Assembly (NCBI RefSeq): GCF_005938655.1
Contig: NZ_VCQT01000036.1
Span: forward strand, 1 to 64,000
Length of the DNA: 64,000 nucleotides
Direction: 5' to 3'
DNA from: Alloalcanivorax gelatiniphagus
Lineage (GTDB): Bacteria; Pseudomonadota; Gammaproteobacteria; Pseudomonadales; Alcanivoracaceae
Notes under the pieces: model-generated
Database searches by the model: none
What the model was told of the DNA's origin: nothing
The model's input: the letters and a program-made list of their open reading frames with translations, nothing else
Program-made: the position numbers and the translations under genes
In this document: positions 1 through 64,000 of the stretch, one piece after another
How positions within the stretch are numbered: the first letter of the stretch is position 1
Layout of the letters: the number at the start of each line of letters is the position of its first letter

Positions 1-19
1 CCTCGATACCCGGGGCGGT

Positions 20-610
20 TCAATGCTTTATTCCCTTTTTCTCTTGTAAAACTGCTTGCTTGAGAGAGTTGTACTTTGCAAATACCTCACCAGTAGGAAT
101 TGGGGTTTCGCTTGTAATGAAAGTTGGAGCCTTCCCTTTTTTCGGCTTTACATGCTGAGGCTTTCCATAAAGTAGGCGAACCAATTGCTCCCAGTTTTCA
201 TTTTCTGCCTCTGAGCTTGAAAAGTTTACCCACATCCTTGCCTTCATAAAGGTAGGCAAGAAAGGCTCACCGTCATCACCAAACTCACACACTATGGGAA
301 TAAATTTTGATTGTTTTACTTTTGCGTAAACCTCGCCAGATATAATCTGCGACTCAGTACCAACACCGGCTTTCCTTGCATCAGCTTTTTCTGCATACGC
401 TCGGTCGCATATAACTAATACATGCGTGACTTTTGGATCAGTTACCATGCTCTCCATAAAAACGTACTTGTCATCACCTTCCTTCAAATCATAGATATCC
501 AAAATGACATCGACACCATCGGCAATAAGCCTATCAGCCCAATGCTTTACCAGCTCTTGATGTGACGGATCTGTCCAGCTATATGAGATAAATACTTTTG
601 GTTCTTCCAT
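20..610 (-). CDS. SEFIR (TIR-like) domain protein
   Basis: This is a complete 196-residue protein. Residues 5 to about 150 match the SEFIR/TIR-like fold: FISYSWTD at 7-14 is the box-1 strand, followed by a helix (HQELVKHWADRLIADG) and DVILDIYDLKEGDD, typical of SEFIR domains. The C-terminal 40 residues are lysine-rich and unassigned. SEFIR and TIR domains in bacteria are often signalling or NAD-consuming modules in anti-phage or stress systems, usually fused to an effector or sensor; here the domain stands alone, so the partner is unknown. The gene is probably a cassette, since its start lies 25 bases after the putative cassette core TTAGCT. Base composition is unlike the core genes and suggests transfer. 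Confidence 0.75.
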   Translation of the reverse strand: MEEPKVFISYSWTDPSHQELVKHWADRLIADGVDVILDIYDLKEGDDKYVFMESMVTDPKVTHVLVICDRAYAEKADARKAGVGTESQIISGEVYAKVKQSKFIPIVCEFGDDGEPFLPTFMKARMWVNFSSSEAENENWEQLVRLLYGKPQHVKPKKGKAPTFITSETPIPTGEVFAKYNSLKQAVLQEKKGIKH

Positions 611-629
611 AAGGTCTTTCTTCTTGTTG

Positions 630-713
630 AGCTAACGCTGCTAGCATGCGCGGCTTTGTAGTGAAGGCGAAGCCGCAACGTAAAAGGCGTCGCCGTGCCT
701 GGCTTGGTTATGT
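630..713 (-). repeat. attC-like recombination site (84 bp)
   Basis: Read on the minus strand it begins with ACATAAC (713-707) and ends with GTTAGCT (636-630), the positions expected for the R'' (RYYYAAC-like) and R' (GTTRRRY-like) core boxes. Between them is an internal inverted repeat GCGGCTT...AAGCCGC. The site begins 8 bases after the stop of the gene at 721-1002, as in integron cassettes. The cores match the consensus imperfectly. Confidence 0.5.
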
Positions 714-720
714 TGTTTCA

Positions 721-1002
721 CTACAGGTTCCGATCCAGAAGCATCAAGATTATGCCAAGCCCCATTAGAGTGAAGCCAAGTCGCTCACGACGAGTAAAAG
801 TCTTAAGCATTCTCATGGCCGCATTCAGATCTTCACCGGTTTTACTGATTACAACGATATCGTGAGGACTGGCATCACTATTTCGAGGAATACCATATTT
901 TGCCACCAGGAATATTCCGATAGCCTCGAAGACCATTCCAGCGTTGGTCATGTCCGAGAGGAATTCTCCAACCTTATTCAAGAAATCCATGTCAAATCTC
1001 AA
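721..1002 (-). CDS. Small cassette-borne membrane protein, unknown function
   Basis: This 93-residue protein has a hydrophobic helix near residues 23-38 (MVFEAIGIFLVAKYG) and a second at the C-terminus (LGFTLMGLGIILMLLD), with a polar segment between them. I do not recognise the family. A TAGGAG ribosome-binding sequence lies upstream of the ATG, and the start is 18-19 bases after the putative cassette core TTATGT. That compact layout, with a short leader, one ORF, and the attC site right after the stop, is typical of integron cassettes. It could have a role in the membrane, but nothing in the sequence suggests which. Confidence 0.6.
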   Translation of the reverse strand: MRFDMDFLNKVGEFLSDMTNAGMVFEAIGIFLVAKYGIPRNSDASPHDIVVISKTGEDLNAAMRMLKTFTRRERLGFTLMGLGIILMLLDRNL

Positions 1003-1014
1003 CTCCTAGCAGCA

Positions 1015-1074
1015 ACATAACGCCATGCTTATCGGCGCGACGATAGCCGCGTCCGGTAAAGATACTGGTTATAT
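1015..1074 (-). repeat. attC-like recombination site (60 bp)
   Basis: On the minus strand it starts ATATAAC (1074-1068) and ends GTTATGT (1021-1015). It has a central imperfect stem (CGGACGCG / CGCGCCG). The GTTATGT core is exactly complementary to the ACATAAC core of the next site at 713-707, as expected for the two ends of one cassette. The length is within the usual attC range. Confidence 0.5.
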
Positions 1075-1097
1075 TTCTCTCCCTTTTCACCGGAGTT

Positions 1098-1325
1098 TCA
1101 CCGGATCATCAGCAGGTTAAGCCTGTAAGGGAGGTGGAGCTCCCAAGACGGGACGACACGCTTGAACTGCTTGTTCACAAATGACTTAGCTTCTCTTAGA
1201 ACCTTAATAACCATAAGCAAACCCTCCTTAGGTTGAGTTGATAGATAACCGACAATTTCAGAAAGCACGAACATCCCCCAGAAACTGGATGGATCGAGCA
1301 ATACAAAAATTAAGCCTGTCATCAT
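1098..1325 (-). CDS. Small hydrophobic protein, probable cassette ORF
   Basis: The reading frame is open to 1457, but I place the start at the double ATG at 1325/1322. The region above 1381 lies outside the putative cassette boundary, and the residues encoded there are polar and unpatterned. The resulting 75-residue protein starts MMTGLIFVLLDPSSFWGMF, a hydrophobic N-terminus suggesting one or two membrane segments, and has a basic C-terminal half. No family is recognised. The stop lies 24 bases before the attC-like site at 1015-1074. Coding status rests on context and composition only. Confidence 0.4.
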   Translation of the reverse strand: MMTGLIFVLLDPSSFWGMFVLSEIVGYLSTQPKEGLLMVIKVLREAKSFVNKQFKRVVPSWELHLPYRLNLLMIR

Positions 1326-1380
1326 CAGTCTCAGGAGGCCACCTCTGAGAGACGCTACGTAAGCGTTTCGACTTTTTTGA

Positions 1381-1387
1381 ATATAAC
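1381..1387 (-). other. Possible cassette boundary core (GTTATAT on minus strand)
   Basis: The 7-mer ATATAAC on the plus strand exactly complements the core at 1068-1074 and could mark the start of the third cassette. No matching second core box was found within the next 150 bases toward guaA, so this could be an attI-type or degenerate site, or chance. Confidence 0.3.
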
Positions 1388-1547
1388 AGGAATTAGGACG
1401 CCAGCTCGAATATCCAATGAACGCGCCGGCGTCACATCCCTTTTCTTGATTTCCCATGACTTGGAATAAAAGCAGAAAAATCAGCCGCTTACAAACTGAG
1501 CGGGCTGCCCACTCCTGATATCTTGACCAACACTTTCCCCAAGACGC
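1388..1547. other. Stretch without a convincing gene between cassette array and guaA terminator
   Basis: It contains a short inverted repeat GACGCC...GGCGTC (about 1397-1434) but no supported ORF. If an integron once stood here, this is where attI or intI remains would be expected; I see no integrase-like coding sequence. Confidence 0.4.
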
Positions 1548-1584
1548 AAAAAAGGCCGCCGACGCTCCCGCGCCGGCGGCCTTC
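1548..1584 (-). terminator. Rho-independent terminator of guaA
   Basis: A perfect 8-bp stem GGCCGCCG/CGGCGGCC (1554-1561 with 1574-1581) is followed on the minus strand by six T residues. It lies about 33 bases downstream of the guaA stop. Confidence 0.9.
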
Positions 1585-1616
1585 CAAGTAAGCCCTTACT
1601 AGCAGCCTAAATCAGA

Positions 1617-3188
1617 TCATTCCCACTCAATCGTAGCCGGCGGCTTGGACGAGATGTCATACGTCACCCGGCTGATCCCTGGAATCTCGTTAATGATCCG
1701 GCTGGAGACCTTCTCCAGAAACTCGTAGGGCAGGTGCGCCCAGCGGGCGGTCATGAAGTCGATGGTTTCGACGGCGCGCAGCGCTACTACGTATTCGTAG
1801 CGGCGGGCGTCGCCGACGACGCCGACGGATTTGACCGGGAGGAAGACGGCGAAGGCCTGGCTGGTTTTGTGGTAGAGGCCGTCTGCTTTGAGTTCTTCGA
1901 TAAAGATGTGGTCCGCGAGGCGCAGGGTGTCGGCGTAGTCCTTTTTGACTTCGCCGAGGATGCGCACGCCCAGGCCGGGGCCGGGGAAGGGGTGGCGGTA
2001 GACCATGTCATACGGCAGGCCGAGCTCGAGGCCGATTTTGCGGACTTCGTCTTTGAAGAGTTCGCGCAGGGGTTCGACGAGTTTGAGCTTCATGTGCTCG
2101 GGGAGGCCGCCCACGTTGTGGTGGGATTTGATGACGTGGGCGCCGCCGGTTTTGGAGGCGGCGGATTCGATCACGTCCGGGTAGATGGTGCCTTGGGCGA
2201 GCCAGTTGGCGTTTTTCAGTTTGCCGGCTTCGGCGTCGAAGATGTCGATGAAGGTGTTGCCGATGATTTTGCGCTTCTTCTCCGGGTCGGCTTCGCCGGC
2301 GAGGCGGGAGAGGAAGTGGTCTTCGGCGTCGACGCGGATGACGCGGACACCCATGTGTTCGGCGAACATTTCCATGACCTGGTCGCCTTCGCCGTGGCGG
2401 AGGAGGCCGTTGTCGACGAAGACGCAGGTGAGCTGGTCACCGATGGCTTTGTGCAGGAGCGCGGCGACCACGGAGGAGTCGACGCCGCCGGAGAGGCCGA
2501 GGATGACTTCGTCGGTGCCGACCTGTTCCTGGATGGTGGCGATGGCGTCGTCGATGATCTTGGCCGGGGTCCAGAGGGCGTCGCAGGCGCAGATGTCGCG
2601 GATAAAGCGTTCGAGGATGCGGCCGCCCTGGAGGGTGTGGGTGACTTCCGGGTGGAACTGGATGCCGTAGAAGCGTTTGTCATCGTTGGCCATGGCGGCG
2701 ATGGGGCAGCTGTCGGTGGTGGCGGTGACGACAAAGCCGTCCGGGATGGAGCCGACGCGGTCGCCGTGGCTCATCCATACGTCCAGGTATTCGGTGCCGG
2801 CTTCTTCGTGGTCGATGATGCCGTTGAGCAGGTCGCTGCCGTCGGCCTTGGCGACGCGGGCGTAGCCGAATTCGTGTTTTTCACCGGCGACCACGGAGCC
2901 GCCCAGTTGCTCGGCCATGGTTTGCATGCCGTAGCAGATGCCCAGCACCGGCACGCCCTGTTCGAACACCGCTTGCGGGGCCCGCGGGGTCTCGGCGGCG
3001 GTGACGGATTCCGGGCCGCCGGAGAGGATGATGCCCTTGGGGTCGAAGTCGGCGATGTCTTCGGCGGTGGCGTCGAAGGCGCGGATTTCGCAGTAGACGC
3101 CGATTTCACGGACGCGGCGGGCGATCAGCTGGGTGTACTGGGAGCCGAAGTCGAGGATCAGGATGCGCTGGGCGTGGATATCTTGCAT
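1617..3188 (-). CDS. guaA: GMP synthase (glutamine-hydrolysing)
   Basis: It converts XMP, ATP and glutamine to GMP in the last step of guanine nucleotide synthesis, in the cytoplasm. The 523-residue protein has an N-terminal class I glutamine amidotransferase domain with the GICYGMQ nucleophile elbow (Cys85) and a later HPEVTH motif. An ATP-pyrophosphatase domain follows with the P-loop GLSGGVDSS near residue 230, then the GMP synthase dimerisation domain ending [10 protein letters not shown] chose the ATG at 3188 ([15 protein letters not shown]), which has a GGA-type RBS, rather than an upstream in-frame ATG. It lies downstream of guaB in the same direction. The 3' end of guaA is a known insertion hotspot for genomic islands, relevant to the foreign-looking DNA beyond it. 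Confidence 0.98.
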
Positions 3189-3280
3189 GGTCCGTTTCCG
3201 GTTAGGCCGGCGGTTGTGGGCCGGTTTTAAATGCAAAGGCCGGCGGGTGAGCCGGCCGTTTTGGTTTGTTTGGTCTTGAT

Positions 3281-3352
3281 GTAGGAGCGGCTTTAGCCGC
3301 GATGGGAGCCACGATCATTGCCTCGGTTGATCGCGACTGAAGTCGCTCCTAC
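3281..3352. repeat. REP-like inverted pair between guaB and guaA
   Basis: GTAGGAGCGGCTTTAGCCGCGAT at 3281-3303 is followed 26 bases later by its inverted partner, of the variant with CGACTTCAGTCG, at 3330-3352. It is one of eleven loci of this family in the window. Confidence 0.85.
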
Positions 3353-3370
3353 AGCGTTATCACGGGGCCG

Positions 3371-4957
<1,587 letters not shown>

Positions 4958-5019
4958 TTAAGCCGGACATTATAAAGCAACAGGGGCCTTAGCGGCAATG
5001 TCCGACGGCCGTGGGGCAG

Positions 5020-5176
5020 GAGTTACAAGTTGAAAGTTAAAAGTTGAAGCGCGGACCGGTCGCCAGTGGTCAGCCCGGCCATGCCCGCGCTCAGGCAAGG
5101 CACGCTCCCGGCCAAAGGCCGCGGGGCATGCGATGCTGCTGCGACCTTTCAACTTTTAACTTTCAACTTGTAACTC
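5020..5176. repeat. Heptad inverted-array element A (perfect 29-bp arms)
   Basis: The left arm (5020-5048) consists of contiguous 7-bp units AGTTACA, AGTTGAA, AGTTAAA, AGTTGAA preceded by G. The right arm (5148-5176) is its exact reverse complement. The 99-bp GC-rich spacer has no ORF. The element lies in the divergent interval between guaB and xseA. Confidence 0.9.
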
Positions 5177-5233
5177 GGCCCTCCCGCAGCGCCCGGCTTG
5201 CCGCCAGCGCCACGCCGCCGTACATTGCGCGCC

Positions 5234-6580
5234 ATGGATCCTTCATCGCGCAGCCAACCGTATTCCGTCAGCCGCTTGAACCTGGAAGCCCAGGGCCTGC
5301 TGGAGGGCACCTTCCCCTTGATCTGGCTTCAGGGGGAGCTGTCCAATCTGGCGCGGCCCCGTTCCGGGCACCTGTATTTCAGCCTCAAGGACGATCGGGC
5401 CCAGGTTAGCGGGGCCATGTTTCGAAATCGTAACAGCCTGCTGCGGTTCCAGCCCCGGGATGGGCAGCAGGTGCTGGTGCGGGCGCGCATCACCCTGTAT
5501 GTGCCCCGGGGTGGTTTCCAGATCATCGTCGAGCATATGGAAGAGGCCGGTGAAGGCGCTCTGCGGGCGCAGTTCGAGGCGCTCAAGGCGAAGCTGGAGG
5601 CGGAGGGGCTGTTCGCCCAGGAGCGTAAGCGCCCACTTCCCGCCTGGCCCAGGCAAATCGGGGTGATCACCAGCCCCAGCGGGGCGGCGGTCCGGGATAT
5701 TCTGCACGTGCTGCAGCGCCGGGCGCCGTCGATTCCGGTGCTGATTTTCCCCACCCCGGTGCAGGGCGCCGAAGCGCCGGCGCAGATCCGCGCCGCCCTG
5801 GAGCGGGCCACCGCCCGGGGCGATTGCGATGTGCTGGTGCTGGGACGCGGCGGCGGCAGTCTGGAGGATCTGTGGGCGTTCAATGACGAGGCCCTGGTGC
5901 GGGCGGTGGCGGCCAGTCCGGTGCCGGTGGTCAGCGCCGTGGGCCATGAGGTGGACGTGGCGCTCACCGATTTCGCGGCGGACGTGCGGGCACCCACGCC
6001 ATCGGCGGCGGCGGAGCTGATCAGCCCGGACGGCGAGGCGCTGTTGCAGCGCCTGCGGGTGCTGGCGCGCCGCCAGCGGCACGGCATGGACGTTGCTTTG
6101 AAGAGCCAGCGCCAGCGGTTGGACGGGCTGGCCCGGCGGCTGCAGGTGCGCCACCCGGAGCGGCAACTGGAACAGACCCGGCAGCTGGTGGACGAGCAGC
6201 AGGTCCGCATGGCCCGGGCCCTGAGCCATAAGCTGACGTTGTTGCAGAGCCGCTGGCGGCCCCTGGACGTGCGCCTGCGCCAGCAGTCGCCGGCCCAGCA
6301 GGTGACCCGCCAGGCCCAGCGGCTGGCGGAGTTGCGCCGGCGGCTGCCGGTGCCGCTGTCCCATCAGCAACGCCATCTGGCCCAGCGCCTCTCCGGCCTG
6401 GGCCATCGCCTCAATACCGCCAGCCCCCTGGCCACCCTGGACCGGGGCTATTCCTTGACGTTGGTGGCCGGCGAGCCGCTGCGGTCGGTGGAGGGCCTCC
6501 AGGAAGGCCAGACCGTGGAGACGCGGCTGGCCAAGGGGTCCTTCGAGGCCACCGTCACCCGCGTTAAACCCCCGAAGTAA
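5234..6580 (+). CDS. xseA: Exodeoxyribonuclease VII large subunit
   Basis: This is the large subunit of ExoVII, which with XseB degrades single-stranded DNA from both ends. The 448-residue protein has an N-terminal OB-fold (YSVSRLN... to about residue 105), then the catalytic core with the GVITSPSGAAVRDI motif near 145 and the GRGGGSLEDLWAFNDE motif near residue 205. A long basic coiled-coil region and a C-terminal DRGYSL segment complete the family architecture. I chose the ATG at 5234 because translation from further upstream adds only arginine-rich residues. No xseB is in the window. It is divergent from guaB. Confidence 0.97.
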   Translation: MDPSSRSQPYSVSRLNLEAQGLLEGTFPLIWLQGELSNLARPRSGHLYFSLKDDRAQVSGAMFRNRNSLLRFQPRDGQQVLVRARITLYVPRGGFQIIVEHMEEAGEGALRAQFEALKAKLEAEGLFAQERKRPLPAWPRQIGVITSPSGAAVRDILHVLQRRAPSIPVLIFPTPVQGAEAPAQIRAALERATARGDCDVLVLGRGGGSLEDLWAFNDEALVRAVAASPVPVVSAVGHEVDVALTDFAADVRAPTPSAAAELISPDGEALLQRLRVLARRQRHGMDVALKSQRQRLDGLARRLQVRHPERQLEQTRQLVDEQQVRMARALSHKLTLLQSRWRPLDVRLRQQSPAQQVTRQAQRLAELRRRLPVPLSHQQRHLAQRLSGLGHRLNTASPLATLDRGYSLTLVAGEPLRSVEGLQEGQTVETRLAKGSFEATVTRVKPPK

Positions 6581-6595
6581 TTCGAATCCCCCCCT

Positions 6596-6719
6596 GTAGG
6601 AGCGACTTCAGTCGCGATTACGGCGGTTGGTCTTTGCTTTCAGACCCTATCGCGACTGAAGTCGCTCCTACCGGGGGTTTTGGTTGGCTTTAGGTGCTCG
6701 CGACTGAAGTCGCTCCTAC
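6596..6719. repeat. REP-like cluster, three copies
   Basis: Three copies of the CGACTTCAGTCG-type REP palindrome occur: one forward at 6596 and two inverted at about 6649-6671 and 6699-6719. They fill the gap between the convergent genes xseA and the hybrid kinase, and may act as a bidirectional terminator. Confidence 0.85.
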
Positions 6720-6758
6720 AGGGTGCCAGGGTGCCAGGGCGCCGGTGAGCCGGGGGGC

Positions 6759-8630
6759 TCAGGCGGCGGGGAGGAAGCGGCTGAGGAGGTTGGCGAGCAG
6801 GTGGCGGCGGAACGGTTTGGCGAGGTGGGCGTCCATGCCGGCGGCGAGGCAGCGTTGGCGCTCTTCGAACATGGCGTTGGCGGTGAGCGCCACGATGGGC
6901 ACCGGGTCGCGGCTGCCTTCCCGTTCCCGGCGGCGCAGGGCGCGGGTGGCTTCCAGGCCGTCCATGACCGGCATCTGCACGTCCATAAGGATGCAGTCGA
7001 AGCGCTGTTCCGAGGCCATCGCCAGGGCGCTGGCGCCGTCGCCGGCGGTGACCACCTCCAGGCCCAGGTGCTCGAGCATGCGCCGGGCCACCAGCCGGTT
7101 CACCTCGTTGTCTTCCACCAGCAGCACCCGGCCACTCAACTGGCCCACGGTGACCGACAGCGCCGGGGCGCCGGCGTGCAGGGTGGGCCGGGTGCGCAGG
7201 CGCAGGCTGAGGGTAAAACAGCTGCCCTGCCCCTGCTCGCTGATCAGGGTCAGGTCGCCGCCGAGAATCTGCGCCAGCCGCCGGGCGATCACCAGGCCCA
7301 GGCCGGTGCCGCCGTGGCGTCGCGACGGCGACGAGTCCAGCTGCGAGAACGCCTGGAACAGCTTGCCCCGCTCCGCCTCGGCGATGCCCACGCCGGTGTC
7401 GCGCACGTCGATGGCCAGGTCGATGGTGTGCTCCTGCTGGTACATAACGCTGACCTGCACGCGGATGCCGCCCTGGTCGGTGAACTTCACCGCGTTGGAA
7501 ATCAGGTTGCTGAGAATCTGCCGCAGGCGCACCGGGTCGGAACATACCTCCAGGTCCGCCAGGCAGTCGGCGCCCTCCAGGTTCAGGTAGAGCCCCTTTT
7601 CCCGGGCCAGGTAACGGAAGGTATTGACGCAGTTGTTGAGCACCGGCAGCGGGTCGAAGAAGGTTTGCTCCACTTCCATGCGGCCGGCTTCGATGCGCGA
7701 GAAGTCGAGGATGTCGTTGATCACTTCCAGCAGGTGGCCGGTGGATTCCAGGGCGGCCTGGGTGTATTCGCGCTGTTCGTCGTTTTGCGGGGTGGTTTCC
7801 AGCAGTTGCAGCATGCCCAGCACGCCGTTCATGGGGGTGCGCAGCTCGTGGCTCATCATCGCCAGGAAGTCGCTTTTCGCCTGGCTGGCCTGCTCCGCCT
7901 GGCGGTGGGCGTCGCGCAGGTCGGCGATCGCCTTGCGCTGGTTGGTGCGGGCCCGCTCCAGGCCGTCCGCCAGGTCGTTGATGTTGGTTTGCAGGTCGGC
8001 CAGTTCGCCGTCCAGCCGGCGGTCGCCCCGGGCCTCATAGTCGCCGCCGCGAATCACCCGCACCAGCCGGGTCAGGTGCACCAGCGGCTCGGCGATGGCA
8101 CGGGCCAGATAGCGGGCGCTGAGCAGCCCCACCAGCACCGCGAACAGGGCCGGCAGCAGGCTGGCCAACAGGATTTCCTTCTGGCGGGCCAGAATCCGGC
8201 CCCGGGACAGCCCCAACACGACCTCGCCGATGCGGTCCGGAGCGGCGCCATTGGCGGTATCACCGGTGAACAGCACCGGCTGGCGGTAGATGCCGGCGCG
8301 GAACTCCAGCACCGCGCCGTCACCGGCGCCCTCCCCGGCACTGAGCAGCAGCTGGCCGTTTTCATCCAGGAATTTCACCCGGCGCACGTCCGGGCGCTCC
8401 AGCACCATGCGCGCCTGGCGGCTCAGATCCGAGGCGTTGCCGGACAGCACGCCGTACTCGGCGCTGGCGGCCAGTTGCTGGGCCAGAAAGCCGCCCAGTT
8501 GGCGCACTTCCTTGTCCACGTCCTGAAAGCGCTGCCAGGTGAGCGCCACCAGTACCAGCACCAGCATGATCAGCGCCGGAATCACGCCCAGCCACTGCAG
8601 CTGGCGGCGAATGCCGTTGTGGGTCCTCAT
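6759..8630 (-). CDS. Membrane-bound hybrid sensor histidine kinase
   Basis: This is a BarA-like hybrid kinase of 623 residues. An N-terminal membrane helix (about 14-34), a periplasmic sensor region, a second helix (about 165-185) and a HAMP-type linker precede a HisKA domain. The phospho-accepting His261 lies in AMMSHELRTPMNG. The HATPase domain has the N, G1 (DTGVGI) and G2 (GGTGLGL) boxes, and the C-terminal receiver domain carries Asp550 in LMDVQMPVMDG. There is no C-terminal HPt domain, so a separate phosphotransfer protein is needed. It begins 10 bases after the upstream binding-protein gene ends, implying co-transcription and a ligand relay. The start MRTHNGIRRQ is chosen because earlier in-frame codons overlap that gene. 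Confidence 0.93.
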   Translation of the reverse strand: MRTHNGIRRQLQWLGVIPALIMLVLVLVALTWQRFQDVDKEVRQLGGFLAQQLAASAEYGVLSGNASDLSRQARMVLERPDVRRVKFLDENGQLLLSAGEGAGDGAVLEFRAGIYRQPVLFTGDTANGAAPDRIGEVVLGLSRGRILARQKEILLASLLPALFAVLVGLLSARYLARAIAEPLVHLTRLVRVIRGGDYEARGDRRLDGELADLQTNINDLADGLERARTNQRKAIADLRDAHRQAEQASQAKSDFLAMMSHELRTPMNGVLGMLQLLETTPQNDEQREYTQAALESTGHLLEVINDILDFSRIEAGRMEVEQTFFDPLPVLNNCVNTFRYLAREKGLYLNLEGADCLADLEVCSDPVRLRQILSNLISNAVKFTDQGGIRVQVSVMYQQEHTIDLAIDVRDTGVGIAEAERGKLFQAFSQLDSSPSRRHGGTGLGLVIARRLAQILGGDLTLISEQGQGSCFTLSLRLRTRPTLHAGAPALSVTVGQLSGRVLLVEDNEVNRLVARRMLEHLGLEVVTAGDGASALAMASEQRFDCILMDVQMPVMDGLEATRALRRREREGSRDPVPIVALTANAMFEERQRCLAAGMDAHLAKPFRRHLLANLLSRFLPAA

Positions 8631-8640
8631 GAGGGAAGGC

Positions 8641-9591
8641 TCATGGCGTGTTCTCCAGGGTGCGTTCCAGGCGGATTCCCGGGGTGACACTGAGGTCGTA
8701 GGCCCGGGCCACGTGGTCGTTGATCACCAGGTGATAGTGGCCGGCGAAGCCCGGCTCCTGCCAGCGGCCGGTGGCGCGCCATTGCGCCACCCAGCGCCGC
8801 ACCGCGCGGACCAGGTCGTCGCTGTTGGGCACCGCGCTGGCGACGCTGCCGGCGTGCACATAGTCGGCGTCCGGGCCGAATACCGGCACCCGCTGGCGGT
8901 AGCTGGTGAGCAGCACCAGCCGGGCGGTGCCGGGGCCGAACAGGATCGGGTCCGTGGGCAGCAGCAAGGCGTCCCAATCCGGCAGTTGGCGCCGCAACAG
9001 CGGCCCGAGACGCTGGGGCGGGTCCACCGCGATCACATCCAGTATCAGGCCCGGCGGTGCCACCAGCGGTGCCTGCCAGGCACTGTGCGGCCCAAGCATC
9101 ACGCCGATACGGCGGGCGGCGGGCATCAACTCGCTGAGCACCGCCAACTGCGCCGCCAGGGACGCCCCGGCGCGAATCGCCGAACAGCGGCAGCCGGCGG
9201 TGACCTGCTCGCGCACCCGGTCGGTGGTCACGCCCACCCCCAGCACCGGCCCGTGACCCGGCGCCGACAGGGCCATGCGGAAGGCCTCATCGCCCAGGGC
9301 CAGGGTCAGCTCCGCGTCCCGCTCCACCACCCGCACGGCGCCGTCGCCGAGGGCGCGCAAGCGGTCGGCGAAGTGGGTGGCCGCCTCCGGGGAAGCGGCC
9401 AGCAGGCGCGCCGTCACCGCCGGCGCCGGCGTTTGCGCCGCGGCCTCCCCGGCCAGCCCCCAGACCAGCAGCCACGCCGCCAGCATCAGCGACAGCGAGC
9501 ACCGGCCCGCCGGTGCCCGCCATAATGGCGGGCCGGGCCGCGGTCGGGCCCGGCTCAAGCGTCCTCCTTTGCTGGCTGTCGCGTCCTTCAT
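8641..9591 (-). CDS. Periplasmic ABC-type substrate-binding protein (PF04392-like)
   Basis: This 316-residue protein has an arginine-rich N-terminus and then a hydrophobic segment (about 32-52) ending in an Ala-rich cleavage-like site, consistent with export. The rest resembles the ABC_sub_bind (TrpX-type) family of periplasmic two-lobed binding proteins: a Rossmann-like half with MPAARRIGVMLGP and a second half with VFGPDADYVHAGSVAS. No permease or ATPase is adjacent, so it probably does not serve an importer. It sits between a TonB-dependent receptor and a hybrid kinase in one unit and may present a ligand to the kinase. The signal peptide could also start at an internal Met near residue 36. 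The ligand is unknown. Confidence 0.75.
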   Translation of the reverse strand: MKDATASKGGRLSRARPRPGPPLWRAPAGRCSLSLMLAAWLLVWGLAGEAAAQTPAPAVTARLLAASPEAATHFADRLRALGDGAVRVVERDAELTLALGDEAFRMALSAPGHGPVLGVGVTTDRVREQVTAGCRCSAIRAGASLAAQLAVLSELMPAARRIGVMLGPHSAWQAPLVAPPGLILDVIAVDPPQRLGPLLRRQLPDWDALLLPTDPILFGPGTARLVLLTSYRQRVPVFGPDADYVHAGSVASAVPNSDDLVRAVRRWVAQWRATGRWQEPGFAGHYHLVINDHVARAYDLSVTPGIRLERTLENTP

Positions 9592-9628
9592 GCCGGGTCC
9601 CTGCCGGGCACCTTGCCCAGGCTGTCTG

Positions 9629-11755
9629 TCAGAAGTTCACGGTGACCGTGAGCCAATAACGTTGGTCGTCCTGATACCGGTTTTCATCAAATACCACGGG
9701 TTCATCATTAAGAGGTTGCTGCAACAGCAGGCTCCATTCCAGCTCCGTGGGCCCCAGGCGCTGCCGCCGGCCGATCTGCGCATCGATCCGTTCGAAGGGG
9801 TAATCGTTGTAATCCCGCGCCAGATGGTAGGCGGTGGACCACCACCAGCCGCCGCCCAGCCGCCAATACCAGAGGGCGCCGGCGCTGTCGCGGGCGGCGA
9901 AGCGCTGTTCGGCGCCCTGGTTGGCCTCGGTGTGAATACGGGCGCCGGTGAGGCGGAGCAGGTGGCTCGCCGTCGGCCGCCAGCTCAATTGGGCTTCGGT
10001 GCCACGGTGGCGCACCTTACCGTCGTTTTCCGGCTCGAAGTTGAACGGGTTGAGCTGGCCACTCACCAGGTCCCAGAGCTCCTCCTGGAAATAGCGCAGG
10101 TCCAGCTCCATGGCCCCCAGGGCGCCGGCGGTGAAGCGGCCGTAGTAGCCCAGCTCCCGGGAGCGGATGCGTTCCGGCTGCACGGTGCCGGGGCTTTGCT
10201 GATTGACGAAGAAATAGGCCGGCGCCCAGCCCAGCAGGGCCTGCCGGTCCGCGTAGGACGGCGGCAGGTCACGGATCTCCAGGTTGATGTTGGCCTGGTC
10301 CTCGTAGATGTCCGGGGTGCGCACGGCACGGGCGTAGACCGCGCGCAGGGTGTGGCCGGGCAGCACCTCCCAGTTGATGCCGGCCCGGGGGCTGAACAGC
10401 TCGCCGCTGATGTCGTCGTGTTCCCAGAACCCGCCCAGGCTCACGGTCACCGGGGCCAGCGGATTCACCGCCAGGTTGGCGAACAGCCGGTGGCTCACGT
10501 TTTCGGCGGTACCGGACAGATAGGCCCGGGATTCGCCCCGGTCGTGGCGCACATTGATGCCGGCCACCAGCCGCGCCCACTCGCTGAACTGCAGGGTATC
10601 CTGGATTTCCAGGTCGTAGCGGGTCTCGCTCACGTCCAGCCAGCCGGTGCCGCAGAACGGCTCGCCGCCGTTGGCCAGCAGGGTGGCGTAGCGGTTCTGC
10701 ACCGCCGGGTCGGCGGGGGCGCTGGCCAGGGTCTGGTCCAGGTCGCCGCCGTTGGCCAGATAGAGGTCCCGCAGTTCCTTGGAGAAGAACAGCCCGCCAC
10801 CGGGCCCGCCATTACCGGTGAGCGGGTCGTTGAAGCACAGGTCCAGGTTGGTTTCTTCGTCGTTGTGCTGGGCGTAGACGCTGACCTTGAGCTGGTGGCT
10901 GGAGGAGAACTGGCGCTGCCAGTCCAGACCCAGGAAAAGCCGGTCGGCGCGCTCCACGCTTTCGTCGGTGTACTCGGCGATGTCCTGCAGGCCGCGCTCA
11001 TAGGGCCGGTCCAGGCGGGTGCGGCTGCCGCCGGCGTGCAGGGTCAGGGTATCCCGGTAGCCCGGCTCCCAGACCGCCCGGCCGTTGACCGTGGTGGTGC
11101 GCTTGCTGTCGCCGGTGTCCAGCGGCGCGAGGCCGGCGTCGTAGCCGTCGTCGCGCTGGTCGTTGACGCTGAGCCGCCAGGCACCCTGATCAAATTGCTG
11201 GCTGGCGGCCACCCGGGCGTCGCGGATGCCGTTGTTGCCCAGCCGCAGGCGGGCCTGCTGGCCACCCACGTCGCGGGGGTCGCGGGTGATGATGTTGATG
11301 ACGCCGACGAAGGCGTTGGCGCCGTAGGCGGCGGAGGCCGGGCCGCGGGTCACCTCGATGCGCTCCACGTCCTCCAGGGCCACCGGGATGGCGTTCCAGT
11401 TGACCCGGGCGAAGCCCGGCTGGTAGACGCTGCGGCCGTCCAGCAGCACCAGCATGCGGCGCTGATCGCGGGCCTGGGTGCCGTGGTAGGCCACCGACGG
11501 CAGGTTGCCATCGGTCTTGGCCACGCTCATGCCCGGCACCAGGCGCATCACTTCATAGAGTTCGCGGGCGCCGCTGGCGTGGATCAGTTCGCGGTCGATG
11601 ACGGTGACGCTGGCGGGCACCTCCGACACGGGTTGATCCAGGCGCGCCGGGGTCAGCACCCGGGGCACCGCCCCCTGCGTCTCTTCGAACTGTGCCCAGA
11701 CCGGCGCCGCCCACAAACCCAAGACCAGCAGCGCGCATCCCCCGATGCGTCTCAC
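9629..11755 (-). CDS. TonB-dependent outer-membrane receptor
   Basis: The 708-residue protein carries a signal peptide (ALLVLGLWAAPVWAQ). The plug domain follows at about residues 35-155, with SVTVIDRELI and the GPASAAYGANAFVGVINIIT segment. A 22-strand-type beta barrel ends in the aromatic terminus LTVTVNF, as expected for outer-membrane insertion. The start is GTG at 11755 with GGGGGA six bases upstream. The barrel resembles receptors annotated for colicin I, siderophores or vitamins, but the ligand cannot be read from sequence. It is the first gene of a three-gene unit with the binding protein and the hybrid kinase, which suggests uptake coupled to signalling. Confidence 0.93.
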   Translation of the reverse strand: MRRIGGCALLVLGLWAAPVWAQFEETQGAVPRVLTPARLDQPVSEVPASVTVIDRELIHASGARELYEVMRLVPGMSVAKTDGNLPSVAYHGTQARDQRRMLVLLDGRSVYQPGFARVNWNAIPVALEDVERIEVTRGPASAAYGANAFVGVINIITRDPRDVGGQQARLRLGNNGIRDARVAASQQFDQGAWRLSVNDQRDDGYDAGLAPLDTGDSKRTTTVNGRAVWEPGYRDTLTLHAGGSRTRLDRPYERGLQDIAEYTDESVERADRLFLGLDWQRQFSSSHQLKVSVYAQHNDEETNLDLCFNDPLTGNGGPGGGLFFSKELRDLYLANGGDLDQTLASAPADPAVQNRYATLLANGGEPFCGTGWLDVSETRYDLEIQDTLQFSEWARLVAGINVRHDRGESRAYLSGTAENVSHRLFANLAVNPLAPVTVSLGGFWEHDDISGELFSPRAGINWEVLPGHTLRAVYARAVRTPDIYEDQANINLEIRDLPPSYADRQALLGWAPAYFFVNQQSPGTVQPERIRSRELGYYGRFTAGALGAMELDLRYFQEELWDLVSGQLNPFNFEPENDGKVRHRGTEAQLSWRPTASHLLRLTGARIHTEANQGAEQRFAARDSAGALWYWRLGGGWWWSTAYHLARDYNDYPFERIDAQIGRRQRLGPTELEWSLLLQQPLNDEPVVFDENRYQDDQRYWLTVTVNF

Positions 11756-11776
11756 GATTCGTCCCCCGTTCCCACC

Positions 11777-11848
11777 GCAGGAGCGGCTTCAGCCGCGACC
11801 ACCGAAGCGTCCCGGCTCGGCCGTTATCGCGGCTGAAGCCGCTCCTAC
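11777..11848. repeat. REP-like inverted pair
   Basis: CAGGAGCGGCTTCAGCCGCGA and its inverted partner ATCGCGGCTGAAGCCGCTCCTAC are separated by about 30 bases, between the der stop and the receptor gene start. Both flanking genes are on the minus strand. Confidence 0.85.
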
Positions 11849-11860
11849 TTGGGCAACATA

Positions 11861-13270
11861 CTATTTTTTTACGTGCTTCATCATGCGCCGTTTGCGTTTG
11901 ATTTGCCGCTCGGTGAGCGTGTTCTTGCGTCCCTCGAACGGGTTGTCGCCGGATTTCAGCTCCAGGCGAATCGGCGACCCTTCAATTTTTAGCAGTTCCC
12001 GGAAGCGGTTTTCCAGATAACGCTGGTAGCTGTTTGGTAACGACTCGGTGCGGTTGCCGTGGATCACCACCGTGGGCGGGTTGGAGCCCCCCAGGTGAGC
12101 GTAGCGCAGCTTGGCCCGGAAGCGGCCGTTGCGCGGCGGCGGGTGGGAGCCGGTGATGTCCTCCAGCATGCGGGTCAGGGCGTTGCTGCCCAGCTTGATG
12201 AAGGCGGAGTCCCAGGCCCGTTCCACGAAGGCGAACAGGTCGCCCACGCCGGTGCCGTGCAGCGCCGAGATGTAATGCACCTTCACCCAGGGGGCGAAAT
12301 GCAGGCGCCGCCCGACTTCGCGCTTGACCCAGTCCTTGTGGTCGCTTTCCAGGTTATCCCATTTATTCACCGCCACCACCAGGGCGCGGCCGGCTTCGAT
12401 GGTGTAGCCGATCAGATGCAGGTCCTGTTCGGTGATGCCGTCCTGGGCGTCCACCACCAGCACCACCACCTGGGCCGCATCCACCGCCTGCAGGGCCTTG
12501 ATCACGGAGAATTTTTCCACGGTCTCGTGGACCTTGCCCCGGCGGCGGATGCCGGCGGTGTCGATCAGCACGTAGTCGCGGGGCTCGCCACCGTCCCGGG
12601 GCTGGCGGGTGAACGGCACCTCGATGCTGTCGCGGGTGGTGCCGGCGTGGTCATAGACGATGACCCGCTCCTCGCCGAGGATGCGGTTGATCAGGGTGGA
12701 TTTGCCCACATTGGGCCGGCCCAGCACCGCCACCCGCACCGTGTCCGGGTTATCGACCGCGTCTTCCTCGGGTTCCGCCTCGGGGAAGGCGGTGAGCACC
12801 GCGTCCATCATGGCGCGCACGCCACGGCCGTGGGCGGCGGCGATCGGGAACAGGTCGCTGAGGCCGAGGGCGTAGAAGTCCGCCATGGCGGTTTCCGGTT
12901 CCAGGCCGTCGGTCTTGTTGACCGCCAGGAACACCGGCTTGGGCAGTTTGCGCAGCTCAGAGGCCACCTGTTGGTCGGCGGCGGTGAGGCCGGCGCGGCC
13001 GTCCACCAGGAACAGCACCGCGTCGGCCTCGCCCACCGCCTGCAGGGCCTGGTCGGTCATCGGCCGGTCGATGCCCTCCTCGCTCTCGCCGATGCCGCCG
13101 GTGTCCACCACCGTATAGGGGCGCTCACCCAGCTTGCCGTCGCCATACTGGCGGTCCCGGGTCAGGCCAGGGAAATCCGCCACGATGGCGTTGCGGGTAC
13201 GGGTCAGGCGGTTGAACAGGGTGGATTTGCCCACGTTGGGGCGGCCCACCAGGGCGATCACGGGTTTCAT
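11861..13270 (-). CDS. der: Ribosome biogenesis GTPase Der (EngA)
   Basis: This is a double-GTPase factor needed for 50S subunit maturation. The 469-residue protein has two G domains: GRPNVGKSTLFNRLT near residue 8 with NKTD at about 118, and GRPNVGKSTLINRIL near 186 with NKWD. A KH-like C-terminal domain and a very basic tail (KRKRRMMKHVKK) follow. It is the last gene of the minus-strand series ndk-rlmN-pilF-rodZ-ispG-hisS-yfgM-bamB-der, the classical gammaproteobacterial order. A composite repeat separates it from bamB. Confidence 0.98.
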   Translation of the reverse strand: MKPVIALVGRPNVGKSTLFNRLTRTRNAIVADFPGLTRDRQYGDGKLGERPYTVVDTGGIGESEEGIDRPMTDQALQAVGEADAVLFLVDGRAGLTAADQQVASELRKLPKPVFLAVNKTDGLEPETAMADFYALGLSDLFPIAAAHGRGVRAMMDAVLTAFPEAEPEEDAVDNPDTVRVAVLGRPNVGKSTLINRILGEERVIVYDHAGTTRDSIEVPFTRQPRDGGEPRDYVLIDTAGIRRRGKVHETVEKFSVIKALQAVDAAQVVVLVVDAQDGITEQDLHLIGYTIEAGRALVVAVNKWDNLESDHKDWVKREVGRRLHFAPWVKVHYISALHGTGVGDLFAFVERAWDSAFIKLGSNALTRMLEDITGSHPPPRNGRFRAKLRYAHLGGSNPPTVVIHGNRTESLPNSYQRYLENRFRELLKIEGSPIRLELKSGDNPFEGRKNTLTERQIKRKRRMMKHVKK

Positions 13271-13331
13271 TGGGGCTCGATCAGGGTGGCAATGGTGATT
13301 ACCGGGCAGGATACAGGCGTGGGGGGATTCT

Positions 13332-13554
13332 AGCTACAAGCTGCAAGCCGCCGACGCGTCGAACAACGCGGCGGTAGGAGCGGCTTTAGCCGCGATGGGC
13401 GGTCGGGGGGGGGGGTTATCGCGGCTAAAGCCGCTCCTACAAAACGGCGATGGGCGGTCGAGGGGGGTTATCGCGGCTGAAGCCGCTCCTACAAAAAAAG
13501 GGGACGCTGCAAGCACGGCCTGCTTGCAGCTTGAGGCTTGTAGCTTGGGGCTAG
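13332..13554. repeat. Heptad inverted-array element E with REP copies nested inside
   Basis: The left arm (13332-13348) has units AGCTACA, AGCTGCA, AGC. The right arm (about 13521-13554), read on the minus strand, has units AGCCCCA, AGCTACA, AGCCTCA, AGCTGCA, AGC. The first unit of the right arm shares its AG with the bamB TAG stop codon. Three REP arms (13374-13493) lie between the heptad arms, so one repeat family is nested within the other. Confidence 0.85.
13374..13493. repeat. REP-like cluster with a local tandem duplication
   Basis: One forward REP (GTAGGAGCGGCTTTAGCCGCGAT) and two inverted copies occur here. The last two sit in a direct repeat of about 55 bases that starts GATGGGCGGTCG and ends in the inverted REP, indicating recent duplication. 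Confidence 0.85.
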
Positions 13555-14708
13555 TCCCTCGCTTCGACCTTGTAGGCGGCCAGCTTGCCGTCGGCGCTTA
13601 GGGCGTAGAGGACGTCGTCGTAGACCACCGGGGTGTCGGCGAAACCGCTGCGGTTGTCCCGGTAACGGGCCACCAGTTCGCCGGTCTCACTGTCCATCCA
13701 GTGCAGGTAGCCCTCGTAATCGCCGACCACCACCAGGCCGTCCTGCACGGCGGTGCCGGTGAGGCGGCGGCCGTAGAGCTTGTCCTGCTGCCACAGGAAG
13801 GTGCCGCTGCGCTGCTCGGCGCCGCGCACCAGGCCTTCGCTGTCAGCCACGAACACGGTGGACAGGTAGGAGCTGATTTCCTGGTGGGTGGAGATGTCCT
13901 TGGCCCAGTAGGGACGGCCGTTGTCCCAGTCGAGCACCGCCAGTTTGCCCTGGAAGGTGGCGGTGAACACGCCGCCGTTTTCCACCAGCAGGCTGGAGTC
14001 CACGTCCACCAGACGGTCCAGTTCCGAACGGCCGGTGGGTTCCGCCACCCGCCGTTCCCACAGCGGCGCGCCGGTGTCCAGCTCGATGGCGGCCACCTTG
14101 CCGCTGGCGAAGCCGGCATAGACCCGGCCGCTTTCGATCACCGGCTGGGTGCCGCCCAGCAGGGTCAGGTTGGGCACCGTGGTTTCGTAGTCCCAGCGCT
14201 GCTCGCCGGTTTCCGCGTCCAGGGCCAGCACATGGCCGTCGATGGTCTGGAAGATCGTCAGCAGGCCGTCGCTGGTGGGCGGCGCCAGCACTTCACTGCT
14301 GACCCGGGCGCGCCACAGCTCGTCGCCGGTTTCCGCGTCCAGGGCCACCGCCTCGCCTTCGCGGGTGCCGTACAGCACCTGGCCGTAACCGGCGTACAGG
14401 CCACCGGAGATGCGGTCCTTGGTTTTGCTGCGCCATTGGCGCTTGCCGTTTTCCCGGTTAAAGGCGTAGACCCGGCCGTGGACATCGGCGGCGAACACGC
14501 GCTGGGCGGTGACCGCCGGGCGCAGTTTCATGGCGCTTTCGTCCACGCCGTCACCGGCGCCGGAGCGCCACAGCCGGTCCACGTTGAAGCGCTTGTCGAA
14601 GTCCGGCAGCGGGTTGGGTTCGATGGCGTTGGGGTTGCTGGCGCAACCGGCCAGCGCCATCACGCACAGCAGTACGGCGACCGCGGGGGTGGAGAAGGAA
14701 TATTTCAC
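13551..14708 (-). CDS. bamB: Outer-membrane assembly lipoprotein BamB
   Basis: BamB is the beta-propeller lipoprotein of the BAM complex that inserts outer-membrane proteins. The 385-residue protein has a lipoprotein signal with lipobox LAGC (Cys about 22) and repeated PQQ-like blades with motifs such as ALDAETGEQRWDYE, GAPLWERR and HWMDSETGELVARY. It is preceded by yfgM and followed by der, its usual neighbours. The TAG stop overlaps the edge of a heptad repeat element. Confidence 0.97.
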   Translation of the reverse strand: MKYSFSTPAVAVLLCVMALAGCASNPNAIEPNPLPDFDKRFNVDRLWRSGAGDGVDESAMKLRPAVTAQRVFAADVHGRVYAFNRENGKRQWRSKTKDRISGGLYAGYGQVLYGTREGEAVALDAETGDELWRARVSSEVLAPPTSDGLLTIFQTIDGHVLALDAETGEQRWDYETTVPNLTLLGGTQPVIESGRVYAGFASGKVAAIELDTGAPLWERRVAEPTGRSELDRLVDVDSSLLVENGGVFTATFQGKLAVLDWDNGRPYWAKDISTHQEISSYLSTVFVADSEGLVRGAEQRSGTFLWQQDKLYGRRLTGTAVQDGLVVVGDYEGYLHWMDSETGELVARYRDNRSGFADTPVVYDDVLYALSADGKLAAYKVEARD

Positions 14709-14718
14709 GAATACGGGC

Positions 14719-15354
14719 TCACGATTGCGACTTCAGGTCGTCGAGTTTCATTTGTACGCGGTCCCGGGAAGCGCCTTCATCCAGGGCCTCCAGAGCGTCG
14801 CCGTAGGCGGCGCGGGCCGCGTCCCAGTTTTCCCGGGCGCTGGCGATGTCCCCCTTCAGCTCCAGCGCCTGGCCTTGCCAGGCCTTCGGGAAGGTGCGCG
14901 AAATCTGCTCGTTCGCGGCATCCAGATCCCCCAGCCCCACCTGCACCCGCGCCAGGCGCAGGCGGGCGGTGTATTCCAGTTCACGGACCGCCGGGTCGTC
15001 AGCCACCGTGCCAAGCAGCTCGGCGGCGGAGTTCAGGTCACCGTCGAGCACCGCCAGCCGGGCCAGGGCCAGGCGCGCGATGTCGGCGTAGGCGCTGCCG
15101 TCGTAGTCCTCGATCAGGGTGTTGGCGGCGCTGCGCAGTTGGTCGTCGTTGCCGGCGGCCATGGCCTGGGTCATGGTTTCATAGTGCACCGAGGCCTTAC
15201 CGGACTCGCCGGCGCTGTGTTCCTGCCATTGGCGCCAGCCCAGCAACGACCCCACCGCCAGCACGATCACGATCACCGCGGCGATGCCGTATTTCTGCCA
15301 CCACTCCTTGATGCGTTCGGCCTGTTCTTCTTCGTCACGAATGTAATCGACCAC
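14719..15354 (-). CDS. yfgM: YfgM-family periplasmic TPR protein (ancillary SecYEG translocon factor)
   Basis: The 211-residue protein has a short cytoplasmic N-terminus (DYIRDEEEQAERIKEWW), one membrane helix at about residues 22-42 (AAVIVIVLAVGSLLGW) and a periplasmic TPR-like domain with LARLAVLDGDLNSAAELL and GDALEALDEGASRDRVQ. In E. coli YfgM binds the Sec translocon with PpiD and affects envelope stress signalling. The gene lies between hisS and bamB with only 10-12 bases on each side, so they are surely co-transcribed. Confidence 0.93.
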   Translation of the reverse strand: MVDYIRDEEEQAERIKEWWQKYGIAAVIVIVLAVGSLLGWRQWQEHSAGESGKASVHYETMTQAMAAGNDDQLRSAANTLIEDYDGSAYADIARLALARLAVLDGDLNSAAELLGTVADDPAVRELEYTARLRLARVQVGLGDLDAANEQISRTFPKAWQGQALELKGDIASARENWDAARAAYGDALEALDEGASRDRVQMKLDDLKSQS

Positions 15355-15366
15355 CCCAGATTCTCC

Positions 15367-16644
<1,278 letters not shown>

Positions 16645-16671
16645 CGGTGCTCCTTGTTCTGGATTGCGCCT

Positions 16672-16728
16672 GATCGCGGCTGAAGCCGCTCCCACGGAGA
16701 CGTGGTAGGAGCGGCTTCAGCCGCGATC
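16672..16728. repeat. REP-like inverted pair, compact
   Basis: GATCGCGGCTGAAGCCGCTC and its inverted copy are separated by a short ACG-GAGA-CGT loop, giving an almost uninterrupted 57-bp hairpin between ispG and hisS. Confidence 0.85.
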
Positions 16729-16744
16729 AAGCGCCATGATTCGA

Positions 16745-17863
16745 TTACTCGCTGCGCGCGATGATACCTCGCGCCTCGTCCTCGCGCATTTTCTCCACCT
16801 TGGCGCGCACCATGCGCTCCAACTCGTCCACCAGGTTCTCGGACGTGATGTGGTGGCTTTTCTGCCCGTCCGAGTAGGACAGGTTGTTGGGGGTGCCGCC
16901 GGTGAGGCCGATGTCCGCCTCGCGGGCTTCGCCGGGGCCGTTCACCAGGCAGCCGATCACCGCCAGGTCCACCGACTCGTTGATGTCCTCCAGGCGCGCT
17001 TCCAGCTCGTTGACCGTGTCGATCACGTTGAAGTTCTGCCGGGAGCAGCTCGGGCAGGCGATGATGTTCACGCCTTTCTTGCGCAGGTTGAGGCTCTTGA
17101 GGATGTCGAAGCCGACGCGGATTTCCTCCACCGGATCGGTGGCCAGGGAAATGCGGATGGTGTCGCCAATGCCTTCCATCAGCAGGCCCCCCAGGGCGAC
17201 GGCGGATTTCACCGTGCCGGAGCGGAACGTGCCCGCCTCGGTGACGCCCAGGTGCAGGGGCTGCTCAATCTGGCTGGCCAGCTTGCGGTAGGCCTGCAGG
17301 GTCATAAAGACGTTGGAGGCCTTGACGCTGATCTTGAAGTCCTGGAAGTCGTAGCGGTCCAGGATCTCCGCGTGGCGCAGGGCGGATTCCACCAGGGCAT
17401 CGCTGGTGGGTTCGCCGTATTTGCGCTGCAGTTCCTTTTCCAGGGAGCCGGCGTTGACCCCGATGCGGATCGGCACGCCGTGGTCCCGGGCGGATTCGAT
17501 CACCGCCCGCACCCGGTCCTCGCGGCCGATGTTGCCCGGGTTGATGCGCAGGCAGTCGGCGCCCTCGTCCGCCACCCGCAGGGCGATCTTGTGGTCGTAA
17601 TGGATATCCGCCACCAGGGGCACGTCCACCTGACGCTTGATCCGGCCGAACGCCTCGGCGGCTTCCATGGTCGGCACCGACACCCGCACGATGTCCGCGC
17701 CCACCTCTTCCAGCCGGCGAATCTGGCCCACGGTGGCGTCCACGTCACAGGTATCGGTGTTGGTCATGCTTTGCACCGAGATCGGCGCATCACCACCCAC
17801 CGGCACCTTGCCGACATGGATCTGGCGTGATTTGCGACGCTGAATGGACAGTTCCGGTTCCAT
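16745..17863 (-). CDS. ispG: 4-hydroxy-3-methylbut-2-en-1-yl diphosphate synthase
   Basis: IspG reduces MEcPP to HMBPP in the MEP isoprenoid pathway, using a [4Fe-4S] cluster. The 372-residue protein has an N-terminal TIM barrel ([19 protein letters not shown]) and a C-terminal reductase-like domain. The three cluster cysteines are visible in [11 protein letters not shown] and [11 protein letters not shown]. It depends on the Fe-S assembly genes located further right. It follows rodZ in the same transcription unit. Confidence 0.97.
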
Positions 17864-17921
17864 AACCTGCTTCCTGAAACGTTCGAGCCGAGTGAAGTAT
17901 GGGGCGCCGTGCTATCAGAAC

Positions 17922-18848
17922 CTAGGGCAGGGTGACGCGCACCACATCGCCGGAGCGCTGGCTGGGCAGGGAGACCGCCTCGCCATTGAGAGACACGGAG
18001 GACACCGCGGCGGCGTCACCCACGGTCAGGCGAAACGGCGCCTGGCCTTGCAGATCCAGCCGGTCACCGGCGTTGCGCTGGCCCTGGCTGAGGGTGGCGC
18101 CGGTGGCGTCCACCACGCGCACCCAGCATAACCGAGAAAACGACAGGCTGAGGCTGTCGTTTTCGGTGGCTGCCGGTGTGTTGCCGGCGGCGTCGGCGAC
18201 GGCGGACTCGCCGCCGTCCCGGGCGGGCGTCCGGGGCGCTCCGGCGGGTTGGCCGGCCTCCGGTGCCGCCGGGTTGTCCGCGCCGGACGCCGGGCCGGCG
18301 CCCTCGTCCGCCGACGGCGCCATGGATTCGTCCGCCGGCGCCATCGGTTCGGTGTCGTCGGGCAGCGCCGGGTCCGGGTTATCCGGAGCCGGGTCGCCCA
18401 GCTGCTCGCTGCGCGGCGACAGGTCCGAGGGCGAGTCCACCGGCGCCGGCGCCACCTCGCCGCGCGGCCACAGCCACCAGCCCACGGCCACCGCCAGCAC
18501 CACCACCAGGATCACCACCAGCGGCACCCGCCACTCGTGGCGGCGCGGCGCGTGCTCCGCCGCCTGCTGCTCCCGTTCGTGTTCCGCATCCCGCTGGGAG
18601 TCCATCTCCTGCTGGAAGCGGCGCGCCAGTTCTTCGGTGGGCAGGCCCATCAGGCGTGCGTAGTTGCGCAGGTAGCCCTTGATGAAGGTGGGCTCGGGCA
18701 GACGGCTGTAGTCGTCGTCCTCCAGCGCCTTCAGATAAGACAGCGACAGGCGCAATTGTTTGGAGACTTCTTCCTGGCTCAGGCCCTGCTCTTCGCGGGC
18801 CCGGCGCAAACGTTCACCGGGCAGCATGGCTGCGTCGTCCTCGCTCAT
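17922..18848 (-). CDS. rodZ: RodZ-like cytoskeletal membrane protein
   Basis: The 308-residue protein has an N-terminal Cro/C1-type HTH domain (LRRAREEQGLSQEEVSKQLR, residues about 13-75). One membrane helix follows at about 110-128 (LVVILVVVLAVAVGWWLW), then a long Pro/Ala/Asp-rich linker and a C-terminal DUF4115 beta domain (SFSRLCWVRVVDATGATL). This is the architecture of RodZ, which links MreB filaments to the elongation machinery. It sits between pilF and ispG, its usual place, and its start overlaps the pilF stop by 4 bases. Confidence 0.93.
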   Translation of the reverse strand: MSEDDAAMLPGERLRRAREEQGLSQEEVSKQLRLSLSYLKALEDDDYSRLPEPTFIKGYLRNYARLMGLPTEELARRFQQEMDSQRDAEHEREQQAAEHAPRRHEWRVPLVVILVVVLAVAVGWWLWPRGEVAPAPVDSPSDLSPRSEQLGDPAPDNPDPALPDDTEPMAPADESMAPSADEGAGPASGADNPAAPEAGQPAGAPRTPARDGGESAVADAAGNTPAATENDSLSLSFSRLCWVRVVDATGATLSQGQRNAGDRLDLQGQAPFRLTVGDAAAVSSVSLNGEAVSLPSQRSGDVVRVTLP

Positions 18849-19638
18849 TCGTCTCCCTCCTGCCCGGCGCGCCAGGCCCGCCAGAGGCGGTACTCACGGC
18901 TTTCCGGGTAGAGATTCTGCAGCGCCAGCTCGTAGCTGGCCTGCTGGTCACGTTTGCCGAGGTCCGCGGCCAGGCGGATGCCCACCCACAGGGCCTCGGC
19001 GCTCTGCGGTCGCACGCGCCGCTCGTAATCACGGTAGTAATCCCAGCCGAGACTGGCCCGGCCGTCCTGGTAATACAGCCGCGCCAGCTCCAGCAGCAGC
19101 TGGCTGTTGCCCGGGCTCAGGCGCAGCGAACGGATATAGGCCTCGCGGGCCCGGTCCAGTTCGCCCAGGGCCTTGTAGGTGGCGCCCATGTTATTGAAGG
19201 CGCTGGCCCGGCCTTCGTATTTGGGGTCGTTGGCGGCGCGCTTGAACTTCTCCAGGGCCTCGTCATAGCGCCCCTGGGAAAACAGCAAGGTGCCGTAGTT
19301 GTTCAGGGCCGGGGCGTAGTCACGGTCGGCGGACAACGCCTTGCGGTAGTGGTGTTCTTCCTGCTTGGAGTCGCGCTCGTAGTTGTACAGCAGCGCCATG
19401 GCGTTGTGCGCCTGGGCGCTGTCGTCGTTGAGCGACAGGGCCCGGGAGAAGTGGCGGCGCGCCTCGGAAGGGTTGCCCATCTGCAGGTACTTCATGCCGG
19501 CCGCCACCCGGGTGGCCACCGCCTCGTCCACCTTCACTTCGTTGCGTTGGCCCCCTTCGGTGGCCGTCATGCAACCACCCAGCAGGCCGAGCAGGGCCGC
19601 CAGGCTGACGGTGAGGGCGAACTGTCGAAGCGTAGGGC

Positions 19639-19642
<4 letters not shown>
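18845..19642 (-). CDS. pilF: Type IV pilus pilotin lipoprotein PilF/PilW
   Basis: The 265-residue protein has a lipoprotein signal with lipobox LGGC (Cys about 24) followed by consecutive TPR units ([56 protein letters not shown]). PilF is the pilotin that takes the PilQ secretin to the outer membrane. It overlaps rlmN and rodZ by 4 bases on each side, indicating translational coupling. No other pilus genes are in the window. Confidence 0.93.
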
Positions 19643-20826
<1,184 letters not shown>

Positions 20827-20853
20827 TGGCTTACCTCCAGGGATGCCGGGCAC

Positions 20854-21285
20854 TCAGCGAGTGCGCGGGCAAAGTTCCTCGTCGGCGAAGAAGTAGTCCA
20901 CCTCGCGGGCGGCGGATTCGGCGGAGTCGGAACCATGGACAGCGTTTTCGTCGATGGTTTCCGCGAAATCCGCGCGAATGGTACCGGCTTCCGCGTCCTT
21001 GGGGTTGGTGGCGCCCATCAGATCACGGTTTTTCTTCACCGCGTCCTCGCCTTCCAGCACTTGCACGGTTACCGGGCCGCTGGTCATAAAGGCCACCAGA
21101 TCGCCAAAGAACGGACGCTCTTTGTGTTCGGCATAGAAGCCTTCGGCCTGTTCGCGGCTCAGGTGCAGCATCTTAAGGGCTACGACCTTGAGGCCCGCTT
21201 TTTCGAAACGGCCCAGGATCTCGCCGATCGCGTTCTTGGCCACGGCATCAGGCTTGATAATAGAGAGGGTACGCTCAACAGCCAT
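20854..21285 (-). CDS. ndk: Nucleoside diphosphate kinase
   Basis: It interconverts nucleoside di- and triphosphates through a phosphohistidine. The 143-residue protein begins [15 protein letters not shown] and contains the NVIHGSD-type active site as [11 protein letters not shown], with the catalytic His near residue 118. I chose the ATG at 21285, which is preceded by GGAGTGATC. It heads the long minus-strand housekeeping run. The 217-base interval to sufB must hold divergent promoters. Confidence 0.98.
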
Positions 21286-21428
21286 CTGTCTGATCACTCC
21301 AGAATTGCATAGGTCTTTGGGGGTCACTGAAACCGGCGGATTATACGCACGCGGGGCGAATTATGATACCGTTGGCGCCCCTTATGGCCGGTGATGACGG
21401 CCGGATTCCCCCTCCGCGCCTTATCCTC

Positions 21429-21457
21429 TATAATACCCGAGTAATTTACTCTGGTAT
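21429..21457 (+). promoter_or_regulatory. suf promoter -10 with overlapping IscR-type palindrome
   Basis: TATAAT at 21429-21434 is a consensus -10 box. Overlapping it, 21433-21457 is a near-perfect palindrome: ATACC, C, GAGTAA facing TTACTC, T, GGTAT. The layout (ATAnCCGAnT half-sites) resembles a type 1 IscR site, although the inner GACT/AGTC reads GAGT/ACTC. A regulator bound here would occlude the polymerase, as expected for repression of suf when Fe-S supply is adequate. The -35 is poorly matched. Confidence 0.65.
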
Positions 21458-21502
21458 TCCGCCCGTGAAGACCGGCATTCCATATAGACGAGCCCGTGAA
21501 CT

Positions 21503-22960
<1,458 letters not shown>

Positions 22961-23011
22961 GCCACCGTCCAACCCGATTTGAATCCGAATGAATTGTCTG
23001 GAAGTCGATTA

Positions 23012-23791
23012 ATGCTGGAAATTCGCGATCTGCACGCCTCCGTGGCCGGCCAACCGATCCTCAAGGGCCTCAACCTCACCGTGAAGCCCGGCGAGGTGCA
23101 CGCCATCATGGGCCCCAACGGCTCCGGCAAGTCCACCCTGGCCAATGTGCTGGCCGGCCGCGACAACTATGAAATCACCGGCGGCGAGGCCCTGTTCGAC
23201 GGCAAAAGCCTGGCCGACATGGAACCGGAAGACCGGGCCCGGCTGGGGCTGTTCCTGGCGTTCCAGTACCCGGTGGAGATCCCCGGCGTGTCCAATATGG
23301 AATTCCTGAAGGCGGCCCTGGAAGCCACCCGCGCCGCCCAGGGCAAGGAAGAGTGGGATTCCGTGACCCTGCTGCGCAAGGCCCGGGAGGCCTGCAAGCA
23401 GGTGGACCTGGACGCCCAGTTCCTCAAGCGCGGGGTCAACGAAGGGTTCTCCGGCGGCGAGAAAAAACGCAACGAAATCATGCAGATGATGCTGATGGAG
23501 CCGAAGCTGGCGCTGCTCGATGAAACCGACTCCGGCCTGGACATCGATGCCCTGCAAACCGTGGCCAAGGGCGTTAACTCCCTGCGCAGCCCGGAGCGCG
23601 GCATCGTGCTGGTGACCCACTACCAGCGGCTGCTGGACTACATCGTGCCGGACTATGTGCACGTGCTGTCCGGCGGCAAAATCATCAAATCCGGCGGCAA
23701 GGAACTGGCCCTGGAGCTGGAGCAGCACGGCTACGGCTGGCTCACCGGTGGCCAGAACGGCGGCAACGACAAAGAGGACCAGACGGCATGA
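23012..23791 (+). CDS. sufC: Fe-S assembly ATPase SufC
   Basis: This is the ABC-type ATPase of the SufBC2D complex. The 259-residue protein has Walker A GPNGSGKST, the ABC signature FSGGEKKRNEI and Walker B LALLDETDSGLDIDAL. I place the start at ATG 23012 (MLEIRDLHAS), preceded by GGAAG; an earlier in-frame ATG at 22979 would add 11 unsupported residues. Its stop overlaps the sufD start by 4 bases. Confidence 0.98.
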   Translation: MLEIRDLHASVAGQPILKGLNLTVKPGEVHAIMGPNGSGKSTLANVLAGRDNYEITGGEALFDGKSLADMEPEDRARLGLFLAFQYPVEIPGVSNMEFLKAALEATRAAQGKEEWDSVTLLRKAREACKQVDLDAQFLKRGVNEGFSGGEKKRNEIMQMMLMEPKLALLDETDSGLDIDALQTVAKGVNSLRSPERGIVLVTHYQRLLDYIVPDYVHVLSGGKIIKSGGKELALELEQHGYGWLTGGQNGGNDKEDQTA

Positions 23792-25047
23792 GCGGGGAGA
23801 ACGCCCTGAACCTGCCCGAGGACCTGAAGGCCCGGGCTCTGCAAAATGCCCGCCAGGCCACGCCGGCGGAAGCGCTGGCGCCGCTGCGCGCGGACGCGCT
23901 GGCCGCCCTGGAAGCCGCCGCCTTTCCCGGTCGCAAGACCGAGGCCTGGAAATACACCTCCCTGTACGCGCTCACCGACGGCCACCTGGCGGCCCGCGCC
24001 GAGGGCGCCGCGCCGGCGGACCTGCCGGTGCTGAGCGAATACCGGCTGGTGATCGTCAACGGCCGCCTGGACGAAACCCACACCGCCCTGCCGGAGGGCG
24101 TGACCCTGGGCCGGGCGGCGCGCCACCTGGACGGGCTGACCACGCCCTTCGCCTTCTATAACGGTGCCGCGCTGGACGATGCGGTGACCCTGGAGGTGGC
24201 CGCCAACGCCGATGTGGCGGCGCCGGTGCAGGTGCTGCACGTGGCCGCCGGCGACGCCCCCAGCCACTGCAATGTGCGCCTGGAAGTGAACCTGGGCAGC
24301 GGCAGCCGCCTGACCCTGATCGAGCAGTACCTGGCCCGGGGCCCGGTGCTGACCAATGCGGTCACCGCGATCCGCGCCGCCGACAATGCCCACCTGACCC
24401 ATTACCGGCTGCAGGCGGACGGCGGCGACAGCCTGCACATCGGCACCCTGCTGCTCCAGCAGACCGGTGTCAGCCGCATCGACAGCTACCAGCTGATGGC
24501 CGGCAACCGGCTGCGCCGCAACGACGTGCGCGCCTTCCTGGACAAGAGCGGCGCCGAACTGAACATGCACGGCGTGTTCGTGGCCCGCGAGCGCAGCCAT
24601 ATCGACAATCAGCTGTGCGTGGAGCACCGGGTGCCCGACTGCACCTCCAATCAGGTGTACCGGGGCCTGGCCGGCGAAAAAGGCCGGGCGGTGCTGAACG
24701 GCCGCATCCATATCCACCCGGGCGCCAAGGGCACCCTGGCGGAGCTGAGCAACAAGAACCTGCTGCTCAATGCCGGCGCCGAGATCGACACCAAGCCGGA
24801 GCTGGAAATCTACAACGACGACGTGAAGTGCGCCCACGGCGCCACCGTCGGCCAGCTCGACGCCATGCAGCAGTTTTATCTGCAGTCCCGTGGCATCAGC
24901 GCCGCCGAGGCCAAGCGCATGCTCAGCCTGGGCTTCGTCAACGAACTGATCATGGGTCTGCCGGATCAGGCGGTGGCCGATTGGGCGCAACCCTGGATCG
25001 CCGCTGAACTGGGCGAGCGCCCGGTGGCCGACGGGGAGGCCGCATGA
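23788..25047 (+). CDS. sufD: Fe-S cluster assembly protein SufD
   Basis: SufD pairs with SufB in the scaffold and is needed for iron acquisition by the complex. The 419-residue protein has an N-terminal helical part (RKTEAWKYTSLYAL), a central beta-helix and the conserved C-terminal segments VYRGLAGEKGRAVLNGRIHI, KCAHGATVGQLD and YLQSRGISAAEAKRML. It overlaps sufC and sufS by 4 bases each, so the genes are translationally coupled. Confidence 0.97.
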   Translation: MSGENALNLPEDLKARALQNARQATPAEALAPLRADALAALEAAAFPGRKTEAWKYTSLYALTDGHLAARAEGAAPADLPVLSEYRLVIVNGRLDETHTALPEGVTLGRAARHLDGLTTPFAFYNGAALDDAVTLEVAANADVAAPVQVLHVAAGDAPSHCNVRLEVNLGSGSRLTLIEQYLARGPVLTNAVTAIRAADNAHLTHYRLQADGGDSLHIGTLLLQQTGVSRIDSYQLMAGNRLRRNDVRAFLDKSGAELNMHGVFVARERSHIDNQLCVEHRVPDCTSNQVYRGLAGEKGRAVLNGRIHIHPGAKGTLAELSNKNLLLNAGAEIDTKPELEIYNDDVKCAHGATVGQLDAMQQFYLQSRGISAAEAKRMLSLGFVNELIMGLPDQAVADWAQPWIAAELGERPVADGEAA

Positions 25048-26258
25048 GCTTCGATGTGCGGGCCCTGCGCGAACAGTTCCCGATCCTCGAACAGACGGTG
25101 AACGGCAAGCCGCTGGTGTATCTGGACAACGCCGCCACCACCCAGAAGCCGCGGGCGGTGATCGACGCGGTGAGCGCCTACTACCAAGGCGTGAACAGCA
25201 ATGTGCACCGTGGCGCCCACTACCTGAGCGACAAGGCCACCGCCGCGTTCGAGGCGGCCCGTGCCACCGTGGCCGGGTTCCTCAACGCCGACCGGGAAGA
25301 GATCATCTGGACCAAGGGCACCACCGAGAGCATCAATCTGGTGGCGCAAAGCTACGGCCGCGAGCGGCTGCGGCCCGGCGACGAGGTGCTGATCACCGCC
25401 CTGGAACACCACGCCAATATCGTGCCCTGGCAGCAGGCCTGCGAGCGCACCGGCGCCACCCTCAAGGTGGTGCCCCTGCGTGAGGACGGCAGCGTCGATG
25501 GCGATGCCTTTTACCGGCTGCTCGGTGAGCGCACCCGCATCGTCGCCCTGTCCCACGTCTCCAACAGCCTGGGCACGGTGAACCCGCTGGACCAGTGGCT
25601 GAAGGCCGCCCGCGATGCCGGCGCCGTGACCCTGGTGGACGGCGCCCAGGCGGTGGCCCACTTCCCGGTGGATGTGCGCGAGCTGGGCTGCGATTTCTAC
25701 GCCTGCTCCGGCCACAAGCTGTTCGGGCCCACCGGCATCGGCGTCCTCTATGGCCGCCGCGAACTGCTCGACGCCATGCCGCCCTACCAGACCGGCGGCG
25801 AAATGATCGAGACGGTGAGCTTCGAAAAAAGCACCTGGAATCAGCTGCCCTATAAATTCGAGCCGGGCACCCCCAATATCGCCGGGGTGATCGGCCTGGG
25901 AGCGGCGGTGGACTGGCTGAACCAGCAGGACCGCGCCGCTCTGGCCGCCCACGAGGACGCCTTGCTGGCCTCCGCCACCGAGCAGGCACGGGCCTTCGAC
26001 GGCTTGAAAATCATCGGCGACGCCGCCACCAAGGTGGGCGTATTGTCGTTTTTGCTGGACGGCGCCCACCCGGCGGACGTGGGTACCCTGCTCGACCAGC
26101 AGGGCGTGGCGGTACGCACCGGCCATCACTGCTGCATGCCGCTGATGGACGGCCTGGGCATTCCCGGCACCGTGCGCGCCTCGTTCTCGATCTACAATAC
26201 CCTGGAAGAGGTGGACCGCCTGTTCCAGGCGCTGGAAAAGGTCCGGACTTTTCTTTGA
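25044..26258 (+). CDS. sufS: Cysteine desulfurase SufS (class II)
   Basis: This PLP enzyme mobilises sulfur from cysteine to SufE and SufB. The 404-residue protein shows YLDNAATTQKP near the start, the PLP lysine in ACSGHKLFGPTG and the class II active-site region VRTGHHCCMPLM. Its partner sufE is four genes downstream. A second desulfurase of the other class is encoded at 27902-29065, so this region carries both types. A heptad repeat begins 8 bases after the stop. Confidence 0.97.
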   Translation: MSFDVRALREQFPILEQTVNGKPLVYLDNAATTQKPRAVIDAVSAYYQGVNSNVHRGAHYLSDKATAAFEAARATVAGFLNADREEIIWTKGTTESINLVAQSYGRERLRPGDEVLITALEHHANIVPWQQACERTGATLKVVPLREDGSVDGDAFYRLLGERTRIVALSHVSNSLGTVNPLDQWLKAARDAGAVTLVDGAQAVAHFPVDVRELGCDFYACSGHKLFGPTGIGVLYGRRELLDAMPPYQTGGEMIETVSFEKSTWNQLPYKFEPGTPNIAGVIGLGAAVDWLNQQDRAALAAHEDALLASATEQARAFDGLKIIGDAATKVGVLSFLLDGAHPADVGTLLDQQGVAVRTGHHCCMPLMDGLGIPGTVRASFSIYNTLEEVDRLFQALEKVRTFL

Positions 26259-26265
26259 AAAAAGC

Positions 26266-26381
26266 AGTTGAAAGTTACAAGTTAAAAGTTGAAAGGCCAC
26301 CCGGGAAGCGCGGCGCCCTGCCTGCCCGGCTGGCAATGCCGCCGAACCGCGTTGTCACTTTTAACTTTTAACTTTCAACTT
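26266..26381. repeat. Heptad inverted-array element B
   Basis: The left arm (26266-26293) is AGTTGAA, AGTTACA, AGTTAAA, AGTTGAA. The right arm (about 26357-26381), read on the minus strand, is AGTTGAA, AGTTAAA, AGTTAAA, AGTG. The spacer is about 62 bases. The last CTTGC of the right arm region (26379-26383) pairs with GCAAG (26389-26393), which overlaps the AAGG of the sufA ribosome-binding site. Confidence 0.9.
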
Positions 26382-26401
26382 GCCCTTCGCAAGGTGATGC
26401 T

Positions 26402-26770
26402 ATGACCGTACAGACATTCGTGCCCGGCCAGGCCGAGATTCACATGACCGAGGCGGCGCGCGCCCAGGCCCGCCGGGAGATCGAGCGCGCCGGCGCCGAC
26501 GGCATCCGCCTGGATCTGGATGAATCCGGTTGCTCCGGCTATATGTACGAGCTTAATTTCGTCCAGGCCCCGGAGGACGGCGACCGCCGTTTCGAGGTGG
26601 ATGGCGTGGCGCTGTACGTGCCGGAAAAGTGGCTGACCATGCTTAATGGCCTGGAAATCGACTACGTGAAGGAAGGCGTCAACAGCCTGTTCAAGTTCCG
26701 CAACCCCAACGCCACCGGCGAGTGCGGGTGCGGCGAGAGCTTCACCGTCGAAGACGTGGACGAGGTTTGA
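26402..26770 (+). CDS. sufA: A-type Fe-S carrier protein SufA/IscA
   Basis: It accepts clusters from the scaffold and passes them to apo-proteins. The 122-residue protein has the A-type fold (MTEAARAQARREI...) and the three conserved cluster cysteines Cys44 in ESGCSGY, and Cys108 and Cys110 in GECGCGESF. It lies within the suf operon after a heptad repeat and two bases before sufT. Assignment to SufA rather than ErpA/IscA rests on position. Confidence 0.9.
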   Translation: MTVQTFVPGQAEIHMTEAARAQARREIERAGADGIRLDLDESGCSGYMYELNFVQAPEDGDRRFEVDGVALYVPEKWLTMLNGLEIDYVKEGVNSLFKFRNPNATGECGCGESFTVEDVDEV

Positions 26771-26771
26771 T

Positions 26772-27338
26772 TTGAACATCCCTGCCGGCGGCCGCGCCAC
26801 TGAACAGCGCACCGTGGTGGTGAGCCGCGACGTGCCCGCGCGCCTGGTGCCCGACGGCACCCGCATCACCATCAACAAGAACAGCTTCGTCAATCTGCGC
26901 CAGGCCCTGGGCGGCACCTACACGGTGACCCTGAACGGCAACATGGCGCGCATCGACGGCACCGACGCCGACGCCATCGGCCAGACTCCGCTGGAGCTGG
27001 ACTTCGAGCCGCCGGCGGAAGACGGCTCGGTGCGCGACGACGAGCTCTGGAAAACCCTGGCCACCATCTACGACCCGGAAATTCCGGTGAACATCGTCGA
27101 TCTGGGCCTGGTGTACGGCTGCGACGTGATCCGCCGCGATGACAACAACGTGGTGCAGGTACGCATGACCCTCACCGCCCCTAACTGCGGCATGGGCCCG
27201 GTGCTGGTGGGCGACGTGGAAGACCGGCTGGCCAAGGTACCGAACGTGGACGCGGTGGAAGTGGCGTTGATCTTCGATCCGCCCTGGAGCCGCGACATGA
27301 TGACCGAGGAAGCCCAGCTCGAACTGGGATTATTTTAG
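26772..27338 (+). CDS. sufT: Putative Fe-S assembly protein SufT (DUF59/MIP18)
   Basis: The 188-residue protein has an N-terminal beta domain and a C-terminal MIP18/DUF59 domain (DDELWKTLATIYDPEIPVNIV...LTAPNCGMGPVLVGDVE) with the conserved Cys of TAPNCGMG. SufT is an auxiliary maturation factor for Fe-S proteins. The start is TTG at 26772, one base after the sufA stop, with GAGG upstream; no ATG fits. The TAG stop is shared with the first unit of a heptad repeat. Confidence 0.92.
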   Translation: MNIPAGGRATEQRTVVVSRDVPARLVPDGTRITINKNSFVNLRQALGGTYTVTLNGNMARIDGTDADAIGQTPLELDFEPPAEDGSVRDDELWKTLATIYDPEIPVNIVDLGLVYGCDVIRRDDNNVVQVRMTLTAPNCGMGPVLVGDVEDRLAKVPNVDAVEVALIFDPPWSRDMMTEEAQLELGLF

Positions 27339-27427
27339 CTGCAAGCTTCAAGCTACAAGCTGCAAGCTTTGAAGAACCGCCGAGCGCGGCTTGAAGCTTG
27401 TAGTTTGCGGCTTGTAGCTTGCGGCTC
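27337..27427. repeat. Heptad inverted-array element F
   Basis: The left arm (27337-27370) is AGCTGCA, AGCTTCA, AGCTACA, AGCTGCA, AGC; its first AG belongs to the sufT TAG stop. The right arm (about 27387-27427), read on the minus strand, is AGCCGCA, AGCTACA, AGCCGCA, AACTACA, AGCTTCA, AGCCGC. The spacer is only about 16 bases. Confidence 0.9.
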
Positions 27428-27439
27428 CGAAGGAGCCGC
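27421..27439 (+). promoter_or_regulatory. Hairpin enclosing the sufE ribosome-binding site
   Basis: GCGGCTCC (27421-27428) pairs perfectly with GGAGCCGC (27432-27439) around a GAA loop. The AAGGAG that should drive translation from TTG 27443 lies in the loop and 3' strand. The 5' strand is the terminal part of the heptad element. It should reduce sufE translation unless opened by a ribosome or factor. Confidence 0.6.
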
Positions 27440-27442
27440 ACA

Positions 27443-27895
27443 TTGTCTGATTTTGATATCCGCGACATCAAACTGGGCCGCGACGTGACCGCCGAGACGG
27501 TGTGCGAGGACCTGGAATTCCTGGACGACTGGGAAGAGCGCTATCGCTATATCATCGACCTGGGCAAGCAACTGCCGCCGATGCCGGAGGAGCTGCGCAC
27601 CGAGGACCGTTTCGTGCGCGGCTGCCAGAGCCAGGTGTGGCTGGTCACCGACTACGACGCGGACAGCAACACCCTGTATCTGGCGGTGGAATCCGACGCC
27701 CTGATCGTGCGCGGCCTGGGCGCCATCGTCGTCACCGCGCTCAACGGCAAGACGCCCGGGGAAGTGGCGGACTACGACATGGACGCCTTCTTCGAGCGCA
27801 TCGACCTGCTGCGCCACCTGAGCCCCACCCGGGGCAATGGCCTGCTGTCCATGGTCGGCCGCGTCAAGCAGGAGGCCGCCGCCCTGGCGGCCTGA
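27443..27895 (+). CDS. sufE: Cysteine desulfuration protein SufE
   Basis: SufE takes persulfide sulfur from SufS and stimulates it. The 150-residue protein has the family core with the active Cys in FVRGCQSQVWLV and the conserved C-terminal LSPTRGNGLLSMVGRVK. I chose the TTG at 27443, seven bases after AAGGAG; the frame continues upstream into repeat sequence. Its stop is only 6 bases from the stop of the convergent desulfurase gene, leaving no room for a separate terminator. Confidence 0.95.
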   Translation: MSDFDIRDIKLGRDVTAETVCEDLEFLDDWEERYRYIIDLGKQLPPMPEELRTEDRFVRGCQSQVWLVTDYDADSNTLYLAVESDALIVRGLGAIVVTALNGKTPGEVADYDMDAFFERIDLLRHLSPTRGNGLLSMVGRVKQEAAALAA

Positions 27896-27901
27896 AAGCC
27901 C

Positions 27902-29065
27902 TCAGGCGCGGCTGCGTGCCGCGTCGCGCAATCGCGTCACCACCGCCACCACATCCCGGCCGGCCCGGTCGATGCCGGCCTCGTCGGTGAAGCGCCCCAC
28001 GGAAAACCGCAGCGCGCTCTGCGCCAGCGCATCACTGAGCCCCATGGCCTTGAGCACATAGGACGGCTCCAGGGAGGCGGAGGTGCAGGCGGAGCCGGTG
28101 GACACCGCCGCCTCGGTAAGGGCGGTGAGCAGCATCTCGCCATCCACGCCCTCGAACGCCACATTGAGATGGCCGGGCAGGCGCGGCGCGGCGCCCCCAT
28201 TCAGGTGCACCCCGGGCAGCGCGCTCAGATGCTCCCACAGCCGATCCCGCAGACCGCCGATGCGCGCCTGCTCCGCCTCCCGATCCGCCATCGCCAGCGC
28301 CAGGGCTTCGCCCAGGCCGACGATCTGGTGGGTGGGCAGAGTACCGGAGCGCATATTGCGTTCGTGGCCGCCGCCGTGGATCTGCGACACCACCCGCACG
28401 TCCGGGTGGCGGCGCACGTACAGCGCGCCAATACCCTTGGGCCCATAGATCTTGTGGGCGCACAGCGACACCAGATCCACCGGCAGCTCGCGCACGTCCA
28501 GCGGCAGCTTGCCGGCGCTCTGCGCCGCATCGGTGTGGAACAGGGCGCCGTGCTCCCGGCACAGGGCGCCGATGGCGGCGATATCGTTGATCACCCCGGT
28601 TTCGTTGTTGGCGTGCATGATCGACACCAGCACGGTGTCTTCCCGCAACGCGCCGGCCACCTGCGCCGGGTCGATGCGGCCATCCGCGCCGGGCTTCAGC
28701 CAGGTCACCGTGGCCAGCCCTTTCCGTTCCAGCCAGGCACAGGGGTCCAGCACCGCCTTGTGCTCGGTGGCGGAGGTGATGATATGGCCGCCGCCCTTTT
28801 GCTCCAGCACGCCCTTGAGGGCCAGGTTATTGGCCTCGGTGGCGCCGCTGGTCCAGACGATTTCGCGGGGGTCGGCGTTTAGGGCATCGGCCACCTGACG
28901 GCGGGCGTTTTCCACCGCCTCCTCCGCCAGCCAGCCGTACAGATGGCTGCGCGAGGCCGGGTTGCCGAAGTTAGCGTCCGGCCCCAGACAGGCCGTCATC
29001 GCCGCCACCACCCGGGGGGCCACCGGGGTGGTGGCGGCGTAATCCAGATATACCGCTTGCGACAT
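27902..29065 (-). CDS. iscS: Cysteine desulfurase, IscS/NifS type (class I)
   Basis: The 387-residue PLP enzyme shows [10 protein letters not shown], the PLP lysine in [25 protein letters not shown] and a class I-type mobile loop with the catalytic Cys in [14 protein letters not shown]. It follows iscR by 22 bases in the same direction. No iscU, hscBA or fdx follows, so this is an isc remnant joined to a complete SUF system. It could instead serve tRNA thiolation. The iscS symbol is by class and context. Confidence 0.9.
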
Positions 29066-29087
29066 GATGGGAAGACTTCGTTGCGGG

Positions 29088-29552
29088 TTAGAGAGTGCTC
29101 ACCGGGACCCGGTTCTGGTGGGCATCCTGCCGCTGGGCCACCGAACGCACTTCGTGGCGCGCCACCAGTTCACCCAGGGTGATGCCGGCCAGAAAATCCT
29201 GGATCTGGTCGGAGAGGTCGCACCACAGATGATGGGTCAGGCAGGTATTGCCCTCCTGGCAGTCGCCCTGGCCACCACAGCGGGTGGCGTCCACGGACTC
29301 GTCCACGGCGGCGATCACCGCCGCCACGTCGATATCGTCGCTGTCCCGACTCAACCGGTAGCCGCCGCCGGGGCCGCGTACGCTGCTCACCAGCTCACGA
29401 CGGCGCAGCTTGGCGAACAGCTGCTCCAGATAGGAGATGGAAATACCCTGGCGCTCGGAGATATCGGCCAGGGAAACGGGACCGGCTTCCGCGTGCAGAG
29501 CCAGATCCAGCATCGCGGTCACCGCATAGCGGCCCTTGGTGGTCAGACGCAT
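29088..29552 (-). CDS. iscR: Fe-S responsive transcriptional regulator IscR (Rrf2 family)
   Basis: The 154-residue protein starts [17 protein letters not shown], with a winged HTH ([21 protein letters not shown]). Its three cluster cysteines at 92, 98 and 104 and His107 match the spacing of E. coli IscR. The holo form is expected to repress its own promoter through the site at 29594-29617 and probably the suf operator at 21433-21457. The ATG at 29552 is preceded by AAAGGTG. Confidence 0.96.
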
Positions 29553-29593
29553 ACCCACACCTTTGGTACGTGATTAACGCGATAGATTAGTGA

Positions 29594-29617
29594 AAACCAA
29601 CTAAATCAGTCAAGTAT
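29594..29617 (-). promoter_or_regulatory. IscR type 1 binding site upstream of iscR
   Basis: On the minus strand it reads ATACTTGACTGATTTAGTTG followed by GTTT, which fits the type 1 consensus ATASYYGACTRWWWYAGTCRRST at nearly every position. It lies 42 bases before the iscR start, as expected for autoregulation. Confidence 0.8.
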
Positions 29618-29631
29618 TACCGACACAATAA

Positions 29632-29648
29632 TTGATAATCATTATCAA
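29632..29648. promoter_or_regulatory. Fur-box-like palindrome
   Basis: TTGATAATCATTATCAA is a perfect 17-base palindrome and contains GATAATCATTATC, the core of the Fur consensus. It lies 80 bases upstream of iscR and 15 bases beyond the IscR site, suggesting joint iron and Fe-S control. Confidence 0.8.
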
Positions 29649-29704
29649 GTAAAACAGGAATGTACAAGAAATGGACGCCCGAACCCCGCCAGGGGTTCCC
29701 CGTC

Positions 29705-29733
29705 TTGACAGGCGCGGGACGCTCGCGGACAAT
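29705..29733 (+). promoter_or_regulatory. Promoter of the tRNA gene
   Basis: Consensus -35 TTGACA (29705-29710), a 17-base spacer and -10 GACAAT (29728-29733) lie 13 bases before the tRNA. Confidence 0.8.
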
Positions 29734-29746
29734 TCGCGACCTCTGT

Positions 29747-29823
29747 GGCAAGGTAGCTCAGCTGGTTAGAGCACAGCACTCATAATGCTGGGGTCGGCGG
29801 TTCAAGTCCGCCCCTTGCTACCA
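29747..29823 (+). tRNA. tRNA-Met (CAT anticodon)
   Basis: This is a 77-base cloverleaf. The acceptor stem GGCAAGG pairs with CCTTGCT (one G-T pair), the D-arm is AGCTCAGCTGGTTAGAGC, and the anticodon stem CAGCA/TGCTG encloses the loop CTCATAA. The T-arm contains GGTTCAAGTCC, and the 3' CCA is encoded. I call it elongator Met; a tRNA-Ile2 with a lysidine-modified CAT anticodon cannot be excluded by eye. It has its own promoter and terminator. Confidence 0.93.
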
Positions 29824-29833
29824 CTCTTCCCAG

Positions 29834-29857
29834 AAGCCGCCCATTGGGCGGCTTTTC
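29834..29857 (+). terminator. Rho-independent terminator of the tRNA gene
   Basis: The stem AAGCCGCCC / GGGCGGCTT with an ATT loop is followed by TTCTG. It starts 11 bases after the tRNA CCA. Confidence 0.9.
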
Positions 29858-29913
29858 TGTTTCTGAACCGCTTTCGCATTTAATACGGCCGACCCCGCGC
29901 TCACTCCGCCTCT

Positions 29914-29976
29914 GTAGGAGCGGCTTCAGCCGCGATGGGCTTGGCGATGAACCATCGCGGCTAAAGCCGCTCCTAC
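29914..29976. repeat. REP-like inverted pair overlapping the tsdA stop
   Basis: A forward GTAGGAGCGGCTTCAGCCGCGAT and an inverted partner end at 29976. The TAG stop of tsdA is the TAG inside the GTAGGAGCGG of the inverted copy. Confidence 0.85.
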
Positions 29977-31034
29977 GGCGACGGGGAGCGGGGTACGGTG
30001 CCGGAGGGCGGGGAATGCTCGCCGAGGACCTGGCCGTTGACGGTTTTGCCGTATTCGCCCTGGTGCTGGTGGAAACGCTCGGCGGTCTCTTTGACGGAGC
30101 CGTTGAAGCGCGGGTCCTGGGGCCGTTCGTGGCTGTTGATGAACAGCGCCACGTCCCAGGCCTGCTGGTCGGTGAGGTCCGGTTTGCCCAGCGGCATGGC
30201 CGCTTTGATAAAGGCCGCCGCGGTGTTCACCCGGTGCATGCCGGCGCCCCAGTTGTAGGAGCCGGCGCCCCACAGCGGCGGGAAGCCCGGGGCGCCGCCG
30301 GCGGCTTTCTGGCCCTGGCCGTCATCACCGTGGCAGAGGGCGCAGTGCTCCTGGAACACGGTTTCGCCACGGGCGTAGGACGGTGGCTCGGCGGGATCGG
30401 CCACTTTCGGGTAGCCGCGCACCTCCGGTTGCTCGCCGGTGGGCATGCCCTTGGCCAGCCAGAACGCGTAGGCCTGCAGGGCCTGGATCACTTCCCCGTC
30501 CCTGGGCGGCGCCTTGCCGTTCATGCTGTAGGTGAAGCAGCCCTGCAGGCGCTCGGCGAAATCGTTGACGTGTTTGTTCTTGCCGCGATAGGCCGGGTAC
30601 ATGGGCCAGGCGCTGCGCAGCGAGGCGGTCTGGTCATAGCGGCCGGCGTCGAAGTGGCAGTTCTGGCAGCTCAGGTCGTTGCCCACCCAGTCGCTGGCGA
30701 ACTGGCCCGGGTTGGCGAAGATCTGTTCGCCCTGGCGCACCAGCTTGCCGAATTCATTATCCGGAATGGCGCTGCGCGGCGGCGCCGACGTGGCCACCGG
30801 CGCCGCCGGCTTGGCGGGTGCGTCCTTGGCCGCCGGGGACGGCTGTGACGCCGCTTCCCCGGCTTTCCCGGCCTCCCCGGCCGACTTGCCGGCGGTCTGG
30901 GCCGGCGGCGCGGACTGGCCGGCATAGCGCTCGGCGTAGTCCTCCGGCCCCCCGGTAAGCCCCATGGCGAACAGCCAGGCGGCGCTGCCCAGTACGGCGC
31001 AGCCCGCCACCACCATCAATACGGATTTATTCAT
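29973..31034 (-). CDS. tsdA: Diheme thiosulfate dehydrogenase TsdA-like cytochrome c
   Basis: The 353-residue exported protein has an N-terminal helix (VLMVVAGCAVLGSAAWLFAMG), an Ala/Pro-rich linker and two class I heme sites, SCQNCH near residue 120 and HCALCH near 230. The segment AERLQGCFTYSMNGKAP contains the Cys that ligates heme 1 in the TsdA family. TsdA oxidises two thiosulfates to tetrathionate in the periplasm. The gene is preceded by tsdB, and the starts and stops overlap by 8 bases. The last residues and stop fall in a REP element. Confidence 0.85.
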   Translation of the reverse strand: MNKSVLMVVAGCAVLGSAAWLFAMGLTGGPEDYAERYAGQSAPPAQTAGKSAGEAGKAGEAASQPSPAAKDAPAKPAAPVATSAPPRSAIPDNEFGKLVRQGEQIFANPGQFASDWVGNDLSCQNCHFDAGRYDQTASLRSAWPMYPAYRGKNKHVNDFAERLQGCFTYSMNGKAPPRDGEVIQALQAYAFWLAKGMPTGEQPEVRGYPKVADPAEPPSYARGETVFQEHCALCHGDDGQGQKAAGGAPGFPPLWGAGSYNWGAGMHRVNTAAAFIKAAMPLGKPDLTDQQAWDVALFINSHERPQDPRFNGSVKETAERFHQHQGEYGKTVNGQVLGEHSPPSGTVPRSPSP

Positions 31035-31644
31035 GGCCGCTCTCCTTCGGTGCCGCCGGCAGGGCGGCGAAGTACTGGGCCACCGCCTTCAGGTCGTCGG
31101 CGTCGAGCCGTTCGGCGATGTGTCCCATCAACCCCTGGGGCCCCGCCGGACGCTGGCCGGCACGCCAAGCTTTAAGCTGGTCTTCAAGATAGCCGGCGGG
31201 TTGGCCGGCCAGGGGCGGAAAATCCTCGCCGATGCCGCGCCCGTCCGGGCCATGGCATTGCACACAGGCCGGCAGTTCCTGGTCCCAGCGGCCGTGCACC
31301 GCCAACTCCCGGCCGGGACCGTCGGGCGGCTCGGCGCTGGCGGAATCCGCCGGCGCCATTTTCAGGCTGCTGAAGTAGGCGGCCACCGCCTGCCGTTGCG
31401 TTTCGGACAGACCGGACGCGACCGGTTTCATGGTGGCGTTGGCGCGCTCGCCACTGGCGAAGGCGTCCAACTGGCGGCGGATATAGGCTTCGCCCAGGCC
31501 GGCCAGATGGGGGAAGGCCGCGGTGCCCTGCCCCTCCTGGCCGTGGCAGGCCGCGCAGCTGCCGGCGGCAGGCGGCGGGGGCTGCTGTGCGAAAGCGCAG
31601 GAGAAAAGCAAACACAATCCCAGGGTCACGGACAAACGTGCCAT
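31027..31644 (-). CDS. tsdB: Diheme cytochrome c, TsdB-like electron acceptor
   Basis: The 205-residue protein has a signal peptide (LGLCLLFSCAFAQ) and two cytochrome c4-like domains with heme motifs CAACH (about 30) and CVQCH (about 127), each followed by a likely Met ligand region (ATMKPVAS, LMGHIAERL). It overlaps tsdA and presumably takes electrons from it toward the terminal oxidase encoded later in this window. It could also be described generically as a cytochrome c4. Confidence 0.8.
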   Translation of the reverse strand: MARLSVTLGLCLLFSCAFAQQPPPPAAGSCAACHGQEGQGTAAFPHLAGLGEAYIRRQLDAFASGERANATMKPVASGLSETQRQAVAAYFSSLKMAPADSASAEPPDGPGRELAVHGRWDQELPACVQCHGPDGRGIGEDFPPLAGQPAGYLEDQLKAWRAGQRPAGPQGLMGHIAERLDADDLKAVAQYFAALPAAPKESGHE

Positions 31645-31883
31645 ACCGGCTTCCTCTTCAATGCCAGGCTGGGCCGGGTCAATGCCGGTTCTATGCCGGC
31701 TTTTCCACGGCGGAGGGTAAAAAGCCTAGCACCGCCGGTACCCGCACTACCAGTGCGGATACCGTCCCGGGGCAACTAGAGCAGGACCAGCAAGGCCCAC
31801 CAGGCCAGCGGGGCCGGCTCAGGGCAGCCGCCTCATTCGAATCCACCCCCGTGCTACCGTTCTTCAAGAGAGCTGCCCACGAC

Positions 31884-32546
31884 TCACGCCGAGGAACGAC
31901 CAGCCCCTTCCCTTCGTTTGTTCACCAGCCAGGCCACAATCAAAGCATTGAAGTAAGCAAAAAGCAGAAGCCCTATCTTGTTCAGAACCATGGTCATCAC
32001 CTGCCCCTCCCGCGTCACAACTGACGCGATGGTAATTTTCGCGTTCATGACATTTAGCAGCGCCCACCAGAGAGCATCGCCAGCGGTATCCAACTCAGGA
32101 TTCAGGCCCCGCTCGAAATAGAGAATCAAACTCGCGCAGATGCTATATGAAAGGAAAGTAAGCAACACGACTATCAGCGTCAGACTCTGTATCCGATCTT
32201 CCCGAAACGCCGTGTAAATTTGACGAAGGGATCGCAATGATCGGAAAAAGCGGACAATCCGAATAACGCGGGAAAGTCGCCCCCATCGGAGTGTGTCCAA
32301 CGCGGGAATGGAAGACACGAAGTCGATCCAGCCCCACTTCAGGTAAGCCCGCTTGCTCGGTGCCGTGATCAGATTGAAGAAAAAATCCAGGAGGAAAAAC
32401 AGACAGACCACCAGGTCCATGTACCTGAGTACATCGGCGATAGCGTCATCCTTGACCAGGAAAGCTTCCAGAATCAGCGCCGCCAGCACGTAAATACTCA
32501 GTGCCAGCATGAACGCCTGATAAACCGCATTCCCCCGTTCCTGCAT
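31884..32546 (-). CDS. Voltage-sensor ion-channel-like membrane protein with atypical pore
   Basis: The 220-residue protein has hydrophobic segments consistent with S1-S6. A classic S4 is present with a basic residue at every third position (RLSRVIRIVRFFRSLRSLRQ, residues about 89-108). Where K+ channels show a pore helix followed by TVGYGD, this protein has DALWWALLNVMNAKITIAS, so the selectivity filter is not recognisable. Base composition of this gene and the next is lower in GC than the neighbours, suggesting acquisition. It may be an unusual channel or a sensor without conduction. The start could be a few codons later. Confidence 0.75.
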   Translation of the reverse strand: MQERGNAVYQAFMLALSIYVLAALILEAFLVKDDAIADVLRYMDLVVCLFFLLDFFFNLITAPSKRAYLKWGWIDFVSSIPALDTLRWGRLSRVIRIVRFFRSLRSLRQIYTAFREDRIQSLTLIVVLLTFLSYSICASLILYFERGLNPELDTAGDALWWALLNVMNAKITIASVVTREGQVMTMVLNKIGLLLFAYFNALIVAWLVNKRREGAGRSSA

Positions 32547-32612
32547 GGTCAGCGATACCTTTGCAGCGAACGTCAGGACAATCGAGCAATGAAAGTCACC
32601 GTCGTTGTCCGC

Positions 32613-33098
32613 TCACGGCTCTGATGAACCAGCGGGATCAGTGTCTCTCTGGATGGTACAACGAAGCCCACGCCAGGGATGATCTGTGCATTCAGGTCGA
32701 TAGATTCTCGTATCCACCCGCTCCCCGGTTGCCGTGTCCGCGATACCGGCCGTCCAGTACGGCCCTTGTTGCCTGTCCGAGACCACCAGTTCATAGCGAT
32801 GCCCTCGCTCCGCGACAAAAACAACGACCTTGGGATCGGTATAAAAGCCAGCGTGGGAGTTCCCATGCACAGTAACGTGACGCTCACCGGGGAGAAGGCG
32901 GTACGCTTTGAAGGACCCCATGCCCCGACTCACGCCATCGATATCGGATACATAGACGTAGGGCGACCACGAGGAAACAGTGGTTACCAGAATGGCCACA
33001 TCGTCGTCGGCCACCTCCTTCGCGCCCTGCATGGAATAGGTCATTGCACAGCCGGACAAACCGATGACCATAACCAGAAAAAAGATTGCTCTAAACAC
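32613..33098 (-). CDS. Hypothetical lipoprotein
   Basis: The 161-residue protein starts MFRAIFFLVMVIGLSGCAM, a lipoprotein signal with lipobox LSGC (Cys17). The mature part has beta-rich segments (YRLLPGERHVTVHGNSHAGF) resembling DUF2846-type envelope lipoproteins, but I am not certain of the family. It is on the same strand as the channel-like gene, with 66 bases between them, and shares its lower GC content. Confidence 0.65.
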   Translation of the reverse strand: MFRAIFFLVMVIGLSGCAMTYSMQGAKEVADDDVAILVTTVSSWSPYVYVSDIDGVSRGMGSFKAYRLLPGERHVTVHGNSHAGFYTDPKVVVFVAERGHRYELVVSDRQQGPYWTAGIADTATGERVDTRIYRPECTDHPWRGLRCTIQRDTDPAGSSEP

Positions 33099-33122
33099 TT
33101 AATCCCCCTCAGTCCCTGGTTA

Positions 33123-33139
33123 GTTATTCTTTGAATAAC
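33123..33139. promoter_or_regulatory. Perfect 7-bp palindrome upstream of the lipoprotein gene
   Basis: GTTATTC, TTT, GAATAAC, with further flanking complementarity (TTAG / CTAA), lies 24 bases before the lipoprotein start. It is a possible operator; the binding factor is unknown. Confidence 0.4.
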
Positions 33140-33210
33140 CCTAACTATCGCCGCTCCGTCCGTGAACAGCAATCACAGCAAATGCCATACCGGGACAGGA
33201 GTGGCTCCAG

Positions 33211-33238
33211 GCCCGGCGGAAGGGGGTTTCCGCCGGGC
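33211..33238 (-). terminator. Strong hairpin downstream of the TPM/LemA unit
   Basis: A perfect 11-bp stem GCCCGGCGGAA / TTCCGCCGGGC with a 6-base loop begins about 10 bases after the stop of the minus-strand gene at 33249. There is no clear T run, so it may be a stability hairpin or a weak terminator. Confidence 0.6.
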
Positions 33239-33248
33239 TGGCCTTGGC

Positions 33249-33860
33249 TCAGAGCAGGACCAGATGGTTGGGCAGTTCGTTCTTCTGTTCGGTGGCGGGG
33301 ATCTTGAGGATCAGTTCATCGCCGCAGGAGGCGATGCACTCCAGGAAGCCGTTCAGCACCTCACCCTGTTTCACATGGCCCGTGAAGGTGTCGACGATGG
33401 ATTTCCAGCGTTCGTCCGGGACCTTGGCGGCGATGCCCCGGTCGGCCAGGATCTCCACGTAGTGCTCAGCTTCGCTGACAAAGATCAGCAGGCCGGTGCC
33501 ACCACTGGTGTGGTGCAGCCCCTGGTCGAGAAAGGTGCGGCGGGCCAGGTTGGCGGCGCGCCATTGCTTCACCCGGCGCGGCACCAGAGCCATCATCAGC
33601 GGCGGCCAGCGAAACAGCAGGGCCAGCAGCACCAGCACGGTCCATTGCGCCAGCAGGGTTTCCAGGGCGCTCAGCCAGATCGGCAGAAACGCCAGCACCA
33701 ACGGCACCAGCAGCGACAACAGCGCCGCCCACAGCAGTGGGATATAGCGGTAGTCGTCGGCCTGGCGAGCCAGCACCGTGACCAGTTCCGCGTCGGTGTC
33801 TCTTTCGATGGCGGCAATCGCCCGGGCCACCCGTTTCTGGTTCTCGTCGTTCAATAACAT
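33249..33860 (-). CDS. TPM-domain membrane protein
   Basis: The 203-residue protein has an N-terminal half with charged residues (KRVARAIAAIERDTDAELV), then two hydrophobic segments (about 42-85). A C-terminal TPM-like domain follows (GTGLLIFVSEAEHYVEILADRGIAAKV). It is the third gene of a unit LemA, glycine-tailed TPM protein, TPM protein; this trio recurs in many proteobacteria without a firmly assigned function, possibly in envelope maintenance. It starts directly after the stop of the preceding gene. Confidence 0.85.
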   Translation of the reverse strand: MLLNDENQKRVARAIAAIERDTDAELVTVLARQADDYRYIPLLWAALLSLLVPLVLAFLPIWLSALETLLAQWTVLVLLALLFRWPPLMMALVPRRVKQWRAANLARRTFLDQGLHHTSGGTGLLIFVSEAEHYVEILADRGIAAKVPDERWKSIVDTFTGHVKQGEVLNGFLECIASCGDELILKIPATEQKNELPNHLVLL

Positions 33861-34601
33861 CTACCAGCCTCCCGAGGCGCCACCGCCCCCGAATCCACCG
33901 CCGCCGCCGCCGAAGCCGCCGCCGCCAAAACCGCCACCACCGCCGCCGCCGAAGCCACCGCCCATGGGGACGAAGGCGCCGCCACCACGGCCCCCCCGAC
34001 CACCGCCGCCGCCAAGGGCGCCGAGTGCGAGGAAAATGGTGATGAATACCAGCACCAGCAAATAGACCAGCACGCTGCCGAGCTGCCCATTGCCTTTTTT
34101 GACCGGTTCCGCCTTGTACTCACCGGCGATGGCCGCGCGGATGGCGTCCACCCCGGCATTGATGCCGGCGGCGAAATCACCGGTGCGGAAGGCGGGGCGG
34201 ATTTCCCGCTGAATGATCACCGAGGAGAGCGCGTCGGTAAGCGCCCCCTCCAGGCCATACCCCACCTCGATGCGGATCTTGCGCTCGTTGGGGGCGATGA
34301 TCAGCAGCACGCCGTTGTCCTTGCCTTCCTGGCCGATGCCCCACTCGCGGCCGAGCTGGTAGCCGTATTCCTCGATGGCATAGCCCTGCAGGTCCGGCAC
34401 TGTCACCACCACCACCTGGTTGGAGGTGGCCTGTTCCTCGGCGGCCAGCTTTTCGGTGAGCGCCTGTCGCTGGGCCGGGGTCAGCAGGTTGGCGTTGTCC
34501 ACCACCCGGCCGGTGAGGGCGGGAAAGTCCGGTGCCGCCCAGGCCGCCGCCGTGAGCAGCAGCCCGAGCAGCAGGGCCAGTCCGTTTCGAGTCAGTGTCA
34601 T
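33861..34601 (-). CDS. TPM-domain protein with glycine-rich tail (YgcG family)
   Basis: The 246-residue protein has a signal peptide (LALLLGLLLTAAAWA), a periplasmic TPM domain (residues about 25-165: FPALTGRVVDNANLLTPAQR...WGIGQEGKDNGVLLIIAPNERKIRIEVGYGLEG), a membrane helix (about 175-193) and a C-terminal tail made almost only of Gly with Phe and Arg. Such tails are typical for the family. It is followed without a gap by the second TPM protein and preceded by LemA. Confidence 0.9.
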   Translation of the reverse strand: MTLTRNGLALLLGLLLTAAAWAAPDFPALTGRVVDNANLLTPAQRQALTEKLAAEEQATSNQVVVVTVPDLQGYAIEEYGYQLGREWGIGQEGKDNGVLLIIAPNERKIRIEVGYGLEGALTDALSSVIIQREIRPAFRTGDFAAGINAGVDAIRAAIAGEYKAEPVKKGNGQLGSVLVYLLVLVFITIFLALGALGGGGGRGGRGGGAFVPMGGGFGGGGGGGFGGGGFGGGGGGFGGGGASGGW

Positions 34602-34620
34602 GATTTACTCACGATCCGGT

Positions 34621-35211
34621 TCACTCAAAGTTGACGGAGGGGGCCTGCTCGGCGTTCTCCGTGGTGGCTTCAAAGTTCTCGCGGGGCTCCAGCTCACTGT
34701 AGAGCAGGCTGTGCCAGATGCGGCCCGGGAAGGTGCGAATCTCGGTGTTGTACTGCCGCACCGCCTCGATGTAGTCCCGGCGGGCCACGGCGATGCGGTT
34801 CTCGGTGCCTTCCAGCTGGGATTGCAGGGCCAGGAAGTTCTGATTGGATTTCAGCTCCGGGTAGCGCTCCACCACCACCATCAGCCGCTGCAGGGCGGAG
34901 CCGAGCTGGCTCTGCGCCTGCTCGAACTGCTTGAACTTCTCCGGGTTGTTGAGGATGTCCTCACCGGCCTGGATGGAGCCCACCTTGGCGCGCGCCTCGG
35001 TGACCGCCACCAGCACGTCACGCTCCTGGGCGGCGAAGCCTTTCACCGTGTTGACCAGGTTGGGCACCAGGTCGGCACGGCGCTGATACTGGTTTTCCAC
35101 CTGGGACCAGGCCGCTTTGACCTGCTCGTCGTAGGTGGGGATGTTGTTGATGCCACAGCCGGCCAGGGTCATGGCCAGCCAGGCCAGCACGAACGCACGC
35201 CAAAGGTTCAT
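34621..35211 (-). CDS. lemA: LemA-family lipoprotein
   Basis: The 196-residue protein starts MNLWRAFVLAWLAMTLAGCG with lipobox LAGC (Cys19), followed by the long helical LemA core (YDEQVKAAWSQVENQYQRRADLVPNLVNTVKG). LemA proteins are membrane-associated helical bundles often encoded beside TPM proteins, as here. I chose the ATG at 35211, which overlaps the stop of the GIY-YIG gene by 3 bases; the frame remains open upstream but only as a shadow of that gene. Confidence 0.93.
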   Translation of the reverse strand: MNLWRAFVLAWLAMTLAGCGINNIPTYDEQVKAAWSQVENQYQRRADLVPNLVNTVKGFAAQERDVLVAVTEARAKVGSIQAGEDILNNPEKFKQFEQAQSQLGSALQRLMVVVERYPELKSNQNFLALQSQLEGTENRIAVARRDYIEAVRQYNTEIRTFPGRIWHSLLYSELEPRENFEATTENAEQAPSVNFE

Positions 35212-35531
35212 AAGGGTGTCCTGAGTTGAGAAGTGTCGGCAGTCAAGCAAGTCCCGGCGCCGTTGGCAACCGTGACCGCGCGGATCAGGCGCTCCTTGCG
35301 CGCCCGGGTGAGCCCCTTGAGCCGCGCTTCCAGGCGGCCGGCGCGGGCGCGGTCGGGCACCTCCACGCACAGCACCAGGGTCACCGGTCGCCGCACCCGG
35401 GTATAGCGGGCGCCCCGGGGTCCGCCATTGTGCTCCTTCCAGCGCCGCAGCACATCGGTGGTGACGCCGGTGTACAGCGAGCCGTCGGCGCAGCGCAGCA
35501 TGTAAACCCACCAGCCCGTGTCCTGTTTCAC
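35208..35531 (-). CDS. GIY-YIG nuclease-superfamily protein (YhbQ-like)
   Basis: The 107-residue protein contains VYMLRCADGSLYTGVT (GIY-YIG core at residues about 8-25) and the downstream Arg/Glu residues (DVLRRWKEHN, EVPDRARAGRLEARLK). Single-domain members such as E. coli YhbQ and bacterial SLX1-like proteins act on branched or damaged DNA. I chose the GTG at 35531 with AAGGAG ten bases upstream. It overlaps lemA by a TGA/ATG junction. Confidence 0.88.
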   Translation of the reverse strand: MKQDTGWWVYMLRCADGSLYTGVTTDVLRRWKEHNGGPRGARYTRVRRPVTLVLCVEVPDRARAGRLEARLKGLTRARKERLIRAVTVANGAGTCLTADTSQLRTPL

Positions 35532-35609
35532 GGTTTTACATCTCCTTGCGATCAAGTTGCTATGATCGGGTGGCAACCTATAACGATATCCTGAAACAGG
35601 GAGTTTCGC

Positions 35610-36023
35610 ATGATCACCTATTTGTATTGGTTTGTTTTGGCGGCCGCCATCTTTCTGGTGTTGTTCGGGGTTGGCGTGCGCATGGGGAAGTGGAAACCGG
35701 CGCTGATCATCGCCGTGATCATCTGGCTGGCGGGCACCCTGCTCTACTATTTCTGGCTGGAACAGATTTTCGTCAAACGCCTGGGCGGCACCATGAACCT
35801 GGAAGTGCCCCAGGGCCAGCAGCACATTGCCGCCACCTGGAAGGGCGACAATCTGTGGATCGAGAACTACGACCCGGAAACCAACCGCTGCGTGTTCCGT
35901 GAGTACTCCCGGGGCAATCTGCTGGAAGGCCAGGTGGTGATCAAGAACTGTAACCCCCTGCGCGCCGGTAACGGCGGCGGCACCGGCATGGCCATTCCGG
36001 ACGGCCCGCGCACTCCGCTGTGA
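35610..36023 (+). CDS. Hypothetical two-helix membrane protein
   Basis: The 137-residue protein has two membrane helices (about 4-24 and 29-48) and a soluble C-terminal domain (GTMNLEVPQGQQHIAATWKG...CVFREYSRGNLLEGQVVIKN) that looks periplasmic and beta-rich. I do not recognise the family. A GGGAG-type RBS precedes the ATG. It is divergent from the GIY-YIG gene and followed by the peroxidase gene on the same strand. Confidence 0.7.
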   Translation: MITYLYWFVLAAAIFLVLFGVGVRMGKWKPALIIAVIIWLAGTLLYYFWLEQIFVKRLGGTMNLEVPQGQQHIAATWKGDNLWIENYDPETNRCVFREYSRGNLLEGQVVIKNCNPLRAGNGGGTGMAIPDGPRTPL

Positions 36024-36140
36024 CACGCCCCCCGCCGTGAAAAGACCCGCCGGCCACGGAGCCGGCCTTGAACACCTTGGCGCCGCCTTGACCGGCGGCG
36101 CCGCATAGTAGCGGTTGGCAGCTTCCCCGAGGAAAATCCG

Positions 36141-36701
36141 ATGATCCATTTACGATGGTGCTTCGCGCTGGTTCTTCTGCTCAGCGTGTTCAGCCTGGCC
36201 CTGGGCACCAAGGCCCGCGCCGACGAGTGCGCCGCCCGTTTCGATATGCAGGTGCGCAAGCTGCACAGCAAGCAGGACCTGGACCTGTGCGCGGCCACCG
36301 CCGGCAAGGTGGTGCTGGTGGTCAACACCGCCAGCCAGTGCGGCTTCACGCCCCAGTTCGAGGGGCTGGAAGCGCTCTACAACAAATACCGGGATCAGGG
36401 CCTGGTGGTGCTGGGCTTCCCCTCCGACGACTTCCGCCAGGAACTGGACGATGAGGGCGCCACCGCCAAGGTCTGCTATATCAACTACGGTGTCACCTTC
36501 CCGATGATGGCCACCTCGCCGGTGCGCGGCGACGACGCCAACCCCCTGTTCCAAACCCTGAATAAGGACGCCGGGGAACCGCGCTGGAACTTCAACAAGT
36601 ACCTGGTGGGCCGGGACGGCACCGTGATCAAGCATTACCCCTCTTCGGCCAAACCGCTGGGCGGCGAACTGGAAGAGGCGGTGGGCGCGGCACTGAACTA
36701 G
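36141..36701 (+). CDS. Periplasmic glutathione-peroxidase-family protein
   Basis: The 186-residue protein has a signal peptide (ALVLLLSVFSLALGTKARA) and a GPx fold. The peroxidatic Cys67 lies in NTASQCGFTPQFEG and a second conserved Cys112 in KVCYINYGVTFPM, the resolving position in thioredoxin-dependent members. The catalytic Trp/Asn lie in RWNFNKYLV. It is Cys- rather than selenocysteine-based. It probably reduces lipid or other hydroperoxides in the periplasm. Confidence 0.92.
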   Translation: MIHLRWCFALVLLLSVFSLALGTKARADECAARFDMQVRKLHSKQDLDLCAATAGKVVLVVNTASQCGFTPQFEGLEALYNKYRDQGLVVLGFPSDDFRQELDDEGATAKVCYINYGVTFPMMATSPVRGDDANPLFQTLNKDAGEPRWNFNKYLVGRDGTVIKHYPSSAKPLGGELEEAVGAALN

Positions 36702-36758
36702 CCCGCCGGGCGCGGCCTTGCTATGGTTGAAGGCTCGCCCACCGCCCCAAAAGATCCG

Positions 36759-37082
36759 ATGAAAGTGCGCAACAGTAAGGAACAGCAACGCCAGCGCCTG
36801 CGTGAGGACATGGAGCGGTTTCTCTCGGGCGGCGGCCGCATCAAGAAAGTCCCCAGCGGCACCAGCGGCAATGCTCCGGACCAGCCCGGGGATCGCCGCT
36901 CCTTTCCCTTTACCCAGGGCCCGCCGGCCACCCGCACCGACCTGTCCAAGGTGGCGGCCACCATCGACGCACGCAAGAAGGCGCGCCGCGCCCGGCGCCC
37001 GGCGGCCAAGCGGGGCGGCCCGCGCCGCAAGCTGGTGTACGATGATTTCGGCGAACCGATCCGCTGGGTCTGGGAAGACTGA
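36759..37082 (+). CDS. Small basic protein with a SutA-like motif
   Basis: This is a 107-residue, strongly basic protein. The segment LREDMERFLSGGGRIKKVP resembles the helix-plus-GG motif in the conserved region of SutA-type RNA-polymerase-associated proteins, but the match is by eye and short. The C-terminal half is Arg/Lys-rich and ends YDDFGEPIRWVWED. I prefer the start MKVRNSKEQQ at 36759; an in-frame ATG at 36723 would add 12 residues, and neither has a clear RBS. The function is unknown; nucleic-acid binding is plausible from charge. Confidence 0.6.
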   Translation: MKVRNSKEQQRQRLREDMERFLSGGGRIKKVPSGTSGNAPDQPGDRRSFPFTQGPPATRTDLSKVAATIDARKKARRARRPAAKRGGPRRKLVYDDFGEPIRWVWED

Positions 37083-37142
37083 ATCCCCCGTTGGTTTTAT
37101 CACCTTGCCCGTATTATTTACCTTGCCCCTAGGAGCTCCACC

Positions 37143-37916
37143 ATGAAACGCCTGACCGCCTTCCTTTGTCTTTTGCTGTGCGCCGGCGGCGCCACCGCCA
37201 AGGTGATCGAGCAGGACATCAAGCTGCCCGGCGGCGCCGGCGACGGTGTTCTGTTCATGGACGACGACCTGGACCGCACCACCGCCGGCGTCATTGTGGT
37301 GCATGAGTGGTGGGGTCTGAACGACTACGCCCGCAACCGCGCCCGGCTGCTGGCCAGCGAGGGCTATGTGGCCCTGGCCGTGAACCTCTACGAGCAGGGC
37401 CAGGTGGCCAGCCATCCGAAGGACGCCAAGGCGTTCATGGAGCAGGCCCAGGCCCATCCGGAGCGCACCACCCGCCGCATCGACGCCGCCAGGAAACTGC
37501 TGCGCGAGCAGCAGTACGTGGACAATGACCGCATCTTCGCGGTGGGTTACTGCTTCGGCGGCGGCGTGGTGCTGGAACAGGCCCGCCAGGGCAGTGATCT
37601 GGCCGGCGTGGCCAGTTTCCACGGCCCCCTCGGCACCGAGCACCCGCTGCAGGCCGGAATCTTCAACGGCAAGGTGCTGGTGGCCACCGGCCAGGCCGAT
37701 CCCATGGTGCCCGCCGAACAGGTCTCCGCTCTGGTGGATGAAATGACCGCCGCCGGCGTGGCCTTTCAGCTGCTCAGTTTCCCCGGCGTCCAACACGGCT
37801 TCACCAACCCGCGGGCGGACCGGCTGGGCCGGCGTTTTGAATTGCCGCTGGCCTACGACCGCCATGCGGACGACATCAGCTGGGGCGCGCTGAAGGACTT
37901 TATCGACACCCCCTGA
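37143..37916 (+). CDS. Exported dienelactone hydrolase-family protein
   Basis: The 257-residue protein has a signal peptide (LTAFLCLLLCAGGATA) and an alpha/beta hydrolase fold with the dienelactone hydrolase catalytic set: Cys137 in GYCFGG, Asp in GQADPMV and His in GVQHGFTNP. The substrate is unknown; the family hydrolyses lactones and small esters. A clear AGGAG RBS precedes it. A second family member without a signal peptide is encoded at 54309-55040. Confidence 0.9.
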   Translation: MKRLTAFLCLLLCAGGATAKVIEQDIKLPGGAGDGVLFMDDDLDRTTAGVIVVHEWWGLNDYARNRARLLASEGYVALAVNLYEQGQVASHPKDAKAFMEQAQAHPERTTRRIDAARKLLREQQYVDNDRIFAVGYCFGGGVVLEQARQGSDLAGVASFHGPLGTEHPLQAGIFNGKVLVATGQADPMVPAEQVSALVDEMTAAGVAFQLLSFPGVQHGFTNPRADRLGRRFELPLAYDRHADDISWGALKDFIDTP

Positions 37917-38120
37917 CCCGACCCGCCGTGCCCCGCCCCGGGGCGCGGCGCACCACAACGGACCTCCCTCCGGCCCCATCGCGGCCCACTCCGCCCCCGC
38001 CTTACCCGGCTTCCTCCTTGCAAATCAGCGGCTTGCCCACCCTGGCACCGGACTTGCGTAGTTCCATCCAGGAATCGAATGGCACAGTCGCCATCACGAC
38101 TCGGACAATTTGGAAAAATG

Positions 38121-38212
38121 GATCGCTAGGGTTCCGGTGGGCTGCGCCCACGACTGGTCCGAGAGCGATCGACCTTCTAGCAAGGTTACACGGCGGGACA
38201 AAAGCCCGGGAG
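38121..38212 (+). promoter_or_regulatory. Guanidine-I (ykkC) riboswitch aptamer
   Basis: The class consensus elements are all present and in order: CTAGGGTTCCG (38126-38136), ACTGGTCCGAGAG (38153-38165), ACACGG, and CGGGACAAAAGCCCGGGAG (38192-38210). P1 is GATCGC (38121-38126) paired with GCGATC (38165-38170), and a second helix is ACCTT/AAGGT (38172-38186). It senses free guanidinium and switches on guanidine-handling genes, matching the operon that follows. There is no T-run downstream and the 3' GGGAGG is a Shine-Dalgarno sequence, suggesting translational control. Confidence 0.95.
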
Positions 38213-38218
38213 GACACC

Positions 38219-38254
38219 ATGACGACCGTGTCATTGGATTCCTCACCGTCATAG
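38219..38254 (+). CDS. Possible 11-codon leader peptide between riboswitch and operon
   Basis: This is an ATG-to-TAG ORF encoding MTTVSLDSSPS, with its Shine-Dalgarno GGGAGG (38208-38213) formed by the last bases of the riboswitch aptamer. The ORF ends 16 bases before the first structural gene. ATGACG at its start can pair with CGTCAT near its end. Whether it is translated is unknown. Confidence 0.4.
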   Translation: MTTVSLDSSPS

Positions 38255-38270
38255 CCTGAAGGAGGTCGAC

Positions 38271-39341
38271 ATGACCCGTATTCTGACTGCTTGCCTTTCC
38301 GCGGCCGCGCTGCTGGCGCTCTCCGCCCTCCCCAAACCGGCCCTGGCCGCCACCGAACGCGACGATTTCAAAGTCTGCTGGTCCATCTACGTGGGCTGGA
38401 TTCCCTGGGAGTACGGCAATGCCCAGGGCATCGTCGACAAATGGGCCGACAAGTACGGCATCAACATCGAAGTGGTGCAGATCAACGACTACATCGAGTC
38501 CATCAACCAATACACCGCCGGCCAATATGACGGCTGCACCATGACCAACATGGACGCCCTCACCATCCCCGCCGCCGGCGGCGTGGACACCACCGCCCTG
38601 ATCGTCGGCGACTTCTCCGATGGCAACGACGGCATCATCCTCAAGGACAAAACCAAGCTGGCCGACATCAAGGGCCAGAACGTCAACCTGGTGGAGCTGT
38701 CCGTTTCCCACTATCTGCTGGCCCGGGCCCTGGAAACCGTGGGCATGAGCGAGCGCGACGTGACCGTGGTGAACACCTCCGACGCCGACCTGGTGGCCGC
38801 CTACCAAACCAAGGACGTGACCTCGGTGGTCACCTGGAACCCCCTGCTCAGCGCCATCGCCGAACAACCCGGCGCCCATACCGTGTTCGACTCCTCGGAC
38901 ATCCCCGGTGAGGTCATCGACCTGATGGTGGTCAATACCGACACCCTGAAAGCCAACCCGAAACTGGGCAAGGCCCTGGCCGGCGCCTGGTACGAAATCA
39001 CCGCGCATATGGCCGACGACGGTGAAACCGGCAAGCAGGCCCGCGCCGCCATGGGTGAGATCGCCGGCACCGACCGGGCCGGCTTCGAGGCACAGTTGGA
39101 AGCCACCCGCATGTTCTATAAGCCCGCCGACGCGGTGAAATTCGTCAACAGCCCGGACGTGAAAACCACCATGCAACGGGTGGCGGAGTTCTCCTTCGAC
39201 CACGGTCTGCTGGGCGAAGGCGCCCCGGACGCCGGCTTCGTGGGCGTGCAAACCCCCTCCGGCGTGTTCGGCAGCGAGAGCAACGTGAAGCTGCGCTTCG
39301 ACCCGACCTACATGCAAATGGCCGCCGACGGCGAGCTTTGA
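38271..39341 (+). CDS. ABC transporter periplasmic binding protein (guanidine/urea-carboxylase-linked)
   Basis: The 356-residue protein has a signal peptide (AALLALSALPKPALA) and a NitT/TauT-type binding fold (CWSIYVGWIPWEYGNAQGIVDKWADKYG...YTAGQYDGCTMTNMDAL). It belongs to the group found next to urea/guanidine carboxylases. Coming right after a guanidine-I riboswitch, its ligand is most likely guanidinium. An excellent AAGGAGG lies before the ATG. Confidence 0.9.
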   Translation: MTRILTACLSAAALLALSALPKPALAATERDDFKVCWSIYVGWIPWEYGNAQGIVDKWADKYGINIEVVQINDYIESINQYTAGQYDGCTMTNMDALTIPAAGGVDTTALIVGDFSDGNDGIILKDKTKLADIKGQNVNLVELSVSHYLLARALETVGMSERDVTVVNTSDADLVAAYQTKDVTSVVTWNPLLSAIAEQPGAHTVFDSSDIPGEVIDLMVVNTDTLKANPKLGKALAGAWYEITAHMADDGETGKQARAAMGEIAGTDRAGFEAQLEATRMFYKPADAVKFVNSPDVKTTMQRVAEFSFDHGLLGEGAPDAGFVGVQTPSGVFGSESNVKLRFDPTYMQMAADGEL

Positions 39342-39366
39342 TTCACCTGGCCGGCCGGGAGCCGTC

Positions 39367-40182
39367 ATGAAGAAGCTGATCAACCGTGAAGCTGGCCCGG
39401 TGGGCCGTTGGGCCCTGGGACTGCTGCCCTTCGTGGTGCTGGTGGTGCTCTACCTGGTGGCCTCCGATGCCCGCCTGGCGGTCAACCCCAACGACAAGCT
39501 GCTGCCGGATATGGCCAGCTTCGTCGATGCGATCCAGCGCATGGCCTTCGAGCCCAGCAAGCGCACCGGCGAATACCTGCTCTGGCAGGACACCCTGGCG
39601 AGCCTGGGGCGGCTGGCCCTGGGCGTGGTGATCAGCGCCGGCATCGGCCTGGTGGTGGGCATCGCCACCGGTGCCCTGCCCCTGTTCCGCGCCGGCATCT
39701 CGCCGCTGGTCACCGGCCTGTCGCTGGTGCCACCGCTGGCGGTGCTGCCGATCCTGTTCATCGTGTTCGGTCTCGGCGAGCTCGCCAAGGTGATGCTGAT
39801 CATCATCGGCATCACCCCCTTTCTGATCCGTGATCTGCAGCAACGGGCGGAGGAAGTTCCCACCGAACAGATCATCAAGATGCAGACCCTGGGCGCCAAT
39901 ACCTGGCAGATCATTGCCCGCCTGATATGGCCCCAGGTGATGCCGCGACTGATCAGCGCGGTGCGCCTGTCGCTGGGCTCCGCCTGGCTGTTCCTGATCG
40001 CCGCCGAGGCCATCGCCGCCACCGAAGGGCTGGGCTACCGCATCTTCCTGGTGCGCCGCTACCTGGCCATGGATGTGATCCTGCCCTACGTGGCCTGGAT
40101 CACCTTCCTGGCATTCGCCATCGACTTCGCGCTCAAACGTTACTCCCAGTGGCGCTACCCCTGGTTCCACGGCACGCAATAA
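39367..40182 (+). CDS. ABC transporter permease (guanidine/urea-carboxylase-linked)
   Basis: The 271-residue inner-membrane protein has about six hydrophobic segments and the permease-to-ATPase coupling loop (QRAEEVPTEQIIKMQTLGANTWQII). It is of the NitT/TauT (BPD_transp_1) type, with AEAIAATEGLGYRIF near the end. It lies 25 bases after the binding-protein gene and 10 bases before the ATPase gene. Confidence 0.92.
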   Translation: MKKLINREAGPVGRWALGLLPFVVLVVLYLVASDARLAVNPNDKLLPDMASFVDAIQRMAFEPSKRTGEYLLWQDTLASLGRLALGVVISAGIGLVVGIATGALPLFRAGISPLVTGLSLVPPLAVLPILFIVFGLGELAKVMLIIIGITPFLIRDLQQRAEEVPTEQIIKMQTLGANTWQIIARLIWPQVMPRLISAVRLSLGSAWLFLIAAEAIAATEGLGYRIFLVRRYLAMDVILPYVAWITFLAFAIDFALKRYSQWRYPWFHGTQ

Positions 40183-40192
40183 GGAGACCGAT

Positions 40193-40978
40193 ATGGCTGC
40201 CATCGAGATCAAGAATCTTTGGAAAGAATACGGCCAGGACGTGGTCCTGGAGCGTCTTAACGCCAGCGTCGAGGAGGGCGAGTTCGTCACCGTGGTGGGC
40301 GCCTCCGGCTGCGGCAAGACCACCTTCCTGAAAATGATGCTGGGCACCGAAAGCCCGACCCGGGGCGAACTGCTGCTGGACGGCAAACCGATACCCGACG
40401 AACCGGATGAAACCCGGGGCATTGTGTTCCAGCGCTATTCGGTTCTGCCCCACCTTACCGCGGTGGAAAACGTGATGCTGGCCGGCGAACTGGAAAGCAG
40501 CCCCTGGCTGGGCCGGGTGTTCGGCGCCAAACGGCGCGCGCTGCGTGAGCAGGCCGAGGAAATGCTCGCCTCCGTGGGGCTGGATCAGGCGCTGCGCAAA
40601 TACCCCCACGAACTGTCCGGCGGCATGCAGCAACGGCTGGCGCTGGCCCAGGCGCTGATCAAGAAGCCGCGCATTCTGCTGCTGGACGAGCCCTTCGGCG
40701 CCCTGGACCCGGGCATCCGCCGTGACATGCACGAGCTGGTGCTGGACCTGTGGCGCGAACAGGACCTGACCGTGTTCATGATCACCCACGACCTGGCGGA
40801 GGGCTTCTTCCTCGGCACCCGCATGTGGGTGTTCGACAAGGAACGGCTCGACCCGCAAACCCCCGGCAGCTACGGCGCCCGTATCACCTACGACCTGCCG
40901 GTGGGCAACAGCGACAAAGGCACCCTGCAATCGATCTCCCAGAGCGTGGACTCCACCGCCCGCGTGCTGAGCGCCTGA
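40193..40978 (+). CDS. ABC transporter ATPase (guanidine/urea-carboxylase-linked)
   Basis: The 261-residue ATPase has Walker A GASGCGKTT, a Q-loop in GIVFQRYSVLP, signature LSGGMQQRLALAQAL, Walker B ILLLDEPFGALDP and the H-loop ITHDLAEGFFLG. It completes the importer encoded behind the riboswitch. An AAGGAG precedes the ATG. Confidence 0.95.
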   Translation: MAAIEIKNLWKEYGQDVVLERLNASVEEGEFVTVVGASGCGKTTFLKMMLGTESPTRGELLLDGKPIPDEPDETRGIVFQRYSVLPHLTAVENVMLAGELESSPWLGRVFGAKRRALREQAEEMLASVGLDQALRKYPHELSGGMQQRLALAQALIKKPRILLLDEPFGALDPGIRRDMHELVLDLWREQDLTVFMITHDLAEGFFLGTRMWVFDKERLDPQTPGSYGARITYDLPVGNSDKGTLQSISQSVDSTARVLSA

Positions 40979-41014
40979 CACTGATTCCCGCAACCAGAGC
41001 ACGAGGAACTCACC

Positions 41015-41761
41015 ATGCAAACCCCGCTCTACCAATACACCCTGCCCGGCGGCGCGCACTGGTCCTTCCGCATGCGCCGTGGCACCGCCCTGCGTCTCAC
41101 CGACCTGGAAGGCGGCGCCAACGTGGGCATGCTGTTCTATAACCCGGAGGAAAAACTGGAGCGCTACAACGCCCCGGACAGCCTCAAGGGCCAGCACACC
41201 TTCAAACTCACCAAAGGCAACTGCCTGTACTCGGACATGGGCCGGGTGTTCGCGTCCATCGTCGAGGACAGCTTCGGCTGGCACGACACCGTGTGCGGCA
41301 ACCTGCATCCGCAACAGGTGAAGGAAAAGTACGGCGAGCACCGCTACCAGGACCACCATAACGACTGGTACCTGAGCGGCCACACCAGCTTCCTCACCGA
41401 ACTGGCCAAGTACGGCCTCACCGAACGGGACCTGGCCGCCAACCTGAATCTGTTCAGCAAGGTGGCTACCGACGACGACGGCAAGATGTTCTTCGACCCC
41501 TCGGCGGCGAAAGCCGGCGCGCAAGTCACCTTGCGCTTCGAAATGGAAACCCTGGTGGTGATGCACACCTGCCCGCACCCGCTCAACCCGGCCAGCGAAT
41601 ACCCGAAAAAACCGGTGCACGTGGAAATGCTCAAGGCGGACCCGGTACAGCCGGACGACTACTGCCTGAACTTCCGCCCGGAGAACGGCCGCGCCTTCGA
41701 AAACAACCGGCTTTACTATCTGGAACCGGCTGCAGGCTTCAAGCCGCAAGCGACAAGCTGA
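41015..41761 (+). CDS. cgdA: Urea-carboxylase-associated protein 1 / carboxyguanidine deiminase subunit
   Basis: The 248-residue DUF1989-family protein has conserved segments [32 protein letters not shown] and [10 protein letters not shown], with His/Cys residues likely to bind metal. In guanidine-degrading bacteria this protein and its paralogue form the deiminase that turns carboxyguanidine into allophanate. Assignment of the letter A is by position. The last dozen codons are part of a heptad repeat arm, so the C-terminal tail ([10 protein letters not shown]) is probably repeat-derived. Confidence 0.88.
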
Positions 41762-41806
41762 AAAACGGCACTCACCTGCTTGCAGCTTGAGGCTTGTAGC
41801 CCCTGA
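41729..41806. repeat. Heptad inverted-array element G, left arm inside coding sequence
   Basis: The left arm (41729-41761) reads GGCTGCA, GGCTTCA, AGCCGCA, AGCGACA, AGCTGA and encodes the C-terminus and stop of the upstream gene. The right arm (about 41777-41806), on the minus strand, reads GGCTACA, AGCCTCA, AGCTGCA, AGCAG. The spacer is 15 bases. CTTGT in the right arm (41793-41797) can pair with ACAAG (41812-41816), enclosing the next gene's RBS. Confidence 0.85.
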
Positions 41807-41816
41807 GGAGGACAAG

Positions 41817-42452
41817 ATGATCAAAGAAAGTTCACTAAAACCCGAAGACGCCGCTTTCCGGGAAACCGTGCCGGCCGGCGACTATTTCCTGAAAGTGGTG
41901 AAGAAAGGCGAGACCGTGCGGATACTCGATCTGGAAGGCAACCAGGCCGCCGACACCCTGTTTTTCAACGCCGACGACCCGGCCGAACGCTACAGTGCCG
42001 TGGACACCATCCGCGAGCAGGGCAACGTCTACCTGACCGCCGGCACCGTGCTGCGCTCTAACCGCAACCAGCCGATGCTGGAAATCACCGCCGACACCTG
42101 CGGCCGCCACGACACCCTGGGCGGCGCCTGCGCCACGGAAAGCAACACCGTGCGCTACGACCTGGAAAAACGCTGCATGCACGCCTGCCGCGACAGCTGG
42201 ATGCTGGCGATCAACGAGCACGAAGAGTACGGGCTGAGCAAGCGCGACATCGCCCACAACATCAATTTCTTCATGAACGTACCGGTCACCGCCGAGGGCG
42301 GGCTCACCTTCGAGGACGGTATTTCCGCGCCGGGCAAGTACGTGGAAATGAAAGCGCTGATCAACACCACCGTGCTGATTTCCAACTGCCCGCAGCTCAA
42401 CAACCCCTGCAACGGCTATAACCCCACACCCATTGAAGTGCTGATCTGGTAA
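41817..42452 (+). CDS. cgdB: Urea-carboxylase-associated protein 2 / carboxyguanidine deiminase subunit
   Basis: The 211-residue DUF1989 paralogue of the preceding protein has [44 protein letters not shown] and [19 protein letters not shown], rich in Cys/His likely to bind metal. It is expected to form a heteromer with the upstream protein. I chose the ATG at 41817 ([10 protein letters not shown]) with GAGGAG upstream; the frame extends further up only into repeat sequence. Confidence 0.9.
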
Positions 42453-42540
42453 CAGCGTTTTCCACCACGCCCCCGGGGACGACCCCGGCGCAAGGAAACA
42501 CAACGGCGGGACGGCCCGCCCAGGCAAGAGAGCCGACCTC

Positions 42541-45500
42541 ATGTTCAACAAGGTTTTGATCGCCAACCGCGGCGCCATCGCCACCCGCATCATCCGCACC
42601 CTCAAGGCATTGGGCGTTACCAGTGTGGCGGTGTACGCCGACGCGGACACCGAATCCCGGCACGTGGCCCTGGCGGACCAGGCGCTGTATCTCGGCGACG
42701 GCAACGCCGCGCAAACCTATCTGAACCAGGACAAGTTGTTCGCGCTGATGGCCGAGCACGGCATCGACGCGGTGCACCCCGGCTACGGCTTTCTCAGTGA
42801 AAATCCGGAATTCGTGGAGCGATGCGAACAGAACGGCATCGCTTTTATCGGCCCCACCGCGCAGCAGATGCGCGACTTCGGCCTGAAACACACCGCCCGC
42901 GCTCTGGCGGAAGCCAACGAGGTCCCCCTGCTGCCCGGCACCGACCTGCTGGACGACCCCGCCGCCGCGCTCAAAGCCGCCGAAGAGATCGGCTACCCGG
43001 TGATGCTCAAGAGCACCGCCGGCGGCGGCGGTATCGGCATGCAGATCTGCCACGACCGCGCCGGCCTGGAAAAGGCCTGGGACAGCGTGCGCCGGCTGAG
43101 CGCCAACAACTTCTCCAACGACGGCGTGTTCCTGGAAAAATACATCGAGCGCGCCCGCCACATCGAAGTGCAGGTATTCGGCGACGGCGCCGGCGGCGCC
43201 CTGGCCCTGGGCGAGCGCGATTGCTCCGCCCAGCGCCGCCACCAAAAAGTGCTGGAAGAAACCCCGGCCCCCAACCTGCCGGACGACGTGCGCGCCACCC
43301 TGCACGACACCGCCCGTCGCCTGGTGGCGGCGGTGGATTACCGCAACGCCGGCACGGTGGAATTTATCCTCGACCAGGACAGCAACCGCTTCTACTTTCT
43401 CGAAGTGAACACCCGCCTGCAGGTGGAACACGGCGTCACCGAGCAGGTATTCGGCATCGACCTGGTGCGCTGGATGGTAGAACTGGCCGCCGGCGAGCTG
43501 CCGCCCCTGGCGACCCTGGGCGAAGGGCTACAGCCGCGCGGCCATGCGCTGCAGGCGCGCCTGTACGCGGAAGACCCGAACAAGGATTTCCAGCCCAACG
43601 CCGGCCTGCTGACCACCGCCGAGTTCCCGGAAGCGGACGGCCAGGCCCTGCGCATCGACCACTGGATCGAACCGGGCCTGACCGTGTCGCCGCTGTACGA
43701 CCCGATGCTGGCCAAGCTGATCGTGTTCGAAGCGGACCGGGAAAGCGCGTTGGCCGCCCTGCAACGCACCCTGGAACGGACCTGCGTGGAGGGCATCGAA
43801 ACCAACCGCGACTATGTGCTGGCGATCCTCGCCGACAGCGTGTTCCAGAACGGCGAGATGACCACCCGCTACCTGAACGGTTTCGACTACCACCCCACCA
43901 CCCTGGACGTGCTCGCCGGCGGCACCCTGACCACGGTGCAGGATTACCCGGGCCGGCGCGGCTACTGGCCGATCGGCGTACCGCCGTCCGGCCCCTTCGA
44001 CGCGCTCAGCTTCCGCCTGGGCAACCGCCTGCTGGGCAACGCGGAAGACGCCGCCGGCCTGGAATTCACCCTTAACGGCCCGACCCTGCGCTTCAACCAT
44101 GGCACCCGCATCGCCCTCACCGGCGCGGACATGGGCGCCACCCTGGACGGCCAGCCGGTGGCCAACTACCAGGCGGTCCCGGTGGCCGCCGGCCAGACCC
44201 TCAAGCTCGGCAAGGTACAAGGCGACGGCGCCCGCGCCTATCTGACCATCGCCGGCGGCTTGCAGTGCCAGCCCTACCTGGGCTCGCGCAGCACCTTCAC
44301 TTTGGGGCAATTCGGCGGCCACGGCGGCCGCGCTATCCGCACCGGCGACGTGCTGCACTTCGACCCGGACCCGGCGGCGGACACCGCCCCGGTGACGGTG
44401 CCCGACAGCCTTAAACCGTCGCTGGGCGACAACTGGGAACTGCGTGTGATCTACGGCCCCCACGGCGCCCCGGACTTTTTCACCGACGACGATATGGGCA
44501 CCTTCTTCAGCGCCCACTGGCAGGTGCACTACAACTCCAGCCGCACCGGCATCCGCCTGGTGGGCCCGAAACCGCAATGGGCGCGCAGCGACGGCGGCGA
44601 AGCCGGCATGCACCCGTCCAACATTCACGACAACGCCTACGCCGTGGGCACCGTGGATTTCACCGGCGACATGCCGGTGATCCTGGGGCCGGACGGCCCG
44701 TCCCTGGGCGGCTTCGTGTGCCCGGCCACGGTGATCGCCGCGGACCGCTGGAAGCTGGGCCAGCTCAAGGCCGGCGACCGCATCCGCTTCGTGCCGCTGA
44801 GCCTGGAGGACGCCGACCGGCTGGCGGCGGAACAGGACGCCTGCCTGGCCGGGCTGAGCGCCCCGGCCCTGGACCCGGCGCCGGCCACCGTGACCACGCC
44901 CATCCTCGACCGCCTGGAAGAACAGGCAGACGGGCCGGAGGTGGTCTACCGCGCCGCCGGCGACCGCTACCTGCTGGTGGAATACGGCCCCCTGGAACTG
45001 GACCTGCGGCTGCGCTTCCGCGCCCACGCGCTGATGCTGTGGCTGGAACAACAACAGTTCGACGGCATTCTCGAACTGACCCCGGGCATCCGCTCCCTGC
45101 AGGTGCATTTCGAGCCGTCGGTGCTGCCGCGCCAGGCACTGCTGGAGACCCTGAAACGGGCGGAGCTGACCCTGGACAAGCAGGACGATCTGGAAGTGCC
45201 TTCGCGCATCGTCCACCTGCCGCTGAGCTGGGACGACGAGGCCTGCCGCCTGGCCATCGAGAAATACACCCAGTCGGTGCGCAAGGATGCGCCCTGGTGC
45301 CCCAGCAACATCGAGTTCATCCGCCGCATCAACGGCCTGGACAGTATCGACGAGGTAAAGAAAATCCTGTTCGAGGCCAGCTATGTGGTGATGGGCCTGG
45401 GCGATGTGTATCTTGGCGCGCCGGTGGCCACCCCCTACGACCCGCGCCACCGGCTGGTGACCACCAAGTACAACCCGGCCCGCACCTGGACCGCCGAAAA

Positions 45501-46134
45501 CTCGGTGGGCATCGGCGGCTCCTACCTGTGCGTGTACGGCATGGAAGGCCCCGGCGGCTACCAGTTCGTGGGCCGCACCTTCCAGATGTGGAACCGCTTC
45601 CATAAAACCGACGCCTTTACCCAGCCCTGGCTGCTGCGCTTCTTCGACCAGATCCGCTTCTACGAAGTGAGCGCCGAGGAGCTGCAACAAATCCGCCGTG
45701 ACTTCCCCAAGGGCCGCTACCCGTTCCGGGTGGAGGAAACCACCTTCAACCTGGGCGAATACCAGCGCTTCCTGGAAGACAACAACGCTTCGATCCGCGC
45801 CTTCACCGACGCCCGCAACCGGGCCTTCGACGAGGAGCTGCAACGCTGGGTGGAAAGCGGCCAGATCAATTTCGAATCCCAGCAGGACCTGAACGCGGAC
45901 GAAGCGGACAGCCTGCCCGAGGGCACCCCGGTGGAATCCCCCACCGCCGGCAACATCTGGAAGCTCAACGTGGCCGAGGGCGACACGGTGGAACAGGGTC
46001 AGGTGGTGGCGGTGCTGGAGTCCATGAAGATGGAAATCGAAGTGACCGCCCCGGAAGCCGGCAAGGTGGTGCACATCGCCCGCCAGGAGGGCCAGCAAAT
46101 CAATGCCGGCCAGGCGGTGATGATTCTCGGCTGA
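42541..46134 (+). CDS. Biotin-dependent urea/guanidine carboxylase
   Basis: The 1197-residue multidomain enzyme starts with a biotin carboxylase at residues 1 to about 450 (NRGAIATRIIRTLKALGV, GGGGIGMQ ATP-grasp loop, FLEVNTRLQVEHGVTE). A carboxyltransferase part follows, with a KipA/AHS2-type domain (from about 455, AGGTLTTVQDYPGRRGYW) and a KipI/AHS1-type domain (from about 800). A C-terminal biotinyl domain carries the biotin Lys1163 in ESMKMEI. It carboxylates guanidine or urea using ATP and bicarbonate. The riboswitch, transporter and deiminase pair favour guanidine; the specificity residue was not assigned by eye. The usual allophanate hydrolase does not follow. Confidence 0.95.
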   Translation: MFNKVLIANRGAIATRIIRTLKALGVTSVAVYADADTESRHVALADQALYLGDGNAAQTYLNQDKLFALMAEHGIDAVHPGYGFLSENPEFVERCEQNGIAFIGPTAQQMRDFGLKHTARALAEANEVPLLPGTDLLDDPAAALKAAEEIGYPVMLKSTAGGGGIGMQICHDRAGLEKAWDSVRRLSANNFSNDGVFLEKYIERARHIEVQVFGDGAGGALALGERDCSAQRRHQKVLEETPAPNLPDDVRATLHDTARRLVAAVDYRNAGTVEFILDQDSNRFYFLEVNTRLQVEHGVTEQVFGIDLVRWMVELAAGELPPLATLGEGLQPRGHALQARLYAEDPNKDFQPNAGLLTTAEFPEADGQALRIDHWIEPGLTVSPLYDPMLAKLIVFEADRESALAALQRTLERTCVEGIETNRDYVLAILADSVFQNGEMTTRYLNGFDYHPTTLDVLAGGTLTTVQDYPGRRGYWPIGVPPSGPFDALSFRLGNRLLGNAEDAAGLEFTLNGPTLRFNHGTRIALTGADMGATLDGQPVANYQAVPVAAGQTLKLGKVQGDGARAYLTIAGGLQCQPYLGSRSTFTLGQFGGHGGRAIRTGDVLHFDPDPAADTAPVTVPDSLKPSLGDNWELRVIYGPHGAPDFFTDDDMGTFFSAHWQVHYNSSRTGIRLVGPKPQWARSDGGEAGMHPSNIHDNAYAVGTVDFTGDMPVILGPDGPSLGGFVCPATVIAADRWKLGQLKAGDRIRFVPLSLEDADRLAAEQDACLAGLSAPALDPAPATVTTPILDRLEEQADGPEVVYRAAGDRYLLVEYGPLELDLRLRFRAHALMLWLEQQQFDGILELTPGIRSLQVHFEPSVLPRQALLETLKRAELTLDKQDDLEVPSRIVHLPLSWDDEACRLAIEKYTQSVRKDAPWCPSNIEFIRRINGLDSIDEVKKILFEASYVVMGLGDVYLGAPVATPYDPRHRLVTTKYNPARTWTAENSVGIGGSYLCVYGMEGPGGYQFVGRTFQMWNRFHKTDAFTQPWLLRFFDQIRFYEVSAEELQQIRRDFPKGRYPFRVEETTFNLGEYQRFLEDNNASIRAFTDARNRAFDEELQRWVESGQINFESQQDLNADEADSLPEGTPVESPTAGNIWKLNVAEGDTVEQGQVVAVLESMKMEIEVTAPEAGKVVHIARQEGQQINAGQAVMILG

Positions 46135-46205
46135 CCACGCTGGCTGTTGCCACCAGGACGCGGGCACCGCACAGTGCGCCCTGATCGAAAAGAAACGGGG
46201 GGTTT

Positions 46206-47171
46206 ATGGGACACACCGGATACCGGCTGGGCGTGATCGGTGCGCTGCTGACGCTGCTCGCCACACCGGCCTGGAGCCAACGGGACAACAGTATGGATTT
46301 CGAACACGTGATCGGTGGTCCGGCAGCGCCGGCGTTGCAGCCTTATCCGGCCCGGGACGGCACCACCCTGCACTACCGGGAATACGGCGACGGTGAGCCG
46401 GAACAGGTGATCGTGCTGCTGCACGGCTCCGGCTATCACAGCGCCTATCTGCAACCGCTCGCCGCCGGCCTTGCCGAGCACGGCGGCGTCCGCGTTTATA
46501 CGCCAGACCTGCGCGGCCACGGCCCGGCCCCGGCGCGCCGGGGCGATGTGGATTATATCGGCCAGCTCGAGGACGATCTGGACGACTTCCTGGGTCGGGT
46601 GCAACAGGCCCACCCGCGGGCGTCGTTGTTGCTGGCCGGCCATTCCAGCGGCGGCGGCCTGGCGATCCGCTACGCCGGCGGCGACCCGAAGGTGTCCGTG
46701 GACGGTTATATTCTGCTGGCGCCCTACATCCATCACAGCGCGCCCACCAGCGCGGAGAGCAACGCGGATTGGGCCAGCCCGAAAGTGCCGCGACTGATCC
46801 TGCTGGGCCTGTTGAATGGCGTCGGCATTACCGGCCTGAACCACCTCACCGTGATCGCATTCACTATGCCGGAAGCGGTGCGCAACGGCACCGAAACCCT
46901 GGCCTACAGCTACCGCCTGCAGACCTCCATGCACCCCCGCGACGACTACGGCGCGGACCTGGCGGCGCTGACCACGCCCACTCTGGTGCTGGCCGGCAGC
47001 GCCGACAGCAGCTTTAACAGCGACGCCTACGCGCCGCTGTTCCACGAGCACACCGATCAGGCCGAGGTCAAAGTGCTGGACGGTGTCGGCCACCTGGAAA
47101 TCATCAAGCGCCCCGAAACCCGCCAGGCCATCCAGGCATGGCTGGACACCCCCCGGCAAAACACCCCGTAG
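46206..47171 (+). CDS. Exported alpha/beta hydrolase
   Basis: The 321-residue protein has a signal peptide (GVIGALLTLLATPAWSQ) and an alpha/beta hydrolase domain with the oxyanion-loop motif LLHGSGYHS and the nucleophile elbow GHSSGGG. The acid is likely in AGSADSSFNSD and the catalytic His in DGVGHLEII. It resembles lysophospholipase-like esterases. It follows the carboxylase by 70 bases but is not an allophanate hydrolase, because it lacks the amidase signature. Its TAG stop lies inside a REP repeat. Confidence 0.85.
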   Translation: MGHTGYRLGVIGALLTLLATPAWSQRDNSMDFEHVIGGPAAPALQPYPARDGTTLHYREYGDGEPEQVIVLLHGSGYHSAYLQPLAAGLAEHGGVRVYTPDLRGHGPAPARRGDVDYIGQLEDDLDDFLGRVQQAHPRASLLLAGHSSGGGLAIRYAGGDPKVSVDGYILLAPYIHHSAPTSAESNADWASPKVPRLILLGLLNGVGITGLNHLTVIAFTMPEAVRNGTETLAYSYRLQTSMHPRDDYGADLAALTTPTLVLAGSADSSFNSDAYAPLFHEHTDQAEVKVLDGVGHLEIIKRPETRQAIQAWLDTPRQNTP

Positions 47172-47236
47172 GAGCGGCTTCAGCCGCGATTGGCGCGGGG
47201 TCGAAAGTGCGTAATCGCGGCTGAAGCCGCTCCTAC
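47168..47236. repeat. REP-like inverted pair closing two convergent genes
   Basis: The forward copy at 47168 supplies the TAG stop of the hydrolase on the plus strand. The inverted copy ending at 47236 supplies the TAG stop of murI on the minus strand. The pair could form a long hairpin and act as a bidirectional terminator. Confidence 0.88.
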
Positions 47237-48069
47237 GGGGTGGGGGACGGGGCCGGCAAGGGCAACGGTCGGGGCTCGCCAAAACCGAAGCCGGCGAAGC
47301 CGCGTATCAGGCCCGGGGACACCGGCCCGGTGGCCCAGGCCGAGTCGCCGGTGGTGTTTACGGCCGGCGGGAGGGTGTCCAGCACCTGCGCCACCCGGCG
47401 GGCGATGGCCGCGCCGGAGTCCACCCATTGCACCGGGCGCGGGGCGCGGGCGTCGAACCGGTCGCGCAGCAGCGGGAAATGGGTGCAGCCGAGCACCACG
47501 GTGTCCAGCCCCGCGTCGCGCCACAGCGGCGCCAGGCCCTGGTCCAGCCCCCGGTCGTCCAGGGGCTCACCGGCCAGCAGCCGCTCGGCTTGCTCCACCA
47601 GACCATCGGCGGCCACCCGCACCACGGTGCAGTGGCCGGCGAAGTCGTTGATCAATTTGTCCGTGTACGGGCGGGTAACGGTGGCGGAGGTGGCCAGCAG
47701 GCCGATCACGCCGCTGCCGCTGAGGGCGGCGGCGGGCTTGATGGCGGGCACGGTGCCCACCACCGGGATCGACAGGGCCGCGCGCAGAGCGTCCAGCGCC
47801 AGGGTACTGGCGGTATTGCAGGCCACCACCAGGGCGCGGGCGCCGCTGGCCGCCACCGCCGCCAGGCAAACCGCGACGATCCGTTGCACCAGCCAGTGGT
47901 CCGGCTTGGTGCCGTAGGGCATCGCCGCGTTGTCGCACACATAGGCCAGCGGCACCCCGGGCAGTTGCGCGCGCAGGGCGCGCACCACCGACAGCCCGCC
48001 CACGCCGGAATCAAAGATCAGCACGGGGGCGGCGGTGCAAGGCTCGGGCGACGGGGTGGATGAGGGCAT
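47233..48069 (-). CDS. murI: Glutamate racemase
   Basis: It makes D-glutamate for peptidoglycan in the cytoplasm. The 278-residue protein has the two catalytic cysteines in VVACNTAST and LGCTHFPLL, and the N-terminal FDSGVGGLSV motif. The C-terminal residues after about 262 are Pro-rich and run into a REP repeat, which supplies the stop. It is convergent with the exported hydrolase. Confidence 0.95.
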   Translation of the reverse strand: MPSSTPSPEPCTAAPVLIFDSGVGGLSVVRALRAQLPGVPLAYVCDNAAMPYGTKPDHWLVQRIVAVCLAAVAASGARALVVACNTASTLALDALRAALSIPVVGTVPAIKPAAALSGSGVIGLLATSATVTRPYTDKLINDFAGHCTVVRVAADGLVEQAERLLAGEPLDDRGLDQGLAPLWRDAGLDTVVLGCTHFPLLRDRFDARAPRPVQWVDSGAAIARRVAQVLDTLPPAVNTTGDSAWATGPVSPGLIRGFAGFGFGEPRPLPLPAPSPTP

Positions 48070-48187
48070 GGGGTTTCCGGACGGTGCTCCAGCAAGCCGT
48101 TGACGATGGCGGCGGCCAACGGGTTCTGTTCGCTTGGCCGCTAGCCGCTAAGAGTACCGCCACCGGCGTCCGGGAACAAAGGCCGGC

Positions 48188-49048
48188 TCAGTGGACCGGG
48201 CCGGGCAAGCCGTGCCAGATGCGCACCCGTTCCGCCACGCTGTCGGCCTGGCGGGCCCAGCGGAAGTGGTCCGCCTTGTCGCCGATCTGGTTGGCGTCCA
48301 GGGTTTCCTCGATCAGACCGGCGGCGCGGAACTTGTCGGTGACCGCGTGCACCGAATCCGCCGGGGCCAGCTCATCGTCGGCCAGGCGGATCGCCAGCAC
48401 CGGGCCGGTGTAGGCGGCCACGGCGGCGTCCAGATCCTCGTCCAGGCCCCGGGCCCGGTAGAGATTGGTCAGCGCCAGCTCACGCCAGTCCGCCATCAGG
48501 GTGCGCGCCTCCCGGCCACCGAAGCCGATGCGGTCACCGGGGTAATAGCCGAACATCAGATTGCCGAGCGGAATCAGCCGGGTCAGCAGCCGCACCTTGC
48601 CGGCCATGGCACCGGTGAAGGCCCGCACCCAGGGGCTGCCGGTGGCCACCAGCACCACCCCGTCCACCCGCTCGGCCAGCCTGCCGGCACTGATCGCGGC
48701 GAAATGCCCGCCCAGGCTGTGGCCCATCAGATACACCGGCGCCTCCGGATGGTGGGCGCGCAGCCATTCCAGTACCGACGGCAGGTCCTGCCCGAGAACC
48801 TGGGCGAAGCCCCAATCGCTGCGCCGTGACGGGCGCAGGGCACTGTCGCCATGGCCGCGCTGTTCCATCAGCGCCACGCTGAAGCCGCGCCCGGCCAGGG
48901 CCTCGGCCAGCTTGCCGTAAAAGCGCACGGATACGCCCAGGGCCGGCATCAGCAGCACGATGGGCGCGCCGGCGGCGGCCGGGTACCAGCTCAGCGGGAC
49001 CCGGTAACCATGGCCGTTATCGACGCTGAACGGCTGGCCGGCGCTCAT
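48188..49048 (-). CDS. Alpha/beta hydrolase
   Basis: The 286-residue cytoplasmic protein has LMPALGVSVRFYGKLAEALA, the nucleophile elbow GHSLGGH, and ADDELAPADSV as the likely acid region, with the His in DKADHFRWAR. It belongs to the uncharacterised YheT/serine aminopeptidase-like group. I chose the ATG at 49048, which overlaps the stop of the DUF1272 gene by 4 bases. The substrate is unknown. Confidence 0.85.
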   Translation of the reverse strand: MSAGQPFSVDNGHGYRVPLSWYPAAAGAPIVLLMPALGVSVRFYGKLAEALAGRGFSVALMEQRGHGDSALRPSRRSDWGFAQVLGQDLPSVLEWLRAHHPEAPVYLMGHSLGGHFAAISAGRLAERVDGVVLVATGSPWVRAFTGAMAGKVRLLTRLIPLGNLMFGYYPGDRIGFGGREARTLMADWRELALTNLYRARGLDEDLDAAVAAYTGPVLAIRLADDELAPADSVHAVTDKFRAAGLIEETLDANQIGDKADHFRWARQADSVAERVRIWHGLPGPVH

Positions 49049-49236
49049 GCGCCAGCGTCCACCGGCGGCACCCGGCGCGGCCGCCGCACCAGCTCGCCGC
49101 TGCAATTGGGGCAGGTGGTGCTCAGGGCGGTGCAGCAATCCACGCAGAACGTGCACTCGTAGGAACAGATATAGGCCTCGCCTTCCGTCGCCAGGGTCTG
49201 CTCGCAATGCTCGCAGTGGCTCTTCATCTCCAGCAT
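49045..49236 (-). CDS. DUF1272 small zinc-binding protein
   Basis: The 63-residue protein has cysteine pairs CEHC, CSYECTFCVDCC and CPNC, the cysteine-rich pattern of DUF1272. It probably binds zinc; the role is unknown. It is translationally coupled to the hydrolase downstream, and its start lies one base from the stop of another small zinc-finger-like ORF at 49238. Confidence 0.85.
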   Translation of the reverse strand: MLEMKSHCEHCEQTLATEGEAYICSYECTFCVDCCTALSTTCPNCSGELVRRPRRVPPVDAGA

Positions 49237-49237
49237 G

Positions 49238-49417
49238 TCAGTGCGCCTCCACTTTTCGTTTACCGCAGCGTTCGCATTGATAGCGGGTCACCAGCTTGCC
49301 TTTCTGGCTGTCGAAGCGGGTACTTTTGACCACCTTCCACTTGTGAAAGCCGTGCTGGCACAGCCCCTTCTTGGGCTTCTTGCGGGCCGGCTTCTTGAAC
49401 GGGACAACCTCACCCAT
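49238..49417 (-). CDS. Small basic zinc-ribbon-like protein
   Basis: The 59-residue protein starts MGEVVPFKKPARKKPKKG and contains CQHGFHKWKVV and YQCERCGKRK, giving one CxxC pair plus Cys/His that may bind a metal. The N-terminus is strongly basic. I chose the ATG at 49417, preceded by GAGGTG; an earlier in-frame start at 49459 is less likely. It leads a three-gene overlapping unit with DUF1272 and the hydrolase. The function is unknown. Confidence 0.7.
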   Translation of the reverse strand: MGEVVPFKKPARKKPKKGLCQHGFHKWKVVKSTRFDSQKGKLVTRYQCERCGKRKVEAH

Positions 49418-49637
49418 CGCATCACCTCGTCGGAATAAACCGCCCACAGAATACCCCAACCGGCGGGCGCCGGTGTCAAAGGGAGGTCAGCGGCAGCGCC
49501 ACAAGGGGCCATTCCGCCGGCCGGACGGTGCCGGCGGCGTTGAGCACGCCGGTGTCGGTCAGGGATTGCCCGGGCCTGGTCTTTCTCCTCCTCGTTTCTG
49601 GTAGAGTCAGCGTCGTCGCGCCAGGGAAGTAAAACAA

Positions 49638-49652
49638 TTACCTGGTGGGTAA
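49638..49652. promoter_or_regulatory. Possible operator upstream of the XRE/MmyB regulator
   Basis: The inverted repeat TTACC, TGGTG, GGTAA lies 36 bases before the regulator start, a position suited to autoregulation. It is short, so it may be chance. Confidence 0.3.
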
Positions 49653-49687
49653 TGGACGGGTAGAGAACAGGATAAGGGAGCGCGGCG

Positions 49688-50464
49688 ATGGAACCGGGCA
49701 AGTTGCTTTCCGAGTGGCGCAAGACCCGCCGGCTCAGCCAGTTGGAGCTGGCCGCCCGGGCGGCGGTGTCGAGCCGCCACCTGAGTTTCGTGGAAACCGG
49801 CCGGGCCCGCGCCAGCGCCGGCCTGCTGCGGCGTCTGGCGGCGGCGCTGGACCTGAACTGCCGCGACACCAATGAGCTGCTGGTGGCCGCCGGCCACGCA
49901 CCGGTCTACGGCGAGACCCGCCTGGACGAGCCGGCCATGGCGCCGGTGCGCCAGGCCCTGGAAGTGATGCTCGACAACCACCAGCCCTACCCGGCCGGCG
50001 TGCTCGACGCCCACTGGAACCTGCTGCTGGCCAATACCGCCCTGCAGGGGCTGATCCAGGCCATGGTCGCCGAGGGCGGCCCGCTGCCGGACACCGGCAA
50101 TATCCTCGAGCTGGTGTTTCATCCGGACGGCTTCAAACCCTTTATCCTCAACTGGGATCTGGTCGCCTCGGCGCTGCTGCGGCGCCTGCGCCGGGACCTG
50201 GACCTGCGCCCGGACCCGCGGCTGCAACGGCTGTACCGGCGCCTGGAGGACCTGGCGGACCTGCCCGCCCTGCTCGGCGCCACGCCCACCAGCGTGGACC
50301 CCATGCTGACCTTGCAGATGATGGTCGGCGGCCGGCGCCTGACCACCTTCTCCACCCTGGCCAGCTTCGGCACCGCCATGGATGTGGTGATGGAGGAGCT
50401 GCGTATTGAGCATTATTTTCCCGCTGATGACGCAACCCGAGCGTTCTTCGAAGAGGCCGGTTGA
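49688..50464 (+). CDS. XRE-family regulator with MmyB-like ligand domain
   Basis: The 258-residue protein has an N-terminal HTH (LLSEWRKTRRLSQLELAARAAVSSRHLSFVETGRA, residues about 6-60). A MmyB-type PAS-like domain follows (HWNLLLANTALQGLI, NILELVFHPDGFKPFILNWD, MLTLQMMVGGRRLTTFSTLASFGT). Such regulators may bind fatty acids and control lipid or redox genes. The TGA stop lies inside the first unit of a heptad repeat. Confidence 0.88.
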   Translation: MEPGKLLSEWRKTRRLSQLELAARAAVSSRHLSFVETGRARASAGLLRRLAAALDLNCRDTNELLVAAGHAPVYGETRLDEPAMAPVRQALEVMLDNHQPYPAGVLDAHWNLLLANTALQGLIQAMVAEGGPLPDTGNILELVFHPDGFKPFILNWDLVASALLRRLRRDLDLRPDPRLQRLYRRLEDLADLPALLGATPTSVDPMLTLQMMVGGRRLTTFSTLASFGTAMDVVMEELRIEHYFPADDATRAFFEEAG

Positions 50465-50622
50465 AAGTTGAAAGTTAAAAGTTGAAGGCGCGCATGAAGC
50501 GATCGTGACGTCCGCCGACCGGTACGCGAAGTGGCATGGGAGTGACAGTCGCGCGGCGATAAAACATCCGCCGGCACGGGCTGTGCCGCGCGCTTTGAAC
50601 TTTCAACTTTCAACTTTTAACC
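50460..50622. repeat. Heptad inverted-array element C
   Basis: The left arm (50460-50486) is GTTGAA, AGTTGAA, AGTTAAA, AGTTGAA and contains the stop codon of the regulator gene. The right arm (about 50594-50622), on the minus strand, is GTTAAA, AGTTGAA, AGTTGAA, AGTTCAA, AG. The spacer is about 107 bases. Confidence 0.9.
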
Positions 50623-50703
50623 CGCCCGCCGGGCGCTTTCATCGCACCGACGCGGCCGAACCCGTATAATCCCGCTCCCGAATCCACCGGCCACAGGATA
50701 GCC

Positions 50704-53583
50704 ATGACCGAATTTACTCCCGGCCAGCGCTGGCTCAGCGAATCCGAGACCGAACTGGGGCTCGGCCTGATCAAGGAGGTGGACTACCGTCTGGTGACGG
50801 TCAGCTACCCGGCCGTGGAAGAAGAACGGACCTACGCGAAGAGCAACGCGCCGCTGTCGCGCATTACCTTCGACGTGGGCGACACCCTGACCACCGGCGA
50901 CGGTCTGGATCTGGTGGTCAAGGACGTGGAGGACCACAACGGCCTGATGGTCTACCACGCCCACCCCGCCGACGAGCCGGACAATGTGCAGCCGGTGCCG
51001 GAATCCCTGCTCGGCCATCGACTGCGCCTGAGCAACGCCCTGGACCGGCTGCTCACCAATCAGCTGTCGTCCAACCGCTGGTTCGAGCTGCGGGTGGCGG
51101 CGCTGGACGCCCGCGCCCACCGGGAAGGTTCACCGATCCAGGGGCTGCGCGGCCCGCGCATCGACCTGATCGGCCACCAGTTGTACATCGCCGACCAGGT
51201 GGCCCGCCGTTACGCCCCCCGGGTGCTGCTGGCCGACGAAGTGGGCCTGGGCAAAACCATCGAAGCGGGTCTGATCCTGCATCAGCAATTGGAAACCGGC
51301 CGCGCCCGCCGCGCCCTGATCGTGGTGCCCGATGCCCTGGTGCATCAGTGGTTCGTGGAAATGGCCCGCCGCTTCAATCTGCGCTTTTCCATTTTCGATG
51401 AAGAACGGCTCACCGCCCTGTCCCGCCCCAGCGTGGATGACGTCAAGGAAATGCTGGCGGACCTGTTCGCCGAGTCGGAGGGCGAAGGCGACGCGCCGGA
51501 GATCGACGACAACCCCTTCCTCTCCGAGCAGCTGGTGCTGTGCAGCACCGCCTTCCTGGAAGGCTGCGACATCGACAGCCTGGCCGCCGCCGACTGGGAC
51601 CTGGTGATCGTCGACGAGGCCCACCATCTGCACTGGACCCCGGAGGCGCCGTCCGAGGCCTACCGCCGGGTGGAGCAACTGGCCGCCGCCAGCCGGGGCC
51701 TGCTGCTGCTCACCGCCACCCCGGAACAGCTCGGCCTGGAGAGTCACTTCGCCCGCCTGCGCCTGCTGGACCCGGACCGCTACCCGGACCTGGACGCCTT
51801 CGTGGCGGAGCAGGAACGCTACCGGGAGGTGGCGGATCTGGTCGGCGAACTGCACGACCAGGAGAGCTGGCCGGCGGACCTGAAGCAGCGCGCCGCCGAG
51901 CTGCTGCCCGACGAAACCGTGGACGAAACCCACCGCCAGGCGGTGCTCGCCGAACTGCTGGACCGGTTCGGCCCGGGCCGGGTGATGTTCCGCAACACCC
52001 GCCACAATGTGGCCGGCTTCCCGGCCCGGCGGGTGCACGGCGAACCGCTGCCGCTGCCCGACAACTACCGGGTGGACGAGGACGAAGAGCTGGCCCTGCG
52101 CCTGTACCCGGAAGCCGGCTTCGGCGACGACCGCTGGTGCGGCGAGGACCCGCGGGTGGCCTGGCTGGAGCGTTTTCTCAAGGAGCACCGTGGCGACAAG
52201 GTGCTGGTGATCTGCGCGCGCCGCGACACCGCCATCGACCTGCACGCCCACTGCGGCTACAAGCTGGGCATGAATCTGGCCGTGTTCCATGAAGGCATGG
52301 ACCTGATCGAGCGGGACCGGGCGGCGGCCTATTTCGCCGACCACGAAGACGGCGCCCAGGCACTGATCTGCTCGGAAATCGGCTCCGAGGGCCGTAACTT
52401 CCAGTTCGCCCACCATCTGGTGCTGATGGACCTGCCCCTGGACCCGGACCTGCTGGAACAGCGCATCGGCCGCCTGGACCGCATCGGCCAGAGCGAGGAA
52501 GTGAAGATTCACGTGCCCTACTTCCAGGGCCACGCCCAGGAGGTGCTGTTCCAGTGGTACCACCAGGGCATGAACGCCTTCGAGCACACCAACCCGGCCG
52601 GCCATGAAATCCGCCAGCGCACCGCCGCGCCCCTGGAACAGGCCCTGACCCGGCCCGACGACGGCGCCGCCCTGGCAGCGCTGGTGGAGGTTACCCGCCG
52701 CGAGGCGGACGCGCTGCGCCAGCGCCTGGAGCAGGGCCGCGACCGGCTGCTGGAACTGGCCTCCTGCGATCCGGAGCGCGCCGACACCCTCAAGGAAACC
52801 CTGGCCACGGCGGACGCGGACAGCCCCTGGCCGTTCATGACCCGGGTGTTCGACCACTATGGCGTGGACCAGGAAGAACATTCCGAGGACGCCTGGATTC
52901 TCAAACCGGGCCCGCATCTGCGCGAACCGTTCCCGCATCTGCCGGAAGAAGGGGTCACCGTCACCGACCAGCGCGGCACCGCCATCGCCCGGGACGACAT
53001 GCAGTTTCTCACCTGGGAGCATCCGCTGGTGGGCGGCGCCCTGGACCTGATTCTCGATGAGCACCGGGGCAAGGCATCGGTGAGCCTGCTCAAGAATCCC
53101 AAGATCAAGGCCGGCACCCTGCTGGTGGAGGCGGTCTATACGGTGGAGCCGGTGGCCCCCCGCCATCTGCAAGCGGACCGCTTCCTGCCGGTGACCACGG
53201 TGCGCCGGCTGCTGGACGCCAATGGCCGCGATCTGTCCTCGGCGATCACCCACGACGCGCTCTGCAAGCAATGCCACAAGCTGGAAAAGCCCCTGGCGCG
53301 CAAGATCGTGGCCAGCCAGAAGGCGCTGCTGGAACAGCTGCTCAAGGACGACGAACGGAACGCCGCCGGGCAGGCCCGGGCGGTGATCGACGGCGCCCTG
53401 GCCACCATGCGCGACAGCCAGGACCAGGCGCTGCGCCGGCTGCGCGCCCTGCGTGACAAGAACCCGCTGGTCCGGGAGGAGGAAATCACCTACCTGGAAC
53501 GGCAGACCGAGGCCCTGGAAGAGCGCATCGGCGATGCCCGCTTCCGGCTGGAGGCGGTGCGCGTCATCGTCGCCGGCAACTGA
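50704..53583 (+). CDS. rapA: RNA polymerase-associated ATPase RapA (HepA)
   Basis: This Swi2/Snf2 ATPase recycles RNA polymerase after transcription. The 959-residue protein has N-terminal Tudor-like domains (to about 110) and helicase motif I LLADEVGLGKTIEAGLI near 178. Motif II is VIVDEAHHLHW near 303, with motifs V/VI in ICSEIGSEGRNFQFAHHLV and EQRIGRLDRIGQ, and the long C-terminal RapA-specific region completes it. TATAAT at 50665-50670 may be its -10 box. Confidence 0.97.
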   Translation: MTEFTPGQRWLSESETELGLGLIKEVDYRLVTVSYPAVEEERTYAKSNAPLSRITFDVGDTLTTGDGLDLVVKDVEDHNGLMVYHAHPADEPDNVQPVPESLLGHRLRLSNALDRLLTNQLSSNRWFELRVAALDARAHREGSPIQGLRGPRIDLIGHQLYIADQVARRYAPRVLLADEVGLGKTIEAGLILHQQLETGRARRALIVVPDALVHQWFVEMARRFNLRFSIFDEERLTALSRPSVDDVKEMLADLFAESEGEGDAPEIDDNPFLSEQLVLCSTAFLEGCDIDSLAAADWDLVIVDEAHHLHWTPEAPSEAYRRVEQLAAASRGLLLLTATPEQLGLESHFARLRLLDPDRYPDLDAFVAEQERYREVADLVGELHDQESWPADLKQRAAELLPDETVDETHRQAVLAELLDRFGPGRVMFRNTRHNVAGFPARRVHGEPLPLPDNYRVDEDEELALRLYPEAGFGDDRWCGEDPRVAWLERFLKEHRGDKVLVICARRDTAIDLHAHCGYKLGMNLAVFHEGMDLIERDRAAAYFADHEDGAQALICSEIGSEGRNFQFAHHLVLMDLPLDPDLLEQRIGRLDRIGQSEEVKIHVPYFQGHAQEVLFQWYHQGMNAFEHTNPAGHEIRQRTAAPLEQALTRPDDGAALAALVEVTRREADALRQRLEQGRDRLLELASCDPERADTLKETLATADADSPWPFMTRVFDHYGVDQEEHSEDAWILKPGPHLREPFPHLPEEGVTVTDQRGTAIARDDMQFLTWEHPLVGGALDLILDEHRGKASVSLLKNPKIKAGTLLVEAVYTVEPVAPRHLQADRFLPVTTVRRLLDANGRDLSSAITHDALCKQCHKLEKPLARKIVASQKALLEQLLKDDERNAAGQARAVIDGALATMRDSQDQALRRLRALRDKNPLVREEEITYLERQTEALEERIGDARFRLEAVRVIVAGN

Positions 53584-53606
53584 ACCGGCAAGCAAAGGAG
53601 AACAGC

Positions 53607-54257
53607 ATGGATTATCTGCCCTGCGTGGAACTGGACCCGCGACAACCCGCCGACTCCAGCGTGATCTGGCTGCACGGCCTGGGCGCCAGTGGCCACGACT
53701 TCGAGCCGGTGGTGCCGGAGCTGGGCCGCAAGAGCACCCGCTTCGTGTTTCCCCATGCCCCACAGATCCCGGTGACGGTGAACGGCGGCATGGTGATGCC
53801 GGCCTGGTATGACATCGTCAGCCTGGGCGGCAACGGCGCCGTGGACGAGGAAGGCATTCGCCGTTCCGCGGCCCAGCTGGATGCGCTGATCGAGCGGGAA
53901 ATCGAGCGTGGCGTGCCCGCCGAGCGGATCCTGGTGGCGGGCTTCTCCCAGGGCGGCGCGGTGGCCTATGAAGCGGCCCTGCGCCATCCGAAACGGCTGG
54001 CCGGGCTGATGGCGCTGTCCACCTACTTCGCCACCGCCGACAGCGTGGCGTTCAGCGAGGCCAACGCCGGCCTGCCGGTGTTCATCGCCCACGGCACCTT
54101 CGACCCGATGGTGCCGGAACAGGGCGGCCGCCGGGCGGCGGACACCCTGAGCGCCAAGGGTTACCCCACCGAGTACAAGACCTACCCGATGGAGCACGCG
54201 GTGTGCCTGGAAGAGATTCAGGACATTGCCGGCTTTTTGGCGCGGGTGTTTGATTAA
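53607..54257 (+). CDS. Carboxylesterase (phospholipase/thioesterase family, YpfH/EstB-like)
   Basis: The 216-residue alpha/beta hydrolase has VIWLHGLGASGHDFEPVVPEL, the nucleophile elbow GFSQGGAVA, Asp in GTFDPMVP and His in YPMEHAVCLEE. The family hydrolyses short-chain esters and, in some members, acyl-thioesters. It lies 23 bases after rapA with a good AAAGGAG. It is convergent with the dienelactone hydrolase gene; a REP pair fills the gap. Confidence 0.92.
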   Translation: MDYLPCVELDPRQPADSSVIWLHGLGASGHDFEPVVPELGRKSTRFVFPHAPQIPVTVNGGMVMPAWYDIVSLGGNGAVDEEGIRRSAAQLDALIEREIERGVPAERILVAGFSQGGAVAYEAALRHPKRLAGLMALSTYFATADSVAFSEANAGLPVFIAHGTFDPMVPEQGGRRAADTLSAKGYPTEYKTYPMEHAVCLEEIQDIAGFLARVFD

Positions 54258-54262
54258 CACCC

Positions 54263-54317
54263 ATCGCGGCTGAAGCCGCTCCTACAGGTTCACTTTGTAG
54301 GAGCGGCTTCAGCCGCG
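54263..54317. repeat. REP-like inverted pair between convergent hydrolases
   Basis: ATCGCGGCTGAAGCCGCTCC and its inverted copy face each other across about 10 bases. The right copy encodes the last codons and TGA stop of the minus-strand hydrolase gene. Confidence 0.88.
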
Positions 54318-55040
54318 AGCGCCAAACACCTCATCAAACAAATCATCCATGGCCGCGAAGGCGCGCCGCGCCACCTTGGGGTCGTACACCGAGCGCCCCG
54401 GGATATTGGCCCCCGGATCGGTGAACGAATGCACCGCCCCACCGAAATGGGTGAGCTGCCAGTCCGCCCCGGCGCCGTCCATTTCCGCCTTGAACGCCTT
54501 TAGTGAGTCCTCACTGACCATCGGGTCGTCGGCGCCATTCAGCACCAGCACACTGCCCTTCACCGCCCCGGCGGCCGGCGACGGCGTATCCAGCAATCCG
54601 TGGAAGCTGACAAAGGCGCGCAGGTCGGCGCCGTCCCGGGCCAGTTCCAGGGCACAGGCGCCGCCGAAACAGAAACCGAACATGGCCAGCCGGTCCCGGG
54701 CGATGCCCAGCTTGTCGGCCTGCTGCTCCAGCACCTCCAGGGCACCCCGCAGCCGTGCCCGCAGAGCGTCGTTGTCGGCCCGCGCTTCGCCCATGGCTTC
54801 CATGGCCTCATCCGGGTTCGCCGGGCGCACCTCCGCGCCGAACGGGTCGAGCACGAAAATCGCCCGGCTGTTGTCCAGGCACCGCTCCGCCTGGGCAATG
54901 GCGGCATCGCTGATGCCGAAAAAGTTGGGGGCCATCAGCAGGCCACGGCTGGGGCTGGCGCCGCGCAGGTACAGCAGGTGCCCCCGGAAAGTGCGGCCGT
55001 TCACTTGATAGTCGATGGCTTGATTGACGATATCGCTCAT
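54309..55040 (-). CDS. Dienelactone hydrolase-family protein (cytoplasmic)
   Basis: The 243-residue protein has the DLH catalytic set: Cys in GFCFGGACAL, Asp in NGADDPMVSED and His in GGAVHSFTDPGA. No signal peptide is seen. I chose the ATG at 55040 (MSDIVNQAIDYQ). The C-terminal ARG and the TGA stop are encoded by a REP repeat. The substrate is unknown. Confidence 0.9.
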   Translation of the reverse strand: MSDIVNQAIDYQVNGRTFRGHLLYLRGASPSRGLLMAPNFFGISDAAIAQAERCLDNSRAIFVLDPFGAEVRPANPDEAMEAMGEARADNDALRARLRGALEVLEQQADKLGIARDRLAMFGFCFGGACALELARDGADLRAFVSFHGLLDTPSPAAGAVKGSVLVLNGADDPMVSEDSLKAFKAEMDGAGADWQLTHFGGAVHSFTDPGANIPGRSVYDPKVARRAFAAMDDLFDEVFGARG

Positions 55041-55243
55041 TGCTTGTCTCCCGATAAAAACGCCCGCCATTAAACACTTCGTCACCTTGCACCCGCAAAC
55101 CGCCCGCCGGGCGCCACCCGCACCGGCATGGACATTTTCGGACCGAACCGACGGCGGCGGCGCCTCTCCACGAGAAATTCACGGAACCGAACCGGGCTGG
55201 CCCGCTCAAAAATGGAAATCATTGCCTTCCAGGAGCGCTCGCC

Positions 55244-55438
55244 ATGAACAAACTGGCCATCCAGGGTTTGATTGCCATCACTTCCGCCCTCTGGTTGCCC
55301 GCCCAGGCCGACCTGACCCGGGCGGCCTGGGACGGCGACAGCGCCGGCGAAACCCGTACCCTGACCGACGACGCCGCCGAGAACAGCCCGGTGCTGTTGC
55401 TGCCGGTGGCCGGCCGGGATCAGCGGGAAAAAGGTTAA
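55244..55438 (+). CDS. Small exported protein, unknown
   Basis: The 64-residue protein has a signal peptide (LIAITSALWLPAQA) followed by a short acidic mature part of about 42 residues. An AGGAG lies upstream of the ATG. No family is recognised; it could be a degraded remnant of a longer envelope protein. Confidence 0.5.
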   Translation: MNKLAIQGLIAITSALWLPAQADLTRAAWDGDSAGETRTLTDDAAENSPVLLLPVAGRDQREKG

Positions 55439-55718
55439 ATCCGAAAAACCGGCGTGCGGCCGTTCACACTTCCGCGCGGGGGCGGGAACACCCGCCGCGC
55501 GGCGGCCTCTGATTGCGTACCGACGGCGTCATTGTTGGTGGGCGCGAGGCCAGCAAGGAGGGCCAGGGAGCAAGGATGCGAGCGCTCAGCCGGCGTCGGC
55601 GGACCGAATCGAAGCGCTGATTCGAAAATTTCTCGGGACGGGTAAGCAAAATCGGGAACTTATTCCCGCTGGATGTGCACTAACCCAATGAGTCTCCCAA
55701 TATAATCAGGCAACCCTC
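55439..55718. other. Intergenic stretch without a supported gene
   Basis: Short ORFs here look unlike real proteins. A small hairpin CGGGAA, CTTA, TTCCCG lies near 55652-55667, and TATAAT at 55701-55706 sits just before a strong terminator. A short non-coding RNA is possible but unsupported. Confidence 0.3.
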
Positions 55719-55753
55719 CGGGCGCACAGCAAAGCTGGCGCCCTTCTTTTTTT
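55719..55753 (+). terminator. Rho-independent terminator
   Basis: The stem GGGCGCACAGC / GCTGGCGCCC (one mismatch region) with an AAA loop is followed by TTCTTTTTTT. It is oriented for plus-strand transcription and may end transcripts from the small gene at 55244 or an unannotated RNA. Confidence 0.8.
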
Positions 55754-55778
55754 GGGGCACCTTCTCCCCAAATGCCCC

Positions 55779-56020
55779 GTAGGAGCGGCTTCAGCCGCGA
55801 TCAGCCACCGGGAATCGCACACCCGTCCCAGTTCAAAGTTCAAAGTTAAAAGGTCCTGGCCGAACGGTCCATCAGCGGCCTTGGGCCGGGATCGGTCGGG
55901 CGGAGCCAGGAGTCTCCGAAGCGCGGGCACGGCCTCTCGCCCGCCCCGCACCAGCCCGCGTTTCAACTTTTCACTTTTAACTTTCAACTCCGGGTCAATC
56001 GCGACTGAAGTCGCTCCTAC
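55779..56020. repeat. Composite repeat: REP, heptad element D, REP
   Basis: A forward REP (55779-55801) and an inverted REP of the CGACTTCAGTCG subtype (55998-56020) flank a heptad element. Its left arm (55830-55852) is AGTTCAA, AGTTCAA, AGTTAAA, AGG. Its right arm (55961-55989), on the minus strand, is AGTTGAA, AGTTAAA, AGTGAAA, AGTTGAA. The nesting is the reverse of that at 13332-13554. Confidence 0.88.
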
Positions 56021-56036
56021 ATGACCTGGTGCGGGA

Positions 56037-56369
56037 TCAGGTCTTCTTGCCGCCGCCGGGGCCGAAGGGCAGCGGAAAGGCGGTCACGTTGCTGCCCGCC
56101 TCGGTGATCTTGCCCACGCCTTCCTTTTCCACCTCATCGATGCGGATCACCGCATGCATGGGAATAAAGGAACGCTGCACCCCGGCGAACTGGTTCTTGA
56201 GCTTCTCCTCGGAGGGGTCCACCACCATCTGCGCCCGCTCACCGAACAGGAATTCCTCCACTTCGATGAAGCCATAAAGGTCGCTGGCGTAGATCTGGCC
56301 TACGTAGATTTCGTAGATCTGGCCCTGGTTAAGGAAAATAACCCGATAGATTTGGCGGCTTTTCGACAT
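56037..56369 (-). CDS. DUF1820 family protein
   Basis: The 110-residue protein starts MSKSRQIYRVIFLNQGQIYE and has the compact family pattern YASDLYGFIEVEEFLFGERA and SFIPMHAVIRIDEVEKEG. The function is unknown; the family is common in gammaproteobacteria. I chose the ATG at 56369; the open frame beyond it has no family character. It is divergent from the cox genes. Confidence 0.88.
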   Translation of the reverse strand: MSKSRQIYRVIFLNQGQIYEIYVGQIYASDLYGFIEVEEFLFGERAQMVVDPSEEKLKNQFAGVQRSFIPMHAVIRIDEVEKEGVGKITEAGSNVTAFPLPFGPGGGKKT

Positions 56370-56772
56370 GATGGGGGCTGTGTGAGTGCCTGAAAAGGGC
56401 GCGCAGTCTAGCACAGATTGCCGGTGCGGCATCCCCCGCAAGCCTCTGTTTCGCGGGCTTGGCGGCTGGACTTTGCCCCTTTGAATGACTAGAGTTACGG
56501 CCCACAATGCCGTGGGGCATTTTGCCGCACCCTGGGACGTCGCCTTCTTTTCCCTCACTTCTTGTAAGTGATTGTTTTGGGGCGATTTTCTCAATAATAA
56601 GGCGGGTTTTTGGCCACCCCCTTGGCCGCCCCCGCCCTCCGGGCAGGGACCCGGCAGGGCTCCACAGCATCATTATCCTGAAACTCGCTTTCCAGGTGCC
56701 GGTGACGGCAATAGAAAAGGCGTGCCCCCTTGTTCCGGGGGGGACTCGCTGGGGAAAACAGGGAGCAAACGC
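56370..56772. other. Long intergenic region upstream of the cox operon
   Basis: No supported ORF is present. It should carry the promoter(s) of the oxidase operon and of the DUF1820 gene. A palindrome TCACTT, CTTGT, AAGTGA at 56555-56571 is a candidate operator, and CCCCC/GGGGG near 56725-56743 could form a hairpin before the coxB RBS. No sigma-70 promoter with both boxes could be fixed by eye. Confidence 0.4.
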
Positions 56773-57981
56773 ATGCAGTCAACTCTGTTCCACCGCGCGG
56801 CGGTCGGCCTCGTTTCGCTGATGATCAGCGGCATGGCCATGGCCAGCGACTGGACTGAACGTTCCGACCATAACCTGCGGCCCGGGGTCACCGCGGTCAG
56901 CCAGGAAGTGTACGACCTTCACACCACGATTCTGTGGATCGTCACCATCATCGGCTTGCTGGTGTTCGGCCTGATTCTGATCTCCATGATCCGTCACCGC
57001 CGTTCCCGCCATCCGAACCCGGCCACCTTCCATGAGAACGTGTTCCTGGAAGTGCTGTGGACGGTAATTCCGTTCGTCATCCTGATCGCCATGGCGGTGC
57101 CCGCCACCCGTGTGCTGATCCAGTTGGATGACACCTCCGACGCGGAACTCACCGTGAAGGTCACCGGCCATCGTTGGAAGTGGGAATACGAGTATCTCAC
57201 CTACGGGGACGACAACAATATCGGCGTCTCCTATATGTCCAACATCGCCACCCCTCCGGAACAGATCAACAACCCGGTACTGTCCGGCGGCCTGTTCCCC
57301 TACGGCACCGCCAAGGACGCCGTGGGCAAGGAGTTCCCCGCGAAGGACGCCAACTACAACCTGGAAGTGGACAACCCGCTGGTGCTGCCGTCCGGCCAGA
57401 AGGTCCGTTTCCTGGTCACCTCAGCGGACGTGATCCACTCCTTCTGGGTGCCGGACTTCGGCGGCAAGAAGGACGCCATCCCAGGCTTTGTCAACGAAAC
57501 CTGGGCCAAGGTTCCCGAAGGCCAGGAAGGCACCTACTATGGTCAGTGCGCGGAACTGTGTGGCAAGAACCACGCCTTCATGCCCATCGAGGCCAAGGTG
57601 GTGAGCCAGGCCGAGTTCGCCGACTGGCTGGCGCAGAAGAAGGAAGAGGCCGCCGCGGCCCCGGACCTGACGCCGTTCGCCAACCTGGACGAAGCCATGG
57701 AGCTGGGCAAGCAGACCTACGCCGGCAACTGCGCCGTGTGTCATGGCAACAATGGTGAAGGCGGTGTCGGCCTGCCGTTCGCGGGCAGCGACTTCGCCAC
57801 CAAGAAAGAACATCTGGAAGAGCACATCCATGTGCTGATCGAAGGCCGTGGCGCCATGCCCGCTTTCGCCGCCCAGTTGTCACCGCGCCAGATCGCCTCC
57901 GTCATTACCTACGAGCGTAACGCCTGGGGTAACGAGACCGGTGACCTGATTCAACCCGAAGACGTCTACGAACAAGAGTAA
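56773..57981 (+). CDS. coxB: Cytochrome c oxidase subunit II with fused cytochrome c domain
   Basis: The 402-residue protein has a signal-like N-terminus (AVGLVSLMISGMAMA), two membrane helices (about 45-70 and 85-110) and a periplasmic CuA domain with CAELCGKNHAFMPI (Cys259 and Cys263). The C-terminal cytochrome c domain has heme site CAVCHG near 318 and a likely Met ligand in RGAMPAF. This fused form is of caa3 type. I chose the ATG at 56773 (MQSTLFHRAAV) with GGGAG upstream. It starts the coxB-coxA-cox11-coxC operon. Confidence 0.96.
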   Translation: MQSTLFHRAAVGLVSLMISGMAMASDWTERSDHNLRPGVTAVSQEVYDLHTTILWIVTIIGLLVFGLILISMIRHRRSRHPNPATFHENVFLEVLWTVIPFVILIAMAVPATRVLIQLDDTSDAELTVKVTGHRWKWEYEYLTYGDDNNIGVSYMSNIATPPEQINNPVLSGGLFPYGTAKDAVGKEFPAKDANYNLEVDNPLVLPSGQKVRFLVTSADVIHSFWVPDFGGKKDAIPGFVNETWAKVPEGQEGTYYGQCAELCGKNHAFMPIEAKVVSQAEFADWLAQKKEEAAAAPDLTPFANLDEAMELGKQTYAGNCAVCHGNNGEGGVGLPFAGSDFATKKEHLEEHIHVLIEGRGAMPAFAAQLSPRQIASVITYERNAWGNETGDLIQPEDVYEQE

Positions 57982-57995
57982 GGGAGGGGAGATCG

Positions 57996-59597
57996 ATGAG
58001 TACCGCTGCCACCGCACACGATGACCATCATCACCACGCCCCGACCGGCCTGAAACGCTGGCTGTTCAGCACCAACCACAAGGACATCGGCACCCTGTAC
58101 CTGTGGTTCAGCTTCGCCATGTTCATGGTCGGTGGCCTGCTGGCGATGGTGATTCGTACCGAGTTGCTGGAACCGGGCATGCAGTTCGTGGACCCGGAAT
58201 TCTTCAACCAGCTGACCACCCTTCACGGTCTCGCCATGGTATTCGGCGCCGTGATGCCCGGCTTCGTCGGGCTGGCCAACTGGATGATTCCGCTGATGAT
58301 CGGCGCGCCGGACATGGCGTTGCCGCGCATGAACAACTGGTCGTTCTGGATTCTGCCGTTCGCCTTCCTGATCCTGCTCAGCTCCATGTTCATGAGCGCT
58401 TTCGGCGCCGGGCATCCGAGCGCGCCGAACTTCGGCTGGACCTTCTACGCGCCGCTCTCCACCGAGTACGGCCCGGCTTCCACCGACCTGTTCATCCTGT
58501 CCGTGCACATGATGGGTATCTCCTCGATCATGGGCGCGATCAACGTGATCGTCACCGTGTTCAACCTGCGCGCGCCGGGCATGACCCTGATGAAAATGCC
58601 GCTGTTCGTATGGACCTGGCTGATCACCGCCTTCCTGCTGATCGCGGTAATGCCGGTACTGGCCGGCGCGGTGACCATGATGCTCACCGACCGTCACTTC
58701 GGCACCAGCTTCTTCAGCGCCGCCGGCGGCGGTGACCCGGTCCTGTTCCAGCACGTGTTCTGGTTCTTCGGGCACCCCGAGGTGTACATCATGATTCTGC
58801 CGGCGTTCGGTATCGTGTCGGCGATCATCCCCACCTTCGCGCGCAAGCAGCTGTTCGGCTACGCCTCCATGGTCTACGCCACCGCGTCCATCGCGCTGCT
58901 CAGTTTCGTGGTCTGGGCACACCATATGTTCACCGTGGGCATGCCCCTGGCCGGTACTCTGTTCTTCATGTACATGACCATGCTGATCTCGGTGCCCACC
59001 GGCGTGAAGGTGTTCAACTGGGTGGCCACCATGTGGCGCGGCTCACTGACCTTCGAGCTGCCCATGAAGTGGGCCATCGCCTTCGTGATCCTGTTCACCT
59101 GTGGCGGCCTGTCCGGTCTGATGCTGGCGATCACGCCGGTGGACTTCCAGTACCACGATACCTACTTCGTGGTGGCGCACTTCCACTACGTGCTGGTATC
59201 CGGCGCCGTGTTCACCATGTTCGCCGCCGCCTACTACTGGCTGCCCAAGTGGTCTGGCGTGATGCCCAACAAGCTGCTCGGCGAGCTGCACTTCTGGAGT
59301 TCCCTGATCTCCGTGAACCTGCTGTTCTTCCCGATGCACTTCGTGGGCCTGGCGGGCATGCCGCGTCGTTACGCGGACTATGCCCTGCAGTTCGCCGACT
59401 ATAACTTCTGGATTTCCATCGGCGGCTTCTGGTTTGGCCTGTCGCAGCTGCTGTTCCTGGCGGTGTGCGTGCTGTGCGCCCTGAAGAAAGGCGAGAAGGC
59501 CCCGGCCAAGCCGTGGGAAGGCGCGGAAGGCCTGGAATGGGAAGTGCCCTCACCGGCCCCGTTCCATACCTTTGAAACACCCCCGGTGGTGAAATAA
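57996..59597 (+). CDS. coxA: Cytochrome c oxidase subunit I
   Basis: This is the catalytic heme-copper subunit. The 533-residue protein has about 12 membrane helices. The low-spin heme His is in LTTLHGLAMVFG, the CuB His-Tyr pair in WFFGHPEVYI, the His-His pair in VWAHHMFTVG and the heme a3/a histidines in VVAHFHYVL. The N-terminus is His-rich (HDDHHHHAP). It is 14 bases after coxB. Confidence 0.98.
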   Translation: MSTAATAHDDHHHHAPTGLKRWLFSTNHKDIGTLYLWFSFAMFMVGGLLAMVIRTELLEPGMQFVDPEFFNQLTTLHGLAMVFGAVMPGFVGLANWMIPLMIGAPDMALPRMNNWSFWILPFAFLILLSSMFMSAFGAGHPSAPNFGWTFYAPLSTEYGPASTDLFILSVHMMGISSIMGAINVIVTVFNLRAPGMTLMKMPLFVWTWLITAFLLIAVMPVLAGAVTMMLTDRHFGTSFFSAAGGGDPVLFQHVFWFFGHPEVYIMILPAFGIVSAIIPTFARKQLFGYASMVYATASIALLSFVVWAHHMFTVGMPLAGTLFFMYMTMLISVPTGVKVFNWVATMWRGSLTFELPMKWAIAFVILFTCGGLSGLMLAITPVDFQYHDTYFVVAHFHYVLVSGAVFTMFAAAYYWLPKWSGVMPNKLLGELHFWSSLISVNLLFFPMHFVGLAGMPRRYADYALQFADYNFWISIGGFWFGLSQLLFLAVCVLCALKKGEKAPAKPWEGAEGLEWEVPSPAPFHTFETPPVVK

Positions 59598-59618
59598 AGA
59601 ATCGCGGATAACGGTGCC

Positions 59619-60203
59619 ATGAGCCAAGAAAGCCTCGAACATCGCAATAAGCGCACCCTGCGCAAGCTCCTGATCTGGGCGCTGGCGATGTTCGGCTTCG
59701 CGTTCGCCATGGTGCCGTTCTACAACGTGATCTGCGACATCACCGGATTGAACGGCAAGACGTCGTCGACGGCGAGCACCGAAGGCCCGTCACGGACCGT
59801 GGAAGACCGCACCGTGACCGTGGAATTCATCACCCAGCGGGGCAAGGGCGTGAACGGAGACTTCATGTCCGCCACCCGCCGGGTAAAGGTGCATCCGGGT
59901 GAGATCACGCTGGTGAACTTCTACGCCAGCAACCCGAAGAGCAGTGACATCGTCACCCAGAGCATTCCGTCCGTGACCCCGGGGGAAGCGGCGCGCTACC
60001 TGCACAAGACCCAGTGCTTCTGCTTTGATCAGCAGACCCTGGGGGCCGGGGAGCGCAAGGAAATGCCGATGATCTTCTATCTCGATCCGGAGCTGCCGCC
60101 GCACATCACCACGCTGACACTGTCGTACACGATATTCGACGTGACCGACCGGGTCGCCGCTACCAAAAACACCGTTATCAACAACAATGCGGTCGCCCGG
60201 TAA
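59619..60203 (+). CDS. ctaG: Cytochrome c oxidase assembly protein Cox11/CtaG
   Basis: The 194-residue protein has one N-terminal membrane helix (LLIWALAMFGFAFAMVPFY) and a periplasmic immunoglobulin-like domain. The copper-binding CFCF motif is in HKTQCFCFDQQTL. It delivers copper to the CuB site of subunit I. The position between coxA and coxC is the usual one. Confidence 0.97.
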   Translation: MSQESLEHRNKRTLRKLLIWALAMFGFAFAMVPFYNVICDITGLNGKTSSTASTEGPSRTVEDRTVTVEFITQRGKGVNGDFMSATRRVKVHPGEITLVNFYASNPKSSDIVTQSIPSVTPGEAARYLHKTQCFCFDQQTLGAGERKEMPMIFYLDPELPPHITTLTLSYTIFDVTDRVAATKNTVINNNAVAR

Positions 60204-60233
60204 CGGCCCGGTTGTACAGGAGACTTTTTCAAA

Positions 60234-61115
60234 ATGGCTACTGAGAAGTATTACGTACCCGAGAGCAGCCCCTGGCCCCTGGCGGCTTCGGTAGGGCTGT
60301 TCATGACCGCCGTGGGCGGGGCCCACTTTATCCAGCAGAGCACCGCCCCGGACAAGTTCCAGGGTAGCTGGGGGATGCCGCTGTTCTTCTTCGGCCTGGC
60401 CACCCTGTGGCTGGTGATCGCCATCTGGTGGCGCGACACCATCAAGGAATCCGTGGGCGGCCTGCACAGCAAGCAGCTGGGCATTTCCTACCGCCAGGGC
60501 ATGCTGTGGTTCATTTTCTCCGAGGTGATGTTCTTCGGTGCCTTCTTCGGCGCCCTGTTCTACACCCGCTGGCTGATCGTGCCGTGGCTGGGCGGCGCCG
60601 GTAACAACGCCATGACCCACGAGCTGCTGTGGCCGAGCTTCCAGGCCATGTGGCCGCTGGTGAAAACCCCGGACGGCACCGTCACCCAGGCCATGGGCGC
60701 CTGGGGCCTGCCGGCGATCAACACCGCCATCCTGCTGACCAGCTCGGTGACCCTGACCATCGCTCACCACGCCCTGCTGCAAGGCAAGCGCGGCAAGCTG
60801 ATCGGCTTCCAGGCTGTAACCGTGGTGCTGGGCGCCATCTTCCTGTGCCTTCAGGCCTGGGAATACCATCACGCCTACGAGGAAATGGGTCTGACCCTGC
60901 ACGCCGGCATCTATGGCAGCCTGTTCTTCATGCTGACCGGTTTCCACGGTGTTCACGTGACCATCGGCACCATCTTCCTGTTCGTCACGCTGCTGCGTGT
61001 GATCAAGGGCCACTTCGACGCGGAAAACAATTTCGCCTGGGAAGCGGGGGCCTGGTACTGGCACTTCGTGGACGTGGTCTGGCTGTTCCTTTTCGTGGTG
61101 GTGTACTGGCTGTAA
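60234..61115 (+). CDS. coxC: Cytochrome c oxidase subunit III
   Basis: The 293-residue protein has seven hydrophobic helices and family motifs GMLWFIFSEVMFFGAFF, GFHGVHVTIGTIFL and the C-terminal WYWHFVDVVWLFLFVVVYW. It is a structural subunit of the oxidase. It is the last gene of the operon, with a terminator 22 bases downstream. Confidence 0.97.
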   Translation: MATEKYYVPESSPWPLAASVGLFMTAVGGAHFIQQSTAPDKFQGSWGMPLFFFGLATLWLVIAIWWRDTIKESVGGLHSKQLGISYRQGMLWFIFSEVMFFGAFFGALFYTRWLIVPWLGGAGNNAMTHELLWPSFQAMWPLVKTPDGTVTQAMGAWGLPAINTAILLTSSVTLTIAHHALLQGKRGKLIGFQAVTVVLGAIFLCLQAWEYHHAYEEMGLTLHAGIYGSLFFMLTGFHGVHVTIGTIFLFVTLLRVIKGHFDAENNFAWEAGAWYWHFVDVVWLFLFVVVYWL

Positions 61116-61137
61116 CCCCGCCGACCACCCTGGAAAC

Positions 61138-61175
61138 AAAAGGCCCCGGTCACAAGCCGGGGCTTTTTGTTTTTC
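61138..61175 (+). terminator. Rho-independent terminator of the cox operon
   Basis: The stem GCCCCGG / CCGGGGC with a 7-base loop is followed by TTTTTGTTTTT; A-runs on the other side allow it to work in both directions. Confidence 0.92.
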
Positions 61176-61186
61176 GGTGTGGGGAG

Positions 61187-61252
61187 GATCGCGGTTGAAA
61201 CCGCTGCTACCCTGTTTGATCGGGTGCTGTAGGAGCGGTTTCAACCGCGATC
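61187..61252. repeat. REP-like inverted pair, CGGTTTCAACCG variant
   Basis: The core is changed on both sides of the palindrome (GGTTTCAACC instead of GGCTTCAGCC), preserving pairing. It lies between the cox terminator and the convergent DUF2909 gene. Confidence 0.85.
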
Positions 61253-61261
61253 AACAAACGC

Positions 61262-61513
61262 TTATTCCGCCGACTGCTCCATGGGCGCGTCCGGGCTGGC
61301 CGCCGGGTTGACGCCGTGGGGCTCAATCCAGCCCATCATCATGCTCAGCAGGATGAACAGGAACACCGCCACCGAGAAACCGACCCGCCAGGCCAGGGCG
61401 CGCATGGTCTTGCCGTCCTTGCCCTGGCCACGCACCAGCGACATCAACGCCTTGCCCAGCGCCACCACCGCCGCGATCAACAGCACGATGACGATCAGCT
61501 TCACCCACCACAT
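61262..61513 (-). CDS. DUF2909 twin-helix membrane protein
   Basis: The 83-residue protein starts MWWVKLIVIVLLIAAVVALG and has two membrane helices (about 3-25 and 47-67), with RGQGKDGKTMRALAWRVGFS between them. DUF2909 genes are typically found next to surf1 in gammaproteobacteria, as here in divergent orientation, so a role in oxidase biogenesis is suspected. Confidence 0.88.
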   Translation of the reverse strand: MWWVKLIVIVLLIAAVVALGKALMSLVRGQGKDGKTMRALAWRVGFSVAVFLFILLSMMMGWIEPHGVNPAASPDAPMEQSAE

Positions 61514-61613
61514 ACACTTCTCCTTAGCCAACGCCGGGCGGCATTGCCTCGACGTGCGAACCCGGTCGGGTACAATACGCGCCCATTGTAGCCGCCACCC
61601 CAGCGAGTGAAAG

Positions 61614-62345
61614 ATGAATAGGCGCTTTTCCCCCCTAGGCCTGCTGCTCACCCTCACGGTGGTCGCGGCGTGCCTGAGCCTGTCCTGGTGGCAATGGCAG
61701 CGGGCCGGTGAAAAGCGTGCCTGGCTGGCCGACCAGACCGCCAAGGCCCAGGCCGCGCCGGTGAGCCTGGACCAGGCGCTGGGCCGCGACGACCGCCAGC
61801 ACCTGCCGGTGCGGGTGCGCGGCACCGTCGACAACGACCACCCGGTGCTGCTCGACAACCGCACCTACCAGGGCGTGGCCGGCTACTACCTGCTCAGCCC
61901 GCTGCACGCCGACGATGGCCGCTGGGTGCTGGTGAACCGGGGCTGGCTGCCCCGGGGCGCCGACCGCGCCCGGCTGCCGGACGTGGCCCCGATATCCGGC
62001 CCGGTGACCGTTACCGGGCAGGTGTATGAACCCGACACCCGCGCCCTGGTGCTGAAAAGCACGCCCCTGGCGGAGCACCAATGGCCATTGCGGGTGCAAA
62101 AGGTGGATTTTGCAGCCATCGGGCGCCGACTTGGGGTAGAATTGGCGCCCTTCGAGATTCGGGTGCCGCCCGAACAGTCCCTGGGTGACGCCCCCGTGCT
62201 GCCAAGGCCCTGGCAGGACATCACGGCGGCGATCAGCCCGGAACGCCACCAGGCCTATGCGCTGCAGTGGCTGGGGCTGGGGCTGGCCGCCCTGATCATG
62301 TACCTGGTCGCCCGATTCCGCCGGCGCCCCCGACCGGATCACTGA
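61614..62345 (+). CDS. SURF1-family oxidase assembly protein
   Basis: The 243-residue protein has an N-terminal helix (LLLTLTVVAACLSLSWWQWQ), the conserved WQWQRAGEKRAWL, LLDNRTYQGVAGYYLLSPL and WVLVNRGWLPRG motifs, and a C-terminal helix (YALQWLGLGLAALIMYLVARF). SURF1 supports heme a insertion into subunit I. TACAAT at 61571-61576 may be a -10 box. It is followed six bases later by a Sco-like gene. Confidence 0.95.
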   Translation: MNRRFSPLGLLLTLTVVAACLSLSWWQWQRAGEKRAWLADQTAKAQAAPVSLDQALGRDDRQHLPVRVRGTVDNDHPVLLDNRTYQGVAGYYLLSPLHADDGRWVLVNRGWLPRGADRARLPDVAPISGPVTVTGQVYEPDTRALVLKSTPLAEHQWPLRVQKVDFAAIGRRLGVELAPFEIRVPPEQSLGDAPVLPRPWQDITAAISPERHQAYALQWLGLGLAALIMYLVARFRRRPRPDH

Positions 62346-62351
62346 AACATC

Positions 62352-62963
62352 ATGTCGCCACGTCTCAAAAACCGACTGACCCTGTTGGCCATCGTCAGCC
62401 CCTTTGTCCTGTTCTTTATCGCCGGGCGCTATTTCGTCGACCCCTGGTCGCTGCCCCGGCAGAACCAGGGCCAGTTGCTCATTCCCCATGTGCAGCTCGA
62501 GGCCCTGGACCTGCGCGACAGCGACGGCGAACCCTACGACGACGCCGACACCAGCGGACGCTGGAGCCTGATGTACGTGGCCGGCGCCGACTGCGACCGG
62601 GCCTGCAAGAACGGCCTTTATTACCAGGTGCGCCAGGTGCAGCGCACCCTGGGCGAGAACATGGATCGGCTGCGCCGGGTGGTGGTACTCACCGCGCCGG
62701 CGTCCGACGATCTGCGCGGCTTCCTGGACGATCAGGTGGCCGGCATGGTGGAAACGCACGGCGATGCCGGCACCGTGAAAGCGGCGCTGGCGCCGGCCTA
62801 TGAAGAAACCGGCGGGGACGCGCTGGGCGATATATTCGTGGTCAGCCCGGACGGGCAGATCTTTCTGCGCTACCCCACCCACGAGGACATGGACGCCACC
62901 CTGGAGGAGGCGGAAAACATCCGCCTGGATCTTGAACGTACCTTGAAGGGCTCGCTGATCTGA
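62352..62963 (+). CDS. Sco-like thioredoxin-fold membrane protein
   Basis: The 203-residue protein has one N-terminal membrane helix (LLAIVSPFVLFFIAGRYF) and a periplasmic domain with the Sco-type CxxxC motif in GADCDRACKNG, near residues 80-84. The following strand, DIFVVSPDGQIFLRYP, matches the Sco C-terminal region. The copper-ligating His found in Sco1 (DHS region) is not evident; the sequence there reads GGDALGD. It may act as a thiol reductant or degenerate copper chaperone in CuA maturation. It lies between surf1 and ctaA. Confidence 0.75.
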   Translation: MSPRLKNRLTLLAIVSPFVLFFIAGRYFVDPWSLPRQNQGQLLIPHVQLEALDLRDSDGEPYDDADTSGRWSLMYVAGADCDRACKNGLYYQVRQVQRTLGENMDRLRRVVVLTAPASDDLRGFLDDQVAGMVETHGDAGTVKAALAPAYEETGGDALGDIFVVSPDGQIFLRYPTHEDMDATLEEAENIRLDLERTLKGSLI

Positions 62964-62996
62964 AGCGGCGCCCGCTATCCCTACAGGTTTCGACAC

Positions 62997-64000
62997 ATGC
63001 ATCCCGAACCCCGGCAACCTCTCACTTCCTCGCAACTGTGGCTGCGCCGCGTGGCCGTGCTGGCGCTGATCCTGGCCGCCGGCGTGATCATTCTCGGCGC
63101 CTGGACCCGGCTCTCCGACGCCGGCCTGGGCTGCCCGGACTGGCCCGGCTGCTATGGCCACCTGGACGTGCGCAAGGCCATTGAGCACGTCAATGAACAG
63201 AACGCCACCAGCCCCGGCCAGCTGCGCGAAGCGCACAAGACCGTGCCGGAGATGGTGCACCGCTATTTCGCCTCCACCCTGGGCCTGCTGATCCTGATCA
63301 TCGCCGCCCTCAGCCTGGTCAACCGCAAGCGCGAGAAGCAGCCGGTGAAGCTGCCCCTGTTCCTGGTGGCGCTGGTGATTTTCCAGGGCCTGCTGGGCAT
63401 GTGGACGGTGACCATGGGCCTGCAGCCCACCATCGTCATGTTGCATCTGCTGGGCGGCTTCACCACCCTCACCCTGCTGGCGCTGCTCACCGCCCGCCTG
63501 TATCGCTGGCCGCGCTTTCTCAACGATTGCGATGTGCGCAGCCTCAGAACCCTGGGCGGCCTGGCGCTGGTCGCGGTGGTGTTGCAGATCGCCCTGGGCG
63601 GCTGGACCACCGCCAACTACGCCGCCGTGGTGTGCACCGAGCTGCCGGTCTGCGAGGACGGCTGGGTGGACCACATCAACTTCGAGGACGCCTTCGTCTT
63701 CTGGGGCCATGAGCACGACCGGCCGGACTACGAGTTCGGCGTGCTGCAGAACGACGCCCGCACCACCATCCATGTGATGCACCGCTTCGGCGCCCTGCTG
63801 GTCACGGTGATGGTGTTGCTGCTGGTGGCCCGTATTCTGACCCGGGCCCGCAGCCGGTTCTTCCGCAATTTCGGCCTGGTGATCCTGGGCCTTCTGGCCG
63901 TGCAGATCAGCCTGGGCATCAGTAACGTGGTGTTCTCGGTGCCGTTGTGGGTGGCGGTATCGCACAACTTCGTGGCCGTGCTTCTGTTGATATCGCTGGT
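62997..64000 (+). CDS. ctaA: Heme A synthase CtaA/Cox15, cut by the window end
   Basis: It oxidises heme O to heme A for the oxidase encoded upstream. The reading frame from ATG 62997 (MHPEPRQPLTSSQLWLRR) is open to the window edge. It contains several membrane helices, LGAWTRLSDAGLGCPDWPGCYG with its Cys pair, a heme-ligand His in EMVHRYFAS and a second CxxxxxC-type segment CTELPVCEDGW. The C-terminal part lies beyond base 64000. Confidence 0.95.
   Translation, partial: MHPEPRQPLTSSQLWLRRVAVLALILAAGVIILGAWTRLSDAGLGCPDWPGCYGHLDVRKAIEHVNEQNATSPGQLREAHKTVPEMVHRYFASTLGLLILIIAALSLVNRKREKQPVKLPLFLVALVIFQGLLGMWTVTMGLQPTIVMLHLLGGFTTLTLLALLTARLYRWPRFLNDCDVRSLRTLGGLALVAVVLQIALGGWTTANYAAVVCTELPVCEDGWVDHINFEDAFVFWGHEHDRPDYEFGVLQNDARTTIHVMHRFGALLVTVMVLLLVARILTRARSRFFRNFGLVILGLLAVQISLGISNVVFSVPLWVAVSHNFVAVLLLISL

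What the first reader, a model, noticed from the sequence alone, without database searches (positions are those of the whole stretch)
5020..56020. Seven paired inverted arrays of contiguous 7-bp units, a possibly undescribed repeat family
At 5020-5176, 13332-13554, 26266-26381, 27337-27427, 41729-41806, 50460-50622 and 55830-55989 there are two facing arms built from 3-6 tandem heptamers, separated by 15-170 bases. Two flavours share one frame: AGTTGAA/AGTTAAA/AGTTACA/AGTTCAA (four loci) and AGCTGCA/AGCTACA/AGCTTCA/AGCCTCA/AGCCGCA (three loci), together AGYYNNA-like. At 5020-5176 the 29-bp arms are perfectly complementary, while the spacers share nothing obvious. They are not CRISPR (units abut), not REP, and carry no ORF. 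Exact heptamer phasing in both flavours suggests a common mechanism such as slippage plus arm correction, or a non-autonomous mobile hairpin. I cannot say whether this family has been named.
Basis: seen in the sequence. Interest (0 to 1): 0.8.

Follow-up and report, generated by a model that had tools for sequence, protein, structure and literature searches.

The report
Heptamer-armed hairpins of IVP elements
The odd pairs of facing seven-letter repeats are the stem ends of small hairpin elements between genes, and the same paired arrays flank a little-understood gene (the "23S rRNA intervening sequence protein") in bacteria of many phyla, which gives that gene family a recognisable anatomy that can be tested.

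Summary
The seven paired arrays belong to a genus-wide set of intergenic hairpins in several heptamer flavours, sometimes nested. Spacers are not random: 22 of 33 AGTT elements parsed in this genome share an ACGCG inner end. Key result: all 18 PF05635 genes found in the genus (23S-rRNA-IVP, four-helix bundle, "S23p") are flanked by the same kind of facing arrays. Of 191 usable IVP loci from many phyla, 140 have a clear 7- (124), 8- (15) or 9-base (1) period and 121 a facing inverted repeat. In the control test, period-7 signal was in 85 of 121 IVP flanks against 10 of 107 nearby stretches, facing repeats in 93 against 1. Arms peak at 30-32 nt, the 5' arm is usually G-rich, and the period follows the IVP protein tree. 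Best reading: IVS-type elements, the window copies lacking the ORF (MITE-like). RNase III excision is known for an rRNA IVS and only inferred here; how they move is unknown. "Arm correction" is not supported. A Coxiella 23S IVS paper notes heptamers; I found no general statement in the open-licence library searched.

The parts
5021..5048 (+). 5' arm, 4 x AGTTNMA (element 5021-5175)
5049..5147 (.). core with GCGCGG inner end, CCATGCCCGCGC box and GGCCAAAGGCCGCGG hairpin resembling other AGTT elements
5148..5175 (-). 3' arm, perfect complement of the 5' arm; lies between an IMPDH gene (-) and an exonuclease VII large-subunit gene (+)
13332..13349 (+). 5' arm, AGCTACA AGCTGCA AGCC (element between bamB and der)
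13374..13493 (.). REP-like hairpins (GTAGGAGCGGCTTTAGCCGCGATG type) inside the element; limits read by eye
   Evidence: REP name recalled
13525..13552 (-). 3' arm, AGCCCCA AGCTACA AGCCTCA AGCTGCA
26266..26293 (+). 5' arm, 4 x AGTTNMA, 8 bp after the sufS stop
26357..26381 (-). 3' arm, AGTT type; element absent from 10 relatives, homologous copy in G005, G007 not placed
27337..27368 (+). 5' arm, 4 x AGCTNCA; its first AG is the AG of the sufT stop codon TAG
27388..27426 (-). 3' arm, AGCY type, before a sufE-type gene; no array in G008, G010, G001, G002, G011
41729..41763 (+). 5' arm, GGCTGCA GGCTTCA AGCCGCA AGCGACA AGCTGAA; contains the UAAP1 stop codon
41778..41800 (-). 3' arm, AGCY type, before UAAP2
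50460..50486 (+). 5' arm, GGTTGAA AGTTGAA AGTTAAA AGTTGAA; first unit contains the stop of the upstream ORF
50592..50621 (-). 3' arm, AGTT type, before rapA
55830..55852 (+). 5' arm, AGTTCAA AGTTCAA AGTTAAA AGG
55961..55989 (-). 3' arm with ACGCGGG inner end

Best explanation
The paired heptamer arrays are the terminal stems of a bacteria-wide class of hairpin elements of the intervening-sequence (IVS) type. Coding members carry a PF05635 gene (23S rRNA IVP / S23p, a four-helix-bundle relative of DGR Avd). The seven window copies are ORF-less, MITE-like members that have multiplied in this genus. SHOWN: the association of arrays with IVP genes over many phyla and its rarity in control stretches, the peaked arm size of about 31 nt, the strand polarity (G-rich 5' arm), the agreement of unit length with the IVP protein tree, purifying selection on IVP, and lineage-specific presence or absence of elements. 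INFERRED: the transcript folds into a stem that RNase III can cut, so insertion between genes (or in rRNA) is nearly silent; the IVP protein recognises the stem or its purine strand through regularly spaced RG steps rather than a fixed sequence, and acts in trans on ORF-less copies. The step that moves the DNA is not known; this genome has no PF00078 reverse transcriptase hit, so a resident RT of that family is not needed.
For: All 18 PF05635 genes found in 13 genus genomes have facing short-unit arms by eye, 17 of 18 by score. Lag-7 score >=10 in IVP flanks: 15/18, 48/75, 22/28 (genus, named, class sets) against 0/16, 7/68, 3/23 in stretches 900-1200 bp away and 0/18, 2/75, 0/28 in simulated flanks; facing repeats 17/18, 52/75, 24/28 against 0/16, 1/68, 0/23 and none in simulated flanks. 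Second set of 70 loci at the thresholds: 51 of 66 usable with period 7 or 8, 41 of 66 with facing repeat. Pooled: 140 of 191 with a period, 121 of 191 with facing repeat; 42 of 54 clusters at 60% identity. G>C in the 5' arm in 69 of 80 and 38 of 41 loci with a facing repeat. Arm length median 31, 64 of 206 at 30-32 nt. Period 7 against 8/9 needs 7 changes on the IVP tree, shuffles mean 12.3, 0 of 300 as low. dN/dS 0-0.29 in the 14 of 15 ortholog pairs where it could be computed. AGTTRAY-flavour arrays occur elsewhere in all 8 genomes that have the AGTTRAY IVP; of the 5 without, four show the locus flanks only and G004 has one further match not shown in the capped list. Same nrdR slot: IVP element in 8 genomes, short AGTT element in G000 and G005, short GGAT element in G003, G009, G004. 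Four other short AGTT elements share the inner end AGGGCGGC with the IVP element. RNase III excision of an IVS with a 28-bp stem and (GACAGAT)2-3: PMC4990558 (abstract and passages).
Against: 51 of 191 IVP loci show no clear period and 70 no strong facing repeat. Period-7 signal is not nil in the control stretches (10 of 107). Flavour match is not strict: G005, G003 and G006 have many AGTTNNA arrays although their IVP elements have other flavours, and G004 has arrays but no IVP hit. Most short AGTT elements have a core (ACGCG type) that does not resemble the IVP element's ends. No target-site duplication was seen by eye and no insertion event was caught between near-identical strains. The eight AGTTRAY genomes share the IVP at one locus and are not independent. 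RNase III cutting, IVP binding and movement were not tested. No IVP gene was seen in the 64-kb window: the only hit in this genome is on another contig.
Confidence: 0.73

Rival explanations
1. The hairpins are a self-standing REP/REPIN-like family moved by a RAYT or other transposase, and IVP genes are passengers caught between two arms.
For: Array matches far outnumber IVP genes; flavours are not strictly tied to the resident IVP; REP-like hairpins share the same slots.
Against: The arrays surround IVP genes in many phyla and unit length follows the IVP tree, which a passenger would not be expected to produce. In 428 kb of array-selected genus sequence the one coding interior I recognised was IVP; pairs listed there more than 592 bp apart look like cross-pairs of neighbouring elements and what lies between them was not examined. 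RAYT was not searched.
Confidence: 0.13
2. Host regulatory hairpins (attenuators, terminators or mRNA stabilisers) whose arms grew by 7-nt slippage.
For: They lie at stop codons and between genes, all seven fold with paired arms, and one AGCT subfamily has 4-16 identical units in its 5' arm.
Against: No terminator-like stem overlaps any of the seven (loop limit 3-8; the tail of one match, stem 27313-27328, touches the first two bases of the 27337 arm); counts range from 0 to 253 three-unit matches among species of one genus; the same slot holds different flavours or nothing in relatives; IVP link.
Confidence: 0.08
3. Slippage plus arm-to-arm correction.
For: 29-bp perfect complementarity at 5020; both arms of the IVP element differ in flavour together between species at one locus.
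Against: Arms of one element agree no better than arms of different elements (0.367 against 0.351); unit number is four in 48 of 66 arms.
Confidence: 0.04
4. RT-dependent retroelement, a degenerate DGR or similar, with IVP in the role of Avd.
For: PF05635 resembles Avd (PMC10053308, passages; weak hits to bAvd and DivGenRetAVD for one of two proteins).
Against: No PF00078 hit in G000, G002, G004, G005, G007, G010, and G000 and G005 have the highest AGTT and AGCT counts (G009 equals G005 for AGTT). The RT hits of the other seven genomes were not examined for linkage.
Confidence: 0.06

Closest known systems
Intervening sequence (IVS) of 23S rRNA with S23p ORF, as in Coxiella burnetii (PMC4990558, abstract and passages seen)
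   Same: S23p ORF enclosed by an inverted-repeat stem of about 28 bp; tandem heptamers (GACAGAT) upstream of the ORF with variable number; RNase III excision shown there.
   Different: Here the elements lie between protein genes; none of the 20 IVP loci scanned, nor the window, has an rRNA match; arrays stand on both sides; many copies lack the ORF; several flavours and nesting.
DGR accessory protein Avd
   Same: PF05635 is described as resembling Avd (PMC10053308, passages); solved IVP relatives 2GSC and 2RLD are each listed with 5 chains.
   Different: No PF00078 RT in this genome; template and variable repeats were not searched for.
REP/REPIN elements of Pseudomonas (recalled)
   Same: Many short intergenic hairpins that share slots and nest.
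   Different: Arms are abutting heptamers; the REP-like hairpins of this genome are separate sequences.
TAACTGA heptamer direct repeats of Beggiatoaceae and others (PMC4679880, abstract and passages seen)
   Same: Tandem heptamers, mostly intergenic; on the other strand they read as AGTTATC units, like the arms of IVP locus L132.
   Different: Direct arrays, mostly in one orientation upstream of start codons; one inverted case; the terms for IVS or S23 do not occur in that paper's text.
MITEs
   Same: Short, ORF-less, inverted ends, many copies, with a few copies that share an end with a coding element.
   Different: No transposase and no target-site duplication identified.

Membership tests
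23S rRNA IVS element | S23p/PF05635 ORF inside | tested here: not met
   Window copies have no such ORF: the only PF05635 hit of this genome is on contig 15, in an AGTT-armed element (L040).
23S rRNA IVS element | lies within a 23S rRNA gene | tested here: not met
   No rRNA match at gathering score in the window or in any of 20 class IVP loci; the other 177 of 197 IVP loci were not scanned.
23S rRNA IVS element | terminal inverted repeat forming a long stem | tested here: met
   Seven of seven window elements; 121 of 191 IVP loci.
23S rRNA IVS element | excised by RNase III | not testable with these tools
   Shown for the Coxiella rRNA IVS in the cited paper.
MITE of an IVP element | shares ends with a coding element | tested here: inconclusive
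   33 AGTT elements have the arm type of the IVP element (which is one of them); the inner end AGGGCGGC is shared by 4 others only.
MITE of an IVP element | target-site duplication and clean empty site | tested here: inconclusive
   Empty or nearly empty sites in relatives, but flanks are only about 77-97% alike and no duplication was seen by eye.
REP/REPIN | REP palindrome in the repeat unit | tested here: not met
   Arms are abutting heptamers; REP features are recalled.
REP/REPIN | linked RAYT transposase | not tested
   No RAYT search was made.
CRISPR | direct repeats with unique spacers | tested here: not met
   Units abut.
Intrinsic terminator | GC stem, short loop, T tract | tested here: not met
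   No terminator-like stem overlaps any of the seven; the whole hairpins exceed the scan's loop limit.
Diversity-generating retroelement | reverse transcriptase | tested here: not met
   No PF00078 hit in G000.

The most novel reading that the evidence does not exclude
A bacteria-wide class of mobile hairpins without transposase or RT, driven by a ring-forming IVP protein whose five subunits each read one RG step spaced 7 (or 8) nt along the purine strand of the arm, so that unit length and the five-step arm are set by protein geometry and not by sequence. This would explain why the sequence flavour drifts freely while period, polarity and arm size stay nearly fixed.
Probability: 0.3. Interest if true: 0.93.

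Novelty: new variant of a known kind. Interest (0 to 1): 0.8.

Why it matters
PF05635 is a widespread family named only for its place in some rRNA genes, and its role is open. A diagnostic anatomy (facing arrays of about 31 nt, 7-8-nt units, G-rich 5' arm) makes coding and ORF-less copies easy to look for in any genome, explains a class of unnamed intergenic repeats, and gives direct binding and excision tests. Agreement of repeat period with the protein tree points to protein-repeat coevolution.

Tried and rejected
Arm correction: not supported. Random spacers: rejected. Resident RT: no hit for G000. Known Rfam family: none matches the arrays of the window or of L003, L004, L008, L012, L014 at gathering score. 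Strict flavour match between IVP and short arrays: nearly holds for AGTTRAY, fails for AGTTNNA. The two IVP copies L223 and L224 looked like a recent transposition but are identical over all 3,324 bases fetched, so uninformative. The count of exactly five in-register RG steps is the mode on both arms in the first set (22 and 26 of 76) but in the second set only on the 3' arm (17 of 48; the 5' arm is spread over 3-6 with its mode at 6, 11 of 48), so it is kept as a lead. Period-8 arms are longer (median 36 against 31) but few and scattered (26 arms). My first choice of IVP frames was wrong in some loci and was replaced by hmmsearch.

Rows dropped before counts: one search used 126 of 127 loci; one search used 121 of 127 for the test and 107 of 127 for the control stretches (full 300-bp flanks needed); one search used 125 of 127; one search used 66 of 70; one search used 121 of 127 proteins (100-159 aa); arm lengths are from 206 of 248 arms of period-7 loci (score of at least 9).
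Full report
WHAT IS IN THE WINDOW. All seven loci are as described. With perfect units only (A-G-Y-Y-N-N-A, at least three), the window has 10 runs; 50 first-order Markov simulations and the reversed sequence have none. The seven fold as hairpins closed by their arms. They lie at or next to gene ends: between IMPDH and an exonuclease VII gene, between bamB and der, sufS and a sufA-type gene, sufT and a sufE-type gene, UAAP1 and UAAP2, an ORF without NCBIfam hit and rapA, and near a DUF1820 gene. In three of the seven the stop codon of the upstream ORF falls in or overlaps the 5' arm (27337, 41729, 50460).

THE WHOLE GENOME AND GENUS. (AGTTNNA)x3 has 253 matches in this genome against 18 for the backwards control; a four-unit arm gives two matches, so this is not a count of hairpins. 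Over 13 genomes of the genus (this one included) counts run from 0 (four genomes) to 253. (AGCTNCA)x3 has 97 matches here and 154 in G005; (GGATNCA)x3 up to 39; controls are 0 in both. I fetched 20 stretches of this genome (19 around listed AGTT matches and one next to the window) and parsed 33 AGTT elements in them and the window, one of them with the IVP gene. 22 of 33 have the inner end ACGCG at one or both ends, and an alignment of 32 shows a common core in many. 48 of 66 arms have exactly four units. Elements can be nested: AGTT elements inside AGCT arms (L003, L008), REP-like hairpins inside the AGCT element at 13332, GGATNCA units inside AGCT arms in G010. In L298 and L303 an AGTT 5' arm lies after an AGCT 5' arm, its partner not seen in the stretch fetched.

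EMPTY AND RE-USED SITES. The 26266 element is absent from ten relatives (8-45 bp between the matched flanks) and a homologous one is in G005. The 27337 site has 2 and 6 bp between the matched flanks in G008 and G010 and 37 bp without array in G001, G002 and G011; it holds a homologous AGCT element in G005, a REP-like hairpin in G003 and G006, CACGC-unit arms in G009 and G004 and RGACGCY arms in G012. G007 could not be placed at either site. I saw no target-site duplication by eye. These comparisons show presence or absence, not the direction of change.

THE LINKED GENE. One parsed element had a 400-bp interior with an ORF that is PF05635. A search for PF05635 found 18 genes in 12 of 13 genus genomes, one of them in this genome. 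Printing the flanks of all 18 showed facing short-unit arms around each, in the flavours AGTTNMA, AGYYNCA, GGATNCA, RGACGCY, AGTTRAY and a 7/8-nt CACGC type. At the cysC locus (adenylyl-sulfate kinase) the IVP gene has AGTT arms in G000 and G009, AGCT arms in G008, G010 and G005, GGAT arms in G006, and is missing in G003, G004 and G007. At the nrdR locus eight genomes have an IVP element with AGTTRAY arms, G000 and G005 a short AGTT element, and G003, G009 and G004 a short GGAT element in the same gap. Array matches of the AGTTRAY type elsewhere occur in those eight genomes; of the other five, four show only the two flanks of the locus and G004 has one further match that the capped list does not show.

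HOW GENERAL. With 300-bp flanks, lag-7 self-similarity of at least 10 was found in 15/18, 48/75 and 22/28 loci; in stretches 900-1200 bp away in 0/16, 7/68, 3/23; in simulated flanks in 0/18, 2/75, 0/28. Facing repeats of score 14 or more: 17/18, 52/75, 24/28 against 0/16, 1/68, 0/23 and none in simulated flanks. With gene-based flanks and a stricter period rule the first set gave 89 of 125 with a period and 80 of 125 with a facing repeat. A second set of 70 loci, fetched after the rule was set, gave period 7 in 48 and 8 in 3 of 66 usable, facing repeats in 41 of 66; it is not fully independent, since a few of its loci are relatives of first-set loci (L192 of L138, L195 of L155). Pooled: 124 with period 7, 15 with 8, 1 with 9, 51 unclear, 6 too short, of 197; single-linkage clusters at 60% protein identity: 42 of 54 have a period in at least half of their members. 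Many loci are related, so the cluster count is the safer one.

RULES OF THE ARMS. In facing arms of score 14 or more the 5' arm has G>C in 69 of 80 loci (C>G in 7) and in 38 of 41 (C>G in 2; second set). Segment length at lag 7 has median 31 and 64 of 206 arms fall at 30-32 nt, close to four units plus three bases, or five in-register RG steps; a tail of arms reaches 191 nt. Period-8 arms have median 36 (26 arms, scattered). On an IVP tree of 121 proteins (few columns, 50 of 118 inner branches open) the change between period 7 and 8/9 is needed 7 times, against a mean of 12.3 in 300 shuffles, none as low; inside Bacteroidota the relaxed call gives 4 against 7.9, 1 of 300 as low, and the strict against 5.4, 14 of 300 as low. 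IVP orthologs have dN/dS of 0 to 0.29 in 14 of 15 pairs, one pair saturated and some with high dS.

MECHANISM. The anatomy is that of the 23S rRNA IVS: an S23p ORF in a long stem. The Coxiella paper (abstract and passages) reports a 28-bp stem, RNase III excision, and two or three GACAGAT heptamers before the ORF. I infer that elements between genes are tolerated because the stem is cut or ignored in mRNA. That the protein reads the arms is inferred from the period-tree agreement and from the near constancy of period, polarity and length while the sequence changes; a five-subunit ring (2GSC and 2RLD list five chains each) would suit five RG steps, but the five-step count replicated on the 3' arm only. 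No PF00078 RT was found in this genome. The mobilising step is unknown.

LITERATURE. Ten searches of the open-licence PMC library gave the Coxiella paper as the only one in which I saw heptamers named in an IVS, and MacGregor's TAACTGA repeats (PMC4679880, abstract and passages) as the nearest repeat family. PMC10053308 (passages) states the PF05635-Avd resemblance; in the passages of PMC8700078 that I saw there was nothing on repeats next to the gene. The other listed papers were not opened (PMC4853749, which has the word heptamer, among them). Subscription papers and preprints are not held, so prior description cannot be excluded.

Noticed in passing
window 1310-1373 (-): Match to type II hammerhead ribozyme (Rfam, 41.9 bits, gathering 37).
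   Followed up: no
window 38115-38214 (+) and 42471-42519 (+): Guanidine-I and guanidine-II riboswitch matches on either side of the UAAP1/UAAP2 genes.
   Followed up: no
window 13374-13493, 16663-16737, about 55780: REP-like hairpins of the GTAGGAGCGGCTTTAGCCGCGATG type, with many matches in the genus.
   Followed up: partly
L296-L304 (G000 C18, C20, C22, C26, C27, C30:90550-90950, C41): AGCT subfamily whose 5' arm has 4 to 16 identical AGCTGCA units while the 3' arm stays short; most of the nine share a core; AGCTNCA matches are mostly on one contig strand (83 forward, 14 reverse).
   Followed up: partly
L022 (G009 C10), against L021 (G003): 269-bp insertion with long GGGCCTGTTCACAC inverted ends at a CTAG site, an ordinary-looking MITE.
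   Followed up: no
L132 and PMC4679880: The TAACTGA repeats of Beggiatoaceae read on the other strand as AGTTATC units, like the arms of IVP locus L132; they may be single arms of the same class.
   Followed up: no
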